NCBI GenBank assembly: GCA_011800155.1
Contig: CM022378.1
Coordinates: forward strand, 310,001-374,000
Source of the DNA: Flammulina velutipes
Lineage: Eukaryota > Basidiomycota > Agaricomycetes > Agaricales > Physalacriaceae
Direction of reading: 5' to 3'
Length of the DNA stretch: 64,000 bases
Shown in pieces: positions 1 to 64,000 of the stretch (positions are counted from its first letter, which is position 1; each line of letters starts with the position of its first letter). The notes under the pieces are model-generated. The model saw only the letters and a list, made by a program, of their open reading frames with translations. It was not told the DNA's origin and ran no database searches. The translations under genes were made by a program, and so were the position numbers.

Positions 1-3000
1 TGTCTATATATACTCCAGTGCAGCAAGAACATCATCCAGCAAGATGATCTCCGCAGGCGAGTATATAGCTCTGTAGGTTTAGAGGTTAGCTTAGAGTTAT
101 CAAGGGGATTGAAAAGTACAAACCTCGCTAGGGTCACCCTGGCCTTTTGCCCTCCACTAAGTGTTAAGCCCTTCTCGCCAACCTCCGTTTGATCACCAGC
201 TTCGAACAATGTCAAATCTCGTTGGAGCCCACACTGGTAGATTACTTTCTCGTATCGTACTTGGTCGTACGGGGAGCCGAAGAGGATGTTGTCCTATCTC
301 TGGAATTAGTAAAAAATTTCGTCACATAACAAGAAGACTGCAGACCCGAATCGTCTCATTCTGTACCCACGACTCCTGTGCAGCGTATGCGACACCCTTC
401 TCTCGAGGAAGGTTGAACCATGCGTCTACAGAGCGAGGGACGAAGTGCATTTCACCTGGAAGCTGGGCAATCAGATCCTGTGAGGGTAGATTTGGAGTGA
501 TCAAACATACCCAGTAGCGCCATCAACAAAGATGTTTTTCCGGAACCAGTCGGTCCTACTACCAAGTTGATTCCGCCCCTCTCGAAGACAACCTCATCCT
601 GCAGCACAAGCGTGAAATTGCGTTTCGAAGGCGTCAACGATCCGTCGACATTATTAGACCAGACAAACGACGCGTTGTTGAAACCTATCTGGCCCTCGGG
701 AGCTTGGTTGAAGGAAAGAGTAACACCAACTTCTTCTTCGGTCACACTGAAGGAGTCAAGGAGTTCAGTCTATGGTACGTGTCTTGAGTGTCATGTGATG
801 CAATGAGAGGGAAGGACCTACGTCGTGCAAAAATGCATTCATCCGGTCCAAGGACACTTTCCCTGCTATGACCTCGGTGACGGTACCAAATATGAGGTGT
901 AATTGTTCACGCAACATGTCAAAGATAGACATGCTGGAAAAGACGATGGATGCACTGAGAGTGCCTTTCATGACAATGGTCTGCGGTTCTGCGTTAACAG
1001 CCGAAGGGAAGAGGAGAAAGTGGACATACGCTAGAGAGTGAGAGGTGAGAAATGAGCACATCGAATAAAGTACGGGACGTACTGGAATCCGTATGTAATG
1101 ATCATCGTCGCAAGCGGAATTATAAAACTGAGAGAACATCAGAGACCACCAGCGAAGTGAGATGAGGAAATTAATACTTCAATGTCCCATTTACTAGATC
1201 CAACATCTGGCGTTTCCTGATCCAAACCAACTCTTCCTGCCTCTTTTCTGCTATCTTCCCGTCCATTTTCTTTTCCCAACCGAAAAGTTTGATCATACGT
1301 AGCACACTGAGTGCTAATAGGGATGTAAGAACACAGTCATACACATTGAAACGAACTCACTCTCAGTTACAAGCTGGACGCGAGCATCTGTTTTCTGTAG
1401 CCGGTTCTGCTGGATCGCCTGGGTGAACTTTGCCACGATGATAGGCACGAACATCATTAGTAGAATGAAGGCCAGACCGACAAATGCGCTAGAAATCATT
1501 GTTAATTCAGATGCTTTGAGAAGCGACAAAACATACCTCCATCCAAGAACAACATATAAAAAGCCTATCGAAAGCGCGATCTGCAAAGGCACATATACGA
1601 CAATGAATAGAAAGTCTCTCGCTTCAACGACGTTCTCCAGATCCGTTGTGACCAAGTTATTGATCTTCCCGATGAGGTTGCTCGTGTCAGATTGGGTAGG
1701 CGATATTTCGGAGGACATAGGCTTCGCAGTGTCATCCGATCGAATCGATGCACTGTCGTTGATCGTATCGTCGTTGCTATCGACTGAACCATCTGTGGTC
1801 GAAGGAATGCTAACGGGCCTTCCAGGGCTCGCCGAAGTTGAAGCTTTCATCCGGATCCGCAGAGCATGCTCGAAGGTAAGCTGTGTTATGATGGCCGACG
1901 CAACTGTCAATAGACGTGTCTTTATAAGAGAACATCAGCAGAGCAAATCGTCAAGACACCAAGGTAACGTACGGCAAGGTAGATATACCACTGGACGGCG
2001 ACCGCGGCAACGAGAGGACCGAGGAACAGTCCGCCAATCCACACCCAAGGACGAATTATGACATCTTCACCGTCCGATTCGAGATACGCAAGAAGTCGAT
2101 TTAGGCCAATAGGCGACAGGAAAGTCGCGATGACATGGACCACGAGTGATAATAACATCACTGTAAAATCCCACTTGAAGACGGTCAAAAGACCAAAGAA
2201 CAGATGCCGCTTCCTCGCCCCAGAAAAGGCATCAAGCTCGGGGAATGCACGTTTCTTGAGCCCCTCCGCCATGTCATAGTCGGCTAGAGGAGGGAGTTCC
2301 GAGAAAGGAAGATGGGGAAGAGCGTATGCGCGAAATACGACCGGATCGAGGTAGTAGTGCATCATCAGCGAGAAGAGAGATGCCGTTTGCTCTGCATTGA
2401 CTTCGGGTGTCGGATTCTGTTAAGGATGAGAACCTTGTGCGTAGAGGGACGACTGACTTTACCTTTGGGTCGATAGGGATATATGGTCTTGGTATTCCCA
2501 AAGGCAACGCAACGCCGAGGAATGAGAGTAGTGCTACTTTGATCCATAACACCACGCTGCCGAGCTCTGCGTCTTGAGGTTGCTTGGTGTATGTCATCAA
2601 GGGGAAGACGTCGCGGTAGAAGTAGACGCCGAAGCATGCGAGTAGCACTAGGTTGTACTGGCGCGTTGCAGTTCTGCTCGAGTTCGATATTGAAAAAAGG
2701 GCGAACAGTGCGAGGACAGAGGAGTACAACTACTGGACAATGAGCACAGCTTTCAAGAAGCTGATGAAGACGCACCAATACACCCATCTCACATGTTTGG
2801 AGCGGACTTTTGGCGGGGGACAACCCGATGAGCACAAGACTGCATACGACTCTCAACGCCATACACGTGAATATTGTGCGGCTGCCATGGAAGTCGACGT
2901 AGGATTTGGCGGCAGGAACGTCAAAGACGCGTCCACGACGGTGGAACACCTTGAACGTTACATAGAGAAGCGATCCAGCGGCGACATAAGTTGGTATTGC

Positions 3001-3394
3001 GAGTAAATTCGTGTAGATGCTAGCGACGAAGATGAGTATCAGTTTGAAAAATCTATTCAGTAGCGACGCACCAAGGCTCGACTGGCTTGGGTCCGATAAG
3101 CGGTAATTGTCTCTCGACGCTAAACTGCATTCCCCGGTGACGCTCGCCGTTGCAAAACAAGCTGAAAAAAATAATGCATGTGGAACAGGTTGGCGATCGG
3201 TCCCGAAACGCCAAAAGCAAAATGATCAAGGTCCCATATCAGATAAGGCACGCGGCCCGGAATCTAATCGCGGACTCTATACCAGACGCATACAACTGGT
3301 AACGACGAGCTAATCAATATAATGGAGCTAGGCAGAGCGCACAATGACGAACCTTGCTAAGTTGTACAAAATAGCACACGGAGTTTCTCATCGC
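1..3394 (-). CDS. ABC transporter, ABCC/MRP-like (5' part, runs off left edge)
   Basis: Membrane ABC exporter of the ABCC (multidrug-resistance-associated) type, ATP-driven. Reading right to left: N-terminal membrane segments (about 3100-2460); a loop and TMD1 start with [20 protein letters not shown] (about 2415-1968); further TM helices and a Ser/Asp-rich cytosolic loop (about 1916-1360); the loop [13 protein letters not shown] (about 1310-1170); then the [17 protein letters not shown] segment (about 950-890). NBD1 follows: Walker [12 protein letters not shown] (about 529-560), Q-loop [14 protein letters not shown] (about 346-392), signature LSGGQ (about 149-165) and Walker [12 protein letters not shown] (about 14-50). 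One well-defined intron is 71-123, with [10 protein letters not shown] joined across it; at least eight others are implied by frame changes. The second TMD/NBD half lies beyond position 1. The 5' exon and ATG near 3394 are uncertain. The family call is firm; substrate and localisation are unknown. Confidence 0.85.
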
Positions 3395-4154
3395 AGGAGG
3401 TCCGAGGAAGATGGTGATGGGGGGAGGGAAAGAAGCGCAGGATGATTTCTAGAGCTGAGCCTCGTTTAAGTAGCAGCGCACGGACCAGGTGAATATGATC
3501 AGCGGCACGGATTTGGTCTTAGCTTACATAGCTCAGCGCTGTCACTGTCAACGCGCGCTAGTCATCGTCTGTTGCGTGGCGCCCCACAGTCATTAGGCAC
3601 ATGTCAAATCTGGGTCTGTGCTACAGTTAGAGAATTTATCTCCGTAATATGCTTGTTCGTAAATCGTTGGAAACTCGTCCAACTTGAACCTCGCTCGAAA
3701 TTGCCGAATGCGCCACACATGGACCCTTCTCAGTAAACCACATTCCTTTCTATACGACGCACAAGTGGTCTTTCTTTCTTGTTGAAATAAAAATGCTGAG
3801 GTATGGTCGCTCATTCTTTTTCCCCGCGCGACTCCACAACTACATAGAATTTGGACGATGCATTGATAGTACAATTAAACACCTTTAGACTTCGACATGT
3901 GCGCCTGTCATCTCCATCAGTCGATGCTGCACAAGGAAGAAAGAACCTATGTTCGCCCCCACAGAGGTAAAAATTGGCTCAGGCCCGCTAACACGCACGA
4001 ACGTGATATTTTTGTCTGTCAATCCTTCACGGACTCAGGATCAATGGGACTCGATGAGGCAGCTACATACCGGAGAGCTTGATCAATACCATGAATGGAC
4101 CAATCACTGAAAGGTTTTAAACACGGCCCTCCCGAAATAAGAAATATGTAAGAA
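3395..4154. other. Intergenic region between ABC transporter and AAA-like gene
   Basis: No convincing coding frame. It should contain the ABC gene promoter (right of about 3394) and the 3' end of the AAA-like gene (left of 4155). The short open frame at 3593-3874 on the minus strand has no recognisable motif and no clear ATG context. Confidence 0.5.
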
Positions 4155-7100
4155 TTATGAGTATATAGGGACGTCCGTAGATATACGGCAGGATTCTCCG
4201 AGTCTATCTGTAAACAGCCTAAATATGTCCTCGCAAGACCAAACAGGTTCCACCCGCGAGCCCCCCCGATAGTCCCTCAAATCATCAAAAACCTCATCGA
4301 CCAGACCGATAGGATCCACGCCCAATATAGTACACATCGCCTCGATCTCCGAAAGAGTGAAACCACACGAAGTCGCGAACCCCGGATAATTTGCACGCCC
4401 CGAGTCGATGAGGCGCGCTGTGCGCCAAATATCTTCAACAGCCGGATCCGCACAGTCGCTGGAGCCAAAGACAACTCCTTTCATCACGTAGCGGGGGGTG
4501 ATAGCATTCAAGGGTTGAAAGAGGTGTCGGCGCAACACGTCTTGAACTTCAGAAGAATTGGCAGTTTCCATTTGCGGATAATTGTAGTTGTCGATGGCGA
4601 GGAAGATACTGTAGTTATCTTTGTTGAACATCCACACCTGTAAATTATGTGAGGTGAGCTGGATGGCGATTGGGTATTGGAGGATGATATACCTCTATCG
4701 CTGCCCTTAAGGAAATGAATCCCATCTTGTCGCGTATATCTGGATTGTCCAGGTAATCTGGCGGAAGGTCGAGTAGGTATTCGTATTTGTCGGCAAAGTA
4801 GCGCAGAGATTCGCTTAACAACGCTCGCAGCTCCCATTCGAACCCACGATGCGATTGATGCATTTCGATAATATTTGGGCCAAGGTCAAGCTCCAAGACA
4901 AGCATCGATTCTCGAAATCTGCTAAAGATCTGCAAGCTCTCCGAGGACGTTGCATATAGTGACGTGTCGTCAAAGACGCCGGCAGCCAGCGTGTCAAACT
5001 GCGCATTGGCATCCACGAACCACGAAATAGTCTTGAGCAGTGTGGTCTTGCCGAACCCACGGGGTCGGTGGATAGCGGGGAACGCACGGGCAGAGCCGCC
5101 ATATCCCCATGGCGTGGACTCGAAGAACTCCTTAATGAACAAAGTCTTGTCTATCCAAAAGGTTCCAACGTCATGGGACGTTTGCACGAGGTCTGCAGCC
5201 AGACGCGGAATGAGCTAGATAGAAAGAAATTTTGATAAGGGGGAGACAGTACGGCGAATAAGTGTAAGCCTGGTCCCCCAGTTTACTACATACACACACT
5301 TTCCCACACTGCCACCGAACCATTATTTACGATCAATTCTCCTTCGTCGCTCTTTACTCTGTATTGCACGCAACGAAGGTACATAACTTATCTCTCTCTT
5401 GTATTACTAGCTGACTCTGTATTGCACGCAACGAAGATTCTTTTGTCCTGTCTGTCTTGCCCGTTTAGTGTTGGTTGTCGTTTACGCGACACCCTTCCAC
5501 TTTTTTTTTGACACCGACAACCTTCGTACCGGCAGCCATCGTACTGGGATCACCCACTACGGAACGGTTCCAGCTGGATACTAGTCACCACGTCCTACTC
5601 ACGTAGACAACCGTCAACGCCAACCCCACTGGTCACCCGTGCCCACCACCGCCGTCACCGTTCCCCATCACCTGCTGTTTCCACCGATTCAGACCTCTCG
5701 TCGCTGCCACCGTCCCCCACCACCGATACCATTACCGATTCTCCACCAGAGTCTCGTATACCGTCACCGTCACTGCCACTGCCACTGCCCTCACCCACCA
5801 TGTCTTCCACAACCCCCACGTCCACCACAACTGCATCCGTCAAACAGGCAAAACTCAAGGACTGTCCAATCCTCTCTGCAGGAAAGGTCACTCCTGCCGT
5901 CTTTGTCGAATACTCTGACGCCTGTGAAAAATATATGCGCCATGGCGCCATTGATGCCGCTGACATTGTCAAGTACGTCACCGACGGTCTCGAACAACCT
6001 ATCCTGAAACAATGGTACCGGGCCGACAAGACCCGTATCAACGCTATGGGTCTTCCCTCCTTTCTCAAGGAGATTCAGAACCAGGTCTTGGATTTTGACT
6101 GGGACGTCAAACTCCTCGACTCCATTCAGCTCTCCCAACAGGGGAAGCGACCCTTTTGGGATTGGGCCATCTCGCTTCAGGATAGCAACGCCACCCTCTC
6201 CAACGCTGGTTCCACTCATGCTCTACCCGAGGCTGGACTTCGGCAACATATCATCTCACACATGAGTACCCGTCTTCGTGATAGTATCCGCAGTGAGCCT
6301 CCTCTCGCCAACTCCCTCTCCGTCTGGATGAAGGAGGTCAAGGCTCGAGAAGAGAAGCTCGTCAAGGATGAAGACGAGGTCAGGAGAATTGTTTCCGAAC
6401 AACGTGCCGAACGGACCCACCGGAAAGCTGCTGCCACTCCTGCCCTACTCTCTCGCATTTCCAATCCCCCACTCGCTCAACGTCTCACTTCCACGCCTAG
6501 CGCTGGAACAGGCTATACTGTTGCGAGTGTCCCAAAGCTCACTGAAGCTGAACGCGCACTTCTCTCTACACACGAGGGATGTTTCAATTGTCGCACTTTT
6601 TACGCTGGTCATTATAGCGACTCCTGCCCAATGCGCAGTCTTCCTCCCCCCAACAACCGTGTCAACCCTGCCACCTATCGTCCCCTCACTCTTGACATGG
6701 CGTTAGCCGCAAAACCTGCCACCGTCAAGAAAGAAACCTCGGGCGCTGTCTACACCACCCAGATCGAGGACGTCGATGATTCGTCTGATGACTCGTGCGT
6801 CCCTTTCACTGTCCCCCACCTCATCCCTCACATGACCATCACTGGTCCCGCTATACGCGACTTCCCCATACCCATTAAACCGCTCATTGACCATGGTTGC
6901 CCCTCTACAGTGATTGACGACCAGCTGGTCACCCAGCTTGGTCTACGTCGTTTCCAGTTACCCTTGCAAGAGGATAATTTGGCGTCGCTGTCGGGTCATG
7001 GGCTGGGTTCGCGGGAGTATGTGAAGCTGCAAGTGTCGTCGAAAGATGGGAGCTGGACCTCGGGTGTTCATCGAGCAAAAGTTCTTCATAACTGTACCAT

Positions 7101-10100
7101 TCCCCTTATCCTCGGACTACCCTTCCTTTTACAAGAAAAAATCGTTGTTGACGCTGAACTCCGCACTGCCATCGATAAGCGAACTGGATTTGACTTGCTG
7201 AACCCCCCACTATATCCTCCCCGTGAGTGGGCCTCTGATAAACCTGCACCACCCCCACCACCTGTCATCAAGAAACCACCAAAACCCAAACGAGACTTTA
7301 CAGTTCCTCTCGCTCATACTCTCCTTCCCGCTGCGGTCATGCTACAAGTTCGTGATCGAATGGAAACCCTAGCCTTCGAAGCGCACCTTAAGCAAAAGGA
7401 TGCAGAGATGAAGGCGCGCTACACGGATCTTTTCACCCATCGTCTCCCTGATGTTGGAGATATTCCCGACCACATCTATCATCGCATACGACTCAAAGAC
7501 CCCACCAAGGTCAACAATGGTCGTGGTTACGCAGCTGCCAAGAAGAACCAGGCAGCTTGGAAAGCCCTCCTCGACGATCACCTAGCAGCTGGACGTTTAC
7601 GTCCATCGTCTTCGGAGTACGCCTCTCCATCCTTCTGTGTACCTAAATACCGGAATGGAGTTCCCGACCACACTGTCCCACCTCGCATGGTCAACGACTA
7701 TCGTGAACTCAACAAGAACACTGTCCGTGATCGTTATCCCCTGCCCCGTGTTGACGATATCCTCGCCGACTGCGGGAAAGGAAAACTCTGGGCCAAACTC
7801 GACATGACCAACTCATTCAGCCAAACCCGCGTACACCCCGATGACATCCATCTCACTGCTATACGCACACCCTGGGGACTCTATGAATGGGTCGTCATGC
7901 CACAGGGTGGGTGCAACGCTCCCGCCACTCATCAACGCCGTATGACAGATGCCCTTCGACACCTTATCGGGGAAATCTGTCACGTCTATCTAGACGATAT
8001 CATCATCTGGTCTGACTCGCTCGAAGAACACACTCGGAATGTTGAGCTTGTCCTAGATGCCCTCCGTGAAGCTGGCCTCATTTGTAATCCAACGAAATCC
8101 GACCTCTTTCTCACTCGCGTAGAGTTCCTCGGACACGTCATCTCTCGGGAAGGCATCGCTGCCGATCCCCGCAAGGTGGACCGTATTATGTCCTGGCCTA
8201 CTCCAAAGACAGCCACAGACGTCCGCTCCTTTCTCGGATTAGTCCGATACATTGCCGTTTTCCTCCCAGCGCTAGCTGAACACACTGCTGTTTTGACGCC
8301 GTTAACAGCCAAGGAGTATAACAAAGCACTCCCTACCTGGACGCCAGCTCATCGTATCGCATTTGACGCCATCAAAAAGCTAGTCCTCAGTCGAGAATGC
8401 CTCACAGTAATCGACTACGAGGATACCACCAAACAGATCTTTGTTACCACCGATGCCAGTGACCGCCGTACCGGAGCTGTCCTCAGCTTTGGAGAGACTT
8501 GGGAAACTGCCCGTCCCGTTGCCTACGAGTCTTATCAGCTCAACAGCGCAGAGCGAAACTACCCCACGCATGAGAAAGAACTCCTCGCCATCGTCAAAGC
8601 ACTGAAGAAGTGGCGTAGCTCCCTTCTAAATGTCACCTTCCAGGTCATGACCGATCACCGCACCCTCGAGTACTTCTCCTCACAGCAGGATATGTCTCGC
8701 CGACAAGCTCGCTGGGCCATGCACTTTGCCCAGTTCGACTTTGAAATCCACTATGTCAAAGGCGAAGATAACACTGTTGCCGATGCACTTTCCCGTTTAC
8801 CAGACGAGCTGCCAACCATCCCAGAACCAGTCGTCATCGCTGCCTGTTTAGCACACTCTGGCACTGGGGAAGACCCAGTCCAATCTAGACGTGAACGCCT
8901 CACGGCTGCCTCCACGTCCATCGTCATCACCGCTGATACTGAACTCCTTGAGAGTATCAAGAAAGGCTATACCGAGGATGATTTTTGCCAACAACTCCTC
9001 ACCAACCTGTCCAGTACCGAAGGCGCCATGTTCGATGTTGCTACAGGCCTTCTCTATGTTGGTCGACGACTCGTCATCCCGCGCGTCCTCAAGGTCCGCG
9101 AACTTCTATACAGTCTCGCGCATGATGCGCTAGGTCATTTTGGGTTTGACAAAAGCTACGCTGCCTTGCGCGGATCCTACTACTGGCCAAACATGCGCCG
9201 TGACTTGGAGGAAGCCTATATCCCGTCATGCACTGATTGTCAACGCAACAAGAGTCGTACCTCCAAAACACCTGGTCCCCTTCATCCACTTCCTGTCCCA
9301 GATAACCGCTTCGATGTCGTTGGTCTTGACTTTGTCGGACCACTCCCCGTCGAGAATGGGAAGGATACTATTGTCACCTTCACTGACCTCCTTGGAGGCG
9401 CAGACATCCGCATGGCTGCTATCACCTCCACAATCACCGCCGAAGAGTTCGCTGTGGTCCTCTTCGACGAGTGGTATTGCGAGAACGGTCTAATGCTGCA
9501 GCTCGTCTCTGACCGAGACAAACTTTTCATATCCAAGGTTTGGGCCGCGCTCCACAAGCTCACTGGCGTCAAGCTGAAGATGTCCACCGCATATCATCCC
9601 GAGACTGATGGTGGAAGTGAGCGCACCAACAAAACAGTCAATCAAGCTCTTCGATATTATGTCGATAGACAACAGAAGGGATGGCTTGCTGCTCTACCTC
9701 GCACTCGTTTTGCCATCATGAACACTGTCAACGCGTCAACTGGATACTCAGGTTTCCAACTGAAAACTGGTCGCTCACCTCGTATTATTCCCCCACTTGC
9801 TCCCTTACCTGCCAATGCCACTCCGGAAGAGTCTACCGCTCAAGCCATTATTGCGCGTATCACCACTGACGTCCAGGATGCCCAAGATAATCTGCTCGCT
9901 GCCAAAATCCGCCAGGCCTTCCACACAAACAAACATCGCGCTCCAGAGATCGCCTACGCTGTAGGAGACCAGGTCATGCTATCCACCAAGAACCGCCGAA
10001 ACGAATATAAGCGAGCAGGAAAGAAACGCACTGCCAAGTTCATGCCCCAGAACGACGGCCCCTACACCGTCGTCAAAGCCTTCCCAGAAAAATCTGAATA

Positions 10101-11382
10101 CACCCTCCAACTCCCTGGCCATCGTCGCACGTTCCCCGGATTCCACGCTTCCCTCCTTAAACCATACCACCCAAATGATCCTGCACTGTTTCCCGAACGA
10201 GAACTACCCAAGCCTGGTCCTGTCGTCACTGAAGATGGGATTGAGGAGTGGTCGGTCGAGAAAATCATAGACTCAAAGCGCGCGGGCCGTGGAATGCGCT
10301 ATCTTGTACGCTGGGCTGGATACGGAGTTGAACACGACTCCTGGGAACCCGGATCTGCACTCAAGGACTCTATCGCACTGGACGCATGGGAGGCTGGCCA
10401 ACAACAGTGATGTAATGGCGCCTTTCCCCTGGATCGCGCCATGACGCAATGAATTTTGGACCTTGGACCGGAGCTTTTTTGTCACGTCACGTCACGCGTC
10501 ACATGACGTCATGGCGCGGGCCCCCTGGATCGCGCCAGGAGACGATTACATAATCGAATCACCAATGGGCTCAAGAGTTCAATTCCCATCGGAATCGCTT
10601 CATTTTTTCTGCACGTACTTTTTTATCTTTTAACGGAATGTTTCAGAGGGGGGAGGGGTGTAAGCCTGGTCCCCCAGTTTACTACATACACACACTTTCC
10701 CACACTGCCACCGAACCATTATTTACGATCAATTCTCCTTCGTCGCTCTTTACTCTGTATTGCACGCAACGAAGGTACATAACTTATCTCTCTCTTGTAT
10801 TACTAGCTGACTCTGTATTGCACGCAACGAAGATTCTTTTGTCCTGTCTGTCTTGCCCGTTTAGTGTTGGTTGTCGTTTACGCGACACCCTTCCAATAAG
10901 CATCGTACCAGTTCTTTGTTTTCACTGATTTGAATGCGCTTCATTACCTCGGGCCTGACTATAGACATAACTACAGCCTCGGAAGTTCCCTACTGGGGCA
11001 AAACAAATAAAGGTCAAGTTAAGCAGCTAGGGTATCTCAACATACAGGTAACGCGGTCATGTTTTGAGGGATCAATGTAAGGTCCGATTTCTTGCTTTTT
11101 GTAAGTGGTCGAGACCGGGAGGCCTGTGAAGTGGCGGCGGAGGATGCGGGCGGAGTAGAATTTGTCTCGTTTGAGTCTACAAGGAGTGAATGAGGCATTA
11201 TTCTGCTGAAGGATAGTCAGACACATACCAGACGCTGAATCGTGTCCCGTTAAGCCGTGCAAAATCCTAGCTTGGCTACCTGTATAATTATCGTTGAAGA
11301 TGTCAAAAGGGCTTCCGCTAGGTATGGGCTCGTCGGCGTCGATGCCGAACCATTCGTCCCCATACTCATCTAAAACGGACAT
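4155..11382 (-). CDS. AAA-ATPase-like domain protein, four exons, split by a retrotransposon in intron 2
   Basis: Exons on the minus strand: 11382-11229, 11176-11046, 5214-4693 and 4637-4155. They sum to 1,290 nt, giving 429 aa plus stop, with phases 1, 0 and 0 matching at every junction. The first 95 residues are acidic then Ser/Thr/Lys-rich and probably disordered. The domain starts LPLIPRLAADL; IDKTLF is at about 116-121, a P-loop RPRGFGKTTL at about 145-154, and a Walker B-like IFLAIDNYN at about 280-288. This matches the fungal AAA-ATPase-like family (Pfam AAA-ATPase_like), typically of unknown cellular role. Intron 2 (5215-11045) is 5.8 kb only because element C sits inside it antisense; without C and one TSD copy it would be 193 nt. 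The coding sequence itself is intact, but splicing or transcription may be impaired. Confidence 0.82.
5263..5499 (+). repeat. Element C 5' LTR
   Basis: 237 bp, identical by eye to 10659-10895. It contains an internal direct repeat (CTCTGTATTGCACGCAACGA, twice). Immediately after it comes C(T)9 rather than the usual TGG-starting primer-binding site. Confidence 0.95.
5800..10410 (+). CDS. Element C Gag-Pol polyprotein with C-terminal chromodomain
   Basis: 1,536 aa in a single frame from an ATG. Gag has a zinc-knuckle-like CFNC...H...C from residue 261, with CX2C followed by X6 rather than X4 before the His. The protease active site reads LIDHGCPS (D364; Gly kept, Ser/Thr replaced by His). RT has the YLDD motif at 730-733; RNase H has TTDAS near 885. 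The integrase zinc domain spans HDALGH (1108) to CTDC (1144), and the catalytic triad is D1177, D1238 and E1274 with the classic 35-residue D-E spacing. The C-terminus (about 1482-1536) reads EWSVEKIIDSKRAGRGMRYL then VRWAGYG, a chromodomain, so this is a chromovirus. Pol supplies protease, reverse transcriptase/RNase H and integrase; the chromodomain is expected to guide integration to particular chromatin. No stop or frameshift interrupts it. Confidence 0.95.
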   Translation: MSSTTPTSTTTASVKQAKLKDCPILSAGKVTPAVFVEYSDACEKYMRHGAIDAADIVKYVTDGLEQPILKQWYRADKTRINAMGLPSFLKEIQNQVLDFDWDVKLLDSIQLSQQGKRPFWDWAISLQDSNATLSNAGSTHALPEAGLRQHIISHMSTRLRDSIRSEPPLANSLSVWMKEVKAREEKLVKDEDEVRRIVSEQRAERTHRKAAATPALLSRISNPPLAQRLTSTPSAGTGYTVASVPKLTEAERALLSTHEGCFNCRTFYAGHYSDSCPMRSLPPPNNRVNPATYRPLTLDMALAAKPATVKKETSGAVYTTQIEDVDDSSDDSCVPFTVPHLIPHMTITGPAIRDFPIPIKPLIDHGCPSTVIDDQLVTQLGLRRFQLPLQEDNLASLSGHGLGSREYVKLQVSSKDGSWTSGVHRAKVLHNCTIPLILGLPFLLQEKIVVDAELRTAIDKRTGFDLLNPPLYPPREWASDKPAPPPPPVIKKPPKPKRDFTVPLAHTLLPAAVMLQVRDRMETLAFEAHLKQKDAEMKARYTDLFTHRLPDVGDIPDHIYHRIRLKDPTKVNNGRGYAAAKKNQAAWKALLDDHLAAGRLRPSSSEYASPSFCVPKYRNGVPDHTVPPRMVNDYRELNKNTVRDRYPLPRVDDILADCGKGKLWAKLDMTNSFSQTRVHPDDIHLTAIRTPWGLYEWVVMPQGGCNAPATHQRRMTDALRHLIGEICHVYLDDIIIWSDSLEEHTRNVELVLDALREAGLICNPTKSDLFLTRVEFLGHVISREGIAADPRKVDRIMSWPTPKTATDVRSFLGLVRYIAVFLPALAEHTAVLTPLTAKEYNKALPTWTPAHRIAFDAIKKLVLSRECLTVIDYEDTTKQIFVTTDASDRRTGAVLSFGETWETARPVAYESYQLNSAERNYPTHEKELLAIVKALKKWRSSLLNVTFQVMTDHRTLEYFSSQQDMSRRQARWAMHFAQFDFEIHYVKGEDNTVADALSRLPDELPTIPEPVVIAACLAHSGTGEDPVQSRRERLTAASTSIVITADTELLESIKKGYTEDDFCQQLLTNLSSTEGAMFDVATGLLYVGRRLVIPRVLKVRELLYSLAHDALGHFGFDKSYAALRGSYYWPNMRRDLEEAYIPSCTDCQRNKSRTSKTPGPLHPLPVPDNRFDVVGLDFVGPLPVENGKDTIVTFTDLLGGADIRMAAITSTITAEEFAVVLFDEWYCENGLMLQLVSDRDKLFISKVWAALHKLTGVKLKMSTAYHPETDGGSERTNKTVNQALRYYVDRQQKGWLAALPRTRFAIMNTVNASTGYSGFQLKTGRSPRIIPPLAPLPANATPEESTAQAIIARITTDVQDAQDNLLAAKIRQAFHTNKHRAPEIAYAVGDQVMLSTKNRRNEYKRAGKKRTAKFMPQNDGPYTVVKAFPEKSEYTLQLPGHRRTFPGFHASLLKPYHPNDPALFPERELPKPGPVVTEDGIEEWSVEKIIDSKRAGRGMRYLVRWAGYGVEHDSWEPGSALKDSIALDAWEAGQQQ
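10411..10643 (+). other. Element C 3' untranslated region with duplicated hairpin
   Basis: Non-coding. A GCGC...CCCCTGGATCGCGCCA hairpin occurs twice (about 10418-10442 and 10511-10540), separated by repeated GTCACGTCAC motifs. No other gene seen. Confidence 0.6.
10644..10658 (+). other. Element C polypurine tract
   Basis: CAGAGGGGGGAGGGG abuts the 3' LTR. This is the expected plus-strand primer for LTR retrotransposon replication. Confidence 0.8.
10659..10895 (+). repeat. Element C 3' LTR
   Basis: 237 bp, identical by eye to the 5' LTR and followed by the TSD ATAAG. Confidence 0.95.
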
Positions 11383-11827
11383 GGCGGAAGAGTCAAGTCA
11401 AGTTCTGTGAGGTTCGGGTAGAGTTACCGTAGTTCCCACACGGAAATAGAAGGTTTTATTGATGAGTGCTCGACCAGCGAGGACTCAGAGGGACTCAAAT
11501 GACTAGGATGTGTTGCGATTTGAGTGGGTCCTACTAGATACACAGTATGTACTTGTCCTTAAATACTGTCCTTCGTAGTATAGTACTGCTTTAATCCTGT
11601 GCGTCTCCGTGTATCGATAGTAATTGTGTCCATGCCGATGAACGGATCATCGGCTGTGCCGTTGTGGCGCCGTTCCGTAACTGCATCGTTACATACACCC
11701 TTCAGAGCTTCGCAGAAGTTCTTCAAACTGGGACGGCTCCGCTACGGCATATGCTCTTTTGTTCTCCTCGGCCCGCTGCCATTCAATGGCCGAATGATGT
11801 GTGTCCCCGGTAAAGCCTGACCTAGTT
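11383..11827. promoter_or_regulatory. Upstream region of the AAA-like gene
   Basis: Sequence 5' of the ATG at 11382 on the minus strand. It presumably includes that gene's promoter; no clear TATA or other box was identified. Confidence 0.35.
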
Positions 11828-12152
11828 TCAATTCAATTCAATGGTTAAAATGCGGGTTCACTTCAATTCATCCTTAGTGAATTGGTAGCGACGTTCAATT
11901 CACCTGTACTTGATTTGAGGGCGCGCATTAATTCATTTTTAGTGAATTGAGAGCGACGTTCAATTCACTTCAACTTGAATTGGTAGCGCGCCTCAATTCA
12001 CTCCAATTTGAATTGGCTGCGATACTCAATTCACTTCAACTTGAATTGGTAGTGCGCCTCAATTCACTTCATCTTGAATTGGCTGCGCACCTCATTTGAC
12101 TTAATTTGAATTGGCTGCGACGCTCAATTCACTTCAATCTGAAGTGGCGAAG
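11828..12152. repeat. Tandem array of ~33-bp units with internal palindrome
   Basis: About nine to ten degenerate copies. The best units share CAATTCACTTCAACTTGAAT followed by TGG and a GC-rich spacer such as TAGCGCGCCT. Each unit contains an inverted pair CAATTCA/TGAATTG, so each can form a small hairpin. Four central copies are exactly 33 bp apart. No coding frame runs through the array. Confidence 0.8.
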
Positions 12153-14565
12153 AGCATTCAAAGAATACAGTAAGACTACTACAATAAAGTACAGTACCAT
12201 CTGTCACGCTGCGGCATGCACATCGTCTCCCAAATTCCAACCTCTGCCATCCACGTTCAGTGCGACGCTGGGGAAGTCGTGCAACAGTGTTCACACTGTT
12301 CAGGAAGTTAGCCGTAAAGTGGGGTTAGAGAGTAGTAGCTGACGTACCGTGTGTGCATGTGAGCTGCTCGTCATATGGAATCGAGGAGGTGATCCAGCGG
12401 CAGATATCCCGGGTGTCAAGTGCTCATCATCCATATTGGAGGGTGGGATAAGGACATGGCGAGGGAGAAGGCTGTCAGTAAGGGATATGAAAGGAGGCCA
12501 ATCACGCACTGGCACAATGCGAGATTGATGATCCCGTATCTTCGCGTAGACAGCTAGCAGCTTGCGTGCTTCCAGGAGAGAGCTTTGACGTCGGGAGGGT
12601 TTTACGTGCGAGGCCCGGGACGGCTCCTGCCTGGCAAAGTAAGTAGACTGTCGGGAGTAAGTAGATTGCCAGCATACTAGACATTGACATACCTAACTCA
12701 GAGCCAGCAGAGGATATCCCTGTATGCGCGTATAAAAGAGTACTAGCAAGCGGCGGTCACTGAGTGAGGATAGAGACGCTGTGCGCACGGCTAGTAGTCG
12801 TCGTTGAAGACAAAGGAACGCCAAGCTTGTCCAAGTTGCACGTGATGTCTAATGGCCGGCGGCGAATGGACTTGTCATTTTCGAAGAGATCTTTGATCAG
12901 TACTGGCGGTAAGCTATGATTTCACTCATACTATCATCACTGAGCATTGAGGAATTGGAATATGATAGCAGTGCTAGTGTTTGGTAACAATTGGCTACTA
13001 GAACTTTAAAAGTACAAGGAGTCAACTCGTCGAACTGAACATTCTCGACCGCCAAGCCACATACGGCGCGCCTGCCATAATGAGTCCAATTCACAATTTG
13101 CGTTGAAAGTGCCATGTGCTAATGATTATGTCGTCCACATACAACTACTTCGAAACTGTACCCCGTTTTATGAGTTGATTGAATGACACTCACGGACTAT
13201 GTGTGCACCAGGCAAACGATGACATAATTGGATCATTCTTGCCTTTGCACCATCACCGTCAATGCACCCGACACGTCTCTGGCCACAACGACTCGATGCA
13301 CATCAACAAGGGATACAGGAGGGTTGAGAGTGTGTACTGGGAGGTCTGAGAGGTGCGTGGGATCAGCCTGCCGCGAGGAGATGAATATTGACAGAACTAG
13401 TCCCACTACAGACCGGACCTCTCATGTGCAATTCATCTCCATGCAACGACTCGGCTCAGAGGCCTCATAACGGTATGTGATATATTCTTCGTATTCATAC
13501 AACTTTCACTTACCTCATCTTAAGCCAATACACCTTGCTGTTCACGAACCTTGTCTCCCAACCGCTACCAGATTTCTATCTCGCTCCCCGCCCTTCGGGA
13601 TGACTCGGCACTTCAGCCACCTCACCTCTACCCATAATGCACCATTTTCGCTGTGTTCACACACCCCGCGCTCTCCCGATACATCATGCAAACCAACTTG
13701 TGCCATTTCCAGAATGCACCAACTCCGGACAGCGAGGCCGCAAGACCATGAGCAGGTATGCCTCTTGTTACTTATTATCTCCAGTTTTCTCTACCACTTC
13801 TTGGCACCCAAAGACTGACGCCCTTGGACTGGGTCGAGGGTGTCAAGAAGTGCATGTTAGTATGAGGCCTTCACGGCCACAGAACCCACGAGTTCTCTCC
13901 TTTGTTACCTGATGTTCATGTGTTTCTGACATTCCATATAGCTTGCAGGGCTCTAAGGGGCTGATTTTCCGTCCAAACGTCGCGGCTACCATGGTGGTCG
14001 ATCCTGCCAGCAACTCAAGGTTTCTGGGCGGCGGCCCGTGGACGCTATCTCCTTATTCTCTCCATTGACGACTATCCTTATCATGGCTGTCGCTTTCTTT
14101 CCCCCATCTATTCTTTGTCTGCTGTGCCGCCCACGCACTCTATCTGGAGTTGCACTGCATGGAATCGACTGAACGTTCGTGGACAAACTTCCAACACGTA
14201 AATGACAACTAACGACCCTTGCCTCGCTCGTCGTTGATGCAGGACACATTTACTCGATTCGGATGGAATGGAGGTGGGAGGACGAGATATAGGCACTGGG
14301 AGCAGCGTCTTTGCAGTGAACTGCAGAAGATGACGAAGCTCCATAGGAAACACTAGGGCGACATGGCACGCAGCAGGTACGTCTTCACGCACTTATTTTT
14401 TCTTTTGCTTACTCACTGTCTGTATCGTTAGTGCATTGAGCGGTGATTTGCGAGTAGCACAATCAGTCAGGCCGCACGTAGAATTGTTTGGGGGAAATCA
14501 AGTGATAGGGTGGGTTTGCGGAAGGGTGTGGTAGCTGGTAAACAGTTATTTCGTTTATAGAGTGA
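12153..14565. other. Non-coding or unrecognised stretch
   Basis: Several open frames of 60-113 codons exist on both strands, but none has a recognisable motif, consistent splice structure or copy elsewhere in the window. A TATAAAAG sequence occurs near 12731 with no convincing gene downstream. Likely intergenic or decayed repeat. Confidence 0.4.
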
Positions 14566-14759
14566 ATGTCACGGCTAGAGGTTGAAGGTCCGGTTGCATG
14601 GACTGCCAAAAGACCGCCAACCGGACTGGACCGGACCGCCAAAAGACCGCCGCGCAAAAAAGACCGGTTAGTAAAAAGACCGGTCACAGTTGGCAGTCTT
14701 TGGTTTGGACAAGAATATTTAGGACTGCCAAAAGACCGGTTGAACCAGTCATGGACCGG
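14566..14759. repeat. GACCGG-rich repeat flanking the A1 insertion (left part)
   Basis: Contains many copies of AAAAGACCGG and GGACTGCCAAAAGACC. The unit AAAAGACCGGTCACAGTTGG at about 14675 recurs in similar form near 63960 on the other side of the 48.8-kb insertion. The stretch ends at the CCGG target duplication (14756-14759). Confidence 0.6.
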
Positions 14760-14965
14760 TGATACGCCTTGTAATATTTGGATGGGCAAAGACCCCATAT
14801 TTTGCGATTTGGTACAAGGCAAACCAGGCAGAATGGACATAGGAAGAAGGCATTATGGACGGAATATACCACTCCACACCAGGCTAGCAGTACGGAGAAG
14901 GTCCTTGTTACTGGGACTCATCCTTGGAACCTTGAAGTCATGCACTGGTTCAGCCAGGCAATCGA

Positions 14966-14984
14966 CCCCGCTCTCGAAGCGGGA
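14966..14984. repeat. GC hairpin of the A family (LTR copy)
   Basis: CCCCGCT-CTCGA-AGCGGGA. This is one of many dispersed hairpins with a CCCGCT/AGCGGG stem and variable loop. It is present in all four A-family LTRs of the window. Confidence 0.75.
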
Positions 14985-15396
14985 GGAACCTAAAAATACA
15001 ATACAAGTAACTCGACTGAGGTTGATCAATAAACCAGTACTCAGTCTTGCACCCGCCCTCGTGTCGGGTACTTAGAAATAAGGATCCCACTCTTCCAAGG
15101 ACAGTTCACGAACCACCCGCCACACTTGGACGGACTTAGCCACCAAAACGCAGAGGACGGAGATCGACCATCGAATCCATCAAAGGCATGTTGCGTCATG
15201 AGTCATGATCTCAGGGGAAGTAAACCTTATTCCTGAGTCACGCTCTGACTCCCTGGATCTCATCAATATAATCCAGATCGGGCAGATCTCCCAGATCGAG
15301 CACAGAAACCCAAGTCCCTCTGTTGGATAGCATTCGGGCTCTGCATAGGAAGTACAAGAAGCACTGTAGAACCCACCTAGGAGTTGAGCCGCCAAC

Positions 15397-15726
15397 ATGA
15401 CGGGCCCGATTCCTGGGCGGGGCATTATTGGAAATAAGGACTCTCTATCGAGAGAGGAAAAACACAAGGCAACAGGGACCATGCGGGTGCTAATTGAAGG
15501 CCCGCGCGGATCGCCTAAGAATGGAGAGATACACATGGAACAAGCATGCCAGCTGACCTTGGATCACTCAGGAGCTGTGTACCCGCGCGGTACGCCACTC
15601 CTCATTGGGTGCATCCAGGACAAATACCTGGCTAAGAATGATGAAGGCCATATGGCCCAGGGCACAACAAGGTTCACGGGGCCCGCCAACGTGGCGGCCG
15701 CTCCTGTGGCGGGTAAAATACAGTAA
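15397..15726 (+). other. 109-codon open frame inside the A1 LTR
   Basis: Begins MTGPIPGRG and ends VAAAPVAGKIQ; repeated in the 3' LTR at 62487-62816. In both A2 LTRs the first ATG is absent (ACG instead), leaving an 81-codon version from the second ATG. No recognised domain; its C-terminus is encoded by one of the family's GC hairpins. It may be fortuitous. Confidence 0.25.
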
Positions 15727-16362
15727 ACCAACTTTAGTCACGCTCTTTAGAAATACCTATATAATACGCTCGTTAGCATACTGTAAACTAGCTTAGACCC
15801 CCAGTAGACGCAGCCCACAAAGCAGTATTTACCGTCGGTTAGCTCGATAGGATTGAATAGAAGTTCTGTCACATAGGTGACTTTGAATCTGAAAGCAAAA
15901 GGAACTTAGAGCCATTGGAGCTACTTTGAGGAATTGAAGTTTAGCCATTGCCTGTGCCATCGACGTTCCCGGCGCTGTCTCAGAACAGTCATCTAACCAC
16001 TTGAAAGAATCTGATTGGAAAACCCAGTCCCCGTTGAGTGTGGTTTAGACTGCAGCTAAGCTATCGTTTTAAGCCGCGGACAGAGTCCGTTGAGTCTTAG
16101 AGCATTAGATAGATACCAGGGTATCTGGACGCAGACCTCTTAGCGTGGTTGAAGATTGACGGACCGGTTGGAGCTTTATTAAGTCTGCCTCACGCATCCC
16201 AATCGGCCTGTGACTCTTGTTGGCCTCTAGTTTTCAACTAAAGATCAGATCCCTGTTACCCCTCGAACTTGTTATACATTTTGAACCGTTGCAATCGAAC
16301 CCCCATACCTTCCCGAAACCCCAAAGACCAGTTCATCGAACTCTAAACAATTAAAAGCAGAC

Positions 16363-16377
16363 CCGCTATCGAAGCGG
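16363..16377. repeat. GC hairpin of the A family (LTR, near U5 end)
   Basis: CCGCT-ATCGA-AGCGG, preceded by AC. Same motif type as the copies in coding sequence. Confidence 0.75.
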
Positions 16378-16456
16378 ACTTGCATTTCCACGCCTACTTG
16401 TTAGTGTGTGTGTGTGTGTGATTTGGTGGTGTTCTTTTGCACTGCTCATCATATTT

Positions 16457-16474
16457 TGGAGCCCACCGCGAGGG
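16457..16474 (+). other. A1 primer-binding site
   Basis: TGGAGCCCACCGCGAGGG begins 5 nt after the 5' LTR. A TGG start complementary to a tRNA 3' CCA end is expected here. The tRNA identity was not determined. The same sequence lies next to the A2 5' LTR (about 50835-50852, minus strand). Confidence 0.6.
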
Positions 16475-16995
16475 GTGATAAATTTGACTTAGTCGATTCT
16501 TCGTAAAAACAAGAGTTAACAAGTTATTTCTACACCCAATCCAAAATAGCCCCAAAAGTCAAGCCAACCGCTAAGTTGTCGGAAACGCCAACTAGTCAAA
16601 GCTCAGCTTTAGAACAACAAAACAACCGTAGAGCGAACTTGGGTGAAAACTCAGGTGCTCCAGTTGTAAGGAGTCTACGCGAAAATCGTCCTAAACCAGG
16701 CGATCTATTCAACGGATATCCAGACGAACGCAGACCGCGTCCGCCAAACAAAAAGCCTAAAAAGCTACCACCCGACGTAGTGTCGGAACCAGCCTATCCC
16801 CCCGGATTTATATTATCCACAGTCCCGCTTTCGAGTCGTCTTCCAAGACTTTTACCAAGTCCAATACCCCGAAGACCTCACACCCCTTCACCAAACGAAC
16901 TTAGTCCGTTTGCAGACCGATTTGATCTCGATCAAGTCCACCCGCTATTTGAGAAATTTAGACAGGCTGTACCTTTAGGACAACCTCTATTCCCA

Positions 16996-18417
16996 ATGGC
17001 AGATCAGGAAAACAACAACGCAGGAGGGAACGCGGGCCAAGCTGCTGGACAGCCAAACCTAGCTCCCGTTAACAATTTCGTGAACCAACTTAGTGCGCAA
17101 ACACAAGCGGAAATTGCGGGCAAGAAACTACCGGCGCCTGGAAGTAAAGATGCCCCCCGCTTCAGAGACGGGGGAATCAGAGAATACTTCATGGGACTGG
17201 AATGGATCTACTCAGTAAACCGCGTAACCAACCCTCAAGTTCAGATCGAAATTGCAGGAGTCTATGTAGACTATGACATACGGAGACAGTGGGTCGCCCT
17301 ACCCGAATACTCGGCGGGTGACTGGTTAGCATATAAAAAGGCCATCCTTAAGCTATACAATAAGGGTGAGCAAGATCAAGAATATACCATGCGAGAGGTA
17401 GAAGAACTTTTGACGCACTACAAGGCGCGTCCCATAGGCTCAAAGGATAGAATGATGGAGTTCCGCCGAGAAGTCGTGCACAAACTTCAATATCTAATCG
17501 ATATTGGAGATGTCACTCAGAAATCGGTACTCGATCTAGTCCAGCAGTGCTTTGTGGGACCCGCTTGGGCGGCGATCTACAATGATTTACGAGCGATCCC
17601 TGTCCCTCCAAATAGACCGCTGGGACAGCGGTGGACTCTAGGCGAAGTCATTAAAGTCGCAGAAAAGTACTTAGAGGAAATAGAAACGTTCGGTGGGGCC
17701 CCAATGAGAACAGGGAACACGTACGAACGAGAACTCATTTCCCCGTCAACAACGCGGGTCAAGATCGAAGATATGCATGACCAAGTTGCCAGCATCAACT
17801 CGTTGGCAGATACACTCAAGGCCATCGAGAAGGCTCGACAGGACGAAATGAGGGAGTTAGAGAAAGTCCGACAGGAAGAATCCCGCAGGTTAATGGCTAT
17901 GATGGATAGGATGGGAACTCGACAAATACAAATGCAGAGTTACCCTACTGAACATATGGGGAACTATGTGCAACAAAACACGTCGTACCAAGCCCCTAGA
18001 CCTCCAATACAGCCTATGCCAAAAGGAATACTTCCTGTCCCGGCGAACTTTAACCCGTCACGTGCCCGCTCCCTTAGCGGGAAATGTTATTTCTGCGACG
18101 AACATGGGCATTTCCTCACAGAATGCCCTGAGAAGAACAAGTTCGAGAAAGAAGGCTGGATATATAAACCAGGAAACTCCAATTGGTACTTCACAGCCGA
18201 TGGAATTTCGCTAAGCAAGCGTAAAGATGGCATGTCTCCAATGGAACAAGTACTTAAGTACATTAGAGAACATGGTCCCAACCCACCCGCTAGCGCACAA
18301 AACTACGAAGGGCTATTTCAGGAAGACTTCTTTCCTCCGACTGAACAGATAGATCGGACGGTTTTCCTTCAACAGCAGATGATCGACCCCACCTACTTGC
18401 AGGAGGGTTTCGATTAG
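16996..18417 (+). CDS. A1 Gag
   Basis: 473 aa from the first in-frame ATG (MADQENNN). The frame is open upstream to 16507 without an ATG, encoding a Pro-rich stretch, so a non-AUG or spliced start is possible. It contains a capsid-like helical region and an Arg/Glu/Lys-rich coiled segment. A perfect CCHC zinc knuckle CYFCDEHGHFLTEC (CX2CX4HX4C) starts at about residue 364. It forms the particle and packages RNA. The zinc knuckle follows a GC hairpin (18065-18081) that encodes part of the basic linker. The frame is intact, unlike the A2 copy, which has a 1-nt deletion. Confidence 0.85.
   Translation: MADQENNNAGGNAGQAAGQPNLAPVNNFVNQLSAQTQAEIAGKKLPAPGSKDAPRFRDGGIREYFMGLEWIYSVNRVTNPQVQIEIAGVYVDYDIRRQWVALPEYSAGDWLAYKKAILKLYNKGEQDQEYTMREVEELLTHYKARPIGSKDRMMEFRREVVHKLQYLIDIGDVTQKSVLDLVQQCFVGPAWAAIYNDLRAIPVPPNRPLGQRWTLGEVIKVAEKYLEEIETFGGAPMRTGNTYERELISPSTTRVKIEDMHDQVASINSLADTLKAIEKARQDEMRELEKVRQEESRRLMAMMDRMGTRQIQMQSYPTEHMGNYVQQNTSYQAPRPPIQPMPKGILPVPANFNPSRARSLSGKCYFCDEHGHFLTECPEKNKFEKEGWIYKPGNSNWYFTADGISLSKRKDGMSPMEQVLKYIREHGPNPPASAQNYEGLFQEDFFPPTEQIDRTVFLQQQMIDPTYLQEGFD
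18065..18081. repeat. GC hairpin inside gag
   Basis: CCCGCT-CCCTT-AGCGGG, read through in frame just before the zinc knuckle. Confidence 0.7.
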
Positions 18418-19679
18418 GCTCGAGGACGGACGGGGGTTCCTCTGAGTTACTACTTAAGAGAACTGCCCCTCCTGAGAGCCAGAATACTATTCGTAGTACT
18501 CGAAGCCATACTGCTAAGGAAAGAGAACCAGTTATACCCAATATACCCAATATACCCAAAGAAAACCCGATAAAGCCCGGCCCCACGAAGGGACTTAGAG
18601 TAGAAGTAGTGTTGCCTAGTAGACCTAAGAAAGTTCAGTTCGTCGCACCTCCTGAAGAGGAAGAGCCAGAACTGAGTGATCTATTGGAAGAAGTATTGGA
18701 AGGACCGGAGCCCGCTATCGAAGCGGGTCCCGCTAAGAAACGGACAGAGGCCGCTATCCCGGCGGTTTCTGTAGAGGAAGCAGAGAATGCTCCCCCAAAG
18801 GAAGAGAACAGTACTCCAAAGGAGCAGGAAAAGCACAAAAGCTATCAGCGCATTTCGAAGCTCAAGGACCTCCTACTCAGAAACCCTGGTTGGAGATCCC
18901 TTTGGAAGACACTCCTTCCAGAGGAACTTCTTGCCACGAACGAAGCCTGGCAGAAGGATTTGCTAGAGAATCTCAAAGCAAAGAATGTTAAAGTTAACAT
19001 TCAACAAATGTCTGAATTAGACTCAGGCAGCGGGCCCGCTGTGGAAGCGGAGTATCACCAAAGTGAAGACCCACGATATTACTCAGTAAATCTACAAGAT
19101 ACAACCCAGTTACCACTAGGGTCTGTAGTAGTGCACGACTTAGTCGAGCAACTGTTTAATCATACTGGCTACACGGGTCCGTATCAGATGCCACGCACCA
19201 ATGTTGCGTCCGAAAGTGCTGATCTCAGAACTCTCTGGCCAACGATTGGCGGGGCAGGAAAGAAAGAGAGCCTCCTAGATAGCGGGTCGCAAATAGTGTC
19301 TATGTCACTTAAGGCCGCGCTAGAGTTAGGCGTACCTTTCGATCCATCCTTTTCCATCACTATGGAAAGTGCAGACAAGGGTCAGACCAAGACAGTGGGA
19401 CTGGCAAGGAACTTGGCGTTCGATTTCGGAGGAATCGTATATTTCCTTCAAGTACACATCATTAGGGATCCAGCGTATGAAGTACTACTGGGCAGACCCT
19501 TCGATGTAGTATCTAGTATTAATACATCCGTACTGCGAGATGGAGGAGTAGTTGCTACCATTACTGATCCTAGTAATGGAAAACGACTTACCCTCCCGAC
19601 ATACAAGCGGGGGCAAATGCCCCGCTACCAACAACAACCTGGCACCGGACCGGTTTTTCCGGAGCACTCGAGGAATTGA
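18345..19679 (+). CDS. A1 protease region (pro), -1 frame relative to gag
   Basis: Open frame overlapping the end of gag by about 73 nt in the -1 frame, with no useful ATG, so it is presumably reached by -1 frameshifting. An acidic, Glu/Pro-rich N-terminal part precedes the retropepsin active site LLDSGSQIVS (about 19276-19305), flanked by the usual hydrophobic strands. It matures the polyprotein. GC hairpins at 18711-18727 and 19034-19050 are translated as PAIEAGP-like and GPAVEA-like peptides. It ends in TGA at 19677-19679, overlapping the pol frame by about 100 nt. The same arrangement occurs in A2, so it is the family's design rather than decay. No canonical XXXYYYZ slippery site was found. 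Confidence 0.75.
   Translation, partial: TDRSDGFPSTADDRPHLLAGGFRLGSRTDGGSSELLLKRTAPPESQNTIRSTRSHTAKEREPVIPNIPNIPKENPIKPGPTKGLRVEVVLPSRPKKVQFVAPPEEEEPELSDLLEEVLEGPEPAIEAGPAKKRTEAAIPAVSVEEAENAPPKEENSTPKEQEKHKSYQRISKLKDLLLRNPGWRSLWKTLLPEELLATNEAWQKDLLENLKAKNVKVNIQQMSELDSGSGPAVEAEYHQSEDPRYYSVNLQDTTQLPLGSVVVHDLVEQLFNHTGYTGPYQMPRTNVASESADLRTLWPTIGGAGKKESLLDSGSQIVSMSLKAALELGVPFDPSFSITMESADKGQTKTVGLARNLAFDFGGIVYFLQVHIIRDPAYEVLLGRPFDVVSSINTSVLRDGGVVATITDPSNGKRLTLPTYKRGQMPRYQQQPGTGPVFPEHSRN
18711..18727. repeat. GC hairpin inside pro
   Basis: CCCGCT-ATCGA-AGCGGG, identical in core to the LTR hairpin at 16363; translated in frame. Confidence 0.75.
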
Positions 19680-20930
19680 TCGACGATCAAGGAGAGGTGG
19701 CTCTAGTAGTTGGACAAGCAGAGAATGGTGAAATACAGATCGAGCGCACCTTTGTGCCAGAAAAATCCCGTCAGACGTTTGATAGTCAAGCATTAACCAG
19801 CTTGTACTTGTCTCAATCCTCCGATGGTGTTAACAAGGCCGCTAAAGCATTGCGGAATGGGTTTCGTTATGGAACAGCATCGGGTATGTCCACTTCGGAC
19901 CACCCGCCAGGAAGTCGGGTCTTGTTACCCCAAGTCCGACTAGACTCGGATTGGACTTTAGAGGAGGTCGAACAATATCAGCCAGTAACGGTGAACTTGT
20001 TCGACTCCGTCCCTCGAGGACTTGAGAAAATACTTCAGCACTTGACAGTTAGTATTCCACAGAAGGAACTCACTCTCTCACAGCAAGAGTATTTAGACTC
20101 GAGAAAACGGGAATCAATTCCCAGACAGGTCTTAGCCACTAAGAAATACAAACCAGTTGCATTGAAAGTCAAACCCCACTTGGGAACCTTACCCGAAGAG
20201 TTCAGGATCATCCGCAATATTGTCGGGGATCCACTCGAAGGCATGTTGGAGTTAAATCCCAACCCGCCAAGCTTCACTCCGATGGGAAGATACACAGAAG
20301 AACGACGTGAACAAGTCCAAAGAGACCATGTCGGGGATTTTCTGTGGCCTCAAGAAAGGAATTTGATCGACGACTTGATGTGTAAACAGAACCAAGGCTT
20401 TGCCTGGGAAGAGACAGAGAAAGGAAGGTTTCGAGAAGACTTCTTTCCACCTGTAGATATGCCAGTAATACCACATGTACCATGGGTATTGAAGAACATT
20501 AAAATCCCACCAGGGATTTTTAATGAAGTCTGCGCTATCATTAAAAACAAGCTAGACTCAGGCGTATATGAGCCCTCGAACTCCTCATATCGCTCGAGAT
20601 GGTTTTGCATGGTCAAGAAGGACGGCAAGAAACTTCGACTAGTACATAGTTTGGAGCCGCTAAATGCCGTCACCATAGCGCATTCTGGTCTACCACCCGC
20701 TACCGAAGAGTTAGCGGAGGCATTCGCAGGAAGAGCCTGTGGAGGGACTTTGGACTTGTATGTAGGGTATGATGAGCGCCACTTGTCAGAAAAATCTAGA
20801 GACATGACTACCTTCTCAACACCCTATGGGGCGCTGCGCTTGAAGACCTTACCCATGGGATGGACGAACTCAGTTCCAATATTCCATGAAGATGTCACGC
20901 ATATTCTCAAAGATGAAATCCCGACATATA
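19577..20930 (+). pseudogene. A1 reverse transcriptase, N-terminal part (cut by A2)
   Basis: Pol frame, -1 relative to pro, open from about 19577. RT fingers and palm are recognisable: WFCMVKKDGKKLRLVHSLEP, then GTLDLYVGYDERHL, then TPYGALRLKTLPMGWTNS. The frame stops making pol sense at 20930-20933 (TSD ACGC), where A2 begins. The protein continues at 52554, where the very next codons give RPYIDDVPV. The intact-order copy in A2 confirms the join. RNA-dependent DNA polymerase by family. Confidence 0.9.
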
Positions 20931-21584
20931 CGCTGATGAGCAGTGCAAAAGAACACCACCAAATCACACACACACACACACACTAACAAGTAGGCGTGGA
21001 AATGCAAGTCCGCTTCGATAGCGGGTCTGCTTTTAATTGTTTAGAGTTCGATGAACTGGTCTTTGGGGTTTCGGGAAGGTATGGGGGTTCGATTGCAACG
21101 GTTCAAAATGTATAACAAGTTCGAGGGGTAACAGGGATCTGATCTTTAGTTGAAAACTAGAGGCCAACAAGAGTCACAGGCCGATTGGGATGCGTGAGGC
21201 AGACTTAATAAAGCTCCAACCGGTCCGTCAATCTTCAACCACGCTAAGGGGTCTGCGTCCAGATACCCTGGTATCTATCTAGTGCTCTAAGACTCAACGG
21301 ACTCTGTCCGCGGCTTAAAACGATAGCTTAGCTGCAGTCTAAACCACACTCAACGGGGACTGGGTTTTCCAATCAGATTCTTTCAAGTGGTTAGATGACT
21401 GTTCTGAGACAGCGCCGGGAACGTCGATGGCACAGGCAATGGCTAAACTTCAATCACTCAAAGTAGCTCCAATGGCTCTAAGTTCCTTTTGCTTTCAGAT
21501 TCAAAGTCACCTATGTGACAGAACTTCTATTCAATCCTATCGAGCTAACCGACGGTAAATACTGCTTTGTGGGCCGCGTCTACT

Positions 21585-21917
21585 TGTGAGACGGCGGTAA
21601 TCCGAGTCTTCGAGGATTGAGGTCGCGTCTCGGTCCAGGCGGGAACTCTGTCTCCCGATGCCGGAGTGGAACGCGTTAGTAGTATCGAACGATACGGTGA
21701 AGACTTAACAAAGTCTTCGAGCAGTCTTGAGCAACCCGGCGATACGCAAGGGGCTGCGAAGCAGACTGATGATAGTTCGAGTTAGAAAAGAGTGTCCATT
21801 TATTATGTAATACATTGCTATATACGCTCGAAGCTGTGCTTCGTTATTTTATGTACTGACTATTCGAAGATGATAAGAACTATGTACTGATACTAGTAAG
21901 TGTTTAGAAGTCTCACA
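21585..21917 (-). repeat. Element B 3' LTR
   Basis: 333 bp, identical by eye to 33168-33500. Its ends TGTGAGAC and GTCTCACA are inverted repeats of 8 bp. Confidence 0.95.
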
Positions 21918-21929
21918 TTCCCCCCCCAT
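21918..21929 (-). other. Element B polypurine tract
   Basis: Minus-strand ATGGGGGGGGAA immediately before the 3' LTR and 14 nt after the ORF2 stop. Confidence 0.75.
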
Positions 21930-21942
21930 AAAATAATGTCCG

Positions 21943-24798
21943 CTAATTCCCTCCATTCTTTGTCAATTCCTCCGTTACATCTTGAATGGACTTCCAATTC
22001 CACCGCCCTCCATAGGATTTCGTGCATAAGCTCCCGGCTTCCTCCATTATCGAAAACCACGGCGTCTTGCAGCCTTTCTCGTTCCTGAAAAATTGGCGCC
22101 ATTGCGTCCGGGTTCTAGTCCTGACTTCGTTTTTCTCGATGGATTCGGCAATAGATTGCATACTACGAAAAAATTGACTCTCCCAATGACCGGGAGCCCA
22201 GAAGGGTAAGCCTCTCTTTCCTTCGCTACGTTTGTCATTCTGTGGATCAGGGCGTATCCAATTCGGTAAAGGATAGATAGAAGCGCCTTCCGATCCGTCG
22301 TTTCTATCTCGAAATCCCGTGGCTAGCTTTATCAATTCAAGAGATGGCTCGTTGATCCATATCCGGTCGCTTGAATTACTCAGCGGATCCGGACGCCACG
22401 ACCCTGTCTGAGTCGAAACTCCTTCAAAATAAAGATCCACCAAGTTTGGTATATGAGATCGAACGACGAAATTCGTGACTCCCCCCATGCCTAGTAAAGA
22501 TGACGCTGAATCTAAGGTTCCCAATTCTTTGAGTCTCGCAAGATATTCCTTGGCACAATCTGGGCCTTGATGATGGAGGAAAGCGTGGTTCGGATCGATC
22601 CCTTGATGTCGAAGCCATAACTTGATGTCTGAATCTTCCGGTCCTGACGGGGGCGGCTTTCTTTGCATTGAGGCTAGGTCGCTGCGCCTGCATCCCAATT
22701 GTAATGGCATTCCGTGCTCGATCATTGCTGTCACCAGATCGTTGGCCGAAGGGGTGTTCCTGCAACGAGACGCCCAGATCTTGAGGGCTATCTCTCCCGC
22801 CGTGCTGGTGATCATCACTGCCTTTCTGACCAAGGTTGTATTGAATGGTCGTAGCTTCTCCGGTAATTTCCATTGGCAGAAGGTTGAGTAGTACTTATGT
22901 TCGAACTCCTTGAATTTTATGATTGTCTCGTCATCTGCGAGGCGCCAAGACATAGCGTTCGACGTCTCTTCGGGCGTAAGAGATTGATCAAAGGTGTTCC
23001 ACTCAGAGGAGCTGGCTTCGGTCGCTATTGGCGGATCAATGATAAGATCGACAATATTGGAGTTCGGCAAGGCACGTTGGACACTTCCCATAGCTCTCCA
23101 GAGCATCCTGTTGGCTGCGGTGTCTTTGACTTCGCCTTTCAAGCGTCCATATTCCTTTCCCAGACGCACTCGAATCATTTTCTTCTTGTCTTTTGAAGCG
23201 ATCTCTTTTTTCTTGGGGGCTTCCGAATTGTGAGCCCACATGGAGGAGTCTGAGGGTTCGTTTGTTGGCGGGCTTGCAAAAAGATCACCATGACCCGCAG
23301 ACGCCATCATATTTTCCACTTGTCCTTGGCGTAGTTCGTTGAGACGCCATTCATGACTAGGAGGTATAATGTGAAGAAATAGAAGGCGATCATACTCGAG
23401 AGGAGGGTAGTAAGGTAGGGCCGCCAGGGACGCTTCGTGACGTAACTGCGGAGGAGCGTGGATTGATACCTCAGGATGAAATAAACCGAAGTAGAACCAT
23501 CGAACATAGAGATCGACTGTCCAGTACACAGACAGGAATTCCCATGGGCAGATAAGCTTAGAGAAAAACTTTCGCGTTTCTCCTTGGGGTTGAATCAGGT
23601 TTCCGTACGGTCTTTGCGCCCAAGCGATGTATGACGGACCCTCAATGTCAGCCCTGGATTGAAGAGTAACTTGGAAGTGTCGAGCTAGCACGTTCCATTC
23701 TGCATTTGAGGTCACGGGCAAAGGATCCCATCCACTAACGAAGGCGAAGTAAGCGTTCGTCAATCCGTTGTTAAGCTTGACGATATTCAACGGGATTTCC
23801 GATTGCCTCGGATGGGGTACTACCTCCACTCTGCTTAGCGTGGAATCGAATGATGTAACTGAACGTATTTCCCCAGCCAGTTGCAATGCGAGGTCACTTT
23901 CCTGTAATCGGTAGCCCTCTTCTTCACATTCTCCGGCGAACTTGACTAGTCTGGCCAGGTAGACGGGACTCCACCGCAGATATCTGATGTCTTCTTGCAT
24001 GATACGGGTCCAAGGGTATGCGAATCCGATTTCGGAGTGGATCAGGAGATTAAGATCTATTCGATGCCGATCCCGGGCCATATTGAGTAATACCCCCCGA
24101 AACGTCAACTTCTCCAGGTCCCATTTCTTGACGCGTTCCACCGTTAGCGCGGGTAGATGATGCCACCATTTGCTGGCAGGGCGATATAAGTTCGAGTATA
24201 ACCTCCACCAGTTGAAAATCCCTTGACCTCCCCAATAGAACACTAGAAACCTTACGTACGCGAAGGATATATCCTGTATGGAGAGATATGATTGATCTAA
24301 GACTTCGAACGAGGGGCATGCAGGGACAGGAGCGTGCGGGGGAAACAACGAAAGCTTCTGCAAAGCCTCGATATCGTCGCGCAGTGCGAGGCAATCTCGA
24401 CACATTTCCTCGATTAGCCATTGAGGAAGCCGGAAGGTGCCGTCTGCTTCCACGTCGGTTTCGTCCAAAATGTCATCCGTCTTCCCCACTTGATACCATT
24501 TTTCCCCGATTTCGTGATAAGTTGGTTGGAAACATCGCCACCAAGCTCGGCGTTCGAGGAAAGCTGGAAGCTTAGCTAGAAAGACGGGATCGTTGGAGAC
24601 GGAACTAGCACTTGATATTCCCATCACCGGATCATCCTTGGGTTGGCGGTGTAGCAACATGTTCCAAGGAATGTCGAAAAGCTTGAGTTTTCCAACGGCT
24701 GTCCAAATGGCGTTCCCAATGATGGCTCCGTGGTATCGAGGGAATGATCCGTCATTGAGGCGGTAGGTGAATGCAGAAAAAGAGTTGTGGAAGGCCAT
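21943..24798 (-). CDS. Element B ORF2, unknown 951-aa protein in env position
   Basis: ATG-initiated (MAFHNSFSAFTYRLNDG), uninterrupted, 273 nt downstream of the pol stop. Function not recognised. It is rich in Trp, Arg and Pro with mostly globular-looking sequence. A Lys-rich linker (KKKEIASKDKKK) sits near residue 530. The second half has repeated HPN/LWLRHQGIDP-like helical segments. No signal peptide, obvious transmembrane segment or furin-like site is visible, so it does not look like an envelope protein. No zinc knuckle or Walker motif either. Its intactness beside identical LTRs suggests it is maintained. It could be a structural or accessory protein, or a captured host gene. Confidence 0.7.
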   Translation of the reverse strand: MAFHNSFSAFTYRLNDGSFPRYHGAIIGNAIWTAVGKLKLFDIPWNMLLHRQPKDDPVMGISSASSVSNDPVFLAKLPAFLERRAWWRCFQPTYHEIGEKWYQVGKTDDILDETDVEADGTFRLPQWLIEEMCRDCLALRDDIEALQKLSLFPPHAPVPACPSFEVLDQSYLSIQDISFAYVRFLVFYWGGQGIFNWWRLYSNLYRPASKWWHHLPALTVERVKKWDLEKLTFRGVLLNMARDRHRIDLNLLIHSEIGFAYPWTRIMQEDIRYLRWSPVYLARLVKFAGECEEEGYRLQESDLALQLAGEIRSVTSFDSTLSRVEVVPHPRQSEIPLNIVKLNNGLTNAYFAFVSGWDPLPVTSNAEWNVLARHFQVTLQSRADIEGPSYIAWAQRPYGNLIQPQGETRKFFSKLICPWEFLSVYWTVDLYVRWFYFGLFHPEVSIHAPPQLRHEASLAALPYYPPLEYDRLLFLHIIPPSHEWRLNELRQGQVENMMASAGHGDLFASPPTNEPSDSSMWAHNSEAPKKKEIASKDKKKMIRVRLGKEYGRLKGEVKDTAANRMLWRAMGSVQRALPNSNIVDLIIDPPIATEASSSEWNTFDQSLTPEETSNAMSWRLADDETIIKFKEFEHKYYSTFCQWKLPEKLRPFNTTLVRKAVMITSTAGEIALKIWASRCRNTPSANDLVTAMIEHGMPLQLGCRRSDLASMQRKPPPSGPEDSDIKLWLRHQGIDPNHAFLHHQGPDCAKEYLARLKELGTLDSASSLLGMGGVTNFVVRSHIPNLVDLYFEGVSTQTGSWRPDPLSNSSDRIWINEPSLELIKLATGFRDRNDGSEGASIYPLPNWIRPDPQNDKRSEGKRGLPFWAPGHWESQFFRSMQSIAESIEKNEVRTRTRTQWRQFFRNEKGCKTPWFSIMEEAGSLCTKSYGGRWNWKSIQDVTEELTKNGGN

Positions 24799-25071
24799 GA
24801 ATATTCAATACGTAGTAACAGAAGAGTAACCGCTGGAGAGGAGCCGAACTCTACCCCAGGGATATAGGCTAAAAATCAACGTCAAGGAGCCGAACTCGAT
24901 GCCGCCGAAGTCTCGCAGTGTGAAGGTGGGAGTAAGAAAGAGAGAAGAGAAATGCAATATGGCTAATGAGTGTTTACAACGCGTCCAGCGCGTGTATAAT
25001 TAGGTTGTTTGATCGAGATTAGATAGAAAAGGAACACTACGTCATATCTTACAAGGTCCGATCAGGTACCC

Positions 25072-28000
25072 TCAGAGTCCCAGTCTCTGCTTGTACTCTC
25101 GGAGGATTTCATTCGCGTTTCGCAATCCGCTAGCGTTCCTCCACTCATTCTCCTCCTCTGGCAAGCCTTTCCATTTCACCAGGTATCGATAACCTCTCCC
25201 CGAAGGCTTATGCGCCACTATGGCTTCTACTTCCGCGTCATCATCCAGATCGGGCCTAAGATCGCTTTCCGGTCGCTCCTCTCGATTCCCAAATTGCTCT
25301 GGGGACTCGTTGTACACTTTGAGGTGCTCTAAGTTGAAGGTGGGGCCGCCTGGATACTGTTCCCCTAGCCTCAGACGAAATACTGTAGGACTAACGACTT
25401 CGGTGACTTCGAAGGGACCTATCCAACGGTCTACCAGCTTTACTCCCTTTCCTTTGCTTTCTATCCACTCCAGAGAATGCGGATTAACTAGTACTCTGGA
25501 TCCTTCCTTGATCTCGGGAGGGGCTCGCCGACGTCGATTGAAGTACTTAGCTTGGTAGTGCTGGGACTTAGCTATGGCGTCGCGAGCTCGGTCCCGATGC
25601 CTCTGCAATTCATGGAGGAAAGCGTTGGGCTTTCCTAGCTTAGAAAATCGACGCGGAACCACTGATGAAGAGTCCCCTGGGAGAAGTAGCGCGGACGGTG
25701 GTTTCGGTTCAAAACCCAATAGTAAGAAGAACGGGGCATACCCTGTGGTCTTGCTCACGTTGGAATTGTAGGCAAATTCTAAGAGAGCTATCCATTTAGA
25801 CCATCGGCCTCTCTCTGAAGCCGCGAAAGCTCTCAGCATGGTCTCGAGAGTTTTATTGGTGATTTCCGTTTGTCCGTCCGTTTGCGGGTGATGAGAAGTT
25901 GAAAACACCATACGCGTACCCATGCGCTTCGCTATCTCGTTCCATACAGCGTTCTGCCACCTACCATCTCTGTCGCAGAATACACTCTCCGGCAATCCGA
26001 AGCGACTGAAGACCTGTAGAACTATCACGTCTGCAAATCTCTCTGTTGAAAAGGAAATGGCCAATGGTAGGAAGTTGCCATGTTTGGTGAGTCTATCGAC
26101 GATAACTAAGATCGCGTCGCAGCCATCTGACTTCGGGAGTCCAGTGATTAGATCCCACGATATAGATTGATATGGTCTCCTCGGGACGGGGCTAGGATTC
26201 AAAAACCCGTAGCTCTTGAAGTTTCGGTTCTTCGTCTTTTGGCATGTATCACAGCTTCTGCAAAACTCCTCCGCGTCCAACTTCATCCTCTTCCAGTACC
26301 ATCGATGAGTTAGTTTCGGCCATAACTTATCGATACTCATGTGAGCCGTTTCCATTGGATCCTCGTGCAACATGGCTAACAACTCGGTTCTTCTTGATTT
26401 AGGCACGCATAGACGCGGTTGATAATTTGCGTCTCGGAAAAAGAGCATTCCGTTCCGATCCTTCAAAAAGCGCTGACCTTTGCGCCACTTGTCCCACTCG
26501 GGAGCTTCCTTGTATGCCGAAGCGAATTCTGCGTCGACCTTAGTTTCGTCTGCCCAATTTCGCAATAATTCTGTGTCGCCAGCGATTAAGACCGTAGGTG
26601 GAGGAACGGATGCCAACCAATAATCCTGAGCTAGCTGATCGATTGGCTCATCAGTGTTGTCGAGGTTGTCGTCGCTGGGATCGTTCCCTTGCTTCTGCTC
26701 TAGTCCCCCCCCGGTCCCTGCTGACGGGTAAGGCTCTACTATCTCGATCGCTGATACCCATTTTGTCGCTGGTGTATGATCTAGGTAAGCGTTCGAAGGA
26801 ACTAAGTTTCTCGATCCCACGCTTGGAATGACTGAGAGGTTCGGTTCTTTCGGACTGTATTGCAAAGGTGGTGGCCGAATTAATCGCGATAACGGGTCGA
26901 CGTTACTGTGAATACGTCCGGGTCGGTGTACTATCTTCAACATAGGACTATATGCCGAAAATATTGCGCCCCAACCAGCTAATCGTTTGTTCGCGTTCTC
27001 GTATGTTCTCGCCCACTGCAGAGCGTTATGGTCTGTTACTAGAATGGTCGGCGCTCCTTCTATGAAGGGCAAAAATCTAACTAGTCCTTCTTTTGCTGCT
27101 AAGGCTTCTCTTTCTGTGGTGGAATAACGCGTCTCCGCACTTTTGAACCTTCGTGAATAGTACGCTATCACCCGTTCTACCTGAACTACCGTCGACTCGA
27201 AGTCCTCCTCGTTCCATTTTCCCCCTGGTCGATCATCGTCTTCTGACGCCACCCTCGCAAATAGCTTCGGTACTTCTTTCCCTGCTTCTTTGGCTCTTCT
27301 CAATCTTTCATACACCTTTGTATCCTTTAACGCTCCGATGGTAATCGGTTGTACTTGCTGTAAGGCGCATCCGAGCGCGTGGTCAGAGGCGTCCGTGTAG
27401 AGCCTGTATGTGATTCCTTCCATAGGGTGGGCGAGAACAGGAGCTGAGCAAAGAGCTTCTTTGATAGCGTTGAATGCGTACTCGTGTTCATCCAGCCATT
27501 GCCAATTGATACCCTTCTTCAATAGATCAAACAGAGGTATAGCCATGTCTGAATAAAAAGGAATGAACGCCGAAAAATATACAGCCATCCCTAGGAACGT
27601 ATATAACTCGCTTGCTTTCTTAGGACTCGCTAGTTCTTTCACGGCTGCCACTTTCTCTGCGTGTGTGGAAAGCCCCAGACGCGATACCTTATGACCCAAC
27701 AGCAAAATTGAGGAGTAAAAGAGATGGCATTTCTTCGGAGAGAGAGTAATTCCTGCCTTAGCAACTGCCCCCAGTACTTTCTCTAAGTGTACGATATGAT
27801 CCTCGTAGGACTTTGAGAAGATAACAATGTCATCGATATATACTAGGCAGAATAGCCATAAGTACGGGCTCAAAATCCCTTGCATAACTCGTTGAAATAC
27901 CGAAGGGCCGTTTCTCAGTCCGAACGGTAGGCGTTTGAATTGCCACAAGCCTCTATGAGTTCGAAATGCTGTCTTAGGTTTGTCTTCCTCATCGAGCTCG

Positions 28001-31000
28001 AGTTGCGTGAACCCAGACAATGCGTCCAACGACGATAGTACTTGAGCGCCACTAAGGGCTTGCAGAATATCGGTTTGTCTAGGTATTGGGAATTCGTCCG
28101 GGATGGTATTGGCGTTCAATTTCCGATAATCAACGCAGAAGCGTGGTTTACCATTACGATATGCTATAACTACAGGAGCACCCCATGGACTTTCTGATGG
28201 TTCGATTACTCCCATGGAAAACCACGCATCCAGTTGTTTGTCGATCACTTCTCGCTTGGCTGGCGAACTAGAATACATTGGTAACGAGATAGGTTCCTCC
28301 CTTCCTTCTTTCAGGTTGATCTTCACTTTAGATGGGTAATGACCCAGTCGTCCATCAAACGCGAAGGCTCGTTGGTTTCTTTCCAGCATAGACCATATCT
28401 CTTCTGTTAACTCTTCTGGAATGTCATGAGCCACGTCTAGAGTTTCGCGCAGTTTGGCTGAATCATAGATTTCCGGATCGGGCATGTAGGATGTCTTCGG
28501 CCCCATCTCCTCATCTTCCTGGATGTCTTCCGTTTTGTCGTCGGAACAAGGAGACTTGTTCTCCGGATTCGACAGCGGCGTTTCCGTCTGCATCTGGCTC
28601 TGAATAATCGATCGGATCGACTCAGCGTGCCGATGATACGCTTCTTTCGCTTTTTCCGAGAAAGGCTTATCTAGGGATGAATCACATGTCGTGAATGTTG
28701 ATAGCATTTCCCCTTTCCTTATAACGATCGGATGGCTACTTGGGTTGCTGATGGGAATCTTTGAGCTGGTGCTTGGGTCCAAGATGACGCTAGGAACGAT
28801 AAAAGCAACCTTGTTTCCCGACATGACGACGTTCCGCTCAACTATCACACTTTGATCGGTTGGGAAGTAGCATAGAAACGGCACTTGTTTCGTATAATGC
28901 GGAGGAATAACTACGTCTTTGTCGGATCTCAGTGTAGATTTAGATTCTTCAGAGCGTTGCTTCGCTCGTCGTTTCTTAGACTTGCGGCGGCGATGATCCA
29001 CTCGCTTCGTGTATGCAGCCATCCCTTCGACACTTCGTGTGAATTTAGGGGGGGCCTCGTCCGACTTCCAGTTAACCGGTGAAGCCTTCACTTCCCAGTT
29101 TCCTTGCCCATAGCGTAGAGTGGGTCTTGATCCGCCTTTGCGTGTCACCGATATCTCGTAGGCATTCTGGTAGTCTTCTCCAAGAAGGATGGGAATCTGC
29201 ATCCCTGGGACGACATAAGCTTCCGCTGTCGTTTCTAGAATGATGCCATTCTCCGCTTGCACAAGGATAGGTATGTGTATGTATCCTTCGATGGAGGAGG
29301 CGCCTTCCGTGACTTCCAACAGTTTTAGCTTCAGACCTTTGCGTAGAACGGGTCGAGGATTCAAGCTTTCGAAACATTCCTTTGATATTAATGTAATATC
29401 GGCGCAACTGTCGTGTCTAAGGTCTAGTTCCTTATTACTCCATCGTCCTATGCGTCCACGAACGGACAGAACTGAAACGCCCACGGCGGCCCGTCCCGCC
29501 TTAGTAGCTCTTACAGCTTTCAGCTTGACGATGTTAGGTTCTGGATTCGTTGAAACGTCGACTACGTTAGGTTTATCAGGAGGTACTGGATCTGGTTCTT
29601 CGTCATATGGACCCATAAGAATAGAATTCCCGTTATAAACTTGAGCTATGGGATCTTCAAATTCTTCCACAACGTCCTCTATGCTGACTCTACACGATAC
29701 TTTCTCTGATATAGCATGGCGCTCGTCAATCCCCTGACTAGCCATAGCCTCCACGGTCTTACACTCCTGAAGTGATTCAGAAACAGCCGACTCAAAATCC
29801 TCCCTGTGGTTCACTGAGAATACATACGACATATCGTATGCTTGTTCCCAAGGTTCTCTTTCGGATCTCTTTGCGTTCTTCTTTCTCCATTGATCGTACG
29901 CGTCTCGATCGGGGCACTCACGCTTCCAATGCTTCCTACTTCCACATGCTGGACAGGGACCAGGAGGGCCTCGACCTTTAGAAACAACATGATCATTGGA
30001 CGCGAACGGGAACGTTCTTGGAGCTTTAGCCATGCCGGCTTTTGCCACGTTGTAGACTTCCCGTTCCAGTTCCGCGTTCTCGGAGTCGGAGAAGTGGACG
30101 TCATGATCGCCGTGTGCGTCCTGATTTTCATGATCATGATCGCTATTGCATGCGTCATCGATCTGGCCTTCTGCCACATGAGCCGTTTTTGATACTGAGC
30201 TCGCCGTTTCGTTGTCTCGTTTGGGGTAAAAACGATACTTGTTGCGCCCTTCGCGATGAGCATCTGAACGTGACCATAAGTCCACTAGTTCCTCGTCGTA
30301 GTCGTTGACCTTAGCCAACAGCTCGCTGACATCTTGTATACGCTGATGGTCTATCAAAGTCTTCCATGACACGGGAATTCTAGAGACAATGTCGAACACC
30401 TCTCGCGGACCTCCATTATCAGTCGGTGATAGGATACGGATGTACCTGATGCGACGTAGGATGAAGTCACGCGGTGTTTCGTTAGCGTGTCCCGACTGCC
30501 TGAATCTCTGAGCATCTTTCTCATTCTGCATCCCCCATAGCCATCGTTCTCCCAAGAATTGAGTTTGAAGTCTGTTGACAAACACTGTGTAGTCTGCGGT
30601 CATCAGGGTTTGTTCCGCCGGTGAGACATTATTGAACCATTCCCTAACTGCAGAACCTTCTTCTAGCAAAAGAGGCATTACATTTCCCATGACGGCAGGA
30701 ATATACCCCCCCAATCTCGTGTAATGGAATATGTCCCATGCCCACGGGATAAACTTGTCTCCTTTTCCATTCCACTTAGGTAAGTCACTTGGCTTGAATT
30801 CAACTTTAATGTTTGGCGGTTGAATCCCACCAGGTCCTCTTCCTGGGCCCGGAGGACCTGCTGGACCTGCTGGACCTGCTGGACCGGGGACTCCGCCACC
30901 TCCTGGAGGTCCTTGACCGCCAGCGCCGCCTCCTTGAGGTCCTTGACCGCCAGCGCCGCCTCCTTGAGGTCCTTGGCCGCCGCCGCCACCACCACTAGGT

Positions 31001-32805
31001 GCTGGTTGTCCGCTTCCGCCGCCGCTTCCACCGCTTCCGCCGCCGCCACTTCCGCCGCTTCCGCCGCTTCCGCTTCCACCGCTTCCACCAGCGCCTCCAG
31101 CGCCGCCTCCGCTGCCTCCGCTTCCACCGCTTCCGCCAGCGCCACCGGCGCCGCCTCCGCTTCCACCGGCGCCACTTCCGCCGCTTCCTCCTCCGCTGTT
31201 TCCTCCGCTCCCTGAGCCGCCGCTTCCACTGTTACCACCACCTCCTCCTTGGGATGGCTGAGTACCGCTTCCCCCACTCTGTTGGGATTGATCACCACTA
31301 TTATTTCCTGGCGGCTTGTTGCCAGTGCTTCCTTTATCTCCTCCTTCTGGGGTCCTCGCACTGCCTGCGCCACTGCTCTGAGTAGGCTTCTCTCCGGTAT
31401 TTGGCTTCGGTCTGATAGGGGCTCTTGTTCTTGGATCAACCGCGATGGGAGGTACATTTAAGTTTACCGGGAAAGGATTGGCTATATTATACGTAGTAGG
31501 AGAGAACAGCGTCTCCTTATGTCCCCAAGAAAATGGACTATACTCTTGGGTATGTGAATACTCAGGCTGATTGTACTCGTAGAGATTTTCGCCTTGGGGT
31601 GGTGAATACTCGGGCTGACTTGTTCCAAATATATTTGATACGTTGCCAGTCGCGCGATCTGGTAACCTTTCCCTTGAATCTACGCCTTTTCCTTTCCTAG
31701 ACTCTAAGCTTTCTGAAGTTCTCCAGGCGCCAGAAATACTTGAATGAACTTCGTGCGTCTGTTCTCGGTCTGGAGCCATTAAAGTCGAGTCCTCCATCGA
31801 GACAGTAGAGTAGCGACGGTCGTAAGAATCATCATATCTCGATACGGGAGACTCACTTCCACTGTCCTTACGACGCGAAGGAAGAGGTTCGAGCTCGCGT
31901 TGTTTGGGAGAGTTCCGAGAGGAAGAAGGTTCATTTCCTCTAAAATAACCTGGTACTCTGAACGCTGACGTTATGAATTCTGCCGCTGATTTGAGAGGAG
32001 TCGAAGGGCTAGCGGCATAGCTAGGGGCTGTACTTTCCGGAAAGTTCATAGATCGTGGAGACGTCGAAGGGGGTAAAGGAACTCCTCTGCCCGGATTTCT
32101 AAACGACGAGATGGAGCTGGGTGAAGGGAGCACGTTTCGATTTCTCGATGGAGGTGGTGAATTCTTCAACTCCCTGGAACGTTTATGAGGAGAATAGAAG
32201 TGTGGCATTGTGGCGCCAATCACGTCCCAATTAGTGCGACTAGCGGAGTTCATGGCTCTGTCCGTCATGTCCTTATTGTAAGCAGGATTACTCGAGAACA
32301 AAGTGTACAGCTGATTATTTTGGTCGGAGGAGCGCGCAATGAACTCGTAAGTTCCGGCGTCCGTTGACGCTGGCGATAACAAACGATTTCCACTAATAGC
32401 TTCCTCCTCATACTTATTCAAGCGTAAGTCGAACTGTGTTATGCGCTGATGAAAGTGAATCCAAGTAGCGCCGAAGTATCCCTTCTCCGCGCCTTCGTCA
32501 AAAGTTCGGATTAGTGTATGGCTCGGGTCGACTTGGAACCAACTGGCTCTAGGGGGATTCATGAATTGCGCTGCTTCATCCATTACTTTCTGGAGAGTGG
32601 CGACGAGGTCGGAGTATTGGTGTAGATAAGATCGATCCAAAGCGAGACGCTTGGTTCGATTACCGATGAGAATATGATCTTCCGGTATGTCTCGATTCGC
32701 GATGATGAACGAGATGCGGTGTCGAGGCGAAGTCATATCATCTGGGGTTTCCTCAAGGCGGGCGCGCAGAGATTGGAAGAAACGGGATATGTCATTCGTG
32801 TTCAT
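25072..32805 (-). CDS. Element B Gag-Pol polyprotein (2,577 aa) with chromodomain
   Basis: One frame from ATG (MNTNDISRF). The N-terminal ~500 residues are disordered and Ser/Pro-rich. Residues ~515-610 are almost pure Gly/Ser (GGSGGSGGG-type) and ~610-660 are collagen-like (GPAGPAGPAGPPGPG). Then comes a typical retrotransposon Gag capsid (PSDLPKWNGKGDKFIPWAWD) and a knuckle-like CPACGSRKHWKREC near 950. The protease has LRHDSCADI near 1131, with Cys in place of the usual Gly after DS/DT. RT has YIDD near 1656; RNase H has LYTDASDHALG near 1800. The integrase zinc domain spans about 2155-2190, the catalytic core includes SWDLITG and FCDRDGRW, and the DDE glutamate is in HPQTDGQTE. The chromodomain is at about 2518-2577 (YLVKWKGLPEEENEW). 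Gag is much longer than usual for the family. Confidence 0.94.
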   Translation of the reverse strand: MNTNDISRFFQSLRARLEETPDDMTSPRHRISFIIANRDIPEDHILIGNRTKRLALDRSYLHQYSDLVATLQKVMDEAAQFMNPPRASWFQVDPSHTLIRTFDEGAEKGYFGATWIHFHQRITQFDLRLNKYEEEAISGNRLLSPASTDAGTYEFIARSSDQNNQLYTLFSSNPAYNKDMTDRAMNSASRTNWDVIGATMPHFYSPHKRSRELKNSPPPSRNRNVLPSPSSISSFRNPGRGVPLPPSTSPRSMNFPESTAPSYAASPSTPLKSAAEFITSAFRVPGYFRGNEPSSSRNSPKQRELEPLPSRRKDSGSESPVSRYDDSYDRRYSTVSMEDSTLMAPDREQTHEVHSSISGAWRTSESLESRKGKGVDSRERLPDRATGNVSNIFGTSQPEYSPPQGENLYEYNQPEYSHTQEYSPFSWGHKETLFSPTTYNIANPFPVNLNVPPIAVDPRTRAPIRPKPNTGEKPTQSSGAGSARTPEGGDKGSTGNKPPGNNSGDQSQQSGGSGTQPSQGGGGGNSGSGGSGSGGNSGGGSGGSGAGGSGGGAGGAGGSGGSGGSGGGAGGAGGSGGSGSGGSGGSGGGGSGGSGGGSGQPAPSGGGGGGQGPQGGGAGGQGPQGGGAGGQGPPGGGGVPGPAGPAGPAGPPGPGRGPGGIQPPNIKVEFKPSDLPKWNGKGDKFIPWAWDIFHYTRLGGYIPAVMGNVMPLLLEEGSAVREWFNNVSPAEQTLMTADYTVFVNRLQTQFLGERWLWGMQNEKDAQRFRQSGHANETPRDFILRRIRYIRILSPTDNGGPREVFDIVSRIPVSWKTLIDHQRIQDVSELLAKVNDYDEELVDLWSRSDAHREGRNKYRFYPKRDNETASSVSKTAHVAEGQIDDACNSDHDHENQDAHGDHDVHFSDSENAELEREVYNVAKAGMAKAPRTFPFASNDHVVSKGRGPPGPCPACGSRKHWKRECPDRDAYDQWRKKNAKRSEREPWEQAYDMSYVFSVNHREDFESAVSESLQECKTVEAMASQGIDERHAISEKVSCRVSIEDVVEEFEDPIAQVYNGNSILMGPYDEEPDPVPPDKPNVVDVSTNPEPNIVKLKAVRATKAGRAAVGVSVLSVRGRIGRWSNKELDLRHDSCADITLISKECFESLNPRPVLRKGLKLKLLEVTEGASSIEGYIHIPILVQAENGIILETTAEAYVVPGMQIPILLGEDYQNAYEISVTRKGGSRPTLRYGQGNWEVKASPVNWKSDEAPPKFTRSVEGMAAYTKRVDHRRRKSKKRRAKQRSEESKSTLRSDKDVVIPPHYTKQVPFLCYFPTDQSVIVERNVVMSGNKVAFIVPSVILDPSTSSKIPISNPSSHPIVIRKGEMLSTFTTCDSSLDKPFSEKAKEAYHRHAESIRSIIQSQMQTETPLSNPENKSPCSDDKTEDIQEDEEMGPKTSYMPDPEIYDSAKLRETLDVAHDIPEELTEEIWSMLERNQRAFAFDGRLGHYPSKVKINLKEGREEPISLPMYSSSPAKREVIDKQLDAWFSMGVIEPSESPWGAPVVIAYRNGKPRFCVDYRKLNANTIPDEFPIPRQTDILQALSGAQVLSSLDALSGFTQLELDEEDKPKTAFRTHRGLWQFKRLPFGLRNGPSVFQRVMQGILSPYLWLFCLVYIDDIVIFSKSYEDHIVHLEKVLGAVAKAGITLSPKKCHLFYSSILLLGHKVSRLGLSTHAEKVAAVKELASPKKASELYTFLGMAVYFSAFIPFYSDMAIPLFDLLKKGINWQWLDEHEYAFNAIKEALCSAPVLAHPMEGITYRLYTDASDHALGCALQQVQPITIGALKDTKVYERLRRAKEAGKEVPKLFARVASEDDDRPGGKWNEEDFESTVVQVERVIAYYSRRFKSAETRYSTTEREALAAKEGLVRFLPFIEGAPTILVTDHNALQWARTYENANKRLAGWGAIFSAYSPMLKIVHRPGRIHSNVDPLSRLIRPPPLQYSPKEPNLSVIPSVGSRNLVPSNAYLDHTPATKWVSAIEIVEPYPSAGTGGGLEQKQGNDPSDDNLDNTDEPIDQLAQDYWLASVPPPTVLIAGDTELLRNWADETKVDAEFASAYKEAPEWDKWRKGQRFLKDRNGMLFFRDANYQPRLCVPKSRRTELLAMLHEDPMETAHMSIDKLWPKLTHRWYWKRMKLDAEEFCRSCDTCQKTKNRNFKSYGFLNPSPVPRRPYQSISWDLITGLPKSDGCDAILVIVDRLTKHGNFLPLAISFSTERFADVIVLQVFSRFGLPESVFCDRDGRWQNAVWNEIAKRMGTRMVFSTSHHPQTDGQTEITNKTLETMLRAFAASERGRWSKWIALLEFAYNSNVSKTTGYAPFFLLLGFEPKPPSALLLPGDSSSVVPRRFSKLGKPNAFLHELQRHRDRARDAIAKSQHYQAKYFNRRRRAPPEIKEGSRVLVNPHSLEWIESKGKGVKLVDRWIGPFEVTEVVSPTVFRLRLGEQYPGGPTFNLEHLKVYNESPEQFGNREERPESDLRPDLDDDAEVEAIVAHKPSGRGYRYLVKWKGLPEEENEWRNASGLRNANEILREYKQRLGL

Positions 32806-33148
32806 GATGATCTATGTCTACGATCTCGATGAGATGTACGGGTGGATAGGATGTATGCGGACGATATCGGGTTGGTGGTTGGTAGCGCGTTGTAAGCGCG
32901 AGGCGTAAAACACGAGGATAACGCGTGTTCGGTAAAAAACGGTTTGAATGTTGCAAAAAGTGAAGTAGCTTGACGAAACGTTTGCGAATACGCCTGCGTC
33001 GATTCTGCTTGACCTCTAAGAGCTGAACTCGAAGAGGTTTTGCTGATCCTGGCTAAAACACGTTCAAGACTCCCAAGAGCTGGACTCGAGGGAATGCTCG
33101 ATTGTGAGTTGTCGATAGTCGAATAGAGCGTTCCTTTGGGATGTCGAG

Positions 33149-33166
33149 TCACCTGAACGTCCACCA
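33149..33166 (-). other. Element B primer-binding site
   Basis: Minus-strand TGGTGGACGTTCAGGTGA starts one nucleotide after the 5' LTR. tRNA partner not determined. Confidence 0.5.
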
Positions 33167-33167
33167 A

Positions 33168-33500
33168 TGTGAGACGGCGGTAATCCGAGTCTTCGAGGAT
33201 TGAGGTCGCGTCTCGGTCCAGGCGGGAACTCTGTCTCCCGATGCCGGAGTGGAACGCGTTAGTAGTATCGAACGATACGGTGAAGACTTAACAAAGTCTT
33301 CGAGCAGTCTTGAGCAACCCGGCGATACGCAAGGGGCTGCGAAGCAGACTGATGATAGTTCGAGTTAGAAAAGAGTGTCCATTTATTATGTAATACATTG
33401 CTATATACGCTCGAAGCTGTGCTTCGTTATTTTATGTACTGACTATTCGAAGATGATAAGAACTATGTACTGATACTAGTAAGTGTTTAGAAGTCTCACA
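33168..33500 (-). repeat. Element B 5' LTR
   Basis: 333 bp, same sequence as 21585-21917; followed by TSD CTACT and then the resumed A2 LTR. Confidence 0.95.
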
Positions 33501-34775
33501 CTACTGGGGGTCTAAGCTAGTTTACAGTATGCTAACGAGCGTATTATATAGGTATTTCTAAAGAGCGTGACTAAAGCTGGTTTACTGTATTTTACCTGCC
33601 ACAGGAGCGGCCGCCACGTTGGCGGGCCCCGTGAACCTCGTTGTGCCCTGGGCCATATGGCCTTCATCATTCTTAGCCAGGTATTTGTCCTGGATGCACC
33701 CAATGAGGAGTGGCGTACCGCGCGGGTACACAGCTCCTGAGTGATCCAAGGTCAGCTGGCATGCTTGTTCCATGTGTATCTCTCCATTCTTAGGCGATCC
33801 GCGCGGGCCCTCAATTAGCACCCGCATGGTCCCTGTTGCCTTGTGTTTTTCCTCTCTCGATAGAGAGGCCTTATTTCCAATAATGCCCCGCCCAGGAATC
33901 GGGCCCGTCGTGTTGGCGGCTCAACTCCTAGGTGGGTCCTACAGTGCCTCTGGCGCTTCATATCCAGAGCCCGAATGCTATCCAACAGAGGGACTTGGGT
34001 TTCTGTGCTCGATCTGGGAGATCTGCCCGATCTGGATTATATTGATGAGATCCAGGGAGTCAGAGCGTGACTCAGGAATAAGGTTTACTTCCCCTGAGAT
34101 CATGACTCATGACGCAACATGCCTTTGATGGATTCGATGGTCGATCTCCGTCCTCTGCGTTTTGGTGGCTAAGTCCGTCCAAGTGTGGCGGGTGGTTCGT
34201 GAACTGTCCTTGGAAGAGTGGGATCCTTATTTCTAAGTACCCGACACCATGGCGGGTGCAAGACTGAGTACTGGTTTTATTGATCGACCTAAGTCGAGTT
34301 ACTTGTATTGTAGTTTTAGGTTCCTCCCGCTTCGAGAGCGGGGTCGATTGCCTGGCTGAACCAGTGCATGACTTCAAGGTTCCAAGGATGAGTCCCAGTA
34401 ACAAGGACCTTCTCCGTACTGCTAGCCTGGTGTGGAGTGGTATATTCCGTCCATAATGCCTTCTTCCTATGTCCATTCTGCCTGGTTTGCCTTGTACCAA
34501 ATCGCAAAATATGGGGTCTTTGCCCATCCAAATATTACAAGGCGTATCATCTCCCCTTGACTTATTTGATGTCGTCCCGACATCCTCTGCCTTCTACCTT
34601 TGGTAGAATACAGGGTCATCGTATAACTCCAGATTTGGATTCTACTTAGATCGACCCGATTCTGAAGCGGGCCCGATCTGGTTATTCTAAGTCCTGGCTT
34701 AAAAGCTGTTGTAGGCGCGCCGCTTCGTTGGCGCGTCCACTACAACTCTTATCCAACTTCTGTCTTTTCTGCATA

Positions 34776-36396
34776 ATGGCTCCTCCTAAAACCCCGCACT
34801 GGACTACTATTCGCCCACTGCTGGCAGTCGATCCAGTGACCGTTGCGCCTGAGGTTACGCAGTTTCGTGCGGAGCTGGGACCCGCTATCTCTGAGTTCAT
34901 TATGAACTACGCGGTCCCCACTCATGTCGAGGGTGTCATCAAGGACGCGATCGAACAACTTTCTGGACCGATTATGGCCATCGTTCGTTCGTCTAACACG
35001 CCGGGTATCGCTCTGGAAGCCCGCGTGGACTCTCTCGATCGCTTCTTTCCCAAGTTATTGGTGAGTGCCTTTATTCTTCTATGTTCGTGCATATCTGACC
35101 CAAGTTAGGTTGTTAACCTATCTTTGGCTAATCGCACGACCGCTACCGCGACGGCTGAAATTCATTCATTCTTTCATAACGTTCGTAACTGGCTAGCTTG
35201 CTACCTGCTGGAGTTGGGGGTTAATCCTCAACTCCCGCGGATTAATCTTGCTGGCGTGTTCACGCCTCTTACGGCTGTCACTAGTCGACACACCGACTTC
35301 ATAGCGCCTAAATTGCCCGACTTTCACCCTTTGCACTTCAACCAGCGGTCCTTTAACTCGAAAGGAAAAGGACCCGCTAAAGAGGCGGCTCCAAAAGTCG
35401 ATATCCCTAAGGATCCTCCTAAGGGCAAGCCCGCTGCTAAGAAGGTACGCTATTGTTTCCTTACTGTGTTTCTGGTTTCTAAGTCGTTTTCCTAGGGTGG
35501 AAAGACGGTTAAGTCGCCAGCGGTGATCGATGAGAAGTTGGAGGCCGTTGGGAAGCGGCTATGCCTCCTCCTGAGGACTGTGGTAAGTTCCCTTCTCCAA
35601 CTTTCACAATCTGTGTTTTAACCCCGACGCCTTCTCTTTCGCTAAGATATGGACGACGGTCTGTCTGAATCCGATCTTGCTTCGGACGACGTGAGCTTAT
35701 TTCACGATTTTTCTAGACTTGGACTCGTTGACAGTCCCCTTGCAGGATTTGTCCATTATCGACGGCAACGGTGTTACTGGTACCGACTTGGTTCCTCTCG
35801 AGGTAATGTCTCCGACTCGGGCTGATTTTTCTACTTTGGGTGCTGACTTGTTCATAGTCGCCTCCCTCGGACTCGAAGCGCACGGTATTTTACCTTCCCT
35901 ACGCGTTCGTCCCAGGTATGCTGACTTCTTCCCGGGAATACCAGAAGGCCTTAGACATTCTGGGTTCTTCCGTGAACTTCGTCGAACCTGCTCCCGCTGC
36001 TCATAAGCGCAAGGCTACTGCCGAGAACTCTAGTCGTCCCCGGAAGAGTCCTAAGCCTTCGTCTTTCATATCGACCAGGCTTTCCTGGACCAGCTTGCTG
36101 GAGGTAAGCCTGTTGTCTTAGTCTCGATGTACACCCGCTAACTTGGCGGGTCCGCTTTGTTAGCGGGTCCTATTATTCAGAGCTACGCTTCGTCGGTCGT
36201 TCGCGTGCTCAAGCAGGTTAATCGCCTTGCCGAGCTCGACGAGTTCCCTCGTGAGGCTAGTGCTTCACTTCTGTCGACGGAGCAGTCCTACCGCTTGGAC
36301 TTGGTTCGGATCTTGAACCATGTCCACGGTGAGATCCAGGCTTTCAATCGTACCAAGGATCTGTATGTAGGCACCGTGAAGTCCTTGCTAGACTAG
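34776..36396 (+). pseudogene. A2 copy of antisense gene 1 (broken)
   Basis: Same gene as 59999-61622 in A1, antisense to A2. Exons 1 (34776-35060) and 2 (35109-35444) are intact. In exon 3 GGGG has become GGG (about 35549), and in exon 5 a C is lost (about 36066), shifting the frame. Splice sites are conserved. Probably no longer encodes the full protein unless these indels are assembly errors. Confidence 0.75.
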
Positions 36397-36878
36397 TCTC
36401 CACTTCGATTTGGACATTCCGCTGTAGATCCCTCAATACTCTTTCCGTGATCTGTAGTTCGTTGGGCACGTCCCTGTTGCAGCTAGTTACTGTATTCCCT
36501 CTTTAGTTCATCATTCGCCTCGTAACTAGACTCTGAATTTGCAATATGTTTTGCCTCATGTCTCGCTGTGCCACCAACTGAATCTACACGATAGAGTTCC
36601 TGTCCGCCATGTTGGCGGGGCCTAATTTTTGTCCTTGACCCGTTTTGATAGCGGGTGGTTAAGTCCCTGCGCATATCCTGGTGGAAGGTCACTTGGTGGT
36701 GTCCATCCGCACCCTCTCTAGGTCGTCGTATTGGCAATACTACTCAGCGTAGCCGTGTGGTAAAGCCTTGCCTCATTGCATTCGATGGCCGTTGCGGATC
36801 CGTTTGTTATTGCGGGGCCCGATAGTATAGCGGGCGCGCACCTTTTAAACTCGCAGTGTCTCTCGAATCCTTATCCAC
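36397..36878. other. Spacer between the two A2 antisense genes
   Basis: Non-coding. Contains two GC hairpin-type sequences (CCGCCATGTTGGCGGGGC near 36602 and an ACCCG.../...AGCGGGT pair near 36637-36659). Likely promoter of antisense gene 2 and 3' end of gene 1. Confidence 0.45.
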
Positions 36879-38029
36879 ATGGAGCAGAATCTTGCGTTAA
36901 TCCCTCCCTGGACCAACTTCAAGCTTGCTTTTCTCCCAGGCTTTCTGACCGCTTTTCCCGTCAAGCCGTCGGTTTCTTAGAGGCTGAAGCGGGTCTAGCT
37001 GTGGCCTTGTCGATGTACCGTGCTACGTTTAGCTTCCCTATCGTGGCCACGCCTTTCGACGTCTTGGATCTTTCTTCCTTTCATACTTCCCCAACTGAGG
37101 ACTTGTCCTTGGGTGTGAGCGAAATGCTCGATGCACCCACTCTGCGCTTCATGATTCAATGTTTGGTGAGTTTCGTTATTCTGTCCCCTGTTTCCCTGGT
37201 TCTGACTTAGACATAGATTCGCTCGATGGCTATCTGGGAGATCGAAGATCCCGACCTCAAGACGGGTCAGGCCTACAACATTGCTTTGTTGTATGTCTGC
37301 TGCCTTCGTCTTGTTTCTAACTGGTTTGGGATGCGGCGGGGTTCCGTGGTACTCGACGGTCTTCACTTTGAGACCTCATCCCCGCCGCTTCCGTCATCCG
37401 AGCGGTATTTTGCTAAGATGATGGAAGAGGCATTGGGTGATTTTGCCGTACGTTTAGTTCACCCGCTTTCCAGTCGGAGGGTCTAATGTGTCTTGTCAGA
37501 CGTCCGTTCTCCTTGGTTTTCACCTTGGGCTGAGGACTCTTTGGGAGGGATCGTTGCCAACTACGATGTAGTGAACAACTTGCCCCTTCCTTGGGTCAAT
37601 TGTCCCCGTCGACAGGCACTTGTCCTTTGGTGGCCCCGCTTCTTAGCGGTTAATCGATTCCCTCGCTTCTGCGATACTCGTCCTATCATGTACGAGCGCG
37701 TTATCACAACGGGTCTCGCTGCTCACTTGGACTTCGCTCCCGTGTTAGCCTCGGATCGTGACTTCGACGAAACTACCAATCCCATTGCTCCTTTGGCTTC
37801 TGTTCCACCTCCTCACACCGTCGCTTGGATGGGTAATCCAGTCGCTGTGGAGGTGGCCCAGTCTGTCTTGACTGAACCCGCTATGGTAGCGGCCGCTCCC
37901 GTTTCGGGGCCCGCTATCGAAGCGGGGAGTCAAGCTCCACCTTCTATGGTCTTTGTTGGTGCCTTTAGCTTTTTCTCGAGCTATCCTTTGTTTGCTGACG
38001 ACCTGGTATCGATTGCAGAAACATTTTGA
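36879..38029 (+). pseudogene. A2 copy of antisense gene 2 (broken)
   Basis: Counterpart of 58357-59515 in A1. Against the A1 copy it has several 1-nt losses: GGCC to GGC near 36941, GAAG to GAG near 37370, further losses just downstream, and GGGG to GGG near 37530. The three-exon organisation and both introns are still visible. Confidence 0.7.
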
Positions 38030-38696
38030 CAAGTGTGGCGAGCGTATGTGCTTTTGCGCTCCCCTCGAGTATCCTGATGAGTCCTGTGTCGAGTACTGGG
38101 GGTGTTCCCGACTTTCTCTAACTTCTTTTGTGACTTGTTTGTTTCTTGTTTCCAATGCCCTAGTCATAGCGGTGCTTTTGAATAGCTATTTTTGTCCTTC
38201 TATATTTCTCTAAGTCCAAATTTTCCACTTGGATCCTATTTACTTCTTCGTTTGCGGGCGTCTCCCCTTGACTTATATGGTTTGACGTCCCGCATATCTC
38301 TTATAGTTTTACTAGTTCACTCAATGCATTTGTTGAATGAACCACTTAGAGTCCAAAGACCCGACCCGCTATCGGGTCGGGTGCCAATTCCTTGTGTGGC
38401 GCAGCCTGTTTTCTTGCCTTTCTCATACTTTCTTGGATACCCGACGACTTAGCGGTGATTCGCACTCTTAGTCTTGTGTTATCCAAAATGTACAAGCCCT
38501 TTTTATTTATATATTCTAGCTTTTTCTATATAAATATTTGCCCGAAGGCCCAAAGAAAAGATGGTGACCCCGATACCCAAAAGAAAACCACCGTACGTTT
38601 ACAGTCCATTATTCTGTCGTACTAAGTCCCATTTTGTAAGTAAAACATCTAGTCCGTTTGTTTAGAGTCCACTGGAACTTGGGCCTGCCCAAGTCC
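38030..38696. other. Convergent intergenic region in A2
   Basis: Between the ends of antisense gene 2 and the Zn2Cys6 gene. Contains a long perfect GC palindrome (see 38359-38382), A/T-rich tracts and the hairpin just 3' of the Zn2Cys6 stop. No gene seen. Confidence 0.5.
38359..38382. repeat. Extended GC hairpin, A2 copy
   Basis: Perfect palindrome with 10-bp arms ACCCGACCCG/CGGGTCGGGT and a 4-nt loop. Identical, in element orientation, to 58005-58028 in A1. Confidence 0.8.
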
Positions 38697-41600
38697 CTAC
38701 CTCTCCTTGCCTTTTCCTTTGCCTTTCCCCTTCTTCTCCTTGGGGGCCTTGGCTTTTCCCTTTCCTTTCGGGTTTTCCATCTCCTCGTCATCGTCGTCCT
38801 CGTCGTCGTCCTCATAATCGTGGTTCCCGCGCTCCAACTTGCGCAGGATCTCCGACGTGTCCCCACCAGTCAGGATGATGGAGAGCGCTGCCTCGAGGTT
38901 TGGGATGACAGCTTCTGACAGCCTGACGGTCTCCTCGAGTGTCGTCAGCCTGGCCCTCAGCGTCTCCACCTCCTTCTCCAGTTCCTCGACTCGCAGTTGA
39001 GCCTCGTCTTTGAGGAGGCAGGGGTCCTCGGGATCCAACTTTAGACATCCCTTCTTGGTGTGCGCGCACTCCACGCACGAGCGATTCGATCCTTCGAACT
39101 TGCATTGGATGCCTCTCTTGAAGCATTTCCGGCATAGGATCTGCTGGTGGTGGAAAGGGTCATGCTTGTCGCGGGCGGGAAGCATGGGCCGACGCCCAGT
39201 CGGGTTGACAGCGACTGTCCTCGGTTTCCGCTTCTTCTTCTGCGGTTCTGCGTCATCGTCGTCGAGTCTTCGCTTTGATGACGAGGCCTCCGGCTGCGAG
39301 GGGGTTTTGACGGTTCGTGCCCGACTGACAGGCGGAGCCGACGTTGGAGCGGCCGACTTGTTCTTGTTGGCTTCGCGCGCCGCTGCCCGGGCGGCTCGCT
39401 GTTCTGCCAGTGCCTTTTCCTCGGCAGTTGGCTGCTTCTAAGTCCCAGGTTAGTCCCTCTACTTGGTGTATCCAAGTGGAATATACTAACCTTTGCCTTT
39501 GCCGTTTCTGGCACCACCTGTGGTGGTAGAATTTCTACAACTGTTGGGTTATAACCCAAAAAAATGTTATATAAAAACAGGGATATAACCCAGTGGGTTA
39601 TATCCGAGCTGGAAAAGCAGTAAAATTAACCAAATTTGGTAGATTAGATAGTGAAGGATCCAGAGCAATGGTACTGGATTGATGAATTGATGGGAGAGGA
39701 GGAGGAGGAGAGGATGGGGAAATGTGGCCACACAGGGGATGCAGATCAGGGGGAATTGATGTCATTGATGGGTGAGAGGATGGGGGCTGGGGGCTGGGGA
39801 TTGGGCAGGGGGAAATTGTGGCACCAAAATGCATACTGGGCTATTGCCAGGGTATGAGGAGGGTAGGGAAGGGGTAACTGTAGGTGAAAAAATCGAATTT
39901 ATTCTAACTATCTGCAATGGGTAGGGGCATGTGGCAGCTGCTGAAACCAGCAATAAAACGATGTGTGGCGCATTTTTAATCGAGGAGCACATACCTCGGA
40001 TCAACCTGGGGTTACTTTAGATGTCTTCTTCTTCAAAAATGAATGTGTGCAGCACAAAGAACCGTGTAAAAAGACGAAGATCTGGCTGAGAAACAAGCAA
40101 AACATTATTGAACATTCATCAAAAAGTACCAAAAAGGGAGCAGCACTTTTCCCTCATATTCTGGTGACCTAAAACCACTTGTAGGTCGTCCATAGACCTT
40201 TGGGGCATTGCATATGACACTCAGTTAGGTCCCCAGGTCAACAGGATCATTGCATTTGGTCAAAATGCCCAAAAAACGCGCCACACATCGTCGAGCCACT
40301 CCACCTGCTTGCCATCACCTGGGGACACTTTGTAATCGAAGATATATGTATATAGACTTCTAACCATGAGTTAGATGGACCCTGGAGTGTGAAAAATGCG
40401 GTCAAAACCTTGGATATACCTCAAATAATGTTTCCCATGAAAGCACACACACCATCAACTTTCCCTGACCTCTGGGTCGTCCCAATGTGTTCTATTATCA
40501 TTATATATATTAAATTAGCATCCCAGAAGTATCCCAAGTGTGTGAAAATGCGAATATTCATGTATCTCCCTATACCCTTATATATAATGAATTAACATCC
40601 CAGAAGTCCCCTCAGTGTGTGAAAACTCGAATATTAATGATACACCCCAAATTATGGTATTGACTTTTGACACATATAATCAACTTGTTTTCACCTGTAG
40701 AGTCATCAGATATGTTCTAATAATGTTCCTACATAGTTTTGAGCCTAACCTTCATCAATCTGGATACCCAAAATGCGAACTTTCATCAAAGTATGCATAT
40801 CTGACCTATTCCTCTATAAGCTTATAGAAACTCATGTTGATTCTTCAGACATTTATGCATTTGCAGAAATATACAATGCTTGGGAACGAACTGGATGCTC
40901 TAATAGGCTTATTATGATATGAAAACATGTTCTCAATAGTTCCTAGGTTATAGATATGTGAAGTTCTGAGTGCATTCAGACAGAAAGGGTATAGGGAGAT
41001 ACATGAATATTCGCATTTTCACACACTTGGGATACTTCTGGGATGCTAATTTAATATATATAATGATAATAGAACACATTGGGACGACCCAGAGGTCAGG
41101 GAAAGTTGATGGTGTGTGTGCTTTCATGGGAAACATTATTTGAGGTATATCCAAGGTTTTGACCGCATTTTTCACACTCCAGGGTCCATCTAACTCATGG
41201 TTAGAAGTCTATATACATATATCTTCGATTACAAAGTGTCCCAGGTGATGGCAAGCAGGTGGAGTGGCTCGACGATGTGTGGCGCGTTTTTGGGCATTTT
41301 GACCAAATGCAATGATCCTGTTGACCTGGGGACCTAACTGAGTGTCATATGCAATGCCCCAAAGGTCTATGGACGACCTACAAGTGGTTTTAGGTCACCA
41401 GAATATGAGGGAAAAGTGCTGCTCCCTTTTTGGTACTTTTTGATGAATGTTCAATAATGTTTTGCTTGTTTCTCAGCCAGATCTTCGTCTTTTTACACGG
41501 TTCTTTGTGCTGCACACATTCATTTTTGAAGAAGAAGACATCTAAAGTAACCCCAGGTTGATCCGAGGTATGTGCTCCTCGATTAAAAATGCGCCACACA

Positions 41601-43261
41601 TCGTTTTATTGCTGGTTTCAGCAGCTGCCACATGCCCCTACCCATTGCAGATAGTTAGAATAAATTCGATTTTTTCACCTACAGTTACCCCTTCCCTACC
41701 CTCCTCATACCCTGGCAATAGCCCAGTATGCATTTTGGTGCCACAATTTCCCCCTGCCCTCAATCCCCCAGCCCCCAGCTCCCATCCTCTCACCCATCAA
41801 TGACATCAATTCCCCCTGATCTGCATCCCCTGTGTGGCCACATTTCCCCATCCTCTCCTCCTCCTCCTCTCCCATCAATTCTGTTCCATTGTTCTGGGTG
41901 TGGCAATGCTCCATATCCCAATTTAGACAAGGTGTACCTAGCCTTTCTGGTTATCTGAACTTATCCCGATTTGGAAGTGGCTGTGCTTGACCTCTTGGGA
42001 TATATCCCTGTTTTTATATAACAGTTTTTGGGTTATAACCCAGAACTTTTTTAGAAATTCTACTACTAGGGCTCTCTGGCACCTTTTTGATGAGCCTCCT
42101 CCGCTTCTTCGGCGGACTTGGCTGTTTCGACTCCTCGGAGTCGTCCTCTTCCTCTTCCTCTTCCTCGACTACAACTTCTGCCTTCCTCTTTTTCGTCACC
42201 GGCACCCAGGCAGGCGTCTTGAGGATCGCCGGTCCCCATGTTCTCTTCTTCGGCGATTCTCCCTGGACGGGCCTTCCCAGCTTTCGTTTCTTCGAAACGG
42301 GCTTGGAAGTCGTCGAGGTTGTTGGAGGCAGTGGGGAGGGCGCCCTTTCTGGAGGCGTCGCCATCCTGGGCGGAGTTCCCGTTGGAGGCGACCAAATCCG
42401 AGGCGATAACACGGTCGGTGGTTCATCCAGCGGTGTTCCTGTTGCCGCTGGAGGTGTTCTAGCGACAGGTGGGGAAGGTGGGGGAGGGGTCGTCACCGGC
42501 GGTGTTGGTTGCAACCAAGGTTGCGGGGACGGTGGCGGTATCGGCGCTGGGAACCACGTTGGTCCAAACAGCGATTCCGCCATCGGCGGCGGCGACTCCA
42601 GACGTAGTGGCAGTCTTGGTGGTGACTGCGGAATAGGAGGGGGCATTGCCCTCGCGAAGTCGATCTCAGCGACGGTGAGACCGTCGCTGCGATCCGGATC
42701 TGCAGGAGGTTCACCTCCCGTAGATCCCTTCGCTTCTCCTGCTGCTGGTTCCGGCGAGGAGGTACTCATCAATTGGTCGACCTCCTCGTCCTCGTCTTCT
42801 TCGACCTCAGTGGACGCATAGTCCAGGCCTAGAGTCGTCTGTTCGCTTTCCTCGTGACTTGGCCACGTTTCGACGCGTACTGGGCTTGGTTGACGCGTCG
42901 CCGACGCGTCAACCGACGAGGTCATGCCTGACTCCGTCGTTCCCAGTACGCTCGAAGGTGGTGGTGTCGCTTCCGGGCTCGCAGGGGTTGGCGACCTAGG
43001 AGGCGGGGTTGACTCTTTTTCTTCGGGCTGCGGTGAACTTCCCTCTGAAGGGGCCGGGAGAAACAACGGTGTTGTCGTGTCGAACACCGCAGTTGGTTCT
43101 GCACGCGGGGACACGGGAGGGGACGAGACCGTGGCAGCTGGTTCCGGCGCAGGCGACAAGATGGCGGGAGGCGTTGGTGCCGGCGAGACCGTCGAAGCAG
43201 GTTCAGGAGCAGGCGAGACAGTCGTGGGAGGCAGCGGTGCAGGGGTCGAGGGCGCAGACAT
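38697..43261 (-). pseudogene. A2 copy of the Zn2Cys6 accessory gene, split by a foldback transposon
   Basis: Exon 1 is 43261-42075 plus 39506-39491, interrupted by the 39516-42074 element and its TSD. Without the insertion it is 1,203 nt in frame. Exon 2 is 39437-38697 (741 nt). The 53-nt intron 39438-39490 keeps the same hairpin as in A1. The zinc cluster (CRKCFKRGIQC...CVEC...C) and coiled coil are intact. Compared with A1 the protein is clearly diverged, but indels are in multiples of three and many codon differences are silent, so the reading frame was conserved until the transposon arrived. Confidence 0.82.
39516..42074. mobile_element. Non-autonomous long-TIR foldback (Mutator-like) element
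   Basis: 2,559 bp with inverted arms of about 1.06 kb (39516-40578 and 40985-42074) and a spacer of about 406 bp. It is flanked by a 9-bp direct repeat TCTGGCACC (39507-39515 and 42075-42083). Excising it with one repeat restores exon 1 of the A2 Zn2Cys6 gene exactly (36 nt aligning codon for codon with A1). No transposase; the small open frames in the arms are mirror copies. Long TIRs plus 9-bp TSD suggest the Mutator superfamily. Confidence 0.8.
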
Positions 43262-43775
43262 GTTCGGTTTGAACGTGGTGGTTGAAAAGAAAGAGGGTAA
43301 CGTTGAAGTTCCCTCTTTCTCACACTACCGGGGTCCGGTCCGGTGTTTAATGGATCGCCCATCAAAACATCCGAGGCGAGTCAATATCTTCCCTTTTTGG
43401 ATTGCTATTGATGCCCTGTTCCTTCCTTGTTCGCTTCCGTCTGCCTCGGTTCCGCTAAGTCCCTGAGCTCAATTCTCTCTTTCTTTTTGCTGACCTTATA
43501 CAGGCTTGCCCTCCCTTAACTTCCAACACTGTTATGCCTGGCAACCAGTCTCCTCTTTGATTGGTTTTGGTCGCGTCTCGTCACGTGATAAGTCACCTGC
43601 CTTCCACATGACTCGTGCCGATTTCCGATTTCCACCCGCTATGTTGGCGGGTGTTCTGATTGCCCGCTATATAGGCGGCTGATAATGAATCTTAACAAAA
43701 TTTAAAATTTTGGCCCATATAACGCCTCTATATCCCCTACCAAGGAAATTAGATGGTGTCCGCACCATCTGTTCC
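43262..43775. promoter_or_regulatory. A2 region between pol and the Zn2Cys6 gene
   Basis: Contains the AGATGGTG/CACCATCT hairpin just after pol (about 43752), GC hairpins (about 43626-43680), one TCACGTGA box (about 43580) and the 5' leader of the accessory gene. Candidate internal promoter. Confidence 0.4.
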
Positions 43776-46700
43776 CTACGCAGTTTTATTTACCAAGTCG
43801 AGTACTCGCCCGACACTATCGCGGATCCTATGTAGCCTCTTGAAAAATACATCTCCCAGTTGTTTTGGGTCCTTTCTCGAGTAGAAAGGGATTACCCTAA
43901 ACTGGGCTATCTTATCTTTCAATATCGAGCCATCCAGTTCACACAGTACGTAGTTTCCAGCCGTTGTTCGAGAAATAACAGCATATGGACCCATGAATCT
44001 TTCTTTGAACTTCGAATTTAATTCGTCTTCAATGCGCGTATTGCGCACCAGTACTAGTTCACCTGTTTTGAACTTGTACTTTGGAATTCTATTTTTATGT
44101 TCATTCATGAATCTTTCTGCTGCTCTTTTCTTGGCTTCTGTTACACGCTGTTTCATTTTCTTTACGTCTTCTTTGTGTTTTATCAACTGAGTTGCTCGAT
44201 ACGCTATCAAGTCGGAGTGTGAAATCAACGTATCTGGGATATCTACAAGCCAAGTGGCTTCTTCGATATCAAGTGGTAACACTGGTTCACATCCCGTTAC
44301 TGCGTAAAACGGTGAATGACCCAAAGTCCTTTTAACCGTTATCCTTTCGGCCCATAGTACTTCATGTAAGAAAGCGGGCCATTCTTCTGGATGGCCTTTG
44401 CACACTTTAAACAACGATTGTCTAATGTCCCAGTGCCCTCTTTCCACTTTTCCATTGGCCTGTTTGTTGTAGGGAGTGATTAGAATCCCTTTAACACCAT
44501 ACTTAGCCTCGATATGGACCATTGCCTTCTTGATAGCGGGTCCGTTATCAGTGACTATCTGCTTTATACAACCCCATCTACACAATATGTCTTCGAAAAT
44601 CCAATCTCCTAAGGTCTCGGCATTCTCGTTGATTAACGCTCTGGCCTCTGGCCATCCAGTCAATCCACATCGTGCTACTGTGACTGCATTATATCCTGAG
44701 TACTTCTTTCGAGCTCCAGTGCCGCCAGAAGTCGGCATTCTGAAAGTGTCTACAAAAGCCGTTTCATAGATCCCTGGTGTAGGAGTTATAGTTGGTTCTT
44801 TGTGTATTTTCATCTTCTGTCTTTTCTGACAGAGTACACACGTTTTTACGAACCAATTGATGTCTGTATCCATTCCTGGCCACCAGAATCTTTTCCCGAC
44901 AAGTTTGCGGACGGAAAATTGACCTTTGTGCCCATGCTTGTCGTGTATGACTTGTACCACTGGCAATCTCTTGCCTAGTAGGAGGACTCTCCGGTGTTTT
45001 CCTTCTGCATTCTTTTTGTATAACTTGTCACCCGCTATGAAGAATTCCTTGTCACTGAAGTCCCTAAGGGTTTGAAGTTGTCGATCCGCTAAGATAGCGG
45101 GTGTATAATTCTCATCCTTCAAGTAGGGTTCTACGTGTGGTAGTAAGGTTTCCCATAGCTGCTCCCTAGCTGATCGTTCTAGTTCAGGGAACTCGTCGAT
45201 AGCTACCCATTTTTCTAAGTCCTCCACTGCCATAGCGGCTAGTTGGGTGACTCTGTACTCTTCCTCGACTTCTGTCGGGGTTTCTTCTACTAAGTCCTCC
45301 TGGTTCTCTTCTGGTTTGCTAACTTCGAAGAGATATCCAGTCCTAGTGTCTATATTGTCTTTGAAGTCTTCGAAGGGTAGAGGTTTGTCTTCCTCCGCTA
45401 AGTTAGCGGGTTCCTCATATTCGAAGGTCGATAGCTCTTCTTCGTACTCGTCCCCTGGTGGACTTGGAATGATCACATCGTTTGGCGATGCTACCCTTCT
45501 ACTGAGTCCATCTGGGCCATGTACTTTCCCAGGTACGTGTACTAGGGTGAAGTGGAACATCAAGATTTCTTCTGCCCAGCGTTGTAGATTCCCATTGGTT
45601 AGAGAGTCTATGTTGGACAACATTCCTTTGATGTACTTTGCATCGACTTCAATCTTCAATTTCCTACATCCAAGTAAATAATACTTGCAAGCCATTAACG
45701 CACGGTGCAACCAAATAACTCCCGCTTTGATTGCGAGTACCTGGCTTCCCGCTCGTCCAAGGTTATAGATAAGAACTTAGCAAAATAGCGTTTCTTAGGG
45801 TCTTCTGGATCCTCTTGGGACAGATAAAACCCAACCGCCATGTAAGAGGTATCGACCGACAAGATAACGGGTGTTGGCCAGTCATAATTCAGTGGTTTCA
45901 ACATGGGGCTTGTTTCCAACGCTCTTTTGAGTGCATCCATTGACGCTTGTTCTTCCTCTCCCCAGACGAATGGTACTCCATCCCTGGTGAGTCTAGTCAT
46001 AGCCAACGCTTTCTTTGAATAATCCTTGACAAAAGTTCGAAATACTCCCGCTGTCCCGAGAAATGAGCGGACATCTCTAAGACATTCGCACGGCAACCAG
46101 TCTGAGATGACTTTTACTCTATCTTCAGCTGGTTTTCGTCCTTCATAACAACAAGTGTGTCCAACTACTACTGTTTCATTGGCACAGATGATTGCCTTGT
46201 GTCCTGAGAAAGTTCCACCCGAATATTTCATTCTTTGTATAATTCTATTCATATTCACCATATGTTCCCATACAAAACGGCGAATTCCTGGGTTTTCTGG
46301 AATGGTTTCGAAGTTCCCTTCCTTGTCCTGATACCTAGTGGCGGGTCCTCTTACAGGAACGTCGTCAATATAGGGCCGCATATATGTCGGGATTTCATCT
46401 TTGAGAATATGCGTGACATCCTCATGGAATATTGGAACTGAGTTCGTCCATCCCATGGGTAAGGTCTTCAAGCGCAGCGCCCCATAGGGTGTTGAGAAGG
46501 TAGTCATGTCTCTAGATTTTTCTGACAAGTGGCGCTCATCATACCCTACATACAAGTCCAAAGTCCCTCCACAGGCTCTTCCTGCGAATGCCTCCGCTAA
46601 CTCTTCGGTAGCGGGTGGTAGACCAGAATGCGCTATGGTGACGGCATTTAGCGGCTCCAAACTATGTACTAGTCGAAGTTTCTTGCCGTCCTTCTTTACC

Positions 46701-47734
46701 ACGCAAAACCATCTCGAGCGATATGAGGAGTTCGAAGGCTCATATACGCCTGAGTCTAGCTTATTTTTGATGATAGCGCAGACTTCATTAAAAATCCCTG
46801 GTGGAATTTTAATGTTCTTCAATACCCATGGTACATGTGGTATTACTGGCATATCTACAGGTGGAAAGAAGTCCTCTCGAAACCTTCCTTTCTCTGTCTC
46901 TTCCCAGGCAAAGCCTTGGTTCTGTTTACACATCAAGTCGTCGATCAAATTCCTTTCTTGAGGCCACAGAAAATCCCCGACATGGTCTCTTTGGACTTGT
47001 TCACGTCGTTCTTCTGTGTATCTTCCCGTCGGAGTGAAGCTTGGCGGGTTGGGATTTAACTCCAACATGCCTTCGAGTGGATCCCCGACAATATTGCGGA
47101 TGATCCTGAACTCCTCGGGTAAGGTTCCCAGGTGGGGTTTGACTTTCAATGCGACTGGTTTGTATTTCTTAGTGGCTAAGACCTGTCTGGGAATTGATTC
47201 CCGTTTTCTCGAGTCTAAATACTCTTGCTGTGGGAGAGTGAGTTCCTTCTGTGGAATACTAACCGTCAAGTGCTGAAGTATTTTCTCCAGTCCTCGAGGG
47301 ACGGAGTCGAACAAGTTCACCGTTACTGGCTGATATTGTTCGACCTCCTCTAAAGTCCAATCTGAGTCTAGTCGGACTTGTGGTAACAAGACCCGACTTC
47401 CTGGCGGGTGGTCCGAAGTGGACATACCCGATGCTGTTCCATAACGAAACCCATTCCGCAATGCTTTAGCGGCCTTGTTAACACCATCGGAGGATTGAGA
47501 CAAGTACAAGCTGGTTAATGCTTGACTATCAAACGTCTGACGGGATTTTTCTGGCACAAAGGTGCGCTCGATCTGTATTTCACCATTCTCTGCTTGTCCA
47601 ACTACTAGAGCCACCTCTCCTTGATCGTCGATCAATTCCTCGAGTGCTCCGGAAAAACCGGTCCGGTGCCAGGTTGTTGTTGGTAGCGGGGCATTTGCCC
47701 CCGCTTGTATGTCGGGAGGGTAAGTCGTTTCCCA
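43776..47734 (-). pseudogene. A2 Pol (RT-RNase H-integrase), frameshifted
   Basis: Same protein as the two A1 halves, with the RT YIDD region intact (about 46355-46378, PYIDDVPV). Further features are RNase H (ILSVDTSYMAVGF), the integrase zinc domain (HDKHGH...CVLC) and catalytic residues in FVDTFRM, VTDNGPA and NGKVERGH. No chromodomain; the C-terminus is Lys/Arg-rich. A 1-nt deletion near 45708 splits the frame into 47734-45695 and 45710-43776. In A1 the same site is intact. Confidence 0.88.
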
Positions 47735-48966
47735 TTACTAGGATCAGTAATGGTAGCAACTACTCCTCCATCGCGCAGTACGGATGTATTAATACTAGAT
47801 ACGACATCGAAGGGTCTTCCCAGTAGTACTTCATACGCTGGATCCCTAATGATGTGTACTTGAAGGAAATATACGATTCCTCCGAAGTCGAATGCCAAGT
47901 TCCTTGCCAGTCCCACTGTCTTGGTCTGACCCTTGTCTGCACTTTCCATAGTGATGGAAAAGGATGGATCGAAAGGAACCCCTAGCTCTAGCGCGGCCTT
48001 AAGTGACATAGACACTATTTGCGACCCGCTATCTAGGAGGCTCTCTTTCTTTCCTGCCCCGCCAATCGTTGGCCAGAGAGTTCTGAGATCAGCACTTTCG
48101 GACGCAACATTGGTGCGCGGCATCTGATACGGACCCGTGTAGCCAGTATGATTAAACAGTTGCTCGACTAAGTCGTGCACTACTACAGACCCTAGGGGTA
48201 ACTGGGTTGTATCTTGTAGATTTACTGAGTAATATCGTGGGTCTTCACTTTGGTGATACTCCGCTTCCATAGCGGGTCCGCTGCCTGAGTCTAATTCAGA
48301 CATTTGTTGAATGTTAACTTTAACATTCTTTGCTTTGAGATTCTCTAGCAAATCCTTCTGCCAGGCTTCATTCGTGGCAAGAAGTTCTTCTGGAAGTAGT
48401 GTCTTCCAAAGGGATCTCCAACCAGGGTTTCTGAGTAGGAGGTCCTTGAGCTTTGAAATGCGCTGATAGCTTTTGTGCTTTTCCTGCTCCTTTGGAGTAC
48501 TGTTCTCTTCCTTTGGGGGAGCATTCTCTGCTTCCTCTACAGAAACCGCTGGAATAGCGGCCTCTGTCCGTTTCTTAGCGGGACCCGCTTCGATAGCGGG
48601 CTCCGGTCCTTCCAACACTTCTTCCAATAGATCACTCAGTTCTGGCTCCTCCTCTTCAGGAGGTGCGACGAACTGAACTTTCTTAGGTCTACTAGGCAAC
48701 ACTACTTCTACTCTAAGTCCCTTCGTGGGGCCGGGCTTTATCGGGTTTTCTTTGGGTATATTGGGTATATTGGGTATAACTGGTTCTCTTTCCTTAGCAG
48801 TATGGCTTCGAGTACTACGAATAGTATTCTGGCTCTCAGGAGGGGCAGTTCTCTTAAGTAGTAACTCAGAGGAACCCCCGTCCGTCCTCGAGCCTAATCG
48901 AAACCCTCCTGCAAGTAGGTGGGGTCGATCATCTGCTGTTGAAGGAAAACCGTCCGATCTATCTGT
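47632..48966 (-). pseudogene. A2 protease region
   Basis: Near-identical to A1 18345-19679, with the same frame relations to gag and pol and the LLDSGSQIVS active site. The frame itself is open; marked non-functional only because the gag upstream is frameshifted. Confidence 0.75.
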
Positions 48967-50314
48967 TCAGTCGGAGGAAAGAAGTCTTCCTGAAATAGCC
49001 CTTCGTAGTTTTGTGCGCTAGCGGGTGGGTTGGGACCATGTTCTCTAATGTACTTAAGTACTTGTTCCATTGGAGACATGCCATCTTTACGCTTGCTTAG
49101 CGAAATTCCATCGGCTGTGAAGTACCAATTGGAGTTTCCTGGTTTATATATCCAGCCTTCTTTCTCGAACTTGTTCTTCTCAGGGCATTCTGTGAGGAAA
49201 TGCCCATGTTCGTCGCAGAAATAACATTTCCCGCTAAGGGAGCGGGCACGTGACGGGTTAAAGTTCGCCGGGACAGGAAGTATTCCTTTTGGCATAGGCT
49301 GTATTGGAGGTCTAGGGGCTTGGTACGACGTGTTTTGTTGCACATAGTTCCCCATATGTTCAGTAGGGTAACTCTGCATTTGTATTTGTCGAGTTCCCAT
49401 CCTATCCATCATAGCCATTAACCTGCGGGATTCTTCCTGTCGGACTTTCTCTAACTCCCTCATTTCGTCCTGTCGAGCCTTCTCGATGGCCTTGAGTGTA
49501 TCTGCCAACGAGTTGATGCTGGCAACTTGGTCATGCATATCTTCGATCTTGACCCGCGTTGTTGACGGGGAAATGAGTTCTCGTTCGTACGTGTTCCCTG
49601 TTCTCATTGGGGCCCACCGAACGTTTCTATTTCCTCTAAGTACTTTTCTGCGACTTTAATGACTTCGCCTAGAGTCCACCGCTGTCCCAGCGGTCTATTT
49701 GGAGGGACAGGGATCGCTCGTAAATCATTGTAGATCGCCGCCCAAGCGGGTCCCACAAAGCACTGCTGGACTAGATCGAGTACCGATTTCTGAGTGACAT
49801 CTCCAATATCGATTAGATATTGAAGTTTGTGCACGACTTCTCGGCGGAACTCCATCATTCTATCCTTTGAGCCTATGGGACGCGCCTTGTAGTGCGTCAA
49901 AAGTTCTTCTACCTCTCGCATGGTATATTCTTGATCTTGCTCACCCTTATTGTATAGCTTAAGGATGGCCTTTTTATATGCTAACCAGTCACCCGCCGAG
50001 TATTCGGGTAGGGCGACCCACTGTCTCCGTATGTCATAGTCTACATAGACTCCTGCAATTTCGATCTGAACTTGAGGGTTGGTTACGCGGTTTACTGAGT
50101 AGATCCATTCCAGTCCCATGAAGTATTCTCTGATTCCCCCGTCTCTGAAGCGGGGGGCATCTTTACTTCCAGGCGCCGGTAGTTTCTTGCCCGCAATTTC
50201 CGCTTGTGTTTGCGCACTAAGTTGGTTCACGAAATTGTTAACGGGAGCTAGGTTTGGCTGTCCAGCAGCTTGGCCCGCGTTCCCTCCTGCGTTGTTGTTT
50301 TCCTGATCTGCCAT
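48894..50314 (-). pseudogene. A2 Gag, frameshifted
   Basis: Counterpart of A1 gag from the MADQ ATG at 50314. A run of four G in A1 is three in A2 (about 49606-49612), breaking the frame after FGG. The CCHC knuckle is still encoded downstream. Confidence 0.85.
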
Positions 50315-50857
50315 TGGGAATAGAGGTTGTCCTAAAGGTACAGCCTGTCTAAATTTCTCAAATAGCGGGTGGACTTGATCGAGATCAAATCGGTCTGCAA
50401 ACGGACTAAGTTCGTTTGGTGAAGGGGTGTGAGGTCTTCGGGGTATTGGACTTGGTAAAAGTCTTGGAAGACGACTCGAAAGCGGGACTGTGGATAATAT
50501 AAATCCGGGGGGATAGGCTGGTTCCGACACTAAGTCGGGTGGTAGCTTTTTAGGCTTTTTGTTTGGCGGACGCGGTCTGCGTTCGTCTGGATATCCGTTG
50601 AATAGATCGCCTGGTTTAGGACGATTTTCGCGTAGATTCCTTACAACTGGAGCACCTGAGTTTTCACCCAAGTTCGCTCTACGGTTGTTTTGTTGTTCTA
50701 AAGCTGAGCTTTGACTAGTTGGCGTTTCCGACAACTTAGCGGTTGGCTTGGCTTTTGGGGCTATTTTGGATTGGGTGTAGAAATAACTTGTTAACTCTTG
50801 TTTTACGAAGAATCGACTAAGTCAAATTTATCACCCCTCGCGGTGGGCTCCAAAATA

Positions 50858-52553
50858 TGATGAGCAGTGCAAAAGAACACCACCAAATCACACACACACA
50901 CACACACTAACAAGTAGGCGTGGAAATGCAAGTCCGCTTCGATAGCGGGTCTGCTTTTTAATTGTTTAGAGTTCGATGAACTGGTCTTTGGGGTTTCGGG
51001 AAGGTATGGGGGTTCGATTGCAATGGTTCAAAATGTATAACAAGTTCGAGGGGTAACAGGGATCTGATCTTTAGTTGAAAACTAGAGGCCAACAAGAGTC
51101 ACAGGCCGATTGGGATGCGTGAGGCAGACTTAATAAAGCTCCAACCGGTCCGTCAATCTTCAACCACGCTAAGGGGTCTGCGTCCAGATACCCTGGTATC
51201 TATCTAGTGCTCTAAGACTCAACGGACTCTGTCCGCGGCTTAAAACGATAGCTTAGCTGCAGTCTAAACCACACTCAACGGGGACTGGGTTTTCCAATCA
51301 GATTCTTTCAAGTGGTTAGATGACTGTTCTGAGACAGCGCCGGGAACGTCGATGGCACAGGCAATGGCTAAACTTCAATTCCTCAAAGTAGCTCCAATGG
51401 CTCTAAGTTCCTTTTGCTTTCAGATTCAAAGTCACCTATGTGACAGAACTTCTATTCAATCCTATCGAGCTAACCGACGGTAAATACTGCTTTGTGGGCT
51501 GCGTCTACTGGGGGTCTAAGCTAGTTTACAGTATGCTAACGAGCGTATTATATAGGTATTTCTAAAGAGCGTGACTAAAGTTGGTTTACTGTATTTTATC
51601 CGCCACAGGAGCGGCCGCCACGTTGGCGGGCCCCGTGAACCTTGTTGTGCCCTGGGCCATATGGCCTTCATCATTCTTAGCCAGGTATTTGTCCTGGATG
51701 CACCCAATGAGGAGTGGCGTACCGCGCGGGTACTCAGCTCCTGAGTGATCCAAGGTCAGCTGGCATGCTTGTTCCATGTGTATCTCTCCATTCTTAGGCG
51801 ATCCGCGCGGGCCCTCAATTAGCACCCGCATGGTCCCTGTTGCCTTGTGTTTTTCCTCTCTCGATAGAGAGGCCTTATTTCCAATAATGCCCCGCCCAGG
51901 AATCGGGCCCGTCGTGTTGGCGGCTCAACTCCTAGGTGGGTCCTACAGTGCCTCTGGCGCTTCATATCCAGAGCCCGAATGCTATCCAACAGAGGGACTT
52001 GGGTTTCTGTGCTCGATCTGGAAGATCTGCCCGATCTGGATTATATTGATGAGATCCAGGGAGTCAGAGCGTGGTTCAGGAATAAGGTTTACTTCCCCTG
52101 AGATCATGACTCATGACGCAACATGCCTTTGATGGATTCCATGGTCGATCTCCGTCCTCTGCGTTTTGGTGGCTAAGTCCGTCCAAGTGTGGCGGGTGGT
52201 TCGTGAACTGTCCTTGGAAGAGTGGGATCCTTATTTCTAAGTACCCGACACCATGGCGGGTGCAAGACTGAGTACTGGTTTTATTGATCGACCTAAGTCG
52301 AGTTACTTGTATTGTAGTTTTAGGTTCCTCCCGCTTCGAGAGCGGGGTCGATTGCCTGGCTGAACCAGTGCATGACTTCAAGGTTCCAAGGATGAGTCCC
52401 AGTAACAAGGACCTTCTCCGTACTGCTAGCCTGGTGTGGAGTGGTATATTCCGTCCATAATGCCTTCTTCCTATGTCCATTCTGCCTGGTTTGCCTTGTA
52501 CCAAATCGCAAAATATGGGGTCTTTGCCCATCCAAATATTACAAGGCGTATCA
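50858..52553 (-). repeat. A2 5' LTR
   Basis: 1,696 bp, TGATACG...CTCATCA on the minus strand, including a (CA)n tract and the LTR hairpins. The adjacent primer-binding site is at about 50835-50852. Followed by TSD ACGC at 52554-52557 and the resumed A1 RT. Confidence 0.92.
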
Positions 52554-53696
52554 ACGCGGCCCTATATTGACGACGTTCCTGTAAGAGGACCCGCCACTAG
52601 GTATCAGGACAAGGAAGGGAACTTCGAAACCATTCCAGAAAACCCAGGAATTCGCCGTTTTGTATGGGAACATATGGTGAATATGAATAGAATTATACAA
52701 AGAATGAAATATTCGGGTGGAACTTTCTCAGGACACAAGGCAATCATCTGTGCCAATGAAACAGTAGTAGTTGGACACACTTGTTGTTATGAAGGACGAA
52801 AACCAGCTGAAGATAGAGTAAAAGTCATCTCAGACTGGTTGCCGTGCGAATGTCTTAGAGATGTCCGCTCATTTCTCGGGACAGCGGGAGTATTTCGAAC
52901 TTTTGTCAAGGATTATTCAAAGAAAGCGTTGGCTATGACTAGACTCACCAGGGATGGAGTACCATTCGTCTGGGGAGAGGAAGAACAAGCGTCAATGGAT
53001 GCACTCAAAAGAGCGTTGGAAACAAGCCCCATGTTGAAACCACTGAATTATGACTGGCCAACACCCGTTATCTTGTCGGTCGATACCTCTTACATGGCGG
53101 TTGGGTTTTATCTGTCCCAAGAGGATCCAGAAGACCCTAAGAAACGCTATTTTGCTAAGTTCTTATCTATAACCTTGGACGAGCGGGAAGCCAGGTACTC
53201 GCAATCAAAGCGGGAGTTATTTGGTCTGCACCGTGCGTTAATGGCTTGCAAGTATTACTTACTTGGATGTAGGAAATTGAAAATTGAAGTCGATGCAAAG
53301 TACATCAAAGGAATGTTGTCCAACATAGACTCTCTAACCAATGGGAATCTACAACGCTGGGCAGAAGAAATCTTGATGTTCCACTTCACCCTAGTACACG
53401 TACCTGGGAAAGTACATGGCCCAGATGGACTCAGTAGAAGGGTAGCATCGCCAAACGATGTGATCATTCCAAGTCCACCAGGGGACGAGTACGAAGAGGA
53501 GCTATCGACCTTCGAATATGAGGAACCCGCTAACTTAGCGGAGGAAGACAAACCTCTACCCTTCGAAGACTTCAAAGACAATATAGACACTAGGACTGGA
53601 TATCTCTTCGAAGTTAGCAAACCAGAAGAGAACCAGGAGGACTTAGTAGAAGAAACCCGACAGAAGTCGAGGAAGAGTACAGAGTCACTCAACTAG
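52554..53696 (+). pseudogene. A1 RT (catalytic part) and RNase H, continuation after A2
   Basis: Resumes the A1 pol frame with RPYIDDVPV (RT catalytic Asp pair), then FSGHKAIICANETVVVGHTC, the connection domain, and RNase H (VDTSYMAVGFYLS, SKRELFGLHRAL). Then a 1-nt deletion (CCC where A2 has CCCC, about 53655-53658) throws the frame into a stop at 53694. Confidence 0.88.
53525..53541. repeat. GC hairpin inside pol
   Basis: CCCGCTAACTTAGCGG in frame in the Glu-rich linker between RNase H and integrase. Confidence 0.7.
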
Positions 53697-55159
53697 CCGC
53701 TATGGCAGTGGAGGACTTAGAAAAATGGGTAGCTATCGACGAGTTCCCTGAACTAGAACGATCAGCTAGGGAGCAGCTATGGGAAACCTTACTACCACAC
53801 GTAGAACCCTACTTGAAGGATGAGAATTATACACCCGCTATCTTAGCGGATCGACAACTTCAAACCCTTAGGGACTTCAGTGACAAGGAATTCTTCATAG
53901 CGGGTGACAAGTTATACAAAAAGAATGCAGAAGGAAAACACCGGAGAGTCCTCCTACTAGGCAAGAGATTGCCAGTGGTACAAGTCATACACGACAAGCA
54001 TGGGCACAAAGGTCAATTTTCTGTCCGCAAACTTGTCGGGAAAAGATTCTGGTGGCCAGGGATGGATACAGACATCAATTGGTTCGTGAAAACGTGTGTA
54101 CTCTGTCAGAAGAGACAGAAGATGAAAATACACAAAGAACCAACCATAACTCCAACACCAGGGATCTATGAAACGGCGTTTGTAGACACCTTCAGAATGC
54201 CGACTTCTGGCGGCACTGGAGCTCGAAAGAAGTACTCAGGATATAATGCAGTCACAGTAGCACGATGTGGATTGACTGGATGGCCAGAGGCCAGAGCGTT
54301 AATCAACGAGAATGCCGAGACCTTAGGGGATTGGATTTTCGAAGACATATTGTGTAGATGGGGTTGTATAAAGCAGATAGTCACCGATAACGGACCCGCT
54401 ATCAAGAAGGCAATGGTCCATATCGAGGCTAAGTATGGTGTTAAAGGGATTCTAATCACTCCCTACAACAAACAGGCCAATGGAAAAGTGGAAAGAGGGC
54501 ACTGGGACATTAGACAATCATTGTTTAAAGTGTGCAAAGGCCATCCAGAGGAATGGCCCACTTTCTTACATGAAGTACTATGGGCCGAAAGGATAACGGT
54601 TAAAAGGACTTTGGGTCATTCACCGTTTTACGCAGTAACAGGATGTGAACCAGTGTTACCACTGGATATCGAAGAAGCCACCTGGCTCGTAGATATCCCA
54701 GATACGTTGATTTCACACTCCGACTTGATAGCGTATCGAGCAACTCAGTTGATAAAGCACAAAGAAGACGTAAAGAAAATGAAACAACGTGTAACTGAAG
54801 CCAAGAAAAGAGCAGCAGAAAGATTCATGGATGAACATAAAAATAGAATTCCAAAGTACAAGTTCAAAACAGGTGAACTAGTACTGGTGCGCAATACGCG
54901 CATTGAAGACGAATTAAATTCGAAGTTCAAAGAAAGATTCATGGGTCCATATGCTGTTATTTCTCGAACAACGGCTGGAAACTACGTACTGTGTGAACTG
55001 GATGGCTCGATTTTGAAAGATAAGATAGCCCAGTTTAGGGTGATCCCTTTCTACTCGAGAAAGGACCCAAAACAACTGGGAGATGTATTTTTCAAGAGGC
55101 TACATAGGATCCGCGATAGTGTCGGGCGAGTACTCGACTTGGTAAATAAAACTACGTAG
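53659..55159 (+). CDS. A1 integrase part of Pol (after frameshift)
   Basis: Open frame downstream of the pol frameshift, with an incidental ATG at 53702. It contains the integrase HHCC domain (HDKHGHKGQF...CVLCQ), catalytic Asp in ETAFVDTFRM, Asp in IVTDNGPAI and Glu in NKQANGKVERGH. The C-terminal DNA-binding part is basic and has no chromodomain. A GC hairpin at 53833-53849 lies in frame at its start. Integrase by family; here it could only be produced by frameshift or re-initiation. Confidence 0.85.
53833..53849. repeat. GC hairpin at start of the integrase region
   Basis: ACCCGCTATCTTAGCGGA, translated as TPAILADR. Confidence 0.7.
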
Positions 55160-55673
55160 GGAACAGATGGTGCGGACACCATCTATTTTCCTTGGTAGGG
55201 GATATAGAGGCGTTATATAGGCCAAAATTTTAAATTTTGTTAAGATTCATTATCAGCCGCCTATATAGCGGGCAATCAGAACACCCGCCAACATAGCGGG
55301 TGGAAATCGGAAATCGGCACGAGTCATGGAGAAGGCACGTGACCAGTCACGTGACAAGACGCGTCCAAAACCAATCAATAGAAGACTGGTTGCCAGGCAT
55401 AACAGCGCTAAAAGACAAGGAGGTGTCGGCTTGTATAAGGCTAGTAAGAAGACAAGAAAAAATGGAGCTCAGGGACTCAACGGGACCGAGACAGACGGAA
55501 GCGAACAAGAAAGAGAACAAGGCATCAATAGCAATCCAAAAAGGGAAGAAATTGACTCGCCTGGGATGTTTTGATGGGCGATCCATTAAACACCGGACCG
55601 GACCCCGGTAGTGTGAGAAAGAGGGACTTTAATGTTACCCTCTTTCTCTTCAACCACCACGTTCAAGTCGAAC
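55160..55673 (+). promoter_or_regulatory. A1 pol-accessory spacer: candidate internal promoter
   Basis: Holds an 8-bp-stem hairpin AGATGGTG-CGGA-CACCATCT (55165-55184), GC hairpins around 55252-55303 (including CCCGCCAACATAGCGGG), and two CACGTG boxes 12 bp apart (55336-55341 and 55348-55353). A GTATAAGG sequence lies at 55433. It precedes the ATG of the sense accessory gene at 55674 and could drive it independently of the LTR. The direct evidence is motifs only. Confidence 0.45.
55283..55300. repeat. GC hairpin with compensatory-type stem change
   Basis: ACCCGCCAACATAGCGGGT. One of several copies in which the T:A closing pair of the stem is C:A or C:G instead. Confidence 0.65.
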
Positions 55674-57695
55674 ATGTCCGCGCCCGTCTCGCCCTCGTTG
55701 CTCTCGCCTGCTGCTGCCTCGTCTGCCCCCGACCCCGCCGCCGCCGTACCGCCTGCACCAGAGCCTACCGCTACCATGTCGCCTGCACTGGAACCTGCCG
55801 CTACCGTGTCGCCTGCGCCTGAGCCTGTCTCCACTGTCTCGCCGGCGCCCGTGTCCCCGATAGCGGAACCAACCGCGGTGCAGGAAACGACAACACCGTT
55901 GTTCTTGCCAGCACCGTCCGAGGCAAGCTCGCCGCAACCAGAGGAACGAGCACCTACGCCGCCACCAAAGTCACCAACCCCACCAGCCAGCTCGGCAGCG
56001 ACGCCCATGTCTCCAAGCGTGTTGGACAAGACGGAGTCAGGCATGACAACGTCGGATGACGCGTCGGCGACGCGTCAACCAAGTCCAGCACGCGTGGAAA
56101 CTTGGTCAAGTTACGAGGCAGGAAGGACGACGACTCTAGGCCTGGACTATGCGTCCACGGAGGTCGAAGAAGACGAGGACGAGGAGGTGGACGAGCTAAT
56201 GAGCACGTCCTCTCCAGAGCCAAAGGAAAGGGAGGCGACGGGATCTACGGGAGGTGAACCTCCTGCAGATCCAGATCGCGACGACGGTCTCACCGCCGTC
56301 GAGATCGATTTCGCGAGGGCGATGCCCCCTCCTGTCCCGCAGTCGCCACCAAGACTGCCACTACGTCTGGATTCGCCGCCGCCGATGGCAGGATCGCTGT
56401 TTGGGCCAACGTGGTTCCCAGCGCCGATACCGCCACCGTCGCCGCAGCCCTGGCTGCAACCGACCCCACCAACGACGACCCCTCCCCCACCATCCCCACC
56501 TGTCGCGGGAACGCCTCCAGCGGCAACAGGAACACCGCTGGATGAACCACCGGCCATGTTATCACCCCGGATCTGGTCGCCGCCAACGGGAACTCCACCC
56601 AGGATGACGACGCCTCCAGAAAGGGCGCCCTCCCCACTGCAGCCAACAACCTCGACGGCTTCCAAGCCCGTTTCGAAGAAACGAAAGCTGGGAAGGCCCG
56701 TCCAGGGAGAATCGCCGAAGAAGAGAACATGGGGACCGGCAATTCTCAAGACGCCTGCCTGGGTGCCGGTGTCGAAGAAGAGGAAGGAGATGGAGACTGA
56801 GGAAGAACGAGAGGACGACTCAGAAGAGTCGAGGCAGCCGAATCCGCCCAAGAAGCGGATAAGGCTCACCAAGAAGAGACCAGAGCTGGTCAAGGCGAAG
56901 GTTAGTTTTTCTACTTGGATAAACCAAGTAGATGAGACTAACCAAGAAAAATAGAAACTGCCGACAGCCGAAGAAGTGGCTCTCGCCGCCCAACGAGCGG
57001 CTCGAGCAGAGGCCCGAGAGGCCAAGAAAAACAAGTCGGCCGCCTCAACGTCGGCCCCGCCTGAAAGCCGGGCACGGATCGCCAAACCCGCCTCGCAGCC
57101 GGTGGCCTCGTCGTCGAAACGAAAACTCGACAACGACAGCGCGGAGCCGCCGAAGAAGAAGCGAAAGCCAAGGACAGTCGCAGTCAACCCAACTGGGCGT
57201 CGGCCCATGCTCCCCGCCCGAGACAAGCACGACCCCTTCCACCACCAGCAAATCCTATGCCGGAAATGCTTCAAGAAGGGTATCCACTGCAAGTTCGAAG
57301 GCTCGAACCGTTCGTGCGTGGAATGTGCATACACCAAGAAGGGGTGTTTGAAGCTGGATCCAGAGGATCCATGCCTCCTCAAGGACGAGGCCCAGCTGCG
57401 CGTCGAGGAACTGGAGAAGGAGGTGGCAACACTGAGGGACAGGTTGACAACGCTCGAGGAAACCGTCAGGTTATCGGAGGCCGTTATCCCGAACCTCGAG
57501 GCGGCGCTGTCTATCATCCTGACCGGTGGGGACACGTCGGAAATCCTGCGCAAGTTGGAGCGAGGAAACCACGACTATGACGACGACGACGACGACGACG
57601 ACGACGAGGAGCTGGAAGACCCGAAAGGGAAAGGCAAGGCAAAGGCCCCCGCTAAGAAGAAGGGGAAAGGCAAGGGCAAAGGCAAGGAGAGGTAG
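55674..57695 (+). CDS. Retrotransposon-borne Zn2Cys6 zinc-cluster protein
   Basis: Two exons, 55674-56900 and 56955-57695 (1,227 + 741 nt, 655 aa, phase-0 intron of 54 nt). Residues 1-110 are Pro/Ala repeats (PAPEPTATMSP-type), ~185-200 are acidic (EVEEDEDEEVDE), ~215-330 are again Pro-rich, and basic NLS-like stretches follow (KKRKLGRP, KKRIRLTKKR). Exon 2 carries C511-X2-C-X6-C-X8-C-X2-C-X6-C540, an exact match to the fungal Zn(II)2Cys6 binuclear cluster pattern. A heptad coiled coil (about 553-600), a Glu/Asp run and a Lys/Gly tail (KGKGKAKAPAKKKGKGKGK) follow. By family this is a nuclear DNA-binding regulator, probably dimeric. Its target is unknown; the element's own LTR is a natural candidate. 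Intact in A1. A longer start at 55632 is in frame but is not an ATG shared with A2. Confidence 0.85.
56901..56954 (+). other. Hairpin intron in the Zn2Cys6 gene
   Basis: 54-nt GT-AG intron. GTTAGT at the 5' splice site can pair with ACTAAC (candidate branch site), and CTACTTGG pairs with CCAAGTAG, so nearly the whole intron folds. The A2 intron (39438-39490) keeps both stems with different spacers. Confidence 0.7.
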
Positions 57696-57717
57696 GGACT
57701 TGGGCAGGCCCAAGTCC
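57696..57717. terminator. Perfect hairpin immediately after the Zn2Cys6 stop codon
   Basis: GGACTTGGGC-AG-GCCCAAGTCC, a 10-bp stem beginning one base after TAG; largely conserved in A2. May act in RNA 3'-end formation or stability. Eukaryotic terminators are not normally hairpins, so the function is a guess. Confidence 0.35.
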
Positions 57718-58356
57718 ATTGGACTCTAAATAACGGACTGGACGTTTACATAGAAAAACGGGACTTAGTACGACAGAATACGGACTGCTTACGTACTGTA
57801 TTTTCTTCGGGCGTTGGAGTCGTCTCCTTTTCTTTGGGCCTTCGGGCAAAAATTATATATATATGTGGCTTTAATATATAAATCAAAGGGCTCATACTAT
57901 CTTGGATAAAAGAGAGACTGAGAATAAGAAACCGCTAAGTCGTCGGGCATCTAAGAAAGCATGAGAAAGGCAAGAAAATAGGCTGCGCCACACAAGGAAT
58001 GGGCACCCGACCCGATAGCGGGTCGGGTCTTCGGACTCTAAGTGGTTCATTCAACAAATGCATTGAGTGAACTAGCAAAAACTATAAGAGATAAGCGGGA
58101 CGTCAAACCATATAAGTCAAGGGGAGACGCCCGCAAACGAAGAAGTAAATAGGATCTAAGTGAAAAATTGGACTTAGAGAAATATAGAAGAACAAAAATA
58201 GCTACTCAAAAGCGCCGCTATGACTAGGGCATTGGAAATAAGAAACAAACAAGTCACAAAAGAAGTTAGAGAAAGTCGGGAACACCCCAGTACTCGACAC
58301 AGGACTCATCAGGATACTCGAGGGGAGCGCAAAAGCACATACGCTCGCCACACTTG
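57718..58356. other. Convergent intergenic region in A1
   Basis: Lies between the 3' ends of the sense Zn2Cys6 gene and antisense gene 2. A/T-rich (TATATATATATG near 57856). Contains the 24-bp perfect GC palindrome at 58005-58028. No gene seen. Confidence 0.5.
58005..58028. repeat. Extended GC hairpin, A1 copy
   Basis: Perfect 10-bp arms ACCCGACCCG/CGGGTCGGGT around loop ATAG; same in A2. Confidence 0.8.
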
Positions 58357-59515
58357 TTAAAATGTTTCTGCAATCGATACCAGGTCGTCAGCAAACAAAG
58401 GATAGCTCGAGAAAAAGCTAAAGGCACCAACAAAGACCATAGAAGGTGGAGCTTGATTCCCCGCTTCGATAGCGGGTCCCGAAACGGGAGCGGCCGCTAC
58501 CATAGCGGGGTCAGTCAAGACAGACTGGGCCACCTCCACAGCGACTGGATTACCCATCCAAGCGACGGTGTGAGGAGGTGGAACAGAAGCTGAAGGAGCA
58601 ATGGGATTGGTAGTTTCGTCGAAGTCACGATCCGAGGCTAACACGGGAGCGAAGTCCAAGTGAGCAGCGAGACCCGTTGTGATAACGCGCTCGTACATGA
58701 TAGGACGAGTATCGCAGAAACGAGGGAATCGATTAACCGCTAAGAAGCGGGGCCACCAAAGGACAAGCGCCTGGTCGACGGGGGACAATTGACCCAAGGG
58801 AAGGGGCAAGTTGTTCACTACATCGTAGTTGGCAACGATCCCTCCCAAAGAGTCCTCAGCCCCAAGGTGAAAACCAAGGAGAACGGACGTCTGACAAAGA
58901 TACATTAGACCTCCGACTGGAAAGCGGGTGAACCAAACGTACGGCGAAGTCACCCAATGCCTCTTCCATCATCTTAGCAAAATACCGCTCGGGATGACGG
59001 AAGCAGGCGGGGATGAGGTCTTCAAAGTGAAGACCATCGAGTACCACGGAACCCCGCCGCATCCCAAACCAGTTAGAAACAAGACGAAGGCAGCAGACAT
59101 ACAACAAAGCAATGTTGTAGGCCTGACCCGTCTTGAGGTCGGGATCTTCGATCTCCCAGATAGCCATCGAGCGAATCTATATCTAAGTCAGAACTAGGAA
59201 AAACAGGGGACAGAAGACGAAACCCACCAAACATTGAATCATGAAGCGCAAAGTGGGTGCGTCGAGCATTTCGCTCACACCCAAGGACAAGTCCTCAGTT
59301 GGGGAAGTATGAAAGGAAGAAAGATCCAAGACGTCGAAAGGCGTGGCCACGATAGGGAAGCTAAACGTAGCACGGTACATCGACAAGGCCACAGCTAGAC
59401 CCGCTTCAGCCTCTAAGAAACCGACGGCTTGACGGGAAAAGCGGTCAGAAAGGCCTGGGAGAAAAGCAAGCTTGAAGTTGGTCCAGGGAGGGATTAACGC
59501 AAGATTCTGCTCCAT
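58357..59515 (-). CDS. A1 antisense gene 2, unknown 351-aa protein
   Basis: Three exons on the minus strand: 59515-59228, 59176-58943 and 58890-58357 (288 + 234 + 534 nt = 352 codons), with introns of 51 and 52 nt, all phase 0. Starts MEQNLALIPPWTNF. The centre is globular and hydrophobic (AYNIALLYVCCLRLVSNWFG, LVLWWPRFLAVNRFPRF). A Pro/Ala stretch near residue 310 is encoded by GC hairpins (PVSGPAIEAG). No recognised domain, signal peptide or catalytic motif. It lies antisense to the retroelement, 483 bp downstream of antisense gene 1 in the same direction, and convergent with the Zn2Cys6 gene. The A2 copy has several frameshifts. The exact exon arithmetic makes a real spliced gene likely; function unknown. 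Confidence 0.75.
58459..58477. repeat. GC hairpin inside antisense gene 2
   Basis: CCCCGCTTCGATAGCGGGT, followed at 58478-58510 by further overlapping GC inverted repeats; coding for the Pro/Ala stretch. Confidence 0.7.
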
Positions 59516-59998
59516 GTTGGATAAGGATTCGAGAGGACACTGCGAGTTTATAAAGGTGCGCGCCCGCTATACTATCGGGCCCCGCAATAACAAACGGATC
59601 CGCAACGGCCATCGAATGCAATGAGGCAAGGCTTTACCACACGGCTACGCTGAGTAGTATTGCCAATACGACGACCTAGAGGGTGCGGATGGACACCACC
59701 AAGTGACCTTCCACCAGGATATGCGCAGGGACTTAACCACCCGCTATCAAAACGGGTCAAGGACAAAAATTAGGCCCCGCCAACATGGCGGACAGGAACT
59801 CTATCGTGTAGATTCAGTTGGTGGCACAGCGAGACATGAGGCAAAACATATTGCAAATTCAGAGTCTAGTTACGAGGCGAATGATGAACTAAAGAGGGAA
59901 TACAGTAACTAGCTGCAACAGGGACGTGCCCAACGAACTACAGATCACGGAAAGAGTATTGAGGGATCTACAGCGGAATGTCCAAATCGAAGTGGAGA
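59516..59998. promoter_or_regulatory. Spacer between antisense genes 1 and 2 in A1
   Basis: Non-coding, 483 bp. Contains GC hairpin sequences (near 59565-59582, 59740-59757 and 59775-59792). Likely carries the 3' end of gene 1 and the promoter of gene 2; no box identified with confidence. Confidence 0.4.
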
Positions 59999-61622
59999 CT
60001 AGTCTAGCAAGGACTTCACGGTGCCTACATACAGATCCTTGGTACGATTGAAAGCCTGGATCTCACCGTGGACATGGTTCAAGATCCGAACCAAGTCCAA
60101 GCGGTAGGACTGCTCCGTCGACAGAAGTGAAGCACTAGCCTCACGAGGGAACTCGTCGAGCTCGGCAAGGCGATTAACCTGCTTGAGCACGCGAACGACC
60201 GACGAAGCGTAGCTCTGAATAATAGGACCCGCTAACAAAGCGGACCCGCCAAGTTAGCGGGTGTACATCGAGACTAAGACAACAGGCTTACCTCCAGCAA
60301 GCTGGTCCAGGAAAGCCTGGTCGATATGGAAAGACGAAGGCTTAGGACTCTTCCGGGGACGACTAGAGTTCTCGGCAGTAGCCTTGCGCTTATGAGCAGC
60401 GGGAGCAGGTTCGACGAAGTTCACGGAAGAACCCAGAATGTCTAAGGCCTTCTGGTATTCCCGGGAAGAAGTCAGCATACCTGGGACGAACGCGTAGGGA
60501 AGGTAAAATACCGTGCGCTTCGAGTCCGAGGGAGGCGACTATGAACAAGTCAGCACCCAAAGTAGAAAAATCAGCCCGAGTCGGAGACATTACCTCGAGA
60601 GGAACCAAGTCGGTACCAGTAACACCGTTGCCGTCGATAATGGACAAATCCTGCAAGGGGACTGTCAACGAGTCCAAGTCTAGAAAAATCGTGAAATAAG
60701 CTCACGTCGTCCGAAGCAAGATCGGATTCAGACAGACCGTCGTCCATATCTTAGCGAAAGAGAAGGCGTCGGGGTTAAAACACAGATTGTGAAAGTTGGA
60801 GAAGGGGAACTTACCACAGTCCTCAGGAGGAGGCATAGCCGCTTCCCCAACGGCCTCCAACTTCTCATCGATCACCGCTGGCGACTTAACCGTCTTTCCA
60901 CCCTAGGAAAACGACTTAGAAACCAGAAACACAGTAAGGAAACAATAGCGTACCTTCTTAGCAGCGGGCTTGCCCTTAGGAGGATCCTTAGGGATATCGA
61001 CCTTTGGAGCCGCCTCCTTAGCGGGTCCTTTTCCTTTCGAGTTAAAGGACCGCTGGTTGAAGTGCAAAGGGTGAAAGTCGGGCAACTTAGGCGCTATGAA
61101 GTCGGTGTGTCGACTAGTGACTGCCGTAAGAGGCGTGAACACGCCAGCAAGATTAATCCGCGGGAGTTGAGGATTAACCCCCAACTCCAGCAGGTAGCAA
61201 GCTAGCCAGTTGCGAACGTTATGAAAGAATGAATGGATTTCGGCCGTCGCGGTAGCGGTCGTGCGATTAGCCAAAGATAGGTTAACAACCTAACTTGGGT
61301 TAGACACGCACGAACATAGAAGAATAAAGGCACTCACCAATAACTTGGGAAAGAAGCGATCGAGAGAGTCCACGCGGGCTTCCAGAGCGATACCCGGCGT
61401 GTTAGACGAACGAACGATGGCCATAATCGGTCCAGAAAGTTGTTCGATCGCGTCCTTGATGACACCCTCGACATGAGTGGGGACCGCGTAGTTCATAATG
61501 AACTCAGAGATAGCGGGTCCCAGCTCCGCACGAAACTGCGTAACCTCAGGCGCAACGGTCACTGGATCGACTGCCAGCAGTGGGCGAATAGTAGTCCAGT
61601 GCGGGGTTTTAGGAGGAGCCAT
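59999..61622 (-). CDS. A1 antisense gene 1, unknown 424-aa protein, six exons
   Basis: Exons on the minus strand: 61622-61338, 61289-60954, 60902-60815, 60679-60594, 60538-60292 and 60231-59999. They total 1,275 nt = 425 codons with consistent phases and GT-AG introns of 48, 51, 135, 55 and 60 nt. Starts MAPPKTPHWTTIRPLL. Residues 1-170 look helical/globular; 180-215 are Lys/Pro-rich (KGKGPAKEAAPKVDIPKDPP). A basic, NLS-like HKRKATAENSSRPRKSPKP lies near residue 320, and the C-terminal ~90 residues are predicted helical (YASSVVRVLKQVNRLAELDE). No known domain recognised. Transcription would run antisense to the retroelement from just inside the 3' LTR. The acceptor of intron 5 lies within a GC hairpin. 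An alternative exon around 60700-60750 would break the frame and was not used. Function unknown; a nuclear role is only suggested by the basic segment. Confidence 0.78.
60227..60262. repeat. Double GC hairpin spanning the intron 5 acceptor of antisense gene 1
   Basis: Two adjacent hairpins of the A-family type. The TTAG of one right arm (TTAGCGGG on the minus strand) is the 3' splice site at 60232. Confidence 0.7.
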
Positions 61623-61837
61623 TATGCAGAAAAGACAGAAGTTGGATAAGAGTTGTAGTGGACGCGCCAACGAAGCGGCGCGCCTACAACAGCTTTTAAG
61701 CCAGGACTTAGAATAACCAGATCGGGCCCGCTTCAGAATCGGGTCGATCTAAGTAGAATCCCAATCTGGAGTTATACGATGACCCTGTACTCTACCAAAG
61801 GTAGCAGGCAGAGGATGTCGGGGACGACATCAAATAA
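61623..61837 (-). promoter_or_regulatory. Candidate promoter region of antisense gene 1
   Basis: Sequence between the ATG of antisense gene 1 and the polypurine tract. It contains a strong GC palindrome near 61664-61687 (GCGCCAACGAAGCGGCGC) and a CCCGCTTCAGAATCGGG hairpin near 61727. Transcription into the gene would start here or in the adjacent LTR. Confidence 0.4.
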
Positions 61838-61849
61838 GTCAAGGGGAGA
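61838..61849 (+). other. A1 polypurine tract
   Basis: TCAAGGGGAGA directly before the 3' LTR; the same sequence sits next to the A2 3' LTR. Confidence 0.75.
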
Positions 61850-63541
61850 TGATACGCCTTGTAATATTTGGATGGGCAAAGACCCCATATTTTGCGATTT
61901 GGTACAAGGCAAACCAGGCAGAATGGACATAGGAAGAAGGCATTATGGACGGAATATACCACTCCACACCAGGCTAGCAGTACGGAGAAGGTCCTTGTTA
62001 CTGGGACTCATCCTTGGAACCTTGAAGTCATGCACTGGTTCAGCCAGGCAATCGACCCCGCTCTCGAAGCGGGAGGAACCTAAAAATACAATACAAGTAA
62101 CTCGACTGAGGTCGATCAATAAACCAGTACTCAGTCTTGCACCCGCCCTCGTGTCGGGTACTTAGAAATAAGGATCCCACTCTTCCAAGGACAGTTCACG
62201 AACCACCCGCCACACTTGGACGGACTTAGCCACCAAAACGCAGAGGACAGAGATCGACCATCGAATCCATCAAAGGCATGTTGCGTCATGAGTCATGATC
62301 TCAGGGGAAGTAAACCTTATTCCTGAGTCACACTCTGACTCCCTGGATCTCATCAATATAATCCAGATCGGGCAGATCTCCCAGATCGAGCACAGAAACC
62401 CAAGTCCCTCTGTTGGATAGCATTCGGGCTCTGCATAGGAAGTACAAGAAGCACTGTAGAACCCACCTAGGAGTTGAGCCGCCAACATGACGGGCCCGAT
62501 TCCTGGGCGGGGCATTATTGGAAATAAGGACTCTCTATCGAGAGAGGAAAAACACAAGGCAACAGGGACCATGCGGGTGCTAATTGAAGGCCCGCGCGGA
62601 TCGCCTAAGAATGGAGAGATACACATGGAACAAGCATGCCAGCTGACCTTGGATCACTCAGGAGCTGAGTACCCGCGCGGTACGCCACTCCTCATTGGGT
62701 GCATCCAGGACAAATACCTGGCTAAGAATGATGAAGGCCATATGGCCCAGGGCACAACAAGGTTCACGGGGCCCGCCAACGTGGCGGCCGCTCCTGTGGC
62801 GGATAAAATACAGTAAACCAACTTTAGTCACGCTCTTTAGAAATACCTATATAATACGCTCGTTAGCATACTGTAAACTAGCTTAGACCCCCAGTAGACG
62901 CAGCCCACAAAGCAGTATTTACCGTCGGTTAGCTCGATAGGATTGAATAGAAGTTCTGTCACATAGGTGACTTTGAATCTGAAAGCAAAAGGAACTTAGA
63001 GCCATTGGAGCTACTTTGAGGAATTGAAGTTTAGCCATTGCCTGTGCCATCGACGTTCCCGGCGCTGTCTCAGAACAGTCATCTAACCACTTGAAAGAAT
63101 CTGATTGGAAAACCCAGTCCCCGTTGAGTGTGGTTTAGACTGCAGCTAAGCTATCGTTTTAAGCCGCGGACAGAGTCCGTTGAGTCTTAGAGCACTAGAT
63201 AGATACCAGGGTATCTGGACGCAGACCCCTTAGCGTGGTTGAAGATTGACGGACCGGTTGGAGCTTTATTAAGTCTGCCTCACGCATCCCAATCGGCCTG
63301 TGACTCTTGTTGGCCTCTAGTTTTCAACTAAAGATCAGATCCCTGTTACCCCTCGAACTTGTTATACATTTTGAACCGTTGCAATCGAACCCCCATACCT
63401 TCCCGAAACCCCAAAGACCAGTTCATCGAACTCTAAACAATTAAAAGCAGACCCGCTATCGAAGCGGACTTGCATTTCCACGCCTACTTGTTAGTGTGTG
63501 TGTGTGTGTGATTTGGTGGTGTTCTTTTGCACTGCTCATCA
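61850..63541 (+). repeat. A1 3' LTR
   Basis: 1,692 bp, same length as the 5' LTR and about 99.5% identical by eye. Followed by TSD CCGG (63542-63545). Confidence 0.93.
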
Positions 63542-63545
63542 CCGG

Positions 63546-63752
63546 TCCATGATAAAACAGGTTACCGAAGAGTGTTTGCATATAATTTAGCAGGTTTAGG
63601 GTGGTAAAACATGTATTTTTAGCTGATATATGAAGTTGCAATAGATAATTACAATGTTTACCTACTAAAATGAATACTTGAATGTATAATAGTGTGTTGA
63701 AAATATTATAGAACCTTAGTATATTGTATAATGTTACAGGATTTGACAAGAC
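63546..63752. other. A/T-rich flank right of A1
   Basis: No coding signal. Its first bases complete the 18-bp palindrome into which A1 inserted. Confidence 0.4.
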
Positions 63753-63830
63753 ACTGTGGTCTAGTGGTTAGAACACCTTAATTTCATCTGTATTAGGTGA
63801 GGTCTTGAGTTCAATCCTTGCTAAATGCAC
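63753..63830 (+). repeat. tRNA-derived (SINE-like) sequence
   Basis: An A-box-like TGGTCTAGTGG at 63757-63767 and a B-box-like GAGTTCAATCC at 63807-63817, spaced as in tRNA genes. Acceptor-stem halves do not pair well, so this is a tRNA relic or SINE head rather than a functional tRNA. It is followed by a small hairpin TGCACATTTTTGTGCA. Confidence 0.5.
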
Positions 63831-63845
63831 ATTTTTGTGCATGCA

Positions 63846-64000
63846 ACTCGACCTTGGGATGCGCTGTACAACAGTTGAACCAGTTGAACCGCGGTCCGGA
63901 CCGGCCCCTGGTTCAACCAGTTGAACTGGAAAGACTGGACCGTGGTCGCGACAGTCGAATTAAAAGACCGGTCGCGGTTGGCAGTTCTCCCAAATTGGGA
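63846..64000. repeat. GACCGG-rich repeat (right part), runs off the edge
   Basis: Contains GGTTCAACCAGTTGAAC-type inverted motifs and AAAAGACCGGTCGCGGTTGG, resembling the stretch left of A1 at 14675. Same repeat family as 14566-14759. Confidence 0.5.

What the first reader, a model, noticed from the sequence alone, without database searches (positions are those of the whole stretch)
14760..63541. A giant (~17.2 kb) LTR retrotransposon family carrying genes on both strands between pol and the 3' LTR
Two independent copies (A1, A2), both bounded by 4-bp TSDs and ~1.69-kb TGAT...ATCA LTRs, share the same extra ~6.7 kb: one sense spliced gene and two antisense spliced genes. Seen directly: LTR boundaries, TSDs, gene order, and agreement of copy lengths after removing nested insertions. 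Known: Ty3/Gypsy elements usually encode only gag-pol, with occasional extra ORFs. Inference: this is a cargo-bearing or self-regulating retroelement family.
Basis: partly seen in the sequence, partly recalled or inferred. Interest (0 to 1): 0.92.

Follow-up and report, generated by a model that had tools for sequence, protein, structure and literature searches.

The report
Retrotransposon carrying its own DNA-binder
A giant jumping element in what appears to be a fungal genome carries three extra genes, one of which looks like a DNA-binding protein, and the element is dotted from end to end with the paired CCG…CGG signature such proteins recognise, so it may mark its own copies as 'self', perhaps to escape silencing.

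Summary
A1 and A2 are ~17.1-kb Ty3/gypsy elements with 4-bp target duplications, A2 sitting inside A1. The genome holds at least 12 near-full copies of the 6.7-kb block behind integrase, and a sister family (B, 73% pol DNA identity) has the same sense gene and two antisense genes. So the block is an old part of the element, not a recent passenger.

New here: (1) The sense gene has a conserved Zn2Cys6-like six-cysteine motif and a coiled coil. (2) CCG-N9-CGG dyads fill the element: 63 in A1 against ~4 expected, with no excess at other spacings; B is enriched too (N9, N10), mostly at other positions. (3) The sense gene is a hypervariable island (A1-A2 dS 0.5-0.8, elsewhere below 0.1), decoupled from its flanks; B repeats this. 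(4) All 48 external flanks read have CG at the centre of the 4-base target site.

Best explanation: the sense gene encodes an element-specific DNA-binding protein that recognises body-wide sites on its own family, working like plant VANC anti-silencing proteins. Binding and anti-silencing are inferred, not shown. The cause of the sense-gene diversity is unresolved; old recombining alleles fit best.

The parts
14760..16451 (+). A1 5' LTR (7 CCG-N9-CGG sites)
16507..18417 (+). A1 gag-like ORF, zinc knuckle (CCHC, E 0.0016, below Pfam cut-off)
18345..19679 (+). A1 protease ORF (Asp_protease_2, E 0.00023, just below Pfam cut-off)
19577..20933 (+). A1 RT N-terminal part, cut by the A2 insertion (RVT_1 E 0.014, below cut-off)
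20934..52553 (-). A2 element with its two nested insertions, inserted in A1; TSD ACGC; LTRs 20934-21584 + 33501-34549 and 50858-52553
52554..53696 (+). A1 RT C-terminal part and RNase H (RT_RNaseH_2, E 2.9e-17)
53618..55159 (+). A1 integrase ORF (Integrase_H2C2, E 3.3e-16)
55674..56900 (+). sense accessory gene exon 1 (Pro-rich, acidic, basic NLS-like stretches); start codon chosen by eye; hypervariable between copies
56901..56954 (+). sense-gene intron GTTAGT...AAATAG; 53, 54, 55 or 60 bp in the copies
56955..57695 (+). sense accessory gene exon 2: six-Cys Zn2Cys6-like motif (about 57257-57349), coiled coil, acidic/basic tail
55250..57950 (.). hypervariable island: mean pairwise identity 71-92% per 150-bp window over 12 copies, against 94-100% from 57950 on
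58357..59515 (-). antisense gene a2 (3 exons; exon 3 58890-58357; exon 1/2 junction uncertain)
59999..61622 (-). antisense gene a1 (about 7 exons; exon 1 61622-61338, exon 2 61289-60954; later junctions read by eye)
61850..63541 (+). A1 3' LTR (7 CCG-N9-CGG sites)
14968..63467 (.). 63 CCG-N9-CGG dyads spread over all features of A1 (56 when one LTR is counted)

Best explanation
This is a Ty3/gypsy LTR retrotransposon lineage (families A and B) with an old 3' block of one sense and two antisense genes. The sense gene most likely encodes a dimeric Zn2Cys6-like DNA-binding protein that recognises CCG-N9-CGG sites scattered over the whole body of its own family. By coating its copies it keeps them transcribable, working like the VANC anti-silencing proteins of Arabidopsis VANDAL transposons. 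Shown: the gene models, their conservation under purifying selection, the dyads, the island, the CpG targets. Inferred: that this protein binds these dyads (about 0.6), and that the benefit is anti-silencing rather than plain activation (about 0.35). The antisense genes, perhaps driven from the 3' LTR, are taken to be partners of unknown function. The island is best read as old allele lineages of the sense gene that recombine onto a recently swept backbone.
For: Of 1664 trinucleotide dyad/spacing combinations, CCG-N9-CGG is top in A1 (63 vs 3.2, z 33.5), A2 (62, z 33.5) and the B stretch (38, z 17.2), and absent from the top lists of three control stretches (shuffles). Everted CCG/CGG with a fixed spacer is a Zn2Cys6 kind of site (recalled; one search gave a listing only). 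The element encodes six cysteines of Zn2Cys6 spacing, invariant in the 11 aligned rows from A, B and a third group, followed by a confident long helix. Zn_clus scores 20.2 and 20.9 bits for two B copies (cut-off 21), 23.1 for a trimmed B segment. Sites lie in LTRs, coding and non-coding parts, have 55 distinct spacers in 56 sites and no shared flanks. Single-mismatch forms together are at background (65 vs 60 expected), which argues for upkeep. Only 1 of 21 A gag-pol sites lies where B has one, so both families gained sites separately. In the old island alleles N9 sites are shared by 5.7 of 12 copies on average. Accessory exons have dN/dS 0.04-0.23.
Against: No binding, expression or methylation data. 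Family A's own segment gives no Pfam Zn_clus hit, the B copies by reference fall just short of the cut-off, and AlphaFold leaves the cysteine region unresolved (pLDDT about 39-48). The order of the cysteine halves looks swapped against Pfam's model. In 30 LTRs the dyad cores are not clearly more conserved than the rest (1 of 42 positions polymorphic, against 4.6% of the rest and 11% of spacers; mean minor-base frequency 0.0063 vs 0.0074). One near form, CCG-N9-CGC, is in excess (11 vs 3.1), and 15 of 27 sites in sense-strand frames share one codon phase, so coding preference may add some. VANC sites lie in non-coding tandem repeats; these do not. In the island N10, N11 and N16 dyads are also widely shared, though few. 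Rarity outside the element was checked only in about 66 kb of other sequence. Nothing explains directly why the sense gene alone is hypervariable.
Confidence: 0.55

Rival explanations
1. The dyads are sites for a host Zn2Cys6 regulator or chromatin factor that the element exploits; the sense protein does something else.
For: Fungi carry many Zn2Cys6 regulators (recalled); binding by the sense protein is not shown; Zn_clus match is borderline.
Against: No enrichment in the nested LTR element, the rest of the window or eight other RT loci. B prefers other flanking bases (T rather than C) and has a second spacing, as expected if site and protein changed together within each family.
Confidence: 0.22
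2. The sense protein binds the dyads as an ordinary transcription activator or copy-number repressor of the element, without any anti-silencing role.
For: Sites in the LTRs (7 each) and between and within the antisense genes; Zn2Cys6 proteins are commonly regulators (recalled).
Against: The spread over gag-pol coding sequence is more than a promoter needs.
Confidence: 0.3
3. The dyads are RNA hairpins (packaging or export signals) or DNA cruciforms, not protein sites of fixed geometry.
For: They are inverted repeats, some with longer matching arms.
Against: A shows an excess only at the 9-base spacer, none at 8 or 10; G-U-pairing variants are not enriched (5 vs 9.2 expected).
Confidence: 0.06
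4. Passenger cargo: the block is host-derived genes carried without benefit to the element.
For: No library or database match names a function.
Against: Same block in families A and B, purifying selection, 12 or more copies.
Confidence: 0.05
5. For the island: a local hypermutation process on the sense gene, rather than old alleles reshuffled by recombination.
For: The island is sharply bounded and recurs in B.
Against: Transition share 0.60 in the island vs 0.87 in the flank, i.e. an older mix; groups of near-identical alleles; island and flank similarity uncorrelated (r 0.09, Mantel p 0.19), e.g. one pair 99.7% in flank but 83% in island.
Confidence: 0.2

Closest known systems
VANC / VANDAL (Arabidopsis MULE DNA transposons; PMC5735166, passages seen)
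   Same: An element-encoded DNA-binding protein, short motif dense in its own family and rare elsewhere, motif type differing between related families, protein with conserved and highly variable regions.
   Different: VANDALs are DNA transposons (MULE nature recalled); the motif sits mainly in non-coding tandem repeats; homology not tested. Here an LTR retrotransposon, dyads in coding and LTR DNA, without repeat structure.
Plant LTR retrotransposons with additional ORFs between pol and 3' LTR (Grande, RIRE2, Retand; PMC7264820, passages seen)
   Same: Extra genes in sense or antisense orientation at the same place.
   Different: Three genes on both strands at once, with a Zn2Cys6-like sense protein and matching body-wide dyads; another kingdom (inferred).
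Boty-like elements of Botrytis with antisense gene brtn (seen only as a reference title and in the search listings)
   Same: Fungal LTR retrotransposon with an extra antisense gene.
   Different: One antisense gene as titled; relation of brtn to a1 or a2 not tested.
Fungal DNA transposons carrying TET/JBP dioxygenases (PMC12730594, abstract and outline seen)
   Same: Fungal transposons proposed to carry their own counter-silencing gene.
   Different: Enzyme acting on methylcytosine, DNA transposons; here a candidate sequence-specific binder.

Membership tests
Ty3/gypsy LTR retrotransposon | paired LTRs TG...CA with short target duplication | tested here: met
   TGAT...ATCA, 4-bp TSD; one full copy (C12:522891-539991) has unequal 4-mers GCGT and CCGT, and those around C12:670792-692082 are swapped
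Ty3/gypsy LTR retrotransposon | order protease-RT-RNase H-integrase | tested here: met
   RNase H and integrase over cut-off; protease and RT below cut-off, the RT being split by A2
[quoted passage not shown]
Zn2Cys6 regulator | six cysteines C-x2-C-x6-C-x8/9-C-x2-C-x6-C | tested here: met
   invariant in 11 of 11 rows
Zn2Cys6 regulator | Pfam Zn_clus over its cut-off | tested here: inconclusive
   20.2 and 20.9 bits (B by reference, cut-off 21), 23.1 for a trimmed typed B segment, 14-18 for the third group, none for family A
Zn2Cys6 regulator | binuclear-cluster fold | tested here: inconclusive
   cysteine region pLDDT about 39-48, long helix confident
VANC-type anti-silencing | short motif dense in own family and rare elsewhere | tested here: met
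   'elsewhere' is about 66 kb of other sequence, not the whole genome
VANC-type anti-silencing | motif in non-coding tandem repeats | tested here: not met
VANC-type anti-silencing | protein binds the motif and lowers methylation | not testable with these tools
   needs experiments
VANDAL/MULE membership | MULE transposase and ends | tested here: not met
   the element is an LTR retrotransposon

The most novel reading that the evidence does not exclude
An LTR retrotransposon that carries a complete 'self' recognition system: a Zn2Cys6-like protein, dozens of matching sites written into its LTRs and coding sequence, two antisense partner genes, strict CpG target choice, and a pool of ancient recombining alleles of the recognition gene kept by an arms race with host silencing or by competition among copies.
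Probability: 0.35. Interest if true: 0.93.

Novelty: new variant of a known kind. Interest (0 to 1): 0.8.

Why it matters
How transposons tell their own copies from the host and escape silencing is open outside a few systems such as plant VANDALs. Here a body-wide DNA code of fixed geometry and a candidate reader lie in one retrotransposon, and two related families have differing codes and readers, so the idea can be tested in vitro with small DNA oligonucleotides. The sense-gene island, old diversity held in an otherwise recently swept mobile element, is a second puzzle that population sequencing can address. The CpG-only target choice suggests a simple sequence rule for an LTR integrase.

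Tried and rejected
Considered and set aside: RNA hairpins for the dyads; tandem-repeat spread of the dyads; recent cargo capture; insertion at the dyads themselves (A2 went in 230 bases past the start of the nearest dyad); a mutator acting on the island.

Led nowhere: Pfam for a1 and a2 exons, NCBIfam for sense exon 2 and for a1 and a2 frames; protein search for a2 (two unnamed relatives, 97% and 68%) and a1 (one 99% row without a source mark, which is how the window's own proteins are listed); PDB profile search, six rows, none significant, PPR1 (a Zn2Cys6 regulator) among them at E 2.4; LTR site-conservation test, weak; family C structure. Literature searches for a fungal LTR element with a Zn2Cys6 gene, CpG targets, a hypervariable gene or an anti-silencing binder listed no match that I recognised (listings, abstracts' beginnings); most subscription papers are not held. 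In one search three exon queries (a1e6, a1e7, a2e1) were translated in a wrong frame; their hits are dropped. Rows dropped: exon 1 used 8 and exon 2 used 9 of 13 copies (12 blocks plus A2), the others having broken or cut frames. The fold search was not run because the only model is poor where it matters.
Full report
What is there. The window is G000:C13:310001-374000 of an unnamed 38.1-Mb genome in 23 contigs, by size, introns and elements a fungus (inference). Self-comparison shows A1 (14760-20933 and 52554-63541, 17162 bases) split by A2 (20934-52553, minus strand), which itself holds an 11.9-kb LTR element and a fold-back element. Ends and duplications are exact: CCGG for A1, ACGC for A2, CTACT for the nested element. 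A1 encodes RNase H and integrase H2C2 over Pfam's cut-offs, with zinc knuckle, aspartic protease and the split RT below them.

The family. The LTR has 42 matches in the genome, 38 of them full length, from 40 of 133 candidates scored, so a lower bound. The 30 LTRs fetched are 97.6-100% alike; the LTR pairs of eight copies are 98.8-100% identical, so some insertions are recent. The block has 38 matches, 12 of 6 kb or more. Three copies run without interruption from LTR to LTR at 17.09-17.26 kb by coordinates (C12:522891-539991, C8:664032-681289, C9:666821-683914). Two of these three have equal 4-mers on both sides; the C12 copy has GCGT and CCGT. Gag-RT is 97-99% and RNase H-integrase 96-99% identical to A1 in the near-full matches; the block is 89-93% in the 11 other copies of 6 kb or more.

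The block is old. A sister family B has 73-74% DNA identity in RNase H-integrase and 80-83% protein identity in integrase. Its copies on C5 and C4 carry the same genes in the same order and orientation: sense gene (26-34% in its conserved part), antisense a2 (45-48%) and a1 (34-51%). The copy on C13 leaves B after the start of the sense gene and shows no antisense genes. Protein searches found relatives of the sense gene (6 proteins, two of them 63-64% identical, a third group) and of a2 (2 proteins, 97% and 68%) in unnamed public data.

The genes look real. Exons a1e1, a1e2, a2e1, a2e2 and a2e3 and the sense exons have dN/dS of 0.04-0.23 among copies. Splice ends are kept at the four introns checked. 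Six of the 12 blocks have both sense exons open to their expected ends, and among these six the sense intron has 53, 54, 55 or 60 bp, which fits splicing. Keeping a sense-strand intron through many rounds of retrotransposition implies that genomic RNA escapes splicing, or that the gene has its own promoter (inference). The antisense introns cannot be spliced from genomic RNA in any case. No transcript data exist here.

The sense protein. Exon 2 holds C-x2-C-x6-C-x8-C-x2-C-x6-C (x9 in B) followed by a coiled coil; the six cysteines are invariant in 11 of 11 rows from A, B and the third group, at 36-95% identity to the first. Pfam Zn_clus gives 20.2 and 20.9 bits to two B copies (cut-off 21), 23.1 to a trimmed B segment, 14-18 bits to the third group and nothing to A. 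The partial matches suggest that the two halves lie in swapped order compared with the usual cluster. AlphaFold is confident only in helices, above all 145-189; the cysteine region is unresolved. I therefore say Zn2Cys6-like.

The dyads. A1 has 63 CCG-N9-CGG (56 with one LTR), A2 62, the rest of the window 3; dinucleotide shuffles of A1 give a mean of 3.95 and at most 9 in 100. Over 64 trinucleotides and 26 spacings this is the top dyad in A1, A2, the B stretch and one further B stretch (C13, z 6.1), and shares first place with N10 in the other (C4, z 8.4); it is not among the top dyads of three control stretches. B also has an N10 and a CGG-N6-CCG excess; the main B stretch holds more than one copy, so its counts are not independent. 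Sites occur in every feature of A1 at 2.4-6.2 per kb, in all three codon phases though unevenly (15, 6, 6), with 55 distinct spacers in 56 and no shared flanks. A favours C next to the triplets and CTA-like bases inside; B favours T outside. Only 1 of 21 A sites in gag-pol coincides with a B site. One-mismatch forms together are at background (65 vs 60), apart from CCG-N9-CGC (11 vs 3.1); G-U forms are not enriched. In the island, N9 dyads are shared by a mean of 5.7 of 12 copies; most other spacings by 1-3, but N10, N11 and N16 by 4-5 with few sites. Against: in 30 LTRs the cores are not clearly more conserved than the rest.

The island. Between A1 and A2 themselves, dS is 0-0.07 in gag-pol, 0-0.09 in the four antisense exons tested, but 0.47 and 0.78 in the sense exons. 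Over the copies, dS is 0.52 and 0.70 in the sense exons against 0.03-0.10 in the antisense exons. Windowed identity drops at about 55250 and recovers at about 57950-58250. Family B repeats it: 97-100% before and after, 75-93% inside for the pairs B2-B1 and B2-B4. Island and flank similarity are unrelated (66 pairs, r 0.09, Mantel p 0.19), and the island's transition share is 0.60 against 0.87. So these look like old lineages exchanged between backbones rather than recent mutations. dN/dS of 0.11-0.20 says the protein is constrained. What keeps the alleles is open: silencing by sequence similarity or competition among copies are guesses.

CpG targets. All 35 external flanks of the 30 A LTRs fetched (about 20 separate insertions by my count) and all 13 external ones of 20 chosen B edges have CG in the middle of the 4 bases next to the LTR. 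The window's CG frequency is 0.057, giving about 10^-26 for 21 events if independent. T never stands before CG in these 48. CG is not commoner in A1 than in other stretches.

Reading. Protein type, site type, density, family-specific flanks and separate gain in A and B fit a reader and its sites evolving together, as in VANC (PMC5735166, passages). That it is anti-silencing is an analogy. Host-factor binding and plain activation remain live. What seems new, within the searches made, is the combination in an LTR retrotransposon.

Noticed in passing
G000:C5:582111-630755 (L039, L040, L047, L056-L061, L068): B elements apparently nested in each other: outer copy with GCGT on both sides, inner copy 595160-626260 with ACGG on both sides, and two B pol stretches inside the latter.
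   Followed up: partly
G000:C8:361308-382661: A full A copy (CCGA on both sides) sits inside another A LTR, a second case of self-insertion besides A2 in A1.
   Followed up: partly
window 39500-42082; L048; G000:C10:1036019-1038825: A 2.8-kb fold-back element with long inverted arms, about 40 places listed in the genome (capped list) for the L048 kind; the A2 one is 84-86% alike and shows a 9-bp repeat TCTGGCACC at its ends.
   Followed up: partly
window 21585-33500: An 11.9-kb LTR element with identical 333-bp LTRs and a 2579-aa frame holding RT, inserted in the A2 3' LTR; no dyad enrichment.
   Followed up: no
window 5262-5499 and 10658-10895: Identical 238-bp direct repeats around an RT frame at 7681-8142, probably a further young LTR element.
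   Followed up: no
G000:C12:670792-692082 (L011-L013): Flanking 4-mers GCGG and ACGC are swapped between a single LTR and a nearby full copy in opposite orientation, which suggests LTR-LTR recombination with inversion.
   Followed up: no
L039+L040+L047 (family B): Chains CCG-N9/10-CGG-N5..7-CCG in B (14 chains of three or more half-sites, none in A1), which would put half-sites about two helical turns apart.
   Followed up: partly
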